A stretch of DNA of 64,000 nt from contig NW_026991412.1 in the NCBI RefSeq assembly GCF_036370855.1, positions 62,001 through 126,000 on the forward strand. The letters run 5' to 3'. The position numbers were made by a program, and so were the translations under genes. Origin of the DNA: Dromaius novaehollandiae. Lineage: Eukaryota > Chordata > Aves > Casuariiformes > Dromaiidae. Numbering within the stretch: position 1 is the first letter of the stretch; every line of letters begins with the position of its first letter. The notes beneath the pieces were generated by a model. The model did no database searches, was not told where the DNA came from, and saw only the letters and a program-made list of their open reading frames with translations. Shown here piece by piece: positions 1 through 64,000 of the stretch.

Positions 1-1117
1 TGCTATTGCTAATAAGCAGTCACAGTGGCGCTGGGGTAGCACGTGTAGTGGAGGCTAAATGCAATAATACCTCGTTTTGATGTTGTTCTCTTCTACGAAA
101 GCACTTGGAGCAGATTAAGACATCTCTCGTCCTATTTTGTTTATTGAGTGGGCCCTGATACTGGGGAGAAGCTGCCGTGAAGCAGACCTAGTAGTCAGCT
201 TCCTTAGAGAAGGCGTCTTGTCCTGTATTTGAGGGCTTCCGGTACGTTTTGACAGACAGTAGTGAGTGACGGGTTTCCTTTGGACCCCCCGGGGAGCAGA
301 AAGTTCTGCCGGGAAGGCAAAATGTTTCTTGCGGCTGGGTTGGAAGAAGCTGGCTGCTGATGCAAGGCAGTGACAATTCTGGGGAGTCGCAGGAAGTTCT
401 GAAAAGACGGTCGTTCCCTTTTCTAGAAGGCTATGCACTTCGGTTCCTAATAGCTGTAGTAATGAAGCCAGGTAAGCGTTCGGGAGGAGCCCAAGCCACT
501 TTTGCCTAGCGAGTATTTTGCAAGGGGGGCAGGAAAGCGCTGCGCCCTGCTCCTTGCTGCCCTCGCGTGTCTGAAAGGCGGCACTGCACGCGGGAGGGGG
601 GGCGCGCATGCGCATTGCGTTCCGGCGCGCTCACGGCTGCCCTCGCGTGTCGACAAGGCAGCACTGCAGCCGCCGGCGGCCACCGCTGCGTACGAAGACC
701 GTTGCGGGCAGCCGGCGCACACGTGCGCGCTGCCGGTCGCCGCGTTGGCCGCTACTCTGCGCTCTCTCGGGGACGGGTAAGCGCAGGGGCCGCGCTCGTG
801 CCCCCTGCCCGGTGCTCACGGACCGGGAGCGCTTTTCCCGAGAGGGCTTTTCCTTCTCGGTGCTTCCTGGGGGCGCGGGGACGGGCAGTGCTGTCTCGGA
901 GCTGCTCCGCGGCGCTCTCTCCCCGGGGCAGCCCCAGCGCCTGCTCGCTGATGCCCGCCGCTCTCTCGGGCGCGGGCAGAGCAGCCTCGGGGCGCTCGCT
1001 GCTCGGCCTGAGCGCCGGGGTGGCGCGGCGGGCTGCGGTTAGCGCGCGGGAGCCGGCCGGCTGCAGCGCGGCGCTGCGACCACGCGAGGGTGGGGCCATT
1101 GCGGGTCTGGCCTGCCT

Positions 1118-1353
1118 CGCGCTCCGCTCCCCCGCCCCTCGCGCTCCCCCCGCCCCTCTCGCGCTCCCCCCGCCCCTCTCGCGCTCCCCCCGCCCCTCTC
1201 GCGCTCCCCCCGCCCCTCGCGCTCCCCCGCCCCTCGCGCTCCCCCCGCCCCTCGCGCTCCCCCCGCCCCTCGCGCTCCCCCCGCCCCTCTCGCGCTCCCC
1301 CCGCCCCTCTCGCGCTCCCCCCGCCCCTCGCGCTCCCCCCGCCCCTCGCGCTC
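1118..1353. repeat. GC-box minisatellite, 12 units (copy 1)
   Basis: Tandem units of CGCGCTCCCCCCGCCCCT with an optional extra CT (18 or 20 bp, some 17 bp), about 12 in all. Each unit carries a CCCCGCCCC core that resembles an Sp1/KLF binding site. It ends directly before the AAGATGGCGGC motif. Confidence 0.95.
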
Positions 1354-1357
1354 GGGC

Positions 1358-1368
1358 AAGATGGCGGC
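1358..1368 (+). promoter_or_regulatory. YY1-type motif AAGATGGCGGC, copy 1
   Basis: A perfect match to the extended YY1 site found just downstream of many CpG-island transcription starts. Its orientation predicts transcription to the right, and an ATG at 1431-1433 followed by a donor-like GTGAGG at 1446 fits a short first exon. Confidence 0.65.
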
Positions 1369-1799
1369 GAGCAGGGCGGGTGTTTTGGCTGGACGGCGGC
1401 GGGCGAGGGCAGAGGCGCGCTGGAGTCGAGCATGTGGGGGCCGCGGTGAGGCGAGGTGAGGCGAGCGTGTGCCTTCGGGTGGCCGCGGGTGTCGGGCTGT
1501 GTCCTGCCAGCCGGGGCCGTCGCTGCGTGGAGGCGGCGGGGCGGGGGGGGGGAGTCGGGCCGGGGGCCGCGCGGCGCCGGGTCTGCGCGGCGCCGGGTCT
1601 GCCGGAGCGCGGCTCTGACTCTCCCTTTTGCGTGTGTCGCCTGTAGGGCCCCGGTTCCTCCCCAGCGCGGGCCGGGGCGTGCGCTCGCCCCTGCGGACGC
1701 AGCCTGGAGGAGCGGGGGGGCAGGCGGGCCCCGGAGCGGGATTAGGGCACGGCGTCGGCGGGAGGACGGCTCCTGATGCAATAGGCGTGCCCGAGAGTG

Positions 1800-2522
1800 C
1801 TGGTAGGTCATGAAGGAGTTTAAAACCTCTGGACCAAATAGGGTTAAGGTCAACTTGAGTTAGATACGATTAGTGCAGCCCCAAGTTATTTACTTGAGAA
1901 TTGTGGCTAGGCAAGCAAGAAGATGGGTAGAAGACAGATGCTCCTGGACACCCTGAGGCCTCCCCTGCCCCCAGGCACAGACTGTGGGTACCAGCCGACC
2001 TGGGCACCAACTGATTGGAACCCCCGCTGAGCCCTGCTCCCTCCTGTACAGCTGCCCTAAAGCCATGAGTTTCCCCGGTGCAGCATGTGTCGATGGGTCC
2101 TCCATTGCCTCTGGCATCTCCCCAGGCGCTCGTACGCTGCGCAGGGGTCTGGATGTTTCCAGCAGCGGCACAGCAGCCTGATGCCTCCTCTCGTCTGGGA
2201 TGCGGGGCCCTTGGTGAGTTCCCTGCTGCCTCCTCTGGCGTCCTCTGCGAGCTCATAAATCCCCCCTCCTCCTCCTCCTTCTCCTCCTCCTCTCCCTCCC
2301 CCCCCACCCTGTCTGGTGGGGTGGGAGACCCGTGGCTCCTCCTGCCAAGCTGACAGCCACGTGGGGCACCCCTATGCGCTCCCTACGCATCTGGGATGGC
2401 ACCCCTGCCCTGAGGGCCCCGCAGAGTCCCACCCTTCCTGCAACCACCCCCCCAAAGCCATTAAACCACACAATATCAGGTAAAAATATCAGGTAAAAAA
2501 AAGGATTATTTTTTAAACTAAT
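1800..2522. other. Flank of CpG island, no gene recognised (copy 1)
   Basis: Moderately GC-rich sequence with short ORFs on both strands and none that looks like a known protein. A CTC-rich pyrimidine tract lies at 2261-2308. A donor-like GTGCTG/GTAGGT lies near 1803. GC content drops abruptly near 2460. Confidence 0.5.
2261..2308. repeat. CTC-rich pyrimidine tract
   Basis: A run of CTC/CCT triplets and C-tracts. Its copy at 46143-46190 differs by one T to C change. Confidence 0.85.
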
Positions 2523-2667
2523 CTGTGGATAAAGCATGTATGTAATAGTCTGGAAACAATTGATAAGCATGAGTAAAATGTAATTCAGGGTCTGATCCTG
2601 TAATCCTTGCTCACAGATGTATAAATGATAACATTTTCAGTTTAAGGGCACAAGCAGTTCTAAAAAT
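2523..2667. other. 145-bp segment present in unit A, absent from unit B
   Basis: In unit A, AAACTAAT is followed by 145 bp ending in AAAAAT and then ACTTGACT. In unit B the junction at 46404/46405 reads AAACTAATACTTGACT. The shared AAT at both edges suggests a microhomology-mediated deletion in unit B, although an insertion in unit A cannot be excluded without an outgroup. The segment has no ORF and no element I can name. Confidence 0.9.
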
Positions 2668-4177
2668 ACTTGACTAATTTTGCTCCTTTCCCAGTATTCT
2701 GTAGAGAGTGGCTATTTTAAAAAGTTAACCAAGTCTGTGTAGTTTTAATTAGGTGTATTAAAAAGATAAAAGAAGGAAATATAGCTCACATTCAAGCACT
2801 CAAATATGTGAAAATAGCTGAAATTGCTCTTACTGCACTAAGCTCATTAAATTGACTTGCTGGAATGTTGCATATTAGAATGATCAGACCAGAGTGTTAA
2901 CAGCTTTAATGCTTTTATCTGGTGCAGTTCGCCCACCTCCCCACCTGAGGGTTACCGAGCAGGCACAGTCGACTTCCTTTCCGAGGGCTGTGATGCCGGG
3001 CTTCGTGCTGGTGTGTGAACTGCTGCTGTCTGTGCTTAGTGCAAAAAAGAGTAACTAAGACAGACCTTTGTGGTGAGAACCCTTGATAAAGTTCTGTCGG
3101 GAACGCATCCCGCTGTCCTCGATAGAAAAGCCACCCTAGATCTCAAGTTTGATTCGGTAACTGATTAAATGGATTCTGGTTTAGATCACGAATATATCAC
3201 ATAGTCAAAATTGTGCAATATTCTCCATGAACAGTTAAAGTGATTATTTCATTTTAGACCTTGAATAAGGAGATTGAATGAGCTGGTAAACATTACTTGG
3301 TGTTAAGATGGTATGAAAATTTAATATCTTTATTCTTCAGTCTCGGTGCTGCAGGAGTCTCTCTCTCATCCTGGTAGATAATATTAATTGCTGTTTCTCT
3401 ACCTATGGAGCATATGAGATTTGCCATGCAAGCTCAGAATGAATGCAGTTATCCAACAACCTTACACATTTAGAAAATACTTTCTGCAGCCAAGACATAT
3501 AGCAATGTTATAGCGTATGTACAACCTAAAAAGACGGTTTCCAGAGATGTATATGTATACAAGTTTCAGCCTTCTGGGTGTGTGACTATTCAGAGACTCC
3601 CAGCGAACTGTGTCCAGGTTAGCCTGTAGCCAAACAGGCAGACCCAGCACACTGTGCCTGTGGTGTGTTCAAGCCTAAAGAGACTTCAGGTGCACTGTCA
3701 TCACCGGGTATCATGCTGACACGGTGTCCACAAGGGGTGGATCTTTTCTGGGCAATTCACAGCTGCTCTTAGACTACCAAATAGTCAGAATCCTATACGG
3801 AATTATTAATGGTTTTGCTACTGGAAAAAAAGAGAAAGACAGAGTACTTGATCTGCATATTCATAGCCTGAAAGAACAAAAAAGATATGGGATACAGAAA
3901 AAAGAAAGAGGATAATAATTTATTTAAACATAAAAACAACATTAAACTACTGCTTCATTGTTCTACTACCTTTGGCTCACAGAGCTTAAGTTCCTGGGGA
4001 AGCATGGTAAGGGGATGAAATAGGATTTTTTTTCAGTTTTTTTTTAGTAGCAGACTAGTGAAGGTGATATGATCAAGGTCCCTAATCTTTTTTTTTTTTC
4101 CTCTACCCAAGAAAACTCAGAAGGATACATCACTGCTTTGACAGAGATGGGGATAAAACAAAATCAAAAAAAAAAAA

Positions 4178-4257
4178 GAGCTCCTTTTTCAGGAGCAATT
4201 CCCACTTACTGTGATTTGAGCTCCTTTTTCAGGAGCAATTCCCACTTACTGTGATTT
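4178..4257. repeat. 40-bp direct tandem duplication
   Basis: Two adjacent identical 40-bp units, 4178-4217 and 4218-4257, starting GAGCTCCTTTTTCAGGAGCA. Each contains the small inverted repeat GCTCCT-N5-AGGAGC. The pair recurs in unit B at 47915-47994, so it predates the large duplication. Confidence 0.95.
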
Positions 4258-5361
4258 AAGCACCCACTCTGAAGTTCTGGGACTAAGTACATGGTCCATA
4301 TGCTCTGACTACAAAAAACACTGTCCACAGAGAGCAAGGTCACTGTGATTACCTATGTAAAGTTTCCTTCAGGATGCCCGTTATCTGGAGAAACCCGTTG
4401 TTGCACATGATCTATCTTATATTTTCTCAACATATAATACAGCGATTTCTCAACATATAATACTTGAAGACCAATATAAATATTGTGTAGAATGATACTT
4501 TCTAAGTCATTAATTTTAAATCATAAATCAAAAATATTTTAAAAAGAGAGATTTGTTCTGCATTGTCAGAGAATAACTACTTCTAAAATAAACTAAAAAG
4601 GCTCTATAAATGAATAAATTTTGCAATTTTTTGCCTTCAATAGTGTTCAAAGGTTAAAAATGAATTAAAATTGTAAAATAAGTGCACTAGCTACTTATTT
4701 CATTTATTTTATCTTTCCCTTTCCTCCTTTGAATACTCTTTTCCTTAAATTGTATTTTCCAGATATTGCTATATTCCAGTTGTACTTTCTCTTTTTCTAA
4801 TATTCTCTTCGTAAGTATCCCCTTAAAGCACTTTAAAAAGTATCTGACGAATATCGCTGTTTCTCTGTATTATGTGAATGATGTTAATTATCTTTACTTT
4901 TTAATGGTTTAAAAATTCAACTTCCCTAACTAAGAGTATGTTTTTAAAAAAGTAGCGATTGCACAGGGGATGCTCCCATTTTCTATTTTTGCTTTTCTAG
5001 ATTAACGTTCAAATATTTCCTGATAGAAATGTATGTTTTTGCAGGTGGAACATTCCTCTGATAGGTACATTTGGTATTGAAATGAGTTAGTCCCGTATAA
5101 ATCCTGGCATAGGACTTTCTTCACTAGTTTTAGATGGATCTCTTCTTTCTCAAAGGTATGGCACTAGGTGAGAAAAAGGTGCCGTCAACCTGTAGTTATA
5201 TTTATACCCGTCGAGGGGTGGGGATCTTTATGTAGAAAGGGGACACACAAAAGTGTAGCGAAGGGGCATATTTTTCTAAATGTGCCCAGGAAACCTATGA
5301 GATAGGTGACACAGAGAATTCAGAGGCCTTAAAACAGTGTCACCATTTGAAAAGCAAATTA

Positions 5362-5397
5362 TAAGCTGCAGGAGTGTGTGCACTCCTGCAATGCTTA
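5362..5397. other. Hairpin-forming inverted repeat
   Basis: TAAGC-T-GCAGGAGTG, loop TGTG, CACTCCTGC-AAT-GCTTA. Nine perfect inner pairs and five outer pairs are separated by an asymmetric bulge. The copy lies at 49099-49134. No function is assigned. Confidence 0.7.
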
Positions 5398-7375
5398 ACA
5401 TAACCACAGTCTTCACTTTGAAGTATGCCTGACTATTGGCTTACATCCCGTTTTCATGTAGCAATATCCAAGGTAACACAAATCTGGCTCCAACTGTAAT
5501 GTACGTAGGAGACAGCGAGTATTAAGACACCAAAGAATTCAAAATGTTTGAATCTGGAAGGACGAAAGAACAGCGTACTCAGTGATCAGCCTTTCAGGTG
5601 AAGGAGACAACAGCTGTGGTTTTGGTCCCTGTTCCCTTGATTATTTCTGTATGCATGGGTTAGTGACTATCTCATCTAATTAAAAATAAACACTGTGATC
5701 GAGGATCAAAACTCACAGGTCCCTCTTTTCCTTGGCAAAGCCGTAACTAAATGCTGTTGAATATGTGTGATATGTTATGTGCAGAGCCCTTTAAGATTCC
5801 ATCTGATTTCTTTGATCTTGTTTTAGGGTGCTTTCAGTGTATTTCCAGTGAGCTATAGTTTGCTCAAATATGTATATGTATTTATGTATATGTTAACATA
5901 TATATGTTTTAAATTCCTCTTCCCTTTGCATTACTCTACTGATTTTTTTTCTTATAACTGTCTCCCATGTCAAGAAGATTTAACAAAATGAAAAGTATGT
6001 CTTCATAGGATAAAGACACATTTTTGTTAGTTACCGTAATACAGACATGAAAGGAAAGATAAAAGAAAAGAGAAGTAGTTCTTCAGATAAAGTCCGTTAA
6101 GTATTCATAATGTGATGACATAGGTGATTGTGATATTATCTAGACAGAAGAGCTCTGCCGAAGGTAGCTTTCAGACAATTATATTGGTAAAAAGAAAAAC
6201 TGGTAAAAGCTGATGAAGTCATTAAATTTTCAAAAGTTACAAATTATCCTGTAAAGCTTCAGTGACTGCAAATTAGCCTTTGCTATAGCCCTCTGCTAAC
6301 AAGCTATAGATCATTTTATTATTCATGAATTTTAGTAATTTCAGGACACCACAGGTCATCTTATGCTCATTTATTTGCTAAACACCTTGTGCTGGTATGC
6401 CTATGCTGAAAAATTGCTACTATTTACTTCCCGTGAGACAAGCAAGCAACAAACTGGTGGATTTGGCCCCAGACATCCACTCTGCCAGGCAACATATACA
6501 TCTTGCTGTCAGTGAAATAAATGAGCCCTTAAATTGGCTGCAAAGCTTTAAGAGCTGAAATTTGTATGTCTAGTTATCAAACAGCAAGTTCAGAACACCT
6601 GCCAATATGAAACATAATTATGACAAGCTGTTACATTTTACCTTTAACTTTTCAGCTTTAACACCACAACTTCATTATAAGAATCTCCTCCTCCCTGCCC
6701 CTCCTTTCTCCCTTCCCCCAGACTCAGCTCCCCTCCCAAAAAACGCTCACTGCATTCCATTGTAAATGCTGAGTTAACGCTAATACACTGGGTCATCTAT
6801 CAGCAGACAAAAAAAAAAGTCAGACATATTAAAAATGCTAGGATTCCTCCTAAGAATAACCACAAATTTTCACAGATTACCAAAAATGGCTAACTGTGTG
6901 TAGATACCTGACCTTTATAACCGCCTTTGAAGGCTTTTCAGAGAAAGTCAAAAATCATGAAACAGACTTACAGATTCCTTGTTTTGTTTTTTACTTGAAA
7001 AAATCGATTCAATTACTTCTATCTTATTTCACTGACCGACTTCATTATCTTTCCTTTTGGGTCGCAGAGCCCTACGGCACAGGTTTTTGCCACAACAAAT
7101 CCAACAATTGATAAGCTGTTTGCTGTTTATCCAAATGTTCATGGGAGGGCAAAAAAAGAAAAAAGCCACCAAAAATAAATGTTACTCTTCTTTAAACCCA
7201 CTTTAAACTATGCCCTGTGTGCACTATAACTAAATATCTTCCCTTGTGTGCATGTATACCTCTGTGTTACAAACCACAAACAGCTATGTGAGAAGAACAC
7301 TATTTAAAGGAAAGACTTTCTTCTTAGCTGTCAAGGAAGATAATATCTAGGCTAAAATTCATTTCAACATTTTTT

Positions 7376-7429
7376 ATAGATATATATATATATGTATATA
7401 TACACATATACACACAATATGTATATATC
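7376..7429. repeat. TA/CA-rich simple repeat
   Basis: Alternating TA, ATGTATA and CACA steps. Copy at 51113-51166. Confidence 0.85.
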
Positions 7430-8510
7430 AATATGAAGAGCTTAAAAATTACAACCCTTGACCAATTGCACCCTTCTGGTCAATAAAGTAAATATGAGCA
7501 ATATGAGAAACAAATCAAATGTATGAACTTTACCTCTTTTATTACTTTGACCATATTATTTCTTTTTTTATAGCACCTGCATACTGTATTTTCATTCAAG
7601 AAATTTGATTGCGGATAAAGTAGTCCCTACATGTCATAGCAAAAAAATGACACACTAGCCAAAGTTTAAGTCAATGTATTAGTCAAAACACACCTTCTTT
7701 TCTTCTTTTTCTGACCTTTTGCTACAGACATAGAAATCTCACATATATTTTGGGGTTAACAGGACTTCAGCAGGGCAATCTGTGTTTTAAGCAGGGTTTC
7801 TTGCTGGTTCAGATATATTGTTTGTTCAGTGTTGGGATCCTATGTATTCATACTGCGTTTTCTGTGTTTTGTGTACTGATAATGAATTAAAACAGCAGAA
7901 AATCATATACGTATATTTTAAATGTGACATGTCTGATTTCATTTTAATGTGATTTGAAATATTTCACCCTGAATTTATAAAAAAAATCATTAGCACAGCT
8001 ATACGCATTGTCTTTTCATGATTTTAATTTCTTATTCTTCAATTAAAAATATGCTAAAAGCAGATTTTGCTTAAATTCTGAGATAGTTTGGATAGATTTA
8101 GGACCAAATTGTGGCTGCTTTCTGTGTGCAAGCTTTGACTAGAAAGGTGACACAAACAAACATTTCTACCTGGTTTTCAAGGATATGTCAATAAGGTCTA
8201 TTCACACCAGTGCACCATTTAGCACCACCAGCGTTCATGGAAATCCAGAAGTAGCACATGCCTCTGTTCACAGAAATCTCAGCCAGCTTTCTCTGATGCC
8301 TCGTACAACCATCACTGCAGCCACCACTGTCGAGCTAATTCAACTCTTCCAAAAATCAGCAACTGCTGATAAATTCTTGTCTTAATATAAAAGTTGTGTT
8401 TCAATTTTATCCATAATCATAATTTTGAGCATAACAAAAACAAGAGTAATATTCATATCAAACATAAAAAGCATGTGGTGTATGTGAATCCTTATGCCTT
8501 ATCTCTGCTG

Positions 8511-8555
8511 CATTTACCTATTGGTAAATGATTCTGACTCTCACCTGAGTCAGAA
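8511..8555. other. Two back-to-back perfect hairpins
   Basis: CATTTACC-TATT-GGTAAATG (8-bp stem) at 8511-8530, then after one base TTCTGACTC-TCACCT-GAGTCAGAA (9-bp stem) at 8532-8555. Both stems are perfect. The copy is at 52248-52292. Confidence 0.7.
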
Positions 8556-8974
8556 CCCAAATTCGGCATGTGCTGCTTATTCGGGTTGTACATAGATTTG
8601 CTGGGAATGGTGACAGAAAGGAGAGAAAACAAGGATTCGCCTGGTCCAGGTTAGATGTGTTTTGGCTGCCTCCTAGGCGGTGAACCCAGGTTTAGTCTCT
8701 GTCAAACACTGGAGTAAATGGGTCAAAGTGGTGTGTGCCAGACTTGGGAACCAATTTAAATTCCCAGATTATTTAGGTTAAGTGTAGTCAGACACATCAG
8801 AAGACAGCTGCTTTAGGACTTGTCTCACCTATCGTTCAACTACTCCGAGTTTCCAGTTCATGTGTGGTCGTCGACAGTTCAGATGTCTAAATTTGTTTTT
8901 ATAAAACAAATCTGAATTTTTGTAATTTGAGAGATTTTACTGTTACCCTGTAATACAGTATGGGCATTGCTAGC

Positions 8975-9125
8975 TCCTGGCCGTAAGCTTCGCACTGAGT
9001 TTGCACAGCCTCGGGACTGAGGCTGGTCAGGCTTGGCCCGAGTTTTGTCTGAACTCGTCTCGCCTGCAGCTCTGCTTCCCTCGGCTTAGCTGGGGCAGCA
9101 GTTTTTCTAACTGCCCGGATGGCGA
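8975..9125. other. Local GC-richer patch inside AT-rich spacer
   Basis: A short stretch with several CpGs and no long ORF, unlike the DNA on either side. It could be an exon of a non-coding transcript, a regulatory element or an old insertion. Copy at about 52712-52862. Confidence 0.4.
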
Positions 9126-9530
9126 TGGCTATTTTATTTTACTTGTGTTTATCTTTGTACGGTAGAACCATAGGTTGATAAACAAACAGGACAACAAAAA
9201 ATGCACATTTAACTTATGTAAAAGGCCCCAAACACCAGAAATTCATATCCAACACAGAGCTGCAGACCAATGAAGAAAGAATGATGTAAAAGCATACTAG
9301 AAAACATATAAAAATAGCCGCAGATGAATCCTAGAGTGAGTAGGAGGAAACCATCACCATGAACATCATATTCCTCCCGGCGAAGGAGCCCAGATGCTGA
9401 CAGCTCGCTCTAACACCCACCGTCATCCCGCCATAAATGAACCACAGACCTAGGACCTACGGAGCAACGGAAGGGTGAACATAATACTGGGAAAAGAGTA
9501 GAAACTCTGAAGTGTAACAATTTTAACAGT

Positions 9531-9551
9531 ATTATTATTATTATTATTATT
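9531..9551. repeat. ATT trinucleotide tract
   Basis: Seven ATT units; same length in unit B at 53268-53288. Confidence 0.85.
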
Positions 9552-11337
9552 GAGGCTTTTTTGGTGTATAGAACCCTTCTTCTCATGTAACAATTTCTTC
9601 TGGACGAATAACGATCCTGCATTTAGACCGTTAAGATTCCCACTATATTAACACTAAATTCTTGGCTTTATATGTAAGGTATGTTTCCTCTTTGCCCATA
9701 AACAAGATTTTGAGCATAACACTATTATTTATTTTGATCCTAGTAATATTATATGTTAACATATAGGCAAAATATCATAATTAGCAAATTAAAAAAGTGT
9801 AAGTGGTTGAGAATATAGGCAGGATACATTTATATTCTCTTTTAGGCATGTGATCCCTGTCTTTAAACCTAATGTCAATCCAATGTGTTTTGGCTATTTC
9901 ATATCTGTCATGAAAATCTATAGAGTTTAATGAGGCTCTGAGATTCTCTGGATGAATAAAAAAAATAGAAACATACAGAAATTACAGTAAAAAAATCAAA
10001 GAAATCTGAGAAAAGGAATAAATGGGCATGTTATTGATTCTGTAAAAACAAATTGTAAGTGTTTTTTCCTCCCTTGAGTACTGCATTGACAGAGAAGAAC
10101 AGAGCAATAGAAAAGTATAAAATAAGCCCTGTAGGTATCTTTAAGAGTCTACCTTTCTGGTTGAAGAGCAAAAGCTATAACTGGTCGTTTCCTGTTCTTC
10201 TGAATTTGGCAAGTGTTATTTTCGGTTTCTGGGTTTTGTTTTGCTTTGTTTTTCCCACAGGGTTGTTTTTTACCTGGGAGGTTTTAGTAAAACTTTTCTC
10301 CTTGGGCTTTGGGTTCAACAATCTAATGTAAGCTGCCTGGGCTAAGTTTTATCCTATGCAACACTTGTAAGTTTGCACTAAATTTACAGAATTAAATCCA
10401 TTAGACTCAGTTCTAAAATAGAAATTATTTTTAAATTGTCTTCATTACTCTTTGAAAGTTGTGAATTTGCACATGATTTTTTTGTGTTGCTGTTAAAATG
10501 AATTTTACCTTAATAACTTTCATTTAAAATACTTCTAATTGAATGATTTTAATCCAGGGAATCTGACTAAACTTTGGAAGGAATTTTCTGTGTTGATCAC
10601 TTAGAGATAAGCAAGATAGCACTTGTGAATCAATGAGAGCAACGATGACCTCCAATATTAGTGCTTACTTGCGTTTGCCATCTAATACGGTTTTAAATCA
10701 GTTTCTGAACTTACTGAACAGAATACATTCAATTTGTAAATGCTGGTGAATGTTCAAGTGAAAAATCTCAGTAGATAGTGGGAAAGCAGAAAAAAGATTT
10801 ACGATTACTATGAAAGAGCTTAAGTACTGAGTCATAAACATAGAATCTTTTTTATTCAGAGTTGTTGTATGAAGACAACTTTTATCGAATGTCAATATGT
10901 CTTTAACAGACCAGCTCATCCTGCAGTATAATGGTTTATCATTACTACTGAATGCCCCGAAATACAAACAGATAACTAAAATTCTCAGGCCTCATTTTCA
11001 GGTACCTGAGGGTACTTTACACTGTTCTATGAATAGAAGTGTACTGAAGCTTAGTAATATAAATGAAAAAATAATTTCTTATTTTTTTCTTTGCTTCAGT
11101 AATAGAACAGAATAAGACACCAGTGGAGTTCTCTATGAATATTAATGTTCAGGTTAGAAGCATAATCCTGAGATATATCTGTACAAGACACACAGTACCA
11201 GACTCTTCTTAAAGTCAAAGCTTTCATTTATTATTAAAATTTCAGCAAATATTATTTGGGGTGCTAAATGAGATTATAAAAAAAAATTGAAGATCCATGA
11301 TCCTTATCCCATTGACTTCCATAGATTTGTCATGTCC

Positions 11338-11445
11338 CCACTCTCTTTCTCTCTCGTTTTTCTCTTTCTCTCTCTTTTCCCTTCCCCTTCCCCTTCCCCT
11401 TCCCCCTCCTCTTCCACTTCCCCTTCTCTTTCCCCTTTCCCTTTC
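11338..11445. repeat. Polypyrimidine tract (CT and CCCCTT rich)
   Basis: About 108 bases almost wholly C and T on the plus strand, grading from CTTTCTCT to repeated CCCCTT. Copy at 55075-55182 with no length change seen. The arginine/glycine-rich ORF on the other strand is a product of this tract. Confidence 0.9.
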
Positions 11446-12239
11446 CATGCCTCTTCTCCATGCAATTCTTAACTGTTAGGTAGTAGGCAAAAAACTCTTG
11501 AAAGAATTGGGTTTAAGAAGTCCAATTGTGTAGTAAGATGGAATTGTGGAGGAAATGATGCCTTGTAAGTCAATAGACTAATACTGTAAAAAGCTATCAA
11601 TCAGCCAAGCTTTATTTCTTTATTTCTACTGAGAGAAAAATATTTAAGATACTACTAAGAGTAATCCCAGTGAGATAAGCTCTATATACTAATTTATAAA
11701 GCATAATAAAATATTCTTTAATGAAGATTTTAGTGAATTTTTATACATACACACATGCACACACACAGAAATCTATTTTTGCATTCACAAACATATATAT
11801 TCATATGGACACCAAAGAGTTTGTAGAAGCCAGTTACTCAAATAAAATTACAAATGTATTTTTAGCTAACATAAAATTCTGGTTCAGAACACTGTTTTGA
11901 CAAAAACCAGCTCACCTCTAAGCTTCTTAATTGTCCCACTGATTTTATGTGACTAATATTTATTTCTCTTAATTCAGTTTTAAGCAATGCAGAATGTCTA
12001 CAGCTGAACCAAACTAAGCTCTCCTCACAGTAAATGGAGAGACGTAGGCAATGAATAGGTAATGTTAATGTTAAATGTTTAAGATAATAATAACTGTGTT
12101 CTACGAGTTTCTCTCCAGTGATGATAAGCAGTGATCTGAGTGACTAATTCAGCTGTAAGCTTGGTAAGAGAAATATTACCTCTCAACTCCCCTCTTACAG
12201 AAAAAGTCATATATATGAATAATTCACTGAATCAAAATA

Positions 12240-12589
12240 CTAAACATGTTGTCTGGATTTATTACTAAAGAGGCTGTGTGTTTGTCTTCTGATGACACAA
12301 GCAGTCTTGCTAACAAGGCTGACTTCGGCATCGTACCACAACTATGTGCATCACCACGCACTGAGGCAGTCAGTGGCAGGTCACTCTGGGCTCTACCAGA
12401 ACGAACAACACTTGTTAAAGAGCCAGTCCTGGAGACCAGGGGCAAAAGTTGCTTGTAGCTGCCATCATTTAAGGACACCGCAGCTGGACAGGCAGACAAA
12501 GCGGTGCTGGTAGGAGAGTGTAAATACAAGATATGTTCTGAGTCTTTCTGGTTGAAGACATTCTCTAAAAACTCTTCTACACATGCTGT
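12240..12589. other. Mid-GC segment beside the CR1 fragment, unassigned
   Basis: Base composition rises here, and short ORFs occur on both strands (for example 12224-12529 minus and 12246-12458 plus), with no family I recognise. It may be an old degraded repeat. Copy at 55977-56326. Confidence 0.35.
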
Positions 12590-13510
12590 GATCTAACACC
12601 CTCCCATCAGATATTTATAAACATCCCTGTGGCCCTTTGCTGGAATCGCTCCAGTAGCTCCATGTCTCTCTCGTACTGGGGAGCAAGGAGCCGGACCCAG
12701 CCTGACTCCAGGTGTGGCCTCAGCAGTGCTGAGCAGAGGGGAGGGATCCCCTCCTGCAACCCGCTTGCAACACTCTTCCTAGTGCAGCTGTTAAGCTCAG
12801 GCTGGAGCTGGAGCTAATGCAGCTCAGGACGATATCAGCCACCTCTGCCACGAGGGCTGTTGTTGACTTGTGTCCAACTTGTTGTCTGCCAGGACCTCGA
12901 GGTCCTTCTCTGCAAAACTGCTCTCCAGCCCATCAGTCCCCAGTTTGTCCTGGTGCATGGAGTTACTCTGCCCCACCACCACCCAGGTGCAGGCCTTTAC
13001 ATTTCCTTTTATTGAACTTTGTGAGGTCACTCTCTGCCCATTTCTCCAGTCTGTCAAGGTCCCTCTGAATGGCAGTACAACCATCTGATGTATCTGCTGC
13101 TCTTCTCAGCTTTGTATCATCTGCAAACTTGCTGGTGATGCACTGTGTCCCATCATCCACTTTTCTGACCTGTACTTCATCAAGACCATGAGGATATTAT
13201 GGGAGACAGTGCCAAAAGCCTTCCTGAAGCCAAGGGAGACAACATGCCCTGCTCTCCTCTCATCCACCAAGCCGGTCATCTCGTCACAGAAGGGGATCAG
13301 GCTGATCAAGCACTATTTCCCCTTTGTAAATCTGTGCTGACTGCTCCCAGTCACTTTCCTGTCCTTCACATGGCTGGAAATAATACCCAGGATTAATTAC
13401 TCCATCACCTTTGCAGGAATTTAAGGTGAGGTTGGCTGGCTTGCAGTTGCCCATATCCTCCTTCTTGCCCTTCTTAAGATAGTTGGGGTGACCCTGCAGG
13501 ACAACATAAA
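12590..13510 (-). mobile_element. CR1-type non-LTR retrotransposon (LINE) fragment, copy 1
   Basis: Minus-strand translations show the end of a CR1 reverse transcriptase. KKGKKEDMGNCKPANLT and VSLGFRKAFGTVSHNIL lie near 13480 and 13240. KFADDTKLRRAAD and RDLDRLEKWAESDLTKFNKR lie near 13100-13000. These segments sit in different frames with stops between them, so the coding part is degraded. The low-coordinate part resembles the CR1 3' UTR. Most of the 5' part of a full-length CR1 is missing, and no clear terminal octamer repeat is seen, so the 3' end also looks incomplete. End positions are approximate. Confidence 0.88.
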
Positions 13511-16500
13511 AGATCATTTTGAAGCAACTTTGTTTAAACTGTCAGGATGCTCTATGGGAAATAAGTTTATATTAGTCAGTAAGTTCAGCAGAGTCAGCCC
13601 ATTTGCCGTCTCTAGTTCCACCACAACCTTAGAGTAAGGCTATGGGCTGGGTCCCATTTAAACTTTAGGTGCCTGTGTGTAGACATCTACACCTATCACA
13701 GTCACACTGTATTCCTTTCATAGAAAGAAATCGTTACTTCTAGATTCATTTGATGTATTTCATATGTTTTTTGGACAGAACAAGGTGAGTTACACTGTTT
13801 TACACAGTGTTTTTTCCAATGCCTGTTCAGTAAGCAAAGGTTAACTGGCTCAGCTGCAGACAGCTACATTGTAAAACACAAATTTAGTTAGATGACTCTA
13901 GCGCTTCAGCACTGCAGGTAAATGTAATTTTCACAGTAGCAGGAGAGGGCTGTCAGTGGTGTAATTTCTGAAAGTCCTGGTCGCAGCTGGCAGAGGCTGC
14001 TTTTCTGGTGTGATGATCCGATTATAAGATCAGGGCAGAGCAAACAACCGATGATTGTTCTGATGCAAGAAAAAGACACAGTCTTTAGAGGTAATTAAAT
14101 GGCCCCTTACGCTTTGGTGAAATAAATACATAAAATAAATTGAAATAAATCCTTACTGGAAGCAATGATTAACCAGAAGTGAACAATAATTTCTTTAGAG
14201 ACCTGTAGGCTTTAACTTTCAGTGGACTAATAGCATCACAGGGGCCAAAATAGATGGCATTTTTATTTGATTTTAGTGATGACTTATTCCTTATGCAAGT
14301 AATTTTCTGTGAAGATAAGAGTTTACGAGAGAGAAATCCTGAAATGTAAGTAGCTTATATAAACATCTCTCCAAGGAAATCTGTATTTTAAATTGCATTT
14401 ACTATTAAAGACATCATATCTTTAATTGAACTGAAAGAAAAATGTTTTCCACCATATTGTTCACAGATTTTGTAGGCTCTTAAAGTTCCATGATGGTGAT
14501 ATTTCTGATGTAATAGTTCTCCACCTTTAATCTTCATGATTTCATGAGATTCATCTATTTTATTCTCCCAACAACTTTTTATAATGAGAACACATTTTTT
14601 CTATACATTTTTAAGAGCTGTTATATGAATCAACATATGCAGTTATTAACGTGTACCTATATAGCAAAGTATATGTGTTAGAATACAAACGATTTTTTTT
14701 TTCCAGAGATATTCATCATTGGTACCGTGTATCAACCAAAACCAATAGAATTATATGCTGCTTTCAGAATTAAGCAGCATGACTCCTACTGCACTTAAAA
14801 TTTGAGCTCTTGCTAGTTCCTGGGGGATTCATGCATTCATGGTTAAATTTTGCTTCTCTGACACAGGAGGAAAGCTCATTTCTGCTACTTTTGCTTTACG
14901 TTAACAGAGCATGAAATAAACAAAAATTTATCATGATTCGTAGCATTAATTAACTAGACGTACTGATGTACCACAGATTTCATTTACATCAGTCCCACCA
15001 CAACAAAAAGATGTTTTGTCAGAACCATTCTTATCTTTCCCTTCCCAAATAATGTGTAACCAGGGAATAAAGTAAGAAATGGTATTTCATTTTGTACTAC
15101 ATAAAAATCATTTACTAATATAATGGGACCTACTGACAAGAATGAACTGTATGGACCAAGACACATGCAAATATCCTTCTAGCATTTAATCCAACATAAT
15201 ACAGATTTGTTTGTGTTTATTTATACATATATTTATTAATTCATGCTAGCAATCACAGAGAACTTCATGATTCAAAAAGCCTTAATTCCTCCCAAATTAT
15301 CAAACATAACTTGTTCTGTCTTTTTTTTTCCCCACTGAATTCCCTTCCCCCCCCCAACAACAAACAAAAACCCTTTCTTCCTAATAATTGGAGTGAATAA
15401 TTGAGTTAAAAGGCTATTTCTGTACTAGATACTGCTATCAAAACTCTGTTCTTATACGGTGATACTATGCAGAACTACATAAGTTGTGGACCCCATCGCT
15501 GTGTTTTGAACAGCTTTGCTCTAAGAAATTTTCAGCCTTTTGTTCATCTATTAAATGTAAGGAACACGATGTACTCCTTCAGAGGTATTTATTGAAAATA
15601 TTTTTCATTAGATCATGGTCAGTGTTGATCTCCGCAGGAGAATGTGTTGGTGGGGGGGATTGAAGGAGTTTCTTATTTTTCTGTTGTTGCATTAGATAAG
15701 CTTCTGAGCTGCCCAGTGTTGGAATCTGAGAGGTTTCAGGTAGCATTTTTCAGGGTTTCTTTTTTCTTTTGTAATTTATAGATTAGAGCTTTTCAGATTA
15801 ATTTTACAGTGATTGTAATAACAATTAACTGCGGTGCTTATGCCTATTAGAGTTGAGACTGTGGCCTATGAAGATTAAATTCACTTGTCACTGAACTGTA
15901 AATATTTCTTGTATGAAACACAGTGATATTCTGCTAGTCTTTGTATCCAGGAGAATAAGACTGTTAACAAGGAAGAACCCTATGCCAGTCACTAAGAACC
16001 ACATAACCTATGGAAATCTCTTAAGAGAAAAAACAAAATCTGACCAAATTAGCTGCCTAATTTCAGCACTGAAATGTCTAATAAGTAGTCTGTGGTCATC
16101 AGCTGTGAAATACAGACTACGAAAATCAGGTAGCATGGTTCCAAGCACTGTTCATGCAATTTTATATTAAACAGTACTGGATAAAATAGGAATAATCTAG
16201 CAATAAGGTCAGAAATTCTCAGGAAAGCCCTTGTTCAGATAAATGCCTGATCTCTCTTACCTTCTCTTATGGTCTTGGCTATACAGTGATGCATTTTTGT
16301 GCATTTTCAATGGGAAAACTGAACAATGTTTTCACCCTTGTGCTTAGGGTACTCTCTCAAATTTGAGGAACTTGGGTGAATATCCTCAGCAACCTGGTGA
16401 AAGTCTAGATTTCCAATGCCTTGGGACAGTGCTGGAACTGTTAGATTATTATAAAATGATTGTTGGCCCTATTAACTACAGAATAAACATTGAAAATGTT

Positions 16501-17722
16501 AATCAAAATCTGATCACATGCAACTTCTCAGATACTTCTGAAGATGAGAGATTTTGAAAATTCTTCAGTCGTATCTGGACAGTAATGAATTTTAAGAAGG
16601 AGATGGACGACTTTCTGCTCTTTCTACTCAAAAAGTATGTCTTTAATCATGTACATTTCAACTTATAGGTTAGTTACTTGATTATCACAAAAGGACATAG
16701 AGTATTTGAGGTATAGATCATAATGAAAGATCATTTTTCTGGCTTGCTATTTGAGATTTTGGGAAATTTCAGCATATGGCTTCCCAGGTAGGTGGAATAT
16801 AGTTAAACAATTTCTGGTGAAATGTTGCACTAAAAAATAATGGATCAATTGCTTCTGTTAGAAGAATCAAACTGAAAGCTATCGTGAAGAATTTGCACAC
16901 CTAAAACTGTATTGATTTCTCTACACACCATTACTTTGTTTACTGGATATGGCTTTTCTATCACAACAACAGTTTGCTTACTTTCTTTAAAAAGCATCTC
17001 TACAGCTTTGGCTTCAGATAAGCCTCTAAGCAACTTAGCAGCAATTATCATTTAGACTGCTATGCTTAAACAGGAATTGAAAGAAACTCAGAAGCAGCCT
17101 CTTGAACGGCCTGTTCTTTCTCTGCCCTTTTGTGAAGATCGCTTTGCATTGAAAGCCGCAGGACCCGACCGTTCAAAGACAGCCCTAGCAGTACTCTGCT
17201 GTCTCACATTCTTTCTACTGACTGGCATTTGCTTGGTGAGGAGTACAGGACTCCTGCGTGTGCGACACACACAAGTATCCTCTGAACAGAGGCTTGGGTG
17301 CTGGAAGTACTGGTGGGCCTCTGCTGAGCTTTCTACATGGCTAAGGAGGGGCACCAGAGAGGAGAAGGTCTTCCAGTCAGTCCTTACTTCCACACGGCTG
17401 GGGCTGTAAAAAGCAGAGCCAAAACACACAGGAATGGCCAGAGGCTGCTACTCCAGACTCCAGAAAGCGAATCCCCATCTGGCCAGAACGCAGTCCCCCC
17501 CCACAGACAAATATGCTCTGGAATCACTCGCCCACCTCACGGTGTTCAAGGTCAGCTCCAGACGCACAGCCCTCTCCAGCTCCCCCCCATACAGACACAG
17601 CTCAAGCACACTGCCAGCACAGCTGGGCCACGCACACAACAGCCCTGCTTTGGCCAGTGGCTTGTCAAGAGGCCCTCCACCCCAAGGAAGCACCTCGTGG
17701 ATTTCTGTTCAATAGGCAATGT
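13511..17722. other. AT-rich spacer leading to MROH 3' end (copy 1)
   Basis: No gene recognised. Short ORFs at 16363-16557 (plus, 64 codons) and 16845-17051 (minus, 68 codons) are the least random-looking but match nothing I know. GC content rises sharply from about 17050 toward the MROH gene. The copy runs 57248-61459. Confidence 0.5.
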
Positions 17723-17728
17723 TTTATT
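17723..17728 (-). terminator. Poly(A) signal AATAAA of MROH gene, copy 1
   Basis: The plus-strand TTTATT at this site reads AATAAA on the gene strand, about 120 bp after the TAG at 17848-17850. This gives a short 3' UTR with cleavage expected near 17700. It is a canonical hexamer in the expected place; use is inferred. Confidence 0.75.
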
Positions 17729-17847
17729 TCAGTCAGCTGATTGCACTGGCTCCGTGGTAACACTCTGTGGACTGCCTGCTCTTGCCTTGCCTGTCTTGCC
17801 TTCCCGCTGCTCACTTTCTGCACTCAAAGATGTTTTTGGAGGACCTC

Positions 17848-20800
17848 CTAGTTGCTCCGAAGATTCCTGAGCTCCACCCAGTTGTCTCTGAGGACTTGAG
17901 CTGCTGCCTGCTGCACACTGGGATGCTCGTCTCCGTGGAACAAGTGGAGAGCTGAAAATGACACAGGCAGATTCCTAAATGACTGCCAAAGCCCAGGACC
18001 GAACGGTCGTGCCGTCCCTGACTCTCTGAGCGAGCACCACTCGAGAAAGCTGGGCAGCTTTCCCTGGGCTCAGTCCTGGGAGAGGGAGGGAAGGGTGGGA
18101 GATGAGTGGTCTGCTTTGCACACTGTCACTGCAAACCCTTGGCCTTCTGCACATAGTCAGCGAGAGAAGCTCTCTCCTGGCACCAAAGCTTCCTCCATCA
18201 GGAGTCTTCCATCTCCCTCTAAGTGGCCAGGAGGCTTCTTCTACTTCAGCCATTTGGCCGAATGTGTGCAAAAGCTTAGTTTCTCAAGAGCCTGACTTTT
18301 CCCAGCGGTTACCCAAAAGACATTCAGAGTTTATCAGGAGCTTCTCTCTCTGGGGATGCAAGAGCACGGAGGCCATGTGCAGCTGACATAAAGTCATACC
18401 CAGGATGAGTATTGGGGCACGACACCAGAGAGAAGGGGCAGCGTTGGGCAGTGGAAGGTGGTGACATCTTTCCATGGAATGCAGGAAGGGCAACTGTAAC
18501 CTACCTGTGCTCAGAAAACTCGTACTGTGCTCTCTCAGCCACTGGCTGTCTGCGTTTTCCAGGATAACACCTAGTCGCACAATGCAAATAAGTAAACATC
18601 AAGGCACTTCCTGTGGTAGCCCTAATTCCCAATCTAGTCGCTTCCTGGTCTTGGACAATGGATGATAGGCTTTGGGGAGCAGGGGAAAGCTAGAAATACC
18701 AAACCAGAAGGGTCCCTCCCGCTTTAAAGTTCCTGGGCAGAAGCAGGAGGCAGAGCTGAGCAACTGTGTGCGCCAGGGGCCAAGCCTAATGTGGAGCACT
18801 AATTCCACTGTGCCTTTGCTAGAGACTTCAGCCCCTTTACAGCCTGTAACTAATTCCTCCTGCTGCCACCCTCCTAAGGCAGGTGACTGTCCCTGGTGCC
18901 ACTGCAGAGAAAGTGGAGATTGTCCTTTGCTGTCTCTTGCAGGGAGCAGCAGAAGAGAATATCAGCTTTGTCTCTTACCAGCTAATTGGATGGCTGCAGT
19001 CCGCATCCCCCAACACGAGCTCCAGAAGTAGGTCTGGAGGGTGTCATAGACGCTTTGCAGAAGCTCTGGCATGTCTCTGGCCTGGTAGAAAACAGAGAAA
19101 CAGGAGTTCTTTGGCTGAAAAGGCCCTGCCATTGACCCTTGGCAAAGAGGGCAGATGAACTAGGAGAGGAAGGAAAGAGACGGAGGCTGCAAGGGACTGA
19201 CAGTTCCCATCATTGCCATGCTAGTTCCCACCCTACCACTTCCCAGAAGGCCGCTCCATGCTCCAGGTCTCTGAGCCAGGGAAAGTCACTGCCACCAGGC
19301 AGTCTCACCCTGGGCCACAGCTTACTCACCAGGTGACTGCAGACAGCTTCCTGGAGCTCTTCTGCACTCTTCTCGGTGTTCAGAGCAACTTGGGTTTGCA
19401 GCTTCTGCAGGCCCAGGAATGGAGTGCAGAGCAGGAAAGTGCTTCGACAGGCCTGAAAAGGAGAGTTGCCCCAGCTCAGCCCTCCCCAGGACCAGCGAGG
19501 TGCCTTTCAAGGGACCTCATTGAGCTGAGCCCTGCTGTTCTCTTTCAAGAGGGGGGGATGTTTCACTCAACGCCATTTATAGAAAGGAGAGGGGAGGGAT
19601 TGCAACAGCAGCCATCGTTCCCCTGGCCTGGTATGTGGCACTCCAGAGAGAGTATCGGTGCCTGAGAGCTGTCGCCGCACGATAGCTGTTAACTGATGTG
19701 CCCTTGGGAGAAGCCCCGGATCTCAGGAAGCAGGGGAGATCAGAAGGGACATGGTCAGCAAAGGCTTGGAGGCCTGAGCACTGCGGAGTCTGGGAAGACT
19801 GTCCTGCACCTCAAACAGAAAATGCTGTTGGAAGAGTTTGAGGTTGTCTTTCCATGCAGAGACATTATCAGGAAGGCCAGTATTGCTCTGCTGTTACCAT
19901 GTAGCACCCTCCTCATGAAGAAAGAAGTGAAAGGTGGCTCTTACATTGCAAACTTCTGGATCTGGGTCCTGAAGATGGAGCATAATTCTGGTCCACGTAG
20001 AAGTTGTAATTTCTTTGCCGAGAAAAGATTTCCATTTCCTCTTGGCAGAGGAGGCCAGGACTCCATACAAGGTGAAGGCTGAGGAACGAAGGACTGCCTC
20101 GTCCTGCAATCAGGAAACCCCAGTCACCAAGTTGCTGCCTAGGACCCCAAAACAAACATCTCCTGGCCAGCCAAATGCTGAGCCCATATCCTGAGCAATG
20201 GTTCTAGGCAGTTTGTCCAAGGCCAGAGGATCAAGAGAATCCATTTCTTTGAAAGACACCATTTGGCATCAAGAAAGGGTTGCCTTATGCTGAGTCTTTC
20301 CTTGTCCATTGCTCAGCTTCTCAGGACCGTGCCTCCTGAGCTACTGGGCACTTAGGCTTTTGGTCTCCGAGGTCCTCAAACACTTTACTGGCACCTGACA
20401 GAGAGCTAAAAACCTAGAAGCTCTTGGACTCCAAAGTTCCCAGACTCAGAGCCACCTGGCAGCCTCACACGTTCCTAAGGCTTCAGGGCTTTCACACAGA
20501 GACAGCCCTCCAGGTGGCCTGTAAGGGAGTTGTAAACAGTCAGTTTCCATTTCCCTCAGAAAAAGAAAAAAAACCCCTCAGATTCAAAAGGCTCTACAAA
20601 ATGGAATACTTGATTCCAGTTGGTACTGCTCTGTGGAAGAACTCCGGCTCAGAAGACTCTGTTGTGGTCTGTCATACCACAGCATGGGCACCTCTCATGT
20701 CAGAGCAAGTGAACTCCCGCCATTTGCGAGGAGCATCTAAGCAAGTCTTCCAGACTGTAGAGGCCATGGAGAGGAAGAGGCAGTCCAAGGCGCAAGCCCT

Positions 20801-22460
20801 CCTTTCCAGGGTAGATGCTGAAAAGACCCAGGGTACAGAGCTAGGCAAAGGAGACCCTCAACACCCCTCTTCCTCTCCATTGACAATGAAAGAACCTGTG
20901 AGGGCTAGACCAGACATGGAGAACTACTGTGAAGGGAGGTGACGTCCTCCCTCAGTGTCCAGCCTTTCTTCACTCCTTCCCAAGGGCAATCCAAAGGTGA
21001 TTAGCTCGCTATGGAGCTAGGAATCAGCAGACATCATCCCAAGTCTCATCAGTTTCTCTTCAGGCTTTTCTAGGAATGAGGCTTCTTCCCTGAACCCAAA
21101 CAGTCCTCATCTGTGCTTGCTCACATCATACCTTTCAGATGATCTCACAGACTACTCAAACAAGAGTTACCTACTGCTCGTTCACTTACGACATCAAAGA
21201 AAGTCTTGGTATAAAGGGCGATTTCTTTAAAGGTGACTCCAATGTCCTTCTCTCCCAGCTCTGCCACCACTTTCGCCAGAGCTGACAAACTCTCGCCCAC
21301 GATCTCAGAAGAGGTGACGTCCTTGATGGCCCTCATTAACGCCTTCAGAATGGCCTTCTTGTGCTTTCTCAGCTGTCAAAGCAGAAGGCACACAAGAGCT
21401 CCTCACCATTCATGCCTACAGCAGAAGTTCTTTACCATTTCTCCCAAGAACAGAATTGGCAAGAAACCAGTCCAGAGCACACCTTAGCCCAAGGCTACAC
21501 ACTCTGTCTCCAGTTGCACCTTTGAAGCCAGAGTGATGTCGGAGAATGGAGCATGGTCTTAAGACACACCAGAATTTCCCTGTTGTGGTTGGTCCAGCTT
21601 CTGTAAGCCTTGTGCAGCTCTTTACCAGGACCTGTCTGGTTAGGAGCTTTCTGTAGTGAGTGCAAGCTCATGCTCACCTTCTCAGGTGCTCCACTGGCCA
21701 GATTGCCCAGGCCCCTCACTGCCATCCGGCGCACAGTGCTGCTGGCATCCAGGGATTTGTCCACCAATGCACGGCGGACAGGCTGAAGTAGCTTCCACTT
21801 CTGAAGCATTGGCGCCTTCATCAGCTAGGAAAGAGCACCATGACCATTAGCATTAGATTGATCCTGAGCACTCATGGCACATGCGTAACTGTTCATGGAT
21901 TCCAGCATGGCTGGGATACTTTCTGCTAGGATCTTCCTGGAGAAAGAGATGGCCGAGACAGCAGCTTGCAAAGACAACTGCTCTCAAGCCTTCCTTTTCC
22001 ACCTTCTGTCTTACCTCAGCAAAGAAAGATGCTGCCATGATCCTCAGGTTTGCTGATGGCGAGTCCAGCCATGGCAAGACAGCACGTATGGTGGTCACCG
22101 TGACCACATCAGTTTGGAGGAGAACACTGCACACACAACACAAGAAGACAAGAAGGCGACAGAGTATGAGGTTCCAACAGTCAGCTGCTGTGATGCAGAC
22201 GGTCTTCTTTGGCAACTCAGGACAGCCTCCCCAGGCAGATATGCTGGAGAGGTTCCCATCCAGACCGTTTCTGGCTTACAGTCACCCCCAAGAAGGAGAG
22301 AAGGCCTCCACGAGGCTCTTACCTAGTCAGCAGACACATGCCCTCATGGTATGTCCGGGGATTTTCAAGAAAAGCCCATGTGTTCTGCTTCCGGAGAATC
22401 CCCATGCATTTCTCACTGATGCACTTGCAGAGCACAGTATCTAATGCTTTGATGGAAAGC
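17848..22460 (-). other. MROH2-like: MROH exons 33-41 (residues about 1246-1623, C-terminal maestro block)
   Basis: Coding exons, high to low: 22323-22460, 22015-22126, 21678-21824, 21190-21372, 19945-20103, 19330-19452, 18979-19081, 18505-18570, 17848-17951. Exon 33 has NTWAFLENPRTYHEGMCLL. Exon 34 ends RIMAASFFAE and joins LMKAPMLQKWKLLQPVRRAL in exon 35. Exon 36 has SEIVGESLSALAKVVAELGE. Exon 37 starts DEAVLRSSAFTLYGVLA and ends HLQDPDPEVCN. Exon 38 starts ACRSTFLLCTPFLGLQ. The last exon ends AAAQVLRDNWVELRNLRSN and stop. This matches the conserved C-terminal maestro region of the family. Confidence 0.9.
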
Positions 22461-25400
22461 CTGATTGAAAAGAATATACATATGTCAGAATCGGAGCACT
22501 TGAGACTGTGTCAGGATCACTGAGGAAGCTCAGCCACTTTCAGAGGCACTCATTAACTTCTTCCAAGCCCCAGCGAGTAATACTCAAAGCACCCCCTGAA
22601 AGCACACTTCATAATCCCAAAGGGCATCAGGCTAAAAGGAAACTGGCATGATCACTCGCTTTGATGCCCCCAAACTCACTGAACACAGGGGAAAACCCGG
22701 AAGCCTCAACTTCTTTGATGCTAGAACCTGAGGGGTCTTCTGCAGTACCAGAGTACCATTTATGCAAAAGATGCACAACAAGGTCCTCCGAGCTGGGGAA
22801 ATGAATTGCAGTGGGCAGGAATCACCATGCTGTCGCTGCATCACCACTTGTGGGTTCCCCAAACAGACTAGTAATGGTAGAAGAGGAGGCCCAGCACAGC
22901 TTGAGGGGACAGTCGCCCTTGCAAGGCCAAGAGGTACTTTGTTCTCTGTCATTCATATAAGCAAAGTCTCTCAGGGTTCATACACCAAAAAGAAAAAAAA
23001 GAGAGAGAGAAAAACAAACAGCACCCCAAGCGATGTTTGGAAACCTGCTGTGGCCACTGTCTGGACAAAGAGAAATTCAGTTCTGGTTTCCTAAGGAAAG
23101 GATTAAACATGGTGACTGCAGAAATCTTGTCCATGGAGCACAGAAGCCTCTCTCATAGGAAGAACAGCTACCTTCAAGGCTATAAGACTGGAAGGACCAG
23201 AAGGATGTCCTGCCATATCCTCCAGTGCTGACAAACGGGTCGACTCAGCTGAAGGCCAGGGAGCTGTCTCCACTCATGTCTGGTGAGGCAGGAATGTTCC
23301 TGCTTTCATCAAACCCCAATCATTGAATAACTGAGACTTTTGATTCAGAAGCACCTCCAAAGGGGAATAAAATCATCCAAGGATGCCCAGGGAAGACTAA
23401 TAACAAAGTAGACAAAAACCAAGCCCAAAGAAATAGATGAAACAGCAGAATTCCCTGTGCATGACACAGAGTAAACCAATAGGCGAATTTTAGCTGTGCT
23501 GAGAGGGCCAGTTCCGCCTTCATTTCTGCTGTAGCTTTTCCTCACCAGGGCCACACAAGATTTTCTTCAGACTAGCTCCCACCAGCCTACTTTTTCAAAA
23601 GCATATTGAGCTCATGCTAGGGCACAAGAGACAACTCACAGGCTTTTTAAGAAAGTGGAGCAAAGCCTGACAAGAACGCAGAGAGAGGAGACAGACATAG
23701 ACAAAGACTGGCTTGGTGAGGTGAGCTAAAGCTGCATCCTTCATCTCTGCCCGTTTTGCTCATTACCTGCAAGGACTGCTGCCTTCACCACTTGCCACAA
23801 GGACTGGCTCGTCTTCAACTCTTCCTGCAGATGAAGGCAGCTCCTTTCCAAGAGTGTTGCTGATTTGTTTCAGCAGCATTGGAAACAGCCGTGGCAGCAG
23901 GAGAGACACACTTTCCCGGGGCTCCAGGGAATACACCAGCTCACGGAGGGCACAGGTTACCTATGAAGAAATGCCGTCACAAACCACTTGGAAAGGAAGA
24001 GCTTTTGCCACCACTTACCCCACCTGCCTGCCCGCCTGCCTGGCTGCTCTCCTCTGGAGCTCTGACTTCTGCCACAAGCTTGTGGATGGGCAACAACAAG
24101 CTCTCACAGCTTCTCACAGTGATCAAAATGAGAATGACCCAGCAAAGCACACTGTGAGGCTTCTGCATGTGGATTTACAAGTGCCTGTGTACCAGGAGGA
24201 TGTCCAACCCCTCGCTTTCATTCCACGGGATCCTCAGCCAAAGAGGGGCAGAAATGTCACTTCACATACCATGAGAGGCTCCAGCGCAGCCAGATTGTCG
24301 CTCCCTTCCTCATCGAGGCAGTTGCTTCTGGCGGGGGTGTCTTCAGCGCTCTCCAGTTTGCCCATTAGCAACTGGAGCATTTCAATTGCAAAGATGCCTC
24401 TGCCAAGAGTCCTCCACAGCTCCACGGTATCACTGCAGGTGAACAGTTTACCCGTGATCGCGTGTACTGTTGGGCCTGCAGCCCCTCAAAGGCAGGTTAA
24501 ATACTCCCCCCCTCCCAGCGCGGAGCTTTAGCAGCCCCAGTCCCTGGCAAGTCACAAGCACATGCTCTGGCAACAGTCGGACTTTTCTCCTCGGGGAAAG
24601 AGACAACTGGCTGCTGAACAGAGTCCCCTCTAGTGCCGCCAGGCTGTGGCGTCTCTGGGCTCCTGAAGTGGAAGGAGAGGGGAGGGGAACCTACCTGTCC
24701 ATGGGCAGGTGTCTCTGGAGGAGGCTGTTGGTTACTGCCTCAGGGTGATAGCAGCCCAGGACAGACACTGCCTCAAAGAGGAACTCCTTCAGGCTGCCCT
24801 GCTGAGCAGCTGGCAGATGATCGTAAAGGATTGTCAGGATTTCTGGCACCTGGAAGGGACAAGGAAAGAACAGCAGGTTGTTTTAGGCCTTTCCTAGGGC
24901 TTCCCTTAAAGCCAGACCAATTCTTCAGCACATGAGCAAGTCCTGCTTCCTTGACCATTTGTCAAGATCTCACCCTAAACTTCAGCCCTACCACTCCACA
25001 CAGTGGAGGGTTTTCTTTTGGGTCTAAGTGTGCTCCTTGCCCTCTCACGCACACAGATGTGCTGTCATTGCACATGCCTTGGCTCCCTTCTGTTTTCAGC
25101 TTCTCTTCTCATGCACACAAAAGACATTTTAACGTTTCACCCAGAGCAGTCTGAACGCTTCTAACTATGTGCTTGAAATAAGGCAACATCAAGACCTAAC
25201 ACATTCTTCACACCTTCCGAAGATACCATGCAGTGCCTGCACAAGGGCCTTCAGGTCCTTCCTGGAGGAACCAGCTCTCCAGGGATACTTGTCCTTGCCT
25301 CCAGCCTCCTCATTTCTCATAGATTTAACACCTTCCCCAGAGGGAACAACTTTGCTCTGGAGGAAGACATTTGGCAGATCCTTTCACCGCCAGAAACTGT

Positions 25401-28400
25401 GGCCGTAGCCTGCACAGAGCAAAACTACTCACTTCTCCTGTGGATGACAGCCATCAAGACACTATCTGTCTGCTCTTTTTCCCCACAGGACAGACACCAA
25501 GCGATCTGCTGACCACGTATGAAAGGAACAGAGCCCAGGAGAAAAGATGGCTGGCACCGTTCACCAGTGGACCCCGAGACGCAGCACAGACCAGAGAAAG
25601 GGGGGGGGCTCTACTAAATTGTGTCTATCAGATTTGCTCCTTCTTGGCACTGTGTCTGGAACAGTTGGAGACTTTGCTCCAGAAGGGTTTGTATTGCTGG
25701 TACCAGATGCACAGTAGCTCTTGGATTAGGTTGCCAGGACTTCAGCTGGATAAACAAGACATTCTTGGCTCTGCATGCAAGATGCATTTCTGCAGACCAC
25801 AGCAGCTAGACAAGGGGTAGTGCAGCAGCTCAGTGTCAAAGTTCCAACTCTAAAGATAAACAAGGGGTGTTTTACCTCCCGCAACATTTCTCTTCCACAT
25901 TCCTTCAGGAAGATGAGCATCCACTCGCCTGCTGCCCGAGCACAAGTGGGGCTGAAGGACAGCATGCTGCCCAGGACAGCCTTCAGAAAGCCTCTTGCCT
26001 GCTCTGAGCAAAAGGATTTGCATGCAACCTGGAGAGAAATGAGAAACAGGAGAAACAACATCAGAAGTCTGCTTCCTCTCTTACAAGCAAAGGACAAGAA
26101 AACTTGAGCAGCTTCTCAGTTCAGCCATTAGCTAATCCTGAAGGTGGCAGGTGCTTTGTATTCCAATTGCACATACAACTTCTTCTTTTGATTTATGAAG
26201 CTCATAGAGTTGGAAGGCTCTTCCATGAGGTCGGTTGCTTGCCTACACAACTTATGTTCTTAAAATAACTCTCAAGAGCTGGCAAGCTAATACATGTTAA
26301 AATAAAGAGAAAGCCATCGGGCTAAGGAACTTCCCTGCTTTGCTTCAACAGCTCACTTTCCCCAGATGGAGAGTGTTTGGGTGTGGATGGATGAAAACAA
26401 ACACACAAACTCATAGAAACTTCATGGAGTCTACTTCTTTCCCCAGTGGGAACGCTAGATATTGTTATGCTTCAAAACCCTCTTACTACTTGCTAACAAC
26501 AGAGGCCCCATTGCTATAGGCCACTCTGAAAGGGGAGAGAAATCTTGGAAGTAAAGAAGAGAAAAGTGATGGGAGCTGAGCCACCAGGTAGCCACAGCTC
26601 TGGCTTTGGAGTCAGTAACCTTTGCGATTTTGGAAGAGGTCCTCAGCAGCGAATCCACATCTGCGGCCATCAGCTCCTCACAGAAGTGATTCAGATCCAC
26701 TTCCCTTGTGTGCATAACCTTGCCTAAAAGAAACACAGGTGGGAAAGGATAGGCACATTTTCTGAAAATGAACCCCCAGTCCACAGCCATTGATCAAGGA
26801 ATCACCAAATGGTGGTAGGGAATTCCACAGGGGTAGTGCAGGACCCTTCTGAACTCTGGGTGCAGCATTTTACGAGTCAGGCCATCAGATTCTGCTCTAT
26901 GCCAGTCAGAAAAAACACTCTCCTTCTCCTACAGCAGTTTTCAGACTATACCTATTGTCCTCAACTATGGCTCCTCTTTTTCTCAGCCCCTCCATCCCAT
27001 GTGCAAGCACAGGTCACACCTATCCTCTGACTGGGAGGAGGGTCTCCATAGATTCATCAGTGTGGACAGGTGATGCTGACCAAAGTCCACTCCAGAAGCC
27101 CAGGTGTACAACTCCCTTCTAAACAATTTCTCAACTGGGATCATTACTTTGTCTCTACAAAGCTAGAAAGTGCTGTCCTCTAATCCTTGGTGCCTGAGAG
27201 TGCTGCCCTGAGACAGAAATGTGGGAGGGCTCTCATTCTCCACAGCACCCAGAAGTGCCCCTGAGGCAAGGCTGCTCAGAGAACTTTCCCAGGCCTCCCT
27301 TGTGCTATGGCCAGGAGGGAAAAGAATGACCAAGGTCTGGATGCAAGAAACCAGCAGTCTGCTGTCCATTACTCTTCTCCTCTGGCAATGGAGCCCCCTC
27401 CCTGCACATTGCCTCTGCTGCCAGACAGGGAAGAGAGGGAAGAGCAGGCGGAAGGAAGTGGGAAGCAATGACTGTTCTTCTCACCTTGTGTTGAGAGAAG
27501 GCAGCTGATACAGTCGACTGCCCGCTGGCGTGATGTGGCCAGGGAGTCACAGCTGAGAGGCCCCAGCACTCCAATCATGGAGCCAAACTGCTCAGAAGAG
27601 TTTTCTCTCTGGTAGAAATCAAAGAAAGAAGAAAGTTCTCAGGCTGCAGGAGTGGCCCTTCAACCTTCTCCTTCTGACACTGACTCCTGACCCACAGCAG
27701 GGCATCTGGATCGACAGAAGCTCAGCTTTATCCTCCCAGGAGATTAGCAACCCAGAGCACAGCTCTGAGCAAACCTCCCTGCCAGGGAAGCAGAAGGGCT
27801 TAAGGAGCAATGCTGTCTTGGTGGCAGATGGGTGCTGAGGTTAGGGCAGAGCTGCAGAGAAGACCTGCAGGGCCTCCTGGCTCGCCAGGGCTGCCCTCGT
27901 CTTGGTTCCCCGAGAGACTCCAGCTGAACCCACAAGCACTCCCAAAGAGTTTTGGGAAGAGGGAGTCAATACTCACAGCATCCTCCAGTCTCTCGGTGTA
28001 AGTCTTTAGCAGATGAGTGCAGGCATAAAGGGCCCTCTCTCTCTCCCACTCTTTCCCAGAACGGAGCCAGGCCTCTAGGAGCTGTTGGAAGACCACAGCT
28101 AGATCAGGGCATGCATCGTTTGCACGCACACACACTCACACACACACACACACACTCCTTTACAGTCTCCCACCTTTTCTTCCCCCAGGAACCACACTAA
28201 GGATACATTGGCCTCCATGGGAATTCATCACCGCTGTGAGGTACACAAACACTGAAGGCTTCTTATATTAGTGTATCTGATACTTGCACACAGCACTCAC
28301 TCATCAGCAAAGATTGGGAGTGCCTTGTATCCGTCCACCATGGCCATCTTGGCAACAGCTCCCATTGCAACATGCCCTGACAACCAATAACACAACTCCT

Positions 28401-31400
28401 ACAGCCACGACGGGCCATAGTTTTCTCCACCTCCAGGGAAGAATTGCATGCCTTGCACCTGCCTCCAGAGCATCTCCTATTCTCAGATGATCCCCTAAAG
28501 CGTGAGGCCCTCCATCCTTGGCTCTCCTCTTGACAAAAGAGAGTTTCCCTTTCTCCTCTTTGCTACTCACGTGAAAGGTTTCCTTGAGCCATGACAAGGT
28601 CAGCTCTTCCTCAAGACTTGTCATGAGGCGAGCAAGAGCTTCCAGGGATCGTGTATAGAGAGCCTAAAAGCAAGAGAGAAGGAGTGGTAGCTGAAATCAG
28701 AGAGCCTCAGAACTCAGCCAGAGTCCAGAGCCTCAGCTCTGCCAGCATTCAGTGCATGATAAGGTGCAGCTCTGAACATGCAGAGCAGCAGAGGGGGATT
28801 GACAGCTACCTCTGCATGCTCAGCATCATCTGCTGCCTCCCCTTCTTTTGTCTGCTCAAGGGGAGGAAGGGGAAATAGGCTTCGGAAGCACTCCTGAAGA
28901 AGATGACAGTTTTCCTTCTGGGTCAGAGATGGCTTGATCTTGCTGGCAGAAGACAAAAGAAAGAGTTCAGAAAGGACACTTGCTACTCTTTGCCAGAGGG
29001 GGTCCAGTGGCAGCTAGAGTTCATCTGAAGCTGGAGCCCCAGTTCCCAACACTGCTGTTCCATGAAGAGGGAGCACTTCCGCCAACTCCCATGGATTCTT
29101 GCCCATCAGACTCCCAGCGTACAGAGAGCCGGGAGCTCTCTTCCCCCAGCCAGCCAGCCAGCCAGCCAGCCAGCAGCCTTTCTGCAGCCCAGACCACTCT
29201 CTGTTCCACACTTCTCCAATCTACAGCCTCAGGCCATCTCTCTCCAACACTGGGCTCCAGGATCTGTACCGCATCACATCTTCCAGGATCATACAAAACG
29301 GGGACCATCACCTCACCCCACACCAAAGGCAGCTTCTCACCCCACACTCAGGTCAACTGTGAAGCTTCAATCAGCTCCTCTGTGACATGCGGAGGAAAAC
29401 CCAGCACACAGGAGGAAAAGCCCTACCTCAAGTGCTCCACCGCAAGAATTGCCCTGTAGCGAACGGGAGAAGCCACGCAATCCAGGGGCTCCTGCTTCAT
29501 GAAGTCCTGCAGGTCACAGAGAGACAGGTACACAGAGGTCAGAGGGCAGGAAAGAAGAGGGCCTTGCCTCAGCAAGAAGAGCAGATTCTTCTTCCGCGCG
29601 TGTGGCTAACACAGACAGCCTCCATGCAGGTTTCTCCCAGAACTGCCGGAAGACCGCAGCTCCAGAGAGGACAGACCCACTGCTCTTCCCAGGGATCACC
29701 CACAAGCTGGCAGCACAAGGGACCCTAGTGTGCTGGTGCCTAGGCCTCGGACACTCCCAAGTTTGCCCAAGGCCTTTCTCAGCCCACAGAGAACAGTGCC
29801 TCTCTGAGGAAACCCCTCTCAGTGCACAAACTCTTCTGCAGGACAGCCTCTCTCATTCCATGTCACTCACCAGCACAAGCTCCAGCAGCACCCTCTTCGA
29901 AGCAAAGCTGAAGTTCTCACAGGTGCCAACGCCTTGAAGGGCGCAGCTGACTTCTGTGACACTCTGGATTAGGGCCAGCTTGAGTTCTGTGTCCTGAGGA
30001 CCAGGAAAGAAAAAAAAGGTGACATAGATGAGGAGCTGTTCAAAGGACCAAAGGCCAAAAGATTAACAGGAGGGCCAAAAGATCAACCCAAGGGCCAAAG
30101 CTACTCTCAAAGTGCTGCGGAGGGAAGAAACTGCATCCTCCAGGAGCCTAGGGGGAAGGGCCTCTGGGTCTTATTTCAGTGGAAGGAGATCTCTCCTGGG
30201 ATCCTAGGAAGACATGGACTACCTGGAAGCAGAAAGGAGCTTTCCCCAGCTTCCTACCCAAAAGAGAGCCCCCTGGACTCTGGCCCAAGGCAGTGGGGAA
30301 AGCAAATCTGGAACAACGGAAACTGGAAATGGGAGAAGGGCAAGGAGCAAGGCTCATTCAGGGAGCATTTACTGGGGCTGGGAAAGTGATGCCCGGTGCC
30401 TGCAAGGTGCAAGGAGAAAGAGTGAGAGTCGGGGAAACAGAAAACACTAGTATGCGAAAGACGGCAGCAGTTCAGATTACCGCCAACACTACGAGGCTGC
30501 AGAGACTCATCTGGAGCCCTCTGTCCCCTGCATGGGGAGCAACGGCTAGAACTGGACCTGGGATACTGCTTGTGCTTCGGGTCTCTGACATCTCAGACAA
30601 GTCCCCCAAAACTCAAAGAACACCAGCAATGACACGGGGATATATGTCAAAGGGATAGAGTGGCAGGTTTGGAACTGGAGATCCAGGACTCTTGTTGAGA
30701 GCAGATCTTTCCAAACAGATGCTCTGTCCCAGTAAGCTCCGGTTCAGAGGAGGGCGGGAGCTAGCTCTAGACTAATTGTCCCGACACCGAGCATTCACAG
30801 CTCCTACCTGAGGGCTGGTTCTGTACTGGCACAGGATGTTCTCTACAATGTCCGTCTCGACCCGGGCAAGAAGCTGCTGCTTGGGTGCATGGAGTGCTAT
30901 TTTACTGTAGATGAGCATGACAGCAGCAGCTGTCTTTGCTCCGTTCTCCTTCTGGTGCTCCTGGAAAATTGGGAAAGTCAGGAGGATTCAGTCGAGCCTC
31001 TTCATTTTACCTTAGACTTCCCCTTTGCTTCTAGCTGAGAAACTGCCTCCAAACAGGTACGAGCTTGCCTTTTTCATCCACACTTCTCAAAACATTTCAC
31101 CAAGTAACTCTTCAATGCCTCCGTTAACTCTCTGGGAGAGAGCTGTTCTCCCTCCCACTGTCTCCCTCTCTTGTGTCTAAGAGCTGGAACTCTTAGACAA
31201 AGGAGGGCTGAAGTGCAGAACCTCCTTCCTTGACAGCACCAGGAGTTTGAGCACTGCCCATTGACCATCCCTCATTTCCATTTGCCAGCTGAACTGAAAC
31301 CACACCCAACACTGTTCCAATGGCCAGTTGCTGTTTGTTGCCACTGCTGGGGAATTTTGATCCATGACTTTGTAATGGGATCTGTCCTGAAGACGCCTGA

Positions 31401-34400
31401 AGCACCAGAACTCCTGGCTACAGGCTTCCGGCAGTTCTTACACAAGCAAAGAAAGCCAAGACAACAGAGAAAACCTGCTTCCCTTACCTTCTGGAGGGTG
31501 AAGACCCTAGGAAGTCTCCTATTCTCCCCAGCAGCAGCAAAGTCGTGGACTGTCTTCAAGGCCAGGTCGAAGTGGCCCTCAGCAGAGGATGCTAACACCG
31601 AAATCGGTCCCTGCAACACAAGGGAAAGAGTGAGTCTGTTTCCATCCCACACATTCATCCCTTTCAAGCTTTCAAGCATATTGCCTGAGGGAATCAGCAG
31701 GAAAAAGCTCCAAGTCAGGCAACGAGATCCAAGCTGCCGAGGGAAAACTGGAGAGCGCAGGGATAGAGAGCACCCACCTCTCTCTCAGAAGGTTCCAGAC
31801 GTCTGACTCTTTCCAAGTAGCTCTGCAGCTGTTCTTCAATGTAGCTGATGTTCTGAGACGCTGCCAGTGCTCCCCCCACAGCCTTATAGAGGAAATTCTG
31901 AAAGAGAAGAGGCCAGCGCGAAGAGGTTGCTAACACAGCAACCTGTCATCACTGGAGAAGCGGAACACCCAGCTACCACCCCATCTCAAGGACCAAGAGA
32001 CAGCCAAGGCACCAAGACTACAAAAACAGCCCATTTCTTGGCCCAATCCAGTTACCAGCTCTATACAGAGAATTAAAGGAAGAAAAAAAAAAAAGACATT
32101 ATGTAGGGCTGAGAATAGGAAGCAGTGAAAAGCAACTGTATTGAAAAAAACCATGCAGGGAGAGAAGCATCCTGTGGCTCTGCCACCAAACCTCTCAAGG
32201 AAGAAAAGTAAAGACCAAGTCTTAGCAGAGGACCAACCTTCTCCTTGGAAAAGTTTGGATAGTGGGCCATCTGCTGAGTTAACTCGCCATTCAGCTTCAT
32301 ATTCCAGGTCTCATTCTTTATGGCTTCCAGAGATGTTCTCAGGAACTATGGAGAAAACAAAAAGTGAAGCAAATGCTTCCTCAGGTTTTGTCAAGGTCTT
32401 TCTCTCATTCCAGTGTAACAAGAAGGTGTCTGGGGACAGCTCACACTACGGATAATCCATCTTCCCTTCCCACCCCTTTAATCTGCCCCAGACCCTTCTT
32501 CCAATATGCAGCTAAGATCCTTCTGGGTCTCAGGAAACTATAGAGAAAGAGGCAGTGGCGCTTTTAGGACAACAGGCCCAAGTTCTGGGAGAGGACAGGC
32601 TTGCCCAAAACCTCACTGCCAAGACCCCACCTCCCAGCTGTCATAAAAGAACTCTGTACCTGCAGCAGACGGCACTCCCATTCTGCATAGTCCAGGGAGC
32701 TCTCATCTTTTCCTGGGAAACAAGAGGACACAACAGCAGGTCATCTGATTACAGTGAGCCCAAAAGAAGCATCCACACGTCTCCTTTGGAAGCAAAAAGT
32801 CCAGCATTCCCAGGCTACCAGCTCCCAGAATGTACCTGTTCTGTCAGGGCTCAAAGGCAGCTACTCCACCAGCCCCTTTGTGAGTCCAAATGCATAAGGT
32901 ATGTCCAAGTCCCATTTGTTCAGGACCATGGAATCAACGCTGGGGAATACTGACTGCTGGTCAAAGCAGCTGTCTATTTCCTCACAGGAAGAAAAATGAG
33001 GCAGAAGGGCCTTTCACAACCAGCTGGAGCTTAGTGCAAGAGAGAACTGCCACTGCCAAGCTGGACTCGACTGGTGACTCTGAGCTTCCAAGGAGAGGGC
33101 AGTGCCACAAAATCTCCTCAAGGGGGAATGTAACCACTCACAAACACTGTCCAAGCAAGGGTGGGAGGATGCTGCCAGAGCCTGCCATTCTGATGCAATA
33201 TGCCAGGCTAAAGCCCACACAGGGATCAGATTATTTCAGGAGCATTACTTCTCTCAGCTGTCAGTTCCAGCTCCCTGGAACTGGGAGGGATGAAGAACAA
33301 GACAGCTTTAAGACACTCAAGGGCTCCGTTGTCCTCAGGCACTCTGGGGACCTGCCTTTTCCTGACTTCCCTTCTGTCCTCTTCAAATCAATCCCCTCCC
33401 AGCGGACACTTTACCTTCAAGGTACTGCAGCAAGGAAGGGATCTGGGCCATCCAGGGAATCCCCACCGCTCTGTGAATTGCCCTGTGAAGGGTCTTCAGC
33501 AGCTGCAGGGCAACAGCTCCATGGCCACCTCCTTCATAAGGAGAGCAAGCAAGCACCTGGAAGAGGGAAGGAGAGAGAATTAGAGCTCCAGCCTGACAGA
33601 GGAACAGCAGTTTGTCTGAGAAAGGAGAGGGGCTTTGCAGGTGCCATGGCAGGCAGCACACAGCAGAACTGCTTCTCTTTTTGCACTGCCTCCCTGAGGA
33701 ATGGCGCGTCCTTGCTATTCGAGAGGTCCACACTGGGAATGCCCAGGCAGTCCTTGGAGGGCAAGACGCCCTCCAGCAGGCTTGTTCCTCCCTGAAGGCT
33801 GCAAGCATCTGCCTTGAAAGCAGTCTCCATCCGGAGCTCTCCCCCTTTCCCTTGGTCAGGAAAACTCTGCCCCGAGGAGTCCCCAACTACTCACCAGGAG
33901 ACGTACCAGCAGAGCCTGGGGAGTTGGCAGTTTGGCTGGAAAGAGAAAGAAAGATCCATTTCAGCAGGCCAAGTCCCACACAAGATGATCACCCGTCCAT
34001 CCCAGGCAAAGCCTCCAGGACAGGACTGAAGGGGCCTGATAATCTGCTGATAAATTTGCCTTCCCCCAGCTTTTCCCATCTTAGGGTATCCATGCAATTA
34101 ACGTGCCGAAAGGAAGGTAACTCCCCAGCACTGCCAGCAAGGAGTCCTCCATTTTACAGGGAGAATGCTGAGAAATGAAGAGCAAAGCATTTTCTCTGGG
34201 AAATGCAGAGGAAATTTCCACAAAGGAAATACAGGGCAGGACTCCCTGTCACCTAGCAGAAGGGCAAGGCTGTGCTGTTCACTCTTCCCAGCCTCCCAGT
34301 TGGGTCTGCCAGGGGACAGAGACACACACAGGCTCAGCCTGTCCACCTGACAGAGCAGGACAGAATACTTTGGAAGTTTCTCTCTTTTACCGCGTTCTTG

Positions 34401-37400
34401 GTAGCACAGGTAATTGGGTTCCTCCTTCTCTTCTGCTCTCTCCTGTCTCTCCACGAGCTCCCTGAGGCAGCGGGAGAGTGGGACCAGAGTGCCAGTGTAC
34501 TGAGCTGGCACTACGAACTGGAGGAGCCTTGGCCATAGGAGCTGCAGAGCAAAATACAGCAATTCAGCACGTCATTCTTTCCATCCCTTCAACTCCTGTT
34601 TTCATAGTGGCTGTCCTCTGTGGCTATGACCCAGCCCCTCCACTGTTAGCCCTCTCCAGGGCATTACTTCATGTCTCTCCCACCCTTTCTCTTCTGTCTC
34701 TCTTCCTTCTAGTCCACTGTCCTAATCCCCACTTGAGCCCATCTCTTGGACTGTTATTCACAAGGCTTCATTTCCCCTCTCCTCCGACAAGACATTCTGG
34801 TAGCCCCGTGCTCGGAAGAGCTTGTCAGCAGGGAGGGGGAGGGCTAGAAGAAGGTATCCTCAAGGCAAGGAGTAGCACCAGGTGGTGGGATGACTTACTC
34901 TTGTCATGCCGCTTGCTGAGACGTCCAGGGTGTCGAGGACATGTAAGCAGAGAGTTTGAAGCGCGGTCTCTGCCACTGCTTCCCTCTCAGAGAGGTTTCC
35001 TGTCTCCTGCAAGACACAAGTTTGAAAACACTCCCATCAGCTACTGTTTCTTCAGGAAGAGGCTAGAGGCTTCAGTAGGAGACTTGGCTTTTGCTTTGGG
35101 AGCACAGGTCACCTGAGGTAAGACAATGGGAAATCCTATAGTAGGGGTCACATCCTGGACTGCAAGGAAAACTACACAGAATGCAGAGAGAGCAACTGCC
35201 TGTTTGCAATTACCCAACCAATGGGGGTAAATGGTTTATTCGCGACAGCAGATGCTCAATGGCCCGAGCTCTGTTTTAATGACACCAAAGAAACGCTCTT
35301 CAGAGGAGTTCTGCTCAATTCCTGCACTGAAAGGAGAGCAGAACTGGCCCCAAGGACAAGGAAGAGGAGGTGGGAGTTCTTGACACGCTTCTCCTTACAA
35401 ATGCAGCCTTCAGGAGCCTCACAGCAAATGACTGAACAAGAGGAAAGGCACAGCCAAAGCCAAGAGTTTCACCAAGTCCTTGTTCTGGTGAGCCACCTAC
35501 AAGGAGTCATTCCCTGTGGACCTGGCTGGCAACACCTAAGAAAGAGGTGCCTGTGGTCCCTTTGTTTCCAGAAAGCACACAGGGCCCGAAAGCACTGCAT
35601 GGAGGGCAGGACAGGTTCGGACAGAAATATGGAGGACAAGGAAAGAACTGGAGAGCTTTTCCGGCTTGTCCTGCTTAGCCCACAATTTCTGTCTTTTGCT
35701 GATCATCCATCAGCAGTTCAGAAAAGACTTGTCCACCTTTGTATCCTGCTGAGAATCCACTTTTCCAGGGTGGCTTTTGCCAAGCAGTTTTGCTGAAATC
35801 CCTGGCAGCACCACTGCTCTTTTCTTACTCTCCCACGGTGCCTCCCATTGCATGACATGGTGGTGTAGCACCACAGCCGCACCCTTGACAGCAACAGAGA
35901 GACCCACGATTCAAGTCGGTTGGGATGCTGATGAGGTCATGGCACCAGGCACTCAAGGGCTGCTGCTTGGGGGCCTCCACATTTTCAGGGAAGCTCAGTG
36001 CAGTAGTCAGTGGACAAAAGGCACAAAACAAAGCCCCAAATGTCACATTCTCCTCTTACCAGTCTGCTGGTGGCCCGACTGAACTCCCTGAAAACATAGG
36101 CCACCAGACCCCAGGCCGAACAGTTCTCGACACCAGAGCTGAACAGTTCCTTGATGAAACCAAGAACAGCCACCTTCACCTGCCGGGGAGGAGATTGCAA
36201 ACAAGAGTAACCATGAGTCCTTCTCTCCGAAGCAGGAAACATATGCCTAGGCTAGATCCAAACTGCGTAGGGAAATGCTTCCCCTGTCACTCATCAGGCT
36301 ACCATCCCTTCCCCAGCCACCTCACCTTACTCCGGTGGTCTCCAAAGACAGTTTCCACTGCCTTGACAACCAGGAACATGTTCTTTCTTATCGCCATTGC
36401 TGAAAGGAAGTACAGGTACGTTGAGGCAGAGCCCACCCCTCCAAAAGAGCACTGTCAAAATGTCTCTGCTTTCTCATGGACAGCTAGACAGAAAGCACGG
36501 GGCCAAAATCTGACTTCAGGGGAAGCAGCAGAAGCCAGGAGCAACAGGGACTGCCTAACACAGAGAGTTAGAAAAATGGGATCCACACTGGAATTCACTA
36601 CTCTTTATGCTCGGAGTGTTACTGAGCTTCAGCTGTCACCCCTGACGAAGCGTGGTCAATAACTATCCAGACAGACTGCTCGGCTGGGTTTGATACGGTT
36701 GGAGACTACAATTCATTTGGGTAACATAGTCTTTGTAAGCACCCACGCATTTCTGTGCTTCACCCTTTCTCAGCTGAAACATGGTAAGGTGCTTGGTCCA
36801 CACTAAGCGTGTGCCCTCCATGGATTTTGACAAGGCTGCTGGCCTGTTTCTCAGAGCTGAAGGGGACTCGGGCGACTTCTGAGATACCTCAGGGAGTGTG
36901 CACTTCTTGTGCACTCAGGTTGCAGAGGAGTCTGGTCTACCACAGCCCAACTGCACAGCCTGAACACCTCCTCTGATCAGGCTCTGGCAGTTCATGGCTT
37001 CAGCTCTTGGCTGTTTCTGCTCGTAGTCCCTCAGCCAAAGTACATCATTCCTCCTATTTTCTTCCTAGTGTTACTTACAGTCACAATGAACAAAGAATCT
37101 CAGCAGAGACAGGGCTGCTATTCTAGAAGCCTCGTTCTCAGCCTCCAGTTGTGAGTACAGAAACTCCATGGTCTCCTCAGGGAAGCTTCGGGCTGGAGGG
37201 AAGAAATCATGTTCTAGGTTAACAATCAAGCTCTTCTCCCATTGCAGAGCTTTCAAAGAAACCACAGCCAAATTCTGTTTTCTCCTTACCTAGTAGCAGC
37301 ATGCAGTGGCACAGCTCTGTTTTATGGCCAATGCGGTGCTTCTTGGTCACATCCGAGAGCTGTGGGAATGAGGTACGTTTTAGGATCAGTCTTGAGAGAG

Positions 37401-40400
37401 ACTGAAAAGAATCGCTCCTATGAGGTCTTGTCTCCCTGGGGACTCACAGGGAAAGATGCCATTCAAGAAGGACAGTGCTCTGTCCTCTCAAAGCTGTCTT
37501 CTGCTTCCCCCCCACCCTTCTGTCTCTCTGGAACTCTACGGAGAGGCCAGAGATGAGCTTGTGCTCTGACAGACAGCTTCTAGATCCTGGAGTCAGAGAT
37601 GAACACCTTCCTGAGCGTCTTGTCAGCTCCACTCTAACGCTCCAGAGGGAGTTTGAGCCTACGACAGGGGACCCACAGCCAAAACAAAGGCTACGCCCTA
37701 GAGGCAAGAGCAACCTTTGAGTTCCAGTCAGTTCCGCAGCAGCAAAAGGCCGTTAGGATACAAGGGCTGGCTGGGATTCCAAGGCTCAGCTTCAGCTCTC
37801 TGGGCTCCAGATTCCTCCTGCTCTCTGCCCGAGCAGGAAACTCCTTTGTGAACTGAGCTGTCCCTGGAACCAGGCAAAGCAGCCCTGGAAAAGTCCGTGG
37901 GCACCTGGCCGGAATGGGGGCCTCAACAGCTGTATGGACCTGACTGCAAGGTATGAGAAAAGCCCAAAGGAGGGAAACTCTGCCCTGCCACCCCATGGGT
38001 CTTTCCTGCCAACCAGAGGCAGACCTGCTAACCCAGAGGGAAGTGCAAGATGTTCAGCCCCTGCTTACCTGGTTGTGCACAACAATGCAGATGATAAAAA
38101 CTCTTTCCCTGGGGATAAAGGGCTCAGTTTTCTCCACAGCTTCCAAGAAATGCCTGAGACGCTACAAGAAAAAGTGAAAACGAGAGGGTGGCTTGTGAGT
38201 GAGAGCAGCTCATTAACACAGGACAGCATGCCTCCACAGTTGGCTGTTCTCTGCCCTGAAAAAACAGGCAGTATCAAGCCTCCCCCTCCATCTGTGTGCG
38301 ACTGTCTTGGCTTCTTCTCTAACAGGTTCCCAGCTCCTCCAGGAACTCCCACAGCTCCCTGATCCCAGCACACACTCACCCTGACCCATGCAGCCACATC
38401 GTATCTTGCCAGACACCTCACCTTGGTCACGTGAAAACCATCTTGGACCTCTTCATACTGGTCCAAGAGCCAGCAGAGCTGGTCGCACACATGCCCTTGA
38501 TACTCTTCCTGATGAAGGAGGAGGCCCATCATAGCTGCCACAGCCCTGATGATGTCCTCCTTGAGCTGCACACAAGGAAGACAGAAGACCTTTGTTTGCT
38601 CCGACTGAAGCTCTGCTCTAGGAGGCAGCATCCCCCAGACACAAACTTCCCCCTTCCCAAAGACGGCCATTTCCCAGCTTCCTCTGGAGGAAACGGTCTT
38701 GCTCGAGAAGAGAGAGAACATTTCCCCTCTTCTAAACCCAAGACCCTTGGGGCTCAAAGGCCACTGGAATTTGGCTGGTTCCCAGCGGCGGTTCTCCAGA
38801 CCCGGCCTGGCCTCACTAGTTCATCGCGAGGCTGCAAAGCGGGACTCCAGGCACACTGCCTGTTGGCCCACAGCATTTCCACACTGTCGAGCTGCAGCAG
38901 GCTCCCAGCTCTAGACAACGCCTCAACGACCTGCTTCCTCCCTGGAAAGCACTTCTCCTGACGTGACACCACTGTTCCCCAGAAAGACAGGTGAACTCCA
39001 GCATTGCAGCTGCTGCTGCTAAAGGGCCACAAAGGCAGCCAGTCTCACCTCCTTCTCTTCACAGTCCAGCCAGTTTCTGACCACGTAGCAGAAGAAAGGG
39101 TATGTCTTCTCACAAAGCTGGGCTTCCCCTATTCGAGGGAAGGAGCACTTTGCCCAGTCTTGGAAGTAAACAGTCACCCCTTTCGACCACGTTTCCAGAA
39201 CTGCATGAAAGATGGGGAGAAAGGTCACTCTGTCAAGTATGTCCCAGAGAGAAGAGTTTGCATTATCACTCCAGCCTGTCTCAAACTGCCGTCCCATGCT
39301 CATCAGCACTTAGCTCCAGAGCAGTTTTGGGTTCTGGGGCAGGCGTGAAATGTTTGAAAATGCCTTCCTTGAAATGCTAAGCTGTTTCTCTCCTCCCTCT
39401 TCTCCTCCTTGTTCCTGCTAGTCCTTTTTCCCCCCTCCAAGATTAGCTGTTGAGTAGTAAAATTAGCTGAGTAGTAAAACTCCAACAACTCCATTCCCTT
39501 CCTGGCCACAGCCATCTCCTGAGCTTTAGACATTCTTTTATGTTGTACAGACTGTTTGGAGCTTTAAAGGGCTGGAGCTCCCTAGAGGTTCAGAACCTGC
39601 AGTAGCAGCTTGAGAGAGAAGAGACTTGGGTGCCGACTGCCGCTCACTAACTTCCCCTTCCCTCTGCATCCCAGTGCAGCCCTGGCACTAGAGGTGGACA
39701 CTTACCAGCACAGAAGGCTTGCTTCATCCTGCTGCTCTGTACTCGCCCCAGCATGGTGTACATGACATTCCAGGTCATTTCCAGAAACGGGATGCAGCTC
39801 AGTGCTGCAGAGAAGGGCAGAGGGAAAGCAAACAACCTGCTGTCAGGAAAGCTGTTCAGCAAGGGTGCCCTTCCCCGAGGGATGGGAGCAGGGAAGCCCT
39901 TCAGGGTGGGACTGGAAGCAGAGTGGAGCAGAACTCCGCTAGGCTGGGTCTTCCCACGGTCCCATCCTTAGGGCACTTAGCTCAGGGGACAAAGCCACCA
40001 CTTCCGACTGCTCCCAGGCAGCAAAAGATGTGGAAGCCATAACCCTGTAGCCCTCCCATATTCCAACAACCGAAACCCTTCTCCCGCTGCTCAAAGAAGC
40101 CAGCACCAAAGCATGCAGCCCAAGTTGCCGTACCATAGCTCGTGGCCAGTTTGCTGAGGGTTATAAAAACAAATTCCTGAGGGATATCCTCCACAGGCTT
40201 CAGATGACGCTGTAGCTCTTCCATGACTTGTAGGAAGTGAGAGCGGGCCAGGGAGACCAGGATGTCACTTGCTGCTCTTTGCACGACATCCGTTACACCC
40301 TACAAAAGGACCATGAAGGAAAACCATCAACACAGGAAAGACTGAGGCAGCGGGGCAGATGGAACTAGCCAACGATGGCTGTATGACTTCAGCTCTACAT

Positions 40401-42720
40401 TTCCATGTTGAAGGGAAGAGTGAGAGAAACGTCATCTCTCCAGAGAGATCCATCAGTGATAAATATTCCCTGCCTTGTTTGGCTGCCACCGCTTTGCCCC
40501 TTTGTGAAAGGTAAGCAGTTCAGCAGTCCTAAACTTGTTGGTCAAGAAAGAGTTTGACCATTTGCCCTTCTGTGCTACTGCTGCCTCTCCCTTCCCTTTG
40601 TGACAGCGGGAGAATAGGAACAGAGAAGCTCCCAGAAGGCTCCAGCAACGAACACGCTCCACACAGAAGGCCAGATGGAATATTGGGTACAGCAGGGAAG
40701 GGACTGGCACTTCGCCATGCCTCTTCCTCAAAGCAGGATGACTACCTAAGAACGGTAATCCAATGGCCAACCGTGTGGAAGCAGGCTGAGTTTCTGCCTC
40801 CCTGCCTGGAGCCTTTCCCTTCAGCACAGACATGCTTGTTACAGCAGTCGTGGGCCTGCTTGCCTCAGCTGCAGCCAAAGGCCCAGTGCCACTTTACACA
40901 GGGCAGCTACTTCAGAGGTTGCACCTGCTCAAGAGCTTGGCTGGATATGGCCCTTTCCCTCAAGGAGTCAGCTGCCCTGAGGAAGAGTCTCCCATAGTGG
41001 GATCTGGGGACTGTCATTGGTTCTTAAGGCAAAGGGGAGATCTTTGGTGTCATGCTATAGCTTTCCAGACAACAGGGCTCTAGGCAGGATGCTTTGACTA
41101 GTTTCGAAGAGAACAAGCTTGCCACTCTCAAATCCCTTGAAGCCAATGTTATTAATTGGCTTAACAGATCTCTCTCCAAATGGTCGCCATCTTCCTGGAG
41201 GATTCTCCCCAGTTCCTGGTAAATTTCTACCCGATTACCCTGAGGACAAATCAGAACAGGGAACATCTGAACTTCTTTCTCCTTGATGACCAGGATGTCG
41301 TAGAGCACTTGGTCCGTACAGCCTTCCCAAACGGCATCATGCAGACAGCTCCATTTCGAGGATCTAGTCCTAGAAAGTAGCTGAGTGACCAGCCTCACAA
41401 GGAAGTGTTTCGCCAAACGGAGGATCCACCCATTGCTCTGGTAAGGATCTCCCCAACTTCACAGCTCCCTCCACTCTGCTGGATATTCTGCAACCACACA
41501 GTTGCTGCCCCAAAGAGCTCATAGCTCCTCTAGACCAAACAAAGTGCCGGGGGCAAAAGGAATACACGGGACAATGGCATTTCCAGACTTCCTTGGTAGG
41601 GCCTGACTCACAGGCTTCCCCCGGCTCCTTAGGGAAGTTCCTGGGGTAACTTTTGTGGATCATACCGGGAGATCTGCCTTCCCTGCACAGATTGGTTCTC
41701 AAATTATGTTTATGTTTCACTGTCTTTGAGAAGTCGACAAAGATCAAAGCATGGTCGGAGCCGCAGACAGCAGCCCAGACAGAGAGGTGGCCGGGGGCTT
41801 AGGGTGGGTGTAGGACTACTGCTGCGCTCAGGAAGTTTTCAGAGAATATGTCGACAAAAGGAGGAAGCCTGGGGAGAGCAAATGACCAGAAGGTTGGCCG
41901 TGTCCTCTACTGCACTCCTGCCTTCTGTGAGAAAGGATGATGTGCAGTAGCATTGTCTCCTAATGACTGGCAAAAATTGCATTTCTGTGATGCGGTGTTT
42001 GCAGGAGAGTGCATTTACCATGTGGCAAGAGCACATCCCCTGGTGCCTGAGCCAGGCACGTTCGGAATCCAAGTGCTTGAATTCAGGCGGAATCCACTGA
42101 AACTGCCACTCCCTTACCTCATTTTCCTGCAGTTGGCACAGAAAGGAGACCACAGAGCCAGGCAAGGTGTTGGTGGCTGCAGGAGGAGACTCTGCATCCA
42201 CGCCTCCATCCTCAGGCTCCTCAGGTCTCACCCGGGAAGCTCTTTTAGTCAAGCGACCTGGAAGGAAACAAGCTGAGGATTACCTGCCCTCAGGTATTAG
42301 CATCAGGCTGGGTCAAACGGCTCCCCAGCCTTCAGGGAAATTCCTCCCCTCACTGCTAACACCAGAAGACCAGCTGGTTTGCAGCAGGTGCCTCTATTAC
42401 CCAGCCAAAGGTGGGCGTATTGGAGCCACCAGATTCAGGCAGGCAGGCCTGACGTCTGGTAGATGGCATCAAAGTTGTCTGCAGTGTGCCGAGGAGACAC
42501 AGCAGAAAAACGACTCTGCCTTGGTTGCTTCCTTTCCCTTCCCTCCGAGGGATTTTGTGGATGAGTTCCTTGGGTGAGAAGTTCACAGCAGGAGGATCCA
42601 GGTCGAGATCAGGCATTTAGAAATCGAGCAGAGGACAGCCCCGAACGGGAGGAGCTCTGTGGGCCTGCCATAAAGAACTGAGGAGTGGCCCTTACCCCAC
42701 CACAATCGTAATCTCTTCAT
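17848..42720 (-). CDS. MROH2-like: Maestro HEAT-like repeat family protein (MROH2-like), complete 41-coding-exon gene
   Basis: Forty-one minus-strand coding exons were defined from GT donors, AG acceptors, phase agreement and family-like peptides. They total 4,872 bp, that is 1,623 codons plus TAG at 17848-17850. The length matches the roughly 1,600-residue MROH1/MROH2 proteins, which are almost entirely alpha-helical HEAT/ARM repeats and act as protein-binding scaffolds. No catalytic motif is visible. Recognisable family blocks include ARSHFLQVMEELQRHLKP near the N-terminus, LLWPRLLQFVVPAQYTGTL in the middle, and VRRMAVRGLGNLASGAPEK and IMLHLQDPDPEV near the C-terminus. No stop or frameshift was found. 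The ATG at 42718-42720 was chosen because its 25-bp exon ends in phase with exon 2 and gives an N-terminus starting MKRLRLWWGRLTKRASR. The 2A/2B assignment is uncertain and the name rests on remembered family patterns. Mouse MROH2B (SPIF) is reported to bind protein kinase A in sperm; a similar role here is inference. Confidence 0.9.
23767..28942 (-). other. MROH2-like: MROH exons 24-32 (residues about 839-1246)
   Basis: Coding exons, high to low: 28810-28942, 28571-28663, 27977-28081, 27485-27608, 26620-26723, 25876-26028, 24695-24849, 24270-24432, 23767-23960. Exon 24 encodes CFRSLFPLPPLEQTKEGE, including the short acidic linker seen in the family. Exon 26 encodes LLEAWLRSGKEWERERALYA. Exon 27 encodes RQRAVDCISCLLSTQ. 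Exon 30 starts VPEILTILYDHLP and ends LLQRHLPMDS across the junction, followed by DTVELWRTLGRG in exon 31. Exon 28 is the least family-like of the set, but its borders and phase fit both neighbours. Confidence 0.87.
28122..28155. repeat. CA dinucleotide repeat in MROH intron 25
   Basis: A CA tract with small interruptions lying about 40 bp upstream of the exon 26 acceptor on the gene strand. Confidence 0.85.
29147..29173. repeat. CAGC tetranucleotide repeat in MROH intron 23
   Basis: Six to seven CAGC units in the intron between exons 23 and 24. Confidence 0.85.
29427..35006 (-). other. MROH2-like: MROH exons 13-23 (residues about 438-838, central block)
   Basis: Coding exons, high to low: 34899-35006, 34391-34541, 33895-33935, 33415-33556, 32660-32712, 32238-32345, 31778-31897, 31488-31610, 30808-30960, 29871-29993, 29427-29506. 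Exon 14 holds LLWPRLLQFVVPAQYTGTL and PLSRCLRELVERQERAEEK. Exon 15 (41 bp) supplies KLPTPQALLVRLL. Exon 16 has GAVALQLLKTLHRAIHRAVG and IPSLLQYLEG. Exon 17 (53 bp) gives DESSLDYAEWECRLLQ. Exon 19 begins NFLYKAVGGALAAS. This run is the most diagnostic part of the family and settles the MROH call. Confidence 0.91.
36060..42720 (-). other. MROH2-like: MROH exons 1-12 (residues about 1-437, N-terminal HEAT block)
   Basis: Coding exons, high to low: 42696-42720, 42118-42257, 41126-41239, 40134-40299, 39706-39804, 39049-39200, 38422-38565, 38069-38161, 37290-37359, 37079-37192, 36326-36399, 36060-36179. Phases agree at every junction. Exon 2 encodes an acidic, proline-rich linker and then SVVSFLCQLQENE. 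Exon 3 carries LLSQLITLASRDLR. Exon 4 carries ARSHFLQVMEELQRHLKP and QEFVFITLSKLATSY. Exon 6 carries PFFCYVVRNWLDCEEKE. Exon 10 carries PEETMEFLYSQLEAE and exon 12 carries VKVAVLGFIKELFSSGVE. These are helical HEAT-type segments typical of the N-terminal third of MROH2-type proteins. Confidence 0.88.
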
Positions 42721-43799
42721 CTCAGAAGGAATTCCTTCCGGACAGCAGTGCTCGCTCCAGCTACCTCCTCACAGGTGAAGGAGCAAGCCACTGAAGACCC
42801 CACCTCCCCAGACGCCCGGGCGGGCAGCCAAGGCCATTGTGACACCCCCGCGTCCCACGCACACCTCACAGACGTCTGCTGACCGCTGCGGGCTGGTGTC
42901 CCAGGCAGTCCCTCCCTTGGGGGATGGCACCAGAGGTGGGCACGGGCTCAGGAGCAGGCTCCTTGCCCTCCCACAAAGCCACTTTTCCCCATCTCGCTCA
43001 GTCACTCGTTCGTGGGTCTTACTTCTGGAGTGGTCAGGAGTATGGACGGTATCTGCGCGTCTTCTCACACCTCCTTTTCTGTTCAATTGGCATTTTCCAG
43101 CGACCGGAGATGGAGTGGTCACCTGGGCTGATGGGCTCTTTTCTTTCTTTCTTTTCTGCCATGATGTCGATGCCCTCAGAAAAAGAGGCTTATGCCATAC
43201 CCTGGAGATAGAGTATTTCTCAATAGATTACAAGAAGACAACCTTATGTGACTGTAATTTTCATATGACAGTGAATAAAGATAAAATTGTAAACATATTT
43301 TCTGGAAAATTTCTTTTTCTGTGTATGGAAATACATTTTTGTGCATATTTCCAATCAAATGTAAAAAAAAAAGTAACAGCATTCTATTATTGTTGCCTAA
43401 AGCTTTTTTCCAGTTAGTGTGCATTTCAATTAATATATTTTAAATGTACAAGTATTACAGATAGCAATGTTAAAATATAAAAATTGATTTTTGAGTTACA
43501 AGCAACTTCCATTTAGATCCACATATTAAAATGTTTAAAAAATATCAATTAAAGAAATCTTAAATTATTCTTCTCATCAGCCAACTCCTGGGAATTCATT
43601 AGCCAGGAACTTTCAGACATCCCCCCCACCCAAATGTTTAATCACAGAACTGTATTCACAATTCTCATTTTGCTCACATGGTAAGACAGTGGCTTCTTGT
43701 TTATTCACTGTTCCTGTGACAAAAATCTAATATAGCATGTACAAGAACATCAGATACTTAGACTAACAGAAAATCAAACCACTAATCATAGTTGTTAAT
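42721..43799. other. 5' flank of MROH gene to unit junction
   Basis: GC-rich up to about 43100, then AT-rich to the junction. No separate gene recognised. No clear TATA box or CpG island lies directly before the start codon. A pyrimidine-rich stretch ending in AG directly before the ATG could be a splice acceptor, which would put the transcription start farther upstream. Confidence 0.45.
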
Positions 43800-44917
43800 T
43801 GCTATTGCTAATAAGCAGTCACAGTGGCGCTGGGGTAGCACGTGTAGTGGAGGCTAAATGCAATAATACCTCGTTTTGATGTTGTTCTCTTCTACGAAAG
43901 CACTTGGAGCAGATTAAGACATCTCTCGTCCTATTTTGTTTATTGAGTGGGCCCTGATACTGGGGAGAAGCTGCCGTGAAGCAGACCTAGTAGTCAGCTT
44001 CCTTAGAGAAGGCGTCTTGTCCTGTATTTGAGGGCTTCCGGTACGTTTTGACAGACAGTAGTGAGTGACGGGTTTCCTTTGGACCCCCCGGGGAGCAGAA
44101 AGTTCTGCCGGGAAGGCAAAATGTTTCTTGCGGCTGGGTTGGAAGAAGCTGGCTGCTGATGCAAGGCAGTGACAATTCTGGGGAGTCGCGGGAAGTTCTG
44201 AAAAGACGGTCGTTCCCTTTTCTAGAAGGCTATGCACTTCGGTTCCTAATAGCTGTAGTAATGAAGCCAGGTAAGCGTTCGGGAGGAGCCCAAGCCACTT
44301 TTGCCTAGCGAGTATTTTGCAAGGGGGGCAGGAAAGCGCTGCGCCCTGCTCCTTGCTGCCCTCGCGTGTCTGAAAGGCGGCACTGCACGCGGGAGGGGGG
44401 GGCGCGCATGCGCATTGCGTTCCGGCGCGCTCACGGCTGCCCTCGCGTGTCGACAAGGCAGCACTGCAGCCGCCGGCGGCCACCGCTGCGTACGAAGACC
44501 GTTGCGGGCAGCCGGCGCACACGTGCGCGCTGCCGGTCGCCGCGTTGGCCGCTACTCTGCGCTCTCTCGGGGACGGGTAAGCGCAGGGGCCGCGCTCGTG
44601 CCCCCTGCCCGGTGCTCACGGACCGGGAGCGCTTTTCCCGAGAGGGCTTTTCCTTCTCGGTGCTTCCTGGGGGCGCGGGGACGGGCAGTGCTGTCTCGGA
44701 GCTGCTCCGCGGCGCTCTCTCCCCGGGGCAGCCCCAGCGCCTGCTCGCTGATGCCCGCCGCTCTCTCGGGCGCGGGCAGAGCAGCCTCGGGGCGCTCGCT
44801 GCTCGGCCTGAGCGCCGGGGTGGCGCGGCGGGCTGCGGTTAGCGCGCGGGAGCCGGCCGGCTGCAGCGCGGCGCTGCGACCACGCGAGGGTGGGGCCATT
44901 GCGGGTCTGGCCTGCCT

Positions 44918-45235
44918 CGCGCTCCGCTCCCCCCGCCCCTCTCGCGCTCCCCCCGCCCCTCTCGCGCTCCCCCCGCCCCTCGCGCTCCCCCCGCCCCCCT
45001 CGCGCTCCCCCCGCCCCTCTCGCGCTCCCCCCGCCCCTCTCTCGCTCCCCCCGCCCCTCTCGCGCTCCCCCCGCCCCTCTCGCGCTCCCCCCGCCCCTCT
45101 CGCGCTCCCCCGCCCCTCTCGCGCTCCCCCCGCCCCTCGCGCTCCCCCGCCCCTCGCGCTCCCCCCGCCCCTCTCGCGCTCCCCCCGCCCCTCGCGCTCC
45201 CCCCGCCCCTCGCGCTCCCCCCGCCCCTCGCGCTC
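44918..45235. repeat. GC-box minisatellite, 16 units (copy 2)
   Basis: The same 18-20 bp unit with about 16 repeats, including variant units (one with CTCGCTCC, one with CGCCCCCCT). It is the largest length gain of unit B over unit A. Confidence 0.95.
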
Positions 45236-45239
45236 GGGC

Positions 45240-45250
45240 AAGATGGCGGC
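45240..45250 (+). promoter_or_regulatory. YY1-type motif AAGATGGCGGC, copy 2
   Basis: Identical motif and flanks in the second unit, again immediately after the minisatellite. Confidence 0.65.
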
Positions 45251-45672
45251 GAGCAGGGCGGGTGTTTTGGCTGGACGGCGGCGGGCGAGGGCAGAGGCGC
45301 GCTGGAGTCGAGCATGTGGGGGCCGCGGTGAGGCGAGGTGAGGCGAGCGTGTGCCTTCGGGTGGCCGCGGGTGTCGGGCTGTGTCCTGCCAGCCGGGGCC
45401 GTCGCTGCGTGGAGGCGGCGGGGCGGGGGGGGGGAGTCGGGCCGGGGGCCGCGCGGCGCCGGGTCTGCGCGGCGCCGGGTCTGCCGGAGCGCGGCTCTGA
45501 CTCTCCCTTTTGCGTGTGTCGCCTGTAGGGCCCCGGTTCCTCCCCAGCGCGGGCCGGGGCGTGCGCTCGCCCCTGCGGACGCAGCCTGGAGGAGCGGGGG
45601 GGCAGGCGGGCCCCGGAGCGGGATTAGGGCACGGCGTCGGCGGGAGGACGGCTCCTGATGCAATAGGCGTGC

Positions 45673-46404
45673 CCGAGAGTGCTGGTAGGTCATGAAGGAG
45701 TTTAAAACCTCTGGACCAAATAGGGTTAAGGTCAACTTGAGTTAGATACGATTAGTGCAGCCCCAAGTTATTTACTTGAGAATTGTGGCTAGGCAAGCAA
45801 GAAGATGGGTAGAAGACAGATGCTCCTGGACACCCTGAGGCCTCCCCTGCCCCCAGGCACAGACTGTGGGTACCAGCCGACCTGGGCACCAACTGATTGG
45901 AACCCCCGCTGAGCCCTGCTCCCTCCTGTACAGCTGCCCTAAAGCCATGAGTTTCCCCGGTGCAGCATGTGTCGATGGGTCCTCCATTGCCTCTGGCATC
46001 TCCCCAGGCGCTCGTACGCTGCGCAGGGGTCTGGATGTTTCCAGCAGCGGCACAGCAGCCTGATGCCTCCTCTCGTCTGGGATGCGGGGCCCTTGGTGAG
46101 TTCCCTGCTGCCTCCTCTGGCGTCCTCTGCGAGCTCATAAATCCCCCCTCCTCCTCCTCCTTCTCCTCCTCCTCCCCCTCCCCCCCCACCCTGTCTGGTG
46201 GGGTGGGAGACCCGTGGCTCCTCCTGCCAAGCTGACAGCCACGTGGGGCACCCCTATGCGCTCCCTACGCATCTGGGATGGCACCCCTGCCCTGAGGGCC
46301 CCGCAGAGTCCCACCCTTCCTGCAACCACCCCCCCAAAGCCATTAAACCACACAATATCAGGTAAAAATATCAGGTAAAAAAAAGGATTATTTTTTAAAC
46401 TAAT
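45673..46404. other. Flank of CpG island, no gene recognised (copy 2)
   Basis: Copy of 1791-2522, ending at the point where unit B lacks 145 bp. Confidence 0.5.
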
Positions 46405-49400
46405 ACTTGACTAATTTTGCTCCTTTCCCAGTATTCTGTAGAGAGTGGCTATTTTAAAAAGTTAACCAAGTCTGTGTAGTTTTAATTAGGTGTATTAAAA
46501 AGATAAAAGAAGGAAATATAGCTCACATTCAAGCACTCAAATATGTGAAAATAGCTGAAATTGCTCTTACTGCACTAAGCTCATTAAATTGACTTGCTGG
46601 AATGTTGCATATTAGAATGATCAGACCAGAGTGTTAACAGCTTTAATGCTTTTATCTGGTGCAGTTCGCCCACCTCCCCACCTGAGGGTTACCGAGCAGG
46701 CACAGTCGACTTCCTTTCCGAGGGCTGTGATGCCGGGCTTCGTGCTGGTGTGTGAACTGCTGCTGTCTGTGCTTAGTGCAAAAAAGAGTAACTAAGACAG
46801 ACCTTTGTGGTGAGAACCCTTGATAAAGTTCTGTCGGGAACGCATCCCGCTGTCCTCGATAGAAAAGCCACCCTAGATCTCAAGTTTGATTCGGTAACTG
46901 ATTAAATGGATTCTGGTTTAGATCACGAATATATCACATAGTCAAAATTGTGCAATATTCTCCATGAACAGTTAAAGTGATTATTTCATTTTAGACCTTG
47001 AATAAGGAGATTGAATGAGCTGGTAAACATTACTTGGTGTTAAGATGGTATGAAAATTTAATATCTTTATTCTTCAGTCTCGGTGCTGCAGGAGTCTCTC
47101 TCTCATCCTGGTAGATAATATTAATTGCTGTTTCTCTACCTATGGAGCATATGAGATTTGCCATGCAAGCTCAGAATGAATGCAGTTATCCAACAACCTT
47201 ACACATTTAGAAAATACTTTCTGCAGCCAAGACATATAGCAATGTTATAGCATATGTACAACCTAAAAAGACGGTTTCCAGAGATGTATATGTATACAAG
47301 TTTCAGCCTTCTGGGTGTGTGACTATTCAGAGACTCCCAGCGAACTGTGTCCAGGTTAGCCTGTAGCCAAACAGGCAGACCCAGCACACTGTGCCTGTGG
47401 TGTGTTCAAGCCTAAAGAGACTTCAGGTGCACTGTCATCACCGGGTATCATGCTGACACGGTGTCCACAAGGGGTGGATCTTTTCTGGGCAATTCACAGC
47501 TGCTCTTAGACTACCAAATAGTCAGAATCCTATACGGAATTATTAATGGTTTTGCTACTGGAAAAAAAGAGAAAGACAGAGTACTTGATCTGCATATTCA
47601 TAGCCTGAAAGAACAAAAAAGATATGGGATACAGAAAAAAGAAAGAGGATAATAATTTATTTAAACATAAAAACAACATTAAACTACTGCTTCATTGTTC
47701 TACTACCTTTGGCTCACAGAGCTTAAGTTCCTGGGGAAGCATGGTAAGGGGATGAAATAGGATTTTTTTTCAGTTTTTTTTTAGTAGCAGACTAGTGAAG
47801 GTGATATGATCAAGGTCCCTAATCTTTTTTTTTTTTCCTCTACCCAAGAAAACTCAGAAGGATACATCACTGCTTTGACAGAGATGGGGATAAAACAAAA
47901 TCAAAAAAAAAAAAGAGCTCCTTTTTCAGGAGCAATTCCCACTTACTGTGATTTGAGCTCCTTTTTCAGGAGCAATTCCCACTTACTGTGATTTAAGCAC
48001 CCACTCTGAAGTTCTGGGACTAAGTACATGGTCCATATGCTCTGACTACAAAAAACACTGTCCACAGAGAGCAAGGTCACTGTGATTACCTATGTAAAGT
48101 TTCCTTCAGGATGCCCGTTATCTGGAGAAACCCGTTGTTGCACATGATCTATCTTATATTTTCTCAACATATAATACAGCGATTTCTCAACATATAATAC
48201 TTGAAGACCAATATAAATATTGTGTAGAATGATACTTTCTAAGTCATTAATTTTAAATCATAAATCAAAAATATTTTAAAAAGAGAGATTTGTTCTGCAT
48301 TGTCAGAGAATAACTACTTCTAAAATAAACTAAAAAGGCTCTATAAATGAATAAATTTTGCAATTTTTTGCCTTCAATAGTGTTCAAAGGTTAAAAATGA
48401 ATTAAAATTGTAAAATAAGTGCACTAGCTACTTATTTCATTTATTTTATCTTTCCCTTTCCTCCTTTGAATACTCTTTTCCTTAAATTGTATTTTCCAGA
48501 TATTGCTATATTCCAGTTGTACTTTCTCTTTTTCTAATATTCTCTTCGTAAGTATCCCCTTAAAGCACTTTAAAAAGTATCTGACGAATATCGCTGTTTC
48601 TCTGTATTATGTGAATGATGTTAATTATCTTTACTTTTTAATGGTTTAAAAATTCAACTTCCCTAACTAAGAGTATGTTTTTAAAAAAGTAGCGATTGCA
48701 CAGGGGATGCTCCCATTTTCTATTTTTGCTTTTCTAGATTAACGTTCAAATATTTCCTGATAGAAATGTATGTTTTTGCAGGTGGAACATTCCTCTGATA
48801 GGTACATTTGGTATTGAAATGAGTTAGTCCCGTATAAATCCTGGCATAGGACTTTCTTCACTAGTTTTAGATGGATCTCTTCTTTCTCAAAGGTATGGCA
48901 CTAGGTGAGAAAAAGGTGCCGTCAACCTGTAGTTATATTTATACCCGTCGAGGGGTGGGGATCTTTATGTAGAAAGGGGACACACAAAAGTGTAGCGAAG
49001 GGGCATATTTTTCTAAATGTGCCCAGGAAACCTATGAGATAGGTGACACAGAGAATTCAGAGGCCTTAAAACAGTGTCACCATTTGAAAAGCAAATTATA
49101 AGCTGCAGGAGTGTGTGCACTCCTGCAATGCTTAACATAACCACAGTCTTCACTTTGAAGTATGCCTGACTATTGGCTTACATCCCGTTTTCATGTAGCA
49201 ATATCCAAGGTAACACAAATCTGGCTCCAACTGTAATGTACGTAGGAGACAGCGAGTATTAAGACACCAAAGAATTCAAAATGTTTGAATCTGGAAGGAC
49301 GAAAGAACAGCGTACTCAGTGATCAGCCTTTCAGGTGAAGGAGACAACAGCTGTGGTTTTGGTCCCTGTTCCCTTGATTATTTCTGTATGCATGGGTTAG

Positions 49401-52400
49401 TGACTATCTCATCTAATTAAAAATAAACACTGTGATCGAGGATCAAAACTCACAGGTCCCTCTTTTCCTTGGCAAAGCCGTAACTAAATGCTGTTGAATA
49501 TGTGTGATATGTTATGTGCAGAGCCCTTTAAGATTCCATCTGATTTCTTTGATCTTGTTTTAGGGTGCTTTCAGTGTATTTCCAGTGAGCTATAGTTTGC
49601 TCAAATATGTATATGTATTTATGTATATGTTAACATATATATGTTTTAAATTCCTCTTCCCTTTGCATTACTCTACTGATTTTTTTTCTTATAACTGTCT
49701 CCCATGTCAAGAAGATTTAACAAAATGAAAAGTATGTCTTCATAGGATAAAGACACATTTTTGTTAGTTACCGTAATACAGACATGAAAGGAAAGATAAA
49801 AGAAAAGAGAAGTAGTTCTTCAGATAAAGTCCGTTAAGTATTCATAATGTGATGACATAGGTGATTGTGATATTATCTAGACAGAAGAGCTCTGCCGAAG
49901 GTAGCTTTCAGACAATTATATTGGTAAAAAGAAAAACTGGTAAAAGCTGATGAAGTCATTAAATTTTCAAAAGTTACAAATTATCCTGTAAAGCTTCAGT
50001 GACTGCAAATTAGCCTTTGCTATAGCCCTCTGCTAACAAGCTATAGATCATTTTATTATTCATGAATTTTAGTAATTTCAGGACACCACAGGTCATCTTA
50101 TGCTCATTTATTTGCTAAACACCTTGTGCTGGTATGCCTATGCTGAAAAATTGCTACTATTTACTTCCCGTGAGACAAGCAAGCAACAAACTGGTGGATT
50201 TGGCCCCAGACATCCACTCTGCCAGGCAACATATACATCTTGCTGTCAGTGAAATAAATGAGCCCTTAAATTGGCTGCAAAGCTTTAAGAGCTGAAATTT
50301 GTATGTCTAGTTATCAAACAGCAAGTTCAGAACACCTGCCAATATGAAACATAATTATGACAAGCTGTTACATTTTACCTTTAACTTTTCAGCTTTAACA
50401 CCACAACTTCATTATAAGAATCTCCTCCTCCCTGCCCCTCCTTTCTCCCTTCCCCCAGACTCAGCTCCCCTCCCAAAAAACGCTCACTGCATTCCATTGT
50501 AAATGCTGAGTTAACGCTAATACACTGGGTCATCTATCAGCAGACAAAAAAAAAAGTCAGACATATTAAAAATGCTAGGATTCCTCCTAAGAATAACCAC
50601 AAATTTTCACAGATTACCAAAAATGGCTAACTGTGTGTAGATACCTGACCTTTATAACCGCCTTTGAAGGCTTTTCAGAGAAAGTCAAAAATCATGAAAC
50701 AGACTTACAGATTCCTTGTTTTGTTTTTTACTTGAAAAAATCGATTCAATTACTTCTATCTTATTTCACTGACCGACTTCATTATCTTTCCTTTTGGGTC
50801 GCAGAGCCCTACGGCACAGGTTTTTGCCACAACAAATCCAACAATTGATAAGCTGTTTGCTGTTTATCCAAATGTTCATGGGAGGGCAAAAAAAGAAAAA
50901 AGCCACCAAAAATAAATGTTACTCTTCTTTAAACCCACTTTAAACTATGCCCTGTGTGCACTATAACTAAATATCTTCCCTTGTGTGCATGTATACCTCT
51001 GTGTTACAAACCACAAACAGCTATGTGAGAAGAACACTATTTAAAGGAAAGACTTTCTTCTTAGCTGTCAAGGAAGATAATATCTAGGCTAAAATTCATT
51101 TCAACATTTTTTATAGATATATATATATATGTATATATACACATATACACACAATATGTATATATCAATATGAAGAGCTTAAAAATTACAACCCTTGACC
51201 AATTGCACCCTTCTGGTCAATAAAGTAAATATGAGCAATATGAGAAACAAATCAAATGTATGAACTTTACCTCTTTTATTACTTTGACCATATTATTTCT
51301 TTTTTTATAGCACCTGCATACTGTATTTTCATTCAAGAAATTTGATTGCGGATAAAGTAGTCCCTACATGTCATAGCAAAAAAATGACACACTAGCCAAA
51401 GTTTAAGTCAATGTATTAGTCAAAACACACCTTCTTTTCTTCTTTTTCTGACCTTTTGCTACAGACATAGAAATCTCACATATATTTTGGGGTTAACAGG
51501 ACTTCAGCAGGGCAATCTGTGTTTTAAGCAGGGTTTCTTGCTGGTTCAGATATATTGTTTGTTCAGTGTTGGGATCCTATGTATTCATACTGCGTTTTCT
51601 GTGTTTTGTGTACTGATAATGAATTAAAACAGCAGAAAATCATATACGTATATTTTAAATGTGACATGTCTGATTTCATTTTAATGTGATTTGAAATATT
51701 TCACCCTGAATTTATAAAAAAAATCATTAGCACAGCTATACGCATTGTCTTTTCATGATTTTAATTTCTTATTCTTCAATTAAAAATATGCTAAAAGCAG
51801 ATTTTGCTTAAATTCTGAGATAGTTTGGATAGATTTAGGACCAAATTGTGGCTGCTTTCTGTGTGCAAGCTTTGACTAGAAAGGTGACACAAACAAACAT
51901 TTCTACCTGGTTTTCAAGGATATGTCAATAAGGTCTATTCACACCAGTGCACCATTTAGCACCACCAGCGTTCATGGAAATCCAGAAGTAGCACATGCCT
52001 CTGTTCACAGAAATCTCAGCCAGCTTTCTCTGATGCCTCGTACAACCATCACTGCAGCCACCACTGTCGAGCTAATTCAACTCTTCCAAAAATCAGCAAC
52101 TGCTGATAAATTCTTGTCTTAATATAAAAGTTGTGTTTCAATTTTATCCATAATCATAATTTTGAGCATAACAAAAACAAGAGTAATATTCATATCAAAC
52201 ATAAAAAGCATGTGGTGTATGTGAATCCTTATGCCTTATCTCTGCTGCATTTACCTATTGGTAAATGATTCTGACTCTCACCTGAGTCAGAACCCAAATT
52301 CGGCATGTGCTGCTTATTCGGGTTGTACATAGATTTGCTGGGAATGGTGACAGAAAGGAGAGAAAACAAGGATTCGCCTGGTCCAGGTTAGATGTGTTTT

Positions 52401-55400
52401 GGCTGCCTCCTAGGCGGTGAACCCAGGTTTAGTCTCTGTCAAACACTGGAGTAAATGGGTCAAAGTGGTGTGTGCCAGACTTGGGAACCAATTTAAATTC
52501 CCAGATTATTTAGGTTAAGTGTAGTCAGACACATCAGAAGACAGCTGCTTTAGGACTTGTCTCACCTATCGTTCAACTACTCCGAGTTTCCAGTTCATGT
52601 GTGGTCGTCGACAGTTCAGATGTCTAAATTTGTTTTTATAAAACAAATCTGAATTTTTGTAATTTGAGAGATTTTACTGTTACCCTGTAATACAGTATGG
52701 GCATTGCTAGCTCCTGGCCGTAAGCTTCGCACTGAGTTTGCACAGCCTCGGGACTGAGGCTGGTCAGGCTTGGCCCGAGTTTTGTCTGAACTCGTCTCGC
52801 CTGCAGCTCTGCTTCCCTCGGCTTAGCTGGGGCAGCAGTTTTTCTAACTGCCCGGATGGCGATGGCTATTTTATTTTACTTGTGTTTATCTTTGTACGGT
52901 AGAACCATAGGTTGATAAACAAACAGGACAACAAAAAATGCACATTTAACTTATGTAAAAGGCCCCAAACACCAGAAATTCATATCCAACACAGAGCTGC
53001 AGACCAATGAAGAAAGAATGATGTAAAAGCATACTAGAAAACATATAAAAATAGCCGCAGATGAATCCTAGAGTGAGTAGGAGGAAACCATCACCATGAA
53101 CATCATATTCCTCCCGGCGAAGGAGCCCAGATGCTGACAGCTCGCTCTAACACCCACCGTCATCCCGCCATAAATGAACCACAGACCTAGGACCTACGGA
53201 GCAGCGGAAGGGTGAACATAATACTGGGAAAAGAGTAGAAACTCTGAAGTGTAACAATTTTAACAGTATTATTATTATTATTATTATTGAGGCTTTTTTG
53301 GTGTATAGAACCCTTCTTCTCATGTAACAATTTCTTCTGGACGAATAACGATCCTGCATTTAGACCGTTAAGATTCCCACTATATTAACACTAAATTCTT
53401 GGCTTTATATGTAAGGTATGTTTCCTCTTTGCCCATAAACAAGATTTTGAGCATAACACTATTATTTATTTTGATCCTAGTAATATTATATGTTAACATA
53501 TAGGCAAAATATCATAATTAGCAAATTAAAAAAGTGTAAGTGGTTGAGAATATAGGCAGGATACATTTATATTCTCTTTTAGGCATGTGATCCCTGTCTT
53601 TAAACCTAATGTCAATCCAATGTGTTTTGGCTATTTCATATCTGTCATGAAAATCTATAGAGTTTAATGAGGCTCTGAGATTCTCTGGATGAATAAAAAA
53701 AATAGAAACATACAGAAATTACAGTAAAAAAATCAAAGAAATCTGAGAAAAGGAATAAATGGGCATGTTATTGATTCTGTAAAAACAAATTGTAAGTGTT
53801 TTTTCCTCCCTTGAGTACTGCATTGACAGAGAAGAACAGAGCAATAGAAAAGTATAAAATAAGCCCTGTAGGTATCTTTAAGAGTCTACCTTTCTGGTTG
53901 AAGAGCAAAAGCTATAACTGGTCGTTTCCTGTTCTTCTGAATTTGGCAAGTGTTATTTTCGGTTTCTGGGTTTTGTTTTGCTTTGTTTTTCCCACAGGGT
54001 TGTTTTTTACCTGGGAGGTTTTAGTAAAACTTTTCTCCTTGGGCTTTGGGTTCAACAATCTAATGTAAGCTGCCTGGGCTAAGTTTTATCCTATGCAACA
54101 CTTGTAAGTTTGCACTAAATTTACAGAATTAAATCCATTAGACTCAGTTCTAAAATAGAAATTATTTTTAAATTGTCTTCATTACTCTTTGAAAGTTGTG
54201 AATTTGCACATGATTTTTTTGTGTTGCTGTTAAAATGAATTTTACCTTAATAACTTTCATTTAAAATACTTCTAATTGAATGATTTTAATCCAGGGAATC
54301 TGACTAAACTTTGGAAGGAATTTTCTGTGTTGATCACTTAGAGATAAGCAAGATAGCACTTGTGAATCAATGAGAGCAACGATGACCTCCAATATTAGTG
54401 CTTACTTGCGTTTGCCATCTAATACGGTTTTAAATCAGTTTCTGAACTTACTGAACAGAATACATTCAATTTGTAAATGCTGGTGAATGTTCAAGTGAAA
54501 AATCTCAGTAGATAGTGGGAAAGCAGAAAAAAGATTTACGATTACTATGAAAGAGCTTAAGTACTGAGTCATAAACATAGAATCTTTTTTATTCAGAGTT
54601 GTTGTATGAAGACAACTTTTATCGAATGTCAATATGTCTTTAACAGACCAGCTCATCCTGCAGTATAATGGTTTATCATTACTACTGAATGCCCCGAAAT
54701 ACAAACAGATAACTAAAATTCTCAGGCCTCATTTTCAGGTACCTGAGGGTACTTTACACTGTTCTATGAATAGAAGTGTACTGAAGCTTAGTAATATAAA
54801 TGAAAAAATAATTTCTTATTTTTTTCTTTGCTTCAGTAATAGAACAGAATAAGACACCAGTGGAGTTCTCTATGAATATTAATGTTCAGGTTAGAAGCAT
54901 AATCCTGAGATATATCTGTACAAGACACACAGTACCAGACTCTTCTTAAAGTCAAAGCTTTCATTTATTATTAAAATTTCAGCAAATATTATTTGGGGTG
55001 CTAAATGAGATTATAAAAAAAAATTGAAGATCCATGATCCTTATCCCATTGACTTCCATAGATTTGTCATGTCCCCACTCTCTTTCTCTCTCGTTTTTCT
55101 CTTTCTCTCTCTTTTCCCTTCCCCTTCCCCTTCCCCTTCCCCCTCCTCTTCCACTTCCCCTTCTCTTTCCCCTTTCCCTTTCCATGCCTCTTCTCCATGC
55201 AATTCTTAACTGTTAGGTAGTAGGCAAAAAACTCTTGAAAGAATTGGGTTTAAGAAGTCCAATTGTGTAGTAAGATGGAATTGTGGAGGAAATGATGCCT
55301 TGTAAGTCAATAGACTAATACTGTAAAAAGCTATCAATCAGCCAAGCTTTATTTCTTTATTTCTACTGAGAGAAAAATATTTAAGATACTACTAAGAGTA

Positions 55401-55976
55401 ATCCCAGTGAGATAAGCTCTATATACTAATTTATAAAGCATAATAAAATATTCTTTAATGAAGATTTTAGTGAATTTTTATACATACACACATGCACACA
55501 CACAGAAATCTATTTTTGCATTCACAAACATATATATTCATATGGACACCAAAGAGTTTGTAGAAGCCAGTTACTCAAATAAAATTACAAATGTATTTTT
55601 AGCTAACATAAAATTCTGGTTCAGAACACTGTTTTGACAAAAACCAGCTCACCTCTAAGCTTCTTAATTGTCCCACTGATTTTATGTGACTAATATTTAT
55701 TTCTCTTAATTCAGTTTTAAGCAATGCAGAATGTCTACAGCTGAACCAAACTAAGCTCTCCTCACAGTAAATGGAGAGACGTAGGCAATGAATAGGTAAT
55801 GTTAATGTTAAATGTTTAAGATAATAATAACTGTGTTCTACGAGTTTCTCTCCAGTGATGATAAGCAGTGATCTGAGTGACTAATTCAGCTGTAAGCTTG
55901 GTAAGAGAAATATTACCTCTCAACTCCCCTCTTACAGAAAAAGTCATATATATGAATAATTCACTGAATCAAAATA
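46405..55976. other. AT-rich spacer without recognisable gene (copy 2)
   Basis: Copy of 2668-12239 with the same simple repeats, 40-bp duplication and hairpins. Only isolated substitutions were noticed. Confidence 0.6.
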
Positions 55977-56326
55977 CTAAACATGTTGTCTGGATTTATT
56001 ACTAAAGAGGCTGTGTGTTTGTCTTCTGATGACACAAGCAGTCTTGCTAACAAGGCTGACTTCGGCATCGTACCACAACTATGTGCATCACCACGCACTG
56101 AGGCAGTCAGTGGCAGGTCACTCTGGGCTCTACCAGAACGAACAACACTTGTTAAAGAGCCAGTCCTGGAGACCAGGGGCAAAAGTTGCTTGTAGCTGCC
56201 ATCATTTAAGGACACCGCAGCTGGACAGGCAGACAAAGCGGTGCTGGTAGGAGAGTGTAAATACAAGATATGTTCTGAGTCTTTCTGGTTGAAGACATTC
56301 TCTAAAAACTCTTCTACACATGCTGT

Positions 56327-57247
56327 GATCTAACACCCTCCCATCAGATATTTATAAACATCCCTGTGGCCCTTTGCTGGAATCGCTCCAGTAGCTCCAT
56401 GTCTCTCTCGTACTGGGGAGCAAGGAGCCGGACCCAGCCTGACTCCAGGTGTGGCCTCAGCAGTGCTGAGCAGAGGGGAGGGATCCCCTCCTGCAACCCG
56501 CTTGCAACACTCTTCCTAGTGCAGCTGTTAAGCTCAGGCTGGAGCTGGAGCTAATGCAGCTCAGGACGATATCAGCCACCTCTGCCACGAGGGCTGTTGT
56601 TGACTTGTGTCCAACTTGTTGTCTGCCAGGACCTCGAGGTCCTTCTCTGCAAAACTGCTCTCCAGCCCATCAGTCCCCAGTTTGTCCTGGTGCATGGAGT
56701 TACTCTGCCCCACCACCACCCAGGTGCAGGCCTTTACATTTCCTTTTATTGAACTTTGTGAGGTCACTCTCTGCCCATTTCTCCAGTCTGTCAAGGTCCC
56801 TCTGAATGGCAGTACAACCATCTGATGTATCTGCTGCTCTTCTCAGCTTTGTATCATCTGCAAACTTGCTGGTGATGCACTGTGTCCCATCATCCACTTT
56901 TCTGACCTGTACTTCATCAAGACCATGAGGATATTATGGGAGACAGTGCCAAAAGCCTTCCTGAAGCCAAGGGAGACAACATGCCCTGCTCTCCTCTCAT
57001 CCACCAAGCCGGTCATCTCGTCACAGAAGGGGATCAGGCTGATCAAGCACTATTTCCCCTTTGTAAATCTGTGCTGACTGCTCCCAGTCACTTTCCTGTC
57101 CTTCACATGGCTGGAAATAATACCCAGGATTAATTACTCCATCACCTTTGCAGGAATTTAAGGTGAGGTTGGCTGGCTTGCAGTTGCCCATATCCTCCTT
57201 CTTGCCCTTCTTAAGATAGTTGGGGTGACCCTGCAGGACAACATAAA
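56327..57247 (-). mobile_element. CR1-type LINE fragment, copy 2
   Basis: Same element at the same relative position (+43737). It was therefore inserted and had decayed before the 43.8-kb duplication and marks the two units as copies of one ancestor. Confidence 0.88.
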
Positions 57248-60200
57248 AGATCATTTTGAAGCAACTTTGTTTAAACTGTCAGGATGCTCTATGGGAAATA
57301 AGTTTATATTAGTCAGTAAGTTCAGCAGAGTCAGCCCATTTGCCGTCTCTAGTTCCACCACAACCTTAGAGTAAGGCTATGGGCTGGGTCCCATTTAAAC
57401 TTTAGGTGCCTGTGTGTAGACATCTACACCTATCACAGTCACACTGTATTCCTTTCATAGAAAGAAATCGTTACTTCTAGATTCATTTGATGTATTTCAT
57501 ATGTTTTTTGGACAGAACAAGGTGAGTTACACTGTTTTACACAGTGTTTTTTCCAATGCCTGTTCAGTAAGCAAAGGTTAACTGGCTCAGCTGCAGACAG
57601 CTACATTGTAAAACACAAATTTAGTTAGATGACTCTAGCGCTTCAGCACTGCAGGTAAATGTAATTTTCACAGTAGCAGGAGAGGGCTGTCAGTGGTGTA
57701 ATTTCTGAAAGTCCTGGTCGCAGCTGGCAGAGGCTGCTTTTCTGGTGTGATGATCCGATTATAAGATCAGGGCAGAGCAAACAACCGATGATTGTTCTGA
57801 TGCAAGAAAAAGACACAGTCTTTAGAGGTAATTAAATGGCCCCTTACGCTTTGGTGAAATAAATACATAAAATAAATTGAAATAAATCCTTACTGGAAGC
57901 AATGATTAACCAGAAGTGAACAATAATTTCTTTAGAGACCTGTAGGCTTTAACTTTCAGTGGACTAATAGCATCACAGGGGCCAAAATAGATGGCATTTT
58001 TATTTGATTTTAGTGATGACTTATTCCTTATGCAAGTAATTTTCTGTGAAGATAAGAGTTTACGAGAGAGAAATCCTGAAATGTAAGTAGCTTATATAAA
58101 CATCTCTCCAAGGAAATCTGTATTTTAAATTGCATTTACTATTAAAGACATCATATCTTTAATTGAACTGAAAGAAAAATGTTTTCCACCATATTGTTCA
58201 CAGATTTTGTAGGCTCTTAAAGTTCCATGATGGTGATATTTCTGATGTAATAGTTCTCCACCTTTAATCTTCATGATTTCATGAGATTCATCTATTTTAT
58301 TCTCCCAACAACTTTTTATAATGAGAACACATTTTTTCTATACATTTTTAAGAGCTGTTATATGAATCAACATATGCAGTTATTAACGTGTACCTATATA
58401 GCAAAGTATATGTGTTAGAATACAAACGATTTTTTTTTTCCAGAGATATTCATCATTGGTACCGTGTATCAACCAAAACCAATAGAATTATATGCTGCTT
58501 TCAGAATTAAGCAGCATGACTCCTACTGCACTTAAAATTTGAGCTCTTGCTAGTTCCTGGGGGATTCATGCATTCATGGTTAAATTTTGCTTCTCTGACA
58601 CAGGAGGAAAGCTCATTTCTGCTACTTTTGCTTTACGTTAACAGAGCATGAAATAAACAAAAATTTATCATGATTCGTAGCATTAATTAACTAGACGTAC
58701 TGATGTACCACAGATTTCATTTACATCAGTCCCACCACAACAAAAAGATGTTTTGTCAGAACCATTCTTATCTTTCCCTTCCCAAATAATGTGTAACCAG
58801 GGAATAAAGTAAGAAATGGTATTTCATTTTGTACTACATAAAAATCATTTACTAATATAATGGGACCTACTGACAAGAATGAACTGTATGGACCAAGACA
58901 CATGCAAATATCCTTCTAGCATTTAATCCAACATAATACAGATTTGTTTGTGTTTATTTATACATATATTTATTAATTCATGCTAGCAATCACAGAGAAC
59001 TTCATGATTCAAAAAGCCTTAATTCCTCCCAAATTATCAAACATAACTTGTTCTGTCTTTTTTTTTCCCCACTGAATTCCCTTCCCCCCCCCAACAACAA
59101 ACAAAAACCCTTTCTTCCTAATAATTGGAGTGAATAATTGAGTTAAAAGGCTATTTCTGTACTAGATACTGCTATCAAAACTCTGTTCTTATACGGTGAT
59201 ACTATGCAGAACTACATAAGTTGTGGACCCCATCGCTGTGTTTTGAACAGCTTTGCTCTAAGAAATTTTCAGCCTTTTGTTCATCTATTAAATGTAAGGA
59301 ACACGATGTACTCCTTCAGAGGTATTTATTGAAAATATTTTTCATTAGATCATGGTCAGTGTTGATCTCCGCAGGAGAATGTGTTGGTGGGGGGGATTGA
59401 AGGAGTTTCTTATTTTTCTGTTGTTGCATTAGATAAGCTTCTGAGCTGCCCAGTGTTGGAATCTGAGAGGTTTCAGGTAGCATTTTTCAGGGTTTCTTTT
59501 TTCTTTTGTAATTTATAGATTAGAGCTTTTCAGATTAATTTTACAGTGATTGTAATAACAATTAACTGCGGTGCTTATGCCTATTAGAGTTGAGACTGTG
59601 GCCTATGAAGATTAAATTCACTTGTCACTGAACTGTAAATATTTCTTGTATGAAACACAGTGATATTCTGCTAGTCTTTGTATCCAGGAGAATAAGACTG
59701 TTAACAAGGAAGAACCCTATGCCAGTCACTAAGAACCACATAACCTATGGAAATCTCTTAAGAGAAAAAACAAAATCTGACCAAATTAGCTGCCTAATTT
59801 CAGCACTGAAATGTCTAATAAGTAGTCTGTGGTCATCAGCTGTGAAATACAGACTACGAAAATCAGGTAGCATGGTTCCAAGCACTGTTCATGCAATTTT
59901 ATATTAAACAGTACTGGATAAAATAGGAATAATCTAGCAATAAGGTCAGAAATTCTCAGGAAAGCCCTTGTTCAGATAAATGCCTGATCTCTCTTACCTT
60001 CTCTTATGGTCTTGGCTATACAGTGGTGCATTTTTGTGCATTTTCAATGGGAAAACTGAACAATGTTTTCACCCTTGTGCTTAGGGTACTCTCTCAAATT
60101 TGAGGAACTTGGGTGAATATCCTCAGCAACCTGGTGAAAGTCTAGATTTCCAATGCCTTGGGACAGTGCTGGAACTGTTAGATTATTATAAAATGATTGT

Positions 60201-61459
60201 TGGCCCTATTAACTACAGAATAAACATTGAAAATGTTAATCAAAATCTGATCACATGCAACTTCTCAGATACTTCTGAAGATGAGAGATTTTGAAAATTC
60301 TTCAGTCGTATCTGGACAGTAATGAATTTTAAGAAGGAGATGGACGACTTTCTGCTCTTTCTACTCAAAAAGTATGTCTTTAATCATGTACATTTCAACT
60401 TATAGGTTAGTTACTTGATTATCACAAAAGGACATAGAGTATTTGAGGTATAGATCATAATGAAAGATCATTTTTCTGGCTTGCTATTTGAGATTTTGGG
60501 AAATTTCAGCATATGGCTTCCCAGGTAGGTGGAATATAGTTAAACAATTTCTGGTGAAATGTTGCACTAAAAAATAATGGATCAATTGCTTCTGTTAGAA
60601 GAATCAAACTGAAAGCTATCGTGAAGAATTTGCACACCTAAAACTGTATTGATTTCTCTACACACCATTACTTTGTTTACTGGATATGGCTTTTCTATCA
60701 CAACAACAGTTTGCTTACTTTCTTTAAAAAGCATCTCTACAGCTTTGGCTTCAGATAAGCCTCTAAGCAACTTAGCAGCAATTATCATTTAGACTGCTAT
60801 GCTTAAACAGGAATTGAAAGAAACTCAGAAGCAGCCTCTTGAACGGCCTGTTCTTTCTCTGCCCTTTTGTGAAGATCGCTTTGCATTGAAAGCCGCAGGA
60901 CCCGACCGTTCAAAGACAGCCCTAGCAGTACTCTGCTGTCTCACATTCTTTCTACTGACTGGCATTTGCTTGGTGAGGAGTACAGGACTCCTGCGTGTGC
61001 GACACACACAAGTACCCTCTGAACAGAGGCTTGGGTGCTGGAAGTACTGGTGGGCCTCTGCTGAGCTTTCTACATGGCTAAGGAGGGGCACCAGAGAGGA
61101 GAAGGTCTTCCAGTCAGTCCTTACTTCCACACGGCTGGGGCTGTAAAAAGCAGAGCCAAAACACACAGGAATGGCCAGAGGCTGCTACTCCAGACTCCAG
61201 AAAGCGAATCCCCATCTGGCCAGAACGCAGTCCCCCCCCACAGACAAATATGCTCTGGAATCACTCGCCCACCTCACGGTGTTCAAGGTCAGCTCCAGAC
61301 GCACAGCCCTCTCCAGCTCCCCCCCATACAGACACAGCTCAAGCACACTGCCAGCACAGCTGGGCCACGCACACAACAGCCCTGCTTTGGCCAGTGGCTT
61401 GTCAAGAGGCCCTCCACCCCAAGGAAGCACCTCGTGGATTTCTGTTCAATAGGCAATGT
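57248..61459. other. AT-rich spacer leading to second MROH 3' end (copy 2)
   Basis: Copy of 13511-17722. No gene recognised. Confidence 0.5.
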
Positions 61460-61465
61460 TTTATT
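61460..61465 (-). terminator. Poly(A) signal AATAAA of MROH gene, copy 2
   Basis: This is the same hexamer and spacing downstream of the stop at 61585-61587 in the second unit. Confidence 0.75.
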
Positions 61466-61584
61466 TCAGTCAGCTGATTGCACTGGCTCCGTGGTAACAC
61501 TCTGTGGACTGCCTGCTCTTGCCTTGCCTGTCTTGCCTTCCCGCTGCTCACTTTCTGCACTCAAAGATGTTTTTGGAGGACCTC

Positions 61585-63840
61585 CTAGTTGCTCCGAAGA
61601 TTCCTGAGCTCCACCCAGTTGTCTCTGAGGACTTGAGCTGCTGCCTGCTGCACACTGGGATGCTCGTCTCCGTGGAACAAGTGGAGAGCTGAAAATGACA
61701 CAGGCAGATTCCTAAATGACTGCCAAAGCCCAGGACCGAACGGTCGTGCCGTCCCTGACTCTCTGAGCGAGCACCACTCGAGAAAGCTGGGCAGCTTTCC
61801 CTGGGCTCAGTCCTGGGAGAGGGAGGGAAGGGTGGGAGATGAGTGGTCTGCTTTGCACACTGTCACTGCAAACCCTTGGCCTTCTGCACATAGTCAGCGA
61901 GAGAAGCTCTCTCCTGGCACCAAAGCTTCCTCCATCAGGAGTCTTCCATCTCCCTCTAAGTGGCCAGGAGGCTTCTTCTACTTCAGCCATTTGGCCGAAT
62001 GTGTGCAAAAGCTTAGTTTCTCAAGAGCCTGACTTTTCCCAGCGGTTACCCAAAAGACATTCAGAGTTTATCAGGAGCTTCTCTCTCTGGGGATGCAAGA
62101 GCACGGAGGCCATGTGCAGCTGACATAAAGTCATACCCAGGATGAGTATTGGGGCACGACACCAGAGAGAAGGGGCAGCGTTGGGCAGTGGAAGGTGGTG
62201 ACATCTTTCCATGGAATGCAGGAAGGGCAACTGTAACCTACCTGTGCTCAGAAAACTCGTACTGTGCTCTCTCAGCCACTGGCTGTCTGCGTTTTCCAGG
62301 ATAACACCTAGTCGCACAATGCAAATAAGTAAACATCAAGGCACTTCCTGTGGTAGCCCTAATTCCCAATCTAGTCGCTTCCTGGTCTTGGACAATGGAT
62401 GATAGGCTTTGGGGAGCAGGGGAAAGCTAGAAATACCAAACCAGAAGGGTCCCTCCCGCTTTAAAGTTCCTGGGCAGAAGCAGGAGGCAGAGCTGAGCAA
62501 CTGTGTGCGCCAGGGGCCAAGCCTAATGTGGAGCACTAATTCCACTGTGCCTTTGCTAGAGACTTCAGCCCCTTTACAGCCTGTAACTAATTCCTCCTGC
62601 TGCCACCCTCCTAAGGCAGGTGACTGTCCCTGGTGCCACTGCAGAGAAAGTGGAGATTGTCCTTTGCTGTCTCTTGCAGGGAGCAGCAGAAGAGAATATC
62701 AGCTTTGTCTCTTACCAGCTAATTGGATGGCTGCAGTCCGCATCCCCCAACACGAGCTCCAGAAGTAGGTCTGGAGGGTGTCATAGACGCTTTGCAGAAG
62801 CTCTGGCATGTCTCTGGCCTGGTAGAAAACAGAGAAACAGGAGTTCTTTGGCTGAAAAGGCCCTGCCATTGACCCTTGGCAAAGAGGGCAGATGAACTAG
62901 GAGAGGAAGGAAAGAGACGGAGGCTGCAAGGGACTGACAGTTCCCATCATTGCCATGCTAGTTCCCACCCTACCACTTCCCAGAAGGCCGCTCCATGCTC
63001 CAGGTCTCTGAGCCAGGGAAAGTCACTGCCACCAGGCAGTCTCACCCTGGGCCACAGCTTACTCACCAGGTGACTGCAGACAGCTTCCTGGAGCTCTTCT
63101 GCACTCTTCTCGGTGTTCAGAGCAACTTGGGTTTGCAGCTTCTGCAGGCCCAGGAATGGAGTGCAGAGCAGGAAAGTGCTTCGACAGGCCTGAAAAGGAG
63201 AGTTGCCCCAGCTCAGCCCTCCCCAGGACCAGCGAGGTGCCTTTCAAGGGACCTCATTGAGCTGAGCCCTGCTGTTCTCTTTCAAGAGGGGGGGATGTTT
63301 CACTCAACGCCATTTATAGAAAGGAGAGGGGAGGGATTGCAACAGCAGCCATCGTTCCCCTGGCCTGGTATGTGGCACTCCAGAGAGAGTATCGGTGCCT
63401 GAGAGCTGTCGCCGCACGATAGCTGTTAACTGATGTGCCCTTGGGAGAAGCCCCGGATCTCAGGAAGCAGGGGAGATCAGAAGGGACATGGTCAGCAAAG
63501 GCTTGGAGGCCTGAGCACTGCGGAGTCTGGGAAGACTGTCCTGCACCTCAAACAGAAAATGCTGTTGGAAGAGTTTGAGGTTGTCTTTCCATGCAGAGAC
63601 ATTATCAGGAAGGCCAGTATTGCTCTGCTGTTACCATGTAGCACCCTCCTCATGAAGAAAGAAGTGAAAGGTGGCTCTTACATTGCAAACTTCTGGATCT
63701 GGGTCCTGAAGATGGAGCATAATTCTGGTCCACGTAGAAGTTGTAATTTCTTTGCCGAGAAAAGATTTCCATTTCCTCTTGGCAGAGGAGGCCAGGACTC
63801 CATACAAGGTGAAGGCTGAGGAACGAAGGACTGCCTCGTC
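61585..63840 (-). CDS. MROH2-like: Second MROH2-like gene copy, last five coding exons (cut by window end)
   Basis: Exons equivalent to 37-41 of the first copy lie at 63682-63840, 63067-63189, 62716-62818, 62242-62307 and 61585-61688, with stop at 61585-61587. Translations of these exons match the first copy. Splice borders are conserved. The rest of the gene lies beyond base 64000, so whether the whole second copy is intact cannot be judged here. The gap from this stop to the start codon of the first copy (42720) is about 18.9 kb, so genes in the array run in the same direction with large spacers. Confidence 0.9.
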
Positions 63841-64000
63841 CTGCAATCAGGAAACCCCAGTCACCAAGTTGCTGCCTAGGACCCCAAAACAAACATCTCC
63901 TGGCCAGCCAAATGCTGAGCCCATATCCTGAGCAATGGTTCTAGGCAGTTTGTCCAAGGCCAGAGGATCAAGAGAATCCATTTCTTTGAAAGACACCATT

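What the first reader, a model, noticed from the sequence alone, without database searches (positions are those of the whole stretch)
1..64000. Near-identical head-to-tail 43.8-kb tandem array carrying a whole large gene
About 20.2 kb of unit B can be lined up with unit A, with only a handful of substitutions and three kinds of length change. Similarity reaches base 1, so more units probably lie upstream. This is either a very young or gene-converted amplification, or an assembly artefact joining two haplotypes. The array units carry one full gene, one CpG island and one spacer each.
Basis: partly seen in the sequence, partly recalled or inferred. Interest (0 to 1): 0.85.

Follow-up and report, generated by a model that had tools for sequence, protein, structure and literature searches.

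The report
Emu tandem array of MROH2B-like genes
This stretch of bird DNA (emu, or its closest relative) repeats one complete 25-kb protein gene head to tail in nearly identical 43.8-kb blocks, a probably real but ordinary kind of gene array whose germ-line function is likely but unproven.

Summary
Bases 1-20263 recur at 43800-64000, collinear and in the same orientation. Outside one minisatellite they differ by six substitutions (all transitions), one single-base indel and one 145-bp indel in 19,889 compared bases. One complete gene lies on the minus strand: MROH2B-like (maestro HEAT-like repeat), modelled with 41 exons and 1624 aa, ATG 42720 to stop 17848, no internal stop, with a CpG island 1.5 kb upstream of the ATG. 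The 3' end of a second gene copy and the island of a third lie at the window's edges. Protein matches point to emu: 982 of 996 and 466 of 468 residues identical. Both emu models list a 776,062-bp contig, long enough for 17.7 units; the larger cluster has 21 member sequences. That makes a two-haplotype mis-join unlikely, but no reads or annotation were seen. Most likely a young or homogenised tandem gene array, kept similar by unequal crossing-over and gene conversion (inferred). Each unit's island carries a minisatellite of GC boxes, 12 versus 16. A new member of a known kind; ten paper searches, most with capped listings, showed no description.

The parts
1..20263 (.). left part of the window's repeat, recurring at 43800-64000
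   Evidence: blastn self-comparison, difference list
43800..64000 (.). second occurrence of bases 1-20263; no array end inside the window
17848..42720 (-). complete MROH2B-like gene, 41 coding exons, 4875-nt CDS, 1624 aa, no internal stop; exons from 42720-42696, 42257-42118, 41239-41123, 40299-40134 ... to 18570-18505, 17951-17848
   Evidence: homolog-guided gene model, boundaries partly set by hand; four MROH Pfam families above cutoff
44181..45780 (-). CpG island upstream of the complete gene (presumed promoter), 1.46 kb from the ATG
   Evidence: sliding CpG measure; CpG obs/exp 0.81-0.96 in the island kilobases
44925..45233 (-). minisatellite, ~20-bp unit, 16 copies; 16 GC boxes (GGGGCGGGG) read on the minus strand
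   Evidence: TRF, motif count
381..1900 (-). CpG island of the next gene copy to the left (its coding part lies outside the window)
1125..1353 (-). same minisatellite, 12.3 copies; 12 GC boxes on the minus strand
2520..2664 (.). 145-bp segment present here, absent from the other copy (after 46401); 3-bp AAT microhomology at the ends
61585..63840 (-). 3' coding exons 37-41 of the gene copy to the right (cut by the window end)
   Evidence: tblastn hits 61588-63840; ungapped copy of 17848-20103
17723..17728 (-). polyadenylation-type hexamer (AATAAA or ATTAAA) 120 nt past the stop codon
   Evidence: motif scan
1901..17722 (.). mostly AT-rich spacer between gene copies; no Pfam match above cutoff, no Rfam match at gathering score, no tRNA
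   Evidence: composition, six-frame Pfam scans, Rfam, ARAGORN

Best explanation
A genuine head-to-tail tandem array of a large protein gene in emu (or its sister genus Casuarius). Each 43.8-kb unit is a self-contained gene unit on one strand: CpG-island promoter region, 41-exon MROH2B-like gene, polyadenylation signal, AT-rich spacer. SHOWN: the repeat, an uninterrupted gene model, its family, near-identity to annotated emu proteins. INFERRED: unequal crossing-over and gene conversion between units create and homogenise the copies, so that neighbours differ by only about 0.03% in DNA while other emu copies differ by up to 1.4% in protein. INFERRED: the preserved CpG island implies lack of methylation, hence activity, in the germ line, so the array probably supplies a high dose of a HEAT-repeat scaffold protein in germ cells. 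INFERRED: minisatellite length (12 versus 16 GC boxes) may make promoter strength differ between units.
For: Periodicity over the whole window. A 1624-codon frame without a stop across 41 exons. Full-length match to kiwi P0001 (1079 identical of 1630 columns, 107 gap columns) and gap-free 982 of 996 to emu P0003. N-terminal emu model P0121: 466 of 468. P0003 cluster of 21 member sequences and P0121 cluster of 6, both listing a 776,062-bp contig, 17.7 periods long. Emu P0174: 258 of 261, longest listed contig 170,266,025 bp. Four MROH Pfam families in order, E 1.4e-172 to 8.9e-32. The six substitutions between units are all transitions, as real mutation would favour. Germ-line link: human MROH2B is listed among testis-specific genes (PMC7436996, passages seen).
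Against: No read depth, spanning read, expression or methylation data. The genome search did not complete (7 attempts), so units in the source assembly were not counted. Cluster sizes may include isoforms, other contigs or other assemblies, and I did not see the contig's annotation. The window itself shows only about 1.46 periods. AG acceptors and GT/GC donors were required by the modelling scripts or chosen by hand, so they are no independent proof of splicing. In the window copy residues 727, 1187 and 1265 (R, I and W in 5 of 5, 4 of 4 and 4 of 4 aligned relatives) are G, L and C, so this copy could be under relaxed constraint. Testis specificity is of human MROH2B, not of this paralog.
Confidence: 0.83

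Rival explanations
1. False duplication: the assembler placed two haplotypes of one locus end to end.
For: Only about 1.46 periods are visible in the window; the differences (0.03%, minisatellite length, one 145-bp indel) are also what two alleles could show.
Against: Emu protein clusters of 21 and 6 member sequences list a 776,062-bp contig, and three distinguishable C-terminal versions exist: window, P0003, P0174. The single-coverage stretch 20264-43799 carries an unbroken gene beside its island, so any mis-join would have to be in phase.
Confidence: 0.1
2. A real but small duplication (two or three units), not a large array; the other emu copies are dispersed paralogs.
For: The window itself proves only about 1.46 periods; P0174 lists a 170-Mb contig and the P0173 lineage (398 of 561 identical) a 233,304-bp contig.
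Against: Similarity runs off both window edges. The 776,062-bp contig is listed for a 21-member cluster and has room for 17.7 units.
Confidence: 0.12
3. The array is a decaying, non-functional amplification whose copies stay open only because they are too young to have broken.
For: Changes at conserved residues in the window copy (727, 1187, 1265); a branch of about 0.2 changes per column leads to the array genes, against 0.10-0.15 end branches for kiwi and ostrich.
Against: No stop or frameshift in 1624 codons although the protein is only 66% identical to kiwi, so it was constrained for most of that time; the CpG island is preserved.
Confidence: 0.15
4. The DNA is from cassowary (Casuarius), not emu, and the array is shared by both.
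For: Protein identity is 98.6-99.6%, not 100%, to the emu models, and no cassowary name appeared in the three search listings.
Against: Emu copies differ among themselves anyway: P0003 and P0174 differ at 1 of 261 sites. The hit of highest identity is emu in each of the three searches.
Confidence: 0.12

Closest known systems
MROH2B / MROH2B-like genes of birds and turtles (maestro HEAT-like repeat family)
   Same: Same domain order (PF23221, PF23210, PF21047, PF23227) and length class, 66% identical to kiwi P0001 over the full length
   Different: Belongs to a palaeognath clade separate from the copies on ~82-88-Mb contigs and from the neognath copies in the tree, and is present as near-identical 43.8-kb tandem units
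Vertebrate tandemly arrayed genes (survey PMC2547482; passages seen)
   Same: Head-to-tail, same strand, one gene family
   Different: That survey reports 60-83% of arrays as having two members; here each repeated unit holds a 25-kb, 41-exon gene with its own CpG island, and the related contig has room for about 17 units
Large-unit homogenised arrays: opsin array, RCCX/C4 module, TSPY array (recalled, no call)
   Same: Units of roughly 20-40 kb carrying a whole gene and kept similar by unequal exchange
   Different: Different gene and lineage; copy number here is not measured
Great tit FAM118A amplification (PMC12786263; abstract and outline seen)
   Same: Multi-copy amplification of a poorly known gene in a bird, missing from the reference
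   Different: There a nested 630-bp repeat and a >30-Mb polymorphic expansion; here whole 43.8-kb units

Membership tests
MROH2B-like (maestro HEAT-like repeat) protein family | MROH-specific HEAT families in order PF23221 - PF23210 - PF21047 - PF23227 above curated cutoffs | tested here: met
   111.1, 575.8, 167.2 and 128.4 bits against cutoffs of 27, 27, 27.4 and 27 at residues 56-245, 250-900, 926-1138 and 1331-1611
MROH2B-like (maestro HEAT-like repeat) protein family | full-length alignment to annotated family members | tested here: met
   kiwi P0001 66.2% over 1630 columns, emu P0003 98.6% over 996, ostrich P0002 62.5% over 1627
Tandem gene array | at least two adjacent same-strand copies | tested here: met
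   one complete gene plus the 3' exons of a second and the island of a third, all on the minus strand; holds for the sequence as assembled
Tandem gene array | more than two copies in one molecule, confirmed by reads | not testable with these tools
   no reads; the genome search did not complete. Indirect support: 776,062-bp contig listed for a 21-member cluster
Array under concerted evolution | neighbouring copies more alike than copies elsewhere or orthologs | tested here: inconclusive
   adjacent units 0.03% apart in DNA; window versus P0003 1.4% apart in protein; where P0003 and the window lie in the array is unknown
Germ-line expressed ampliconic gene | expression in testis or ovary | not testable with these tools
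   no expression data; human MROH2B is listed as testis-specific in PMC7436996 (passages)

The most novel reading that the evidence does not exclude
The array is an avian ampliconic germ-line family in which each unit carries its own GC-box minisatellite promoter of different length, so that expression per unit varies while coding sequence is held nearly constant by conversion: a built-in, quickly evolving dosage dial for a fast-diverging MROH2B-like protein in emu, possibly driven by sperm competition or by conflict between sex chromosomes.
Probability: 0.1. Interest if true: 0.6.

Novelty: new member of a known kind. Interest (0 to 1): 0.4.

Why it matters
Large-unit gene arrays are often collapsed or scattered over unplaced contigs (general knowledge), so this gene's copy number and role may have been overlooked: the two emu models listed on the 776-kb contig each cover only part of the gene found here. 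If confirmed by reads, it would give a ratite example of strong homogenisation acting on a 41-exon gene, and units that differ naturally in a promoter minisatellite while the 555 coding bases that could be compared are identical.

Tried and rejected
First guess from size alone (ribosomal DNA unit): rejected, as only one GC-rich block of about 2 kb per unit exists and Rfam gives no match. Second guess (HINTW array of the avian W): only weak matches to recalled HIT-domain stretches, on the minus strand in the wrong order for a gene. The long plus-strand reading frames have no Pfam match above cutoff; the gene is on the minus strand. The weak PF17535 match (E about 0.0099, 15.7 bits against a cutoff of 25) on the plus strand, and weak PF17566 and SepQ matches on the minus strand (E 0.12 and 0.19, below cutoffs), were set aside as chance. 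Recalled transposon consensus pieces gave one inexact CR1-like 14-mer per unit and nothing else; this is a poor test for transposons. The first gene model had wrong ends, one spurious internal exon and several missed exons. The second put two false exons into the CpG island, read through two introns, kept one spurious exon and used a wrong acceptor. Both were replaced by the model, whose boundaries I set partly by hand against homologs. Sex-chromosome or chromosome placement was not testable; contig sizes of relatives (about 82-88, 170, 223-226 Mb) are from search listings, and naming the chromosomes would be inference. Age of the duplication was not computed, because a mutation rate would be recalled only. 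Structure prediction was not run. Rows for the trees were picked by me for length and taxon: 28 of the 172 proteins held plus the window model, and 14 of 185 plus the window model, trimmed to the C-terminal part. In one search the fork joining the array genes with emu P0177 and two Apteryx owenii fragments has 90/94 support, and one of these fragments has a very long branch.
Full report
OBSERVATION. The self-comparison confirms the repeat. Bases 2665-20263 recur at 46402-64000 with 4 mismatches and no gap in 17,599 bases, and bases 1-2522 recur at 43800-46404. Listing the differences base by base gives six substitutions outside the minisatellite, all transitions (391, 2293, 3515, 9467, 16289, 17278), one single-base indel (596), one 145-bp indel (2520-2664, present in the left copy only, with a 3-bp AAT microhomology) and a minisatellite length change (12.3 versus 16.0 copies of a ~20-bp unit). 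Two further mismatches and five indels inside the minisatellite alignment were not counted. Six in 19,889 compared bases is 0.030% (interval 0.011-0.066%). The period is 43,737-43,883 bp depending on the place. Such a match cannot be chance (BLAST E = 0). Position 43800 is not a boundary; it is where base 1 recurs. Neither end of the array is in the window, which covers about 1.46 periods.

WHAT THE UNIT CARRIES. The plus-strand frames hold no protein domain above cutoff. A six-frame Pfam scan of one whole unit, reading stops as X, finds MROH2B-type HEAT families only on the minus strand, collinear from about 40.3 kb down to 21.2 kb. A first gene model by dynamic programming gave a protein draft, whose homologs then guided a refined model. 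The result is 41 coding exons, ATG at 42720, stop codon ending at 17848, CDS of 4875 nt, 1624 aa and no internal stop. The 40 acceptors are AG; 39 of 40 donors are GT and one, after exon 3, is GC. These dinucleotides were demanded by the scripts or chosen by hand, so they do not test the model independently; the homolog alignments do. Single boundaries may be off. The exon 3/4 junction is the least certain: the model lacks two residues that kiwi has there. A polyadenylation-type hexamer lies 120 nt past the stop. The protein exceeds the cutoffs of PF23221, PF23210, PF21047 and PF23227 in the family order.

PROMOTER SIDE. CpG islands lie at 381-1900 and 44181-45780, the latter 1.46 kb upstream of the ATG. 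CpG observed/expected is 0.81-0.96 in the four island kilobases, against 0.04-0.54 in the other 60 kilobases of the window. The minisatellite brings a GC box (GGGGCGGGG) with each of its monomers on the minus strand, that is, in the direction of the gene: 12 in the left copy and 16 in the right. That such boxes bind Sp1-like factors is general knowledge, not tested here. Transcription start sites were not determined.

SPECIES AND COPY NUMBER. Three protein searches were run. The hit of highest identity is emu in each; by score alone, kiwi P0001 and ostrich P0002 come first, because the emu model is shorter, and emu P0173 comes first. P0003 (996 aa) is 982 of 996 identical without gaps, P0121 (476 aa) is 466 of 468 identical over the aligned part, and P0174 (261 aa) is 258 of 261 identical. 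P0003 and P0121 list the same 776,062-bp contig and stand for 21 and 6 member sequences; they cover different parts of the protein and may be one copy. P0174 lists two contigs, the longest of 170,266,025 bp. The 776,062-bp contig is 17.7 periods long. This is indirect evidence: the member counts may include isoforms, other contigs or other assemblies, and I did not see the contig's annotation. It still argues against a two-haplotype mis-join. Cassowary is not excluded. The assembly itself could not be searched: seven identical requests did not complete.

RELATIVES. In a 29-row tree the window gene and P0003 join kiwi and ostrich proteins from 223-226-Mb contigs (five-row clade, support 100/100). 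The copies on ~82-88-Mb contigs of ostrich, kiwi, rhea and emu, together with one emu copy on a 10.5-Mb contig, form another clade that joins the eight neognath rows (100/100). A 15-row C-terminal tree adds emu P0173 (listed contig 233,304 bp, 4 member sequences), which groups with kiwi P0001 and the ostrich proteins; it is 457 of 561 identical to kiwi but only 398 of 561 to the window. The same tree puts emu fragment P0177 and two Apteryx owenii fragments beside the array genes (90/94). So emu holds at least two lineages of this palaeognath gene, one closer to kiwi and one diverged and apparently amplified. Whether the split predates the emu-kiwi divergence rests on short fragments.

HOMOGENEITY. 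Neighbouring units differ by 0.03% in DNA, and none of the differences falls in the 555 coding bases that both units share. Against other emu models the protein differs at 14 of 996, 2 of 468 and 3 of 261 sites. The differences are of mixed polarity: the window copy departs from residues conserved in the four or five aligned relatives at 727, 1187 and 1265, and P0003 departs at 652 and 1154. The units may be homogenised locally or expanded recently, but the species' copies are not uniform. Without positions along the array this is suggestive only.

MECHANISM. Shown: tandem units in the sequence as assembled, an open gene model, its family, near-identity to emu proteins. Inferred: unequal crossing-over and gene conversion as the source of amplification and homogeneity; germ-line activity from the preserved CpG island; a dosage effect. 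Human MROH2B is named among testis-specific genes in PMC7436996 (passages seen). MROH2B appears among spermatogenesis-related outlier loci between two penguin species in PMC11371425 (passages seen). PMC5391009 (passage seen) states that protein structure and function of MROH family members are unknown.

LITERATURE. Ten searches of the held open-access library showed no listing that describes an MROH array in emu or any ratite. Limits: searches found no paper; one search listed 9 of 9; the others listed only part of what matched (20 of 177, 20 of 36, 20 of 1,152, 20 of 52, 20 of 80, 12 of 28, 10 of 638). One search used whole-word matching of 'MROH2', which would miss 'MROH2B', so it tests little. 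Listings alone were seen except for PMC7436996, PMC11371425, PMC5391009 and PMC2547482 (passages) and PMC12786263 (abstract and outline). Tandem gene arrays are common in vertebrates, though 60-83% of arrays have two members (PMC2547482, passage).

ODDS CHANGED ON RE-CHECK. Holding the report against the calls showed that P0003 and P0121 may be one copy and that the splice dinucleotides are no independent evidence. I therefore lowered the best explanation from 0.85 to 0.83 and raised the false-duplication rival from 0.08 to 0.10.

VERDICT. A correct observation. It is most likely a real tandem array of MROH2B-like genes in emu, a new example of a known kind. It is of moderate interest because of the size of the unit, the open 41-exon gene, the per-unit promoter minisatellite and the lack of any description in the listings seen.

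Noticed in passing
window 41122 (minus strand): The intron after exon 3 starts with GC instead of GT, and the model lacks two residues found in kiwi at this junction; the boundary may be misplaced.
   Followed up: partly
window 8370-8436 and 9655-9721: Two 67-bp stretches 79% alike, 1285 bp apart, in the spacer; possibly remains of an old repeat.
   Followed up: no
window 4178-4261 (and 47915-47998): A 40-bp tandem duplication in the spacer (two 40-base copies identical), present in both units, so probably older than their split.
   Followed up: no
window 11379-11443 (and 55116-55180): CCCTTC hexamer array of 10.8 copies, same length in both units although the promoter minisatellite changed length.
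   Followed up: no
protein hits P0008, P0021: Sea turtles show very large clusters of MROH2B-like proteins (143 member sequences for Natator depressus P0008, 95 for Caretta caretta P0021), suggesting large expansions in turtles too.
   Followed up: no
protein hit P0173: Emu also holds a second lineage of the same gene (4 member sequences, 233,304-bp contig) closer to kiwi (457 of 561) than to the window gene (398 of 561).
   Followed up: partly
window 17848-42720, protein hits P0003, P0121: The two emu models compared with this gene cover only residues 629-1624 and 120-587 of the predicted protein, so those models appear split or truncated.
   Followed up: partly
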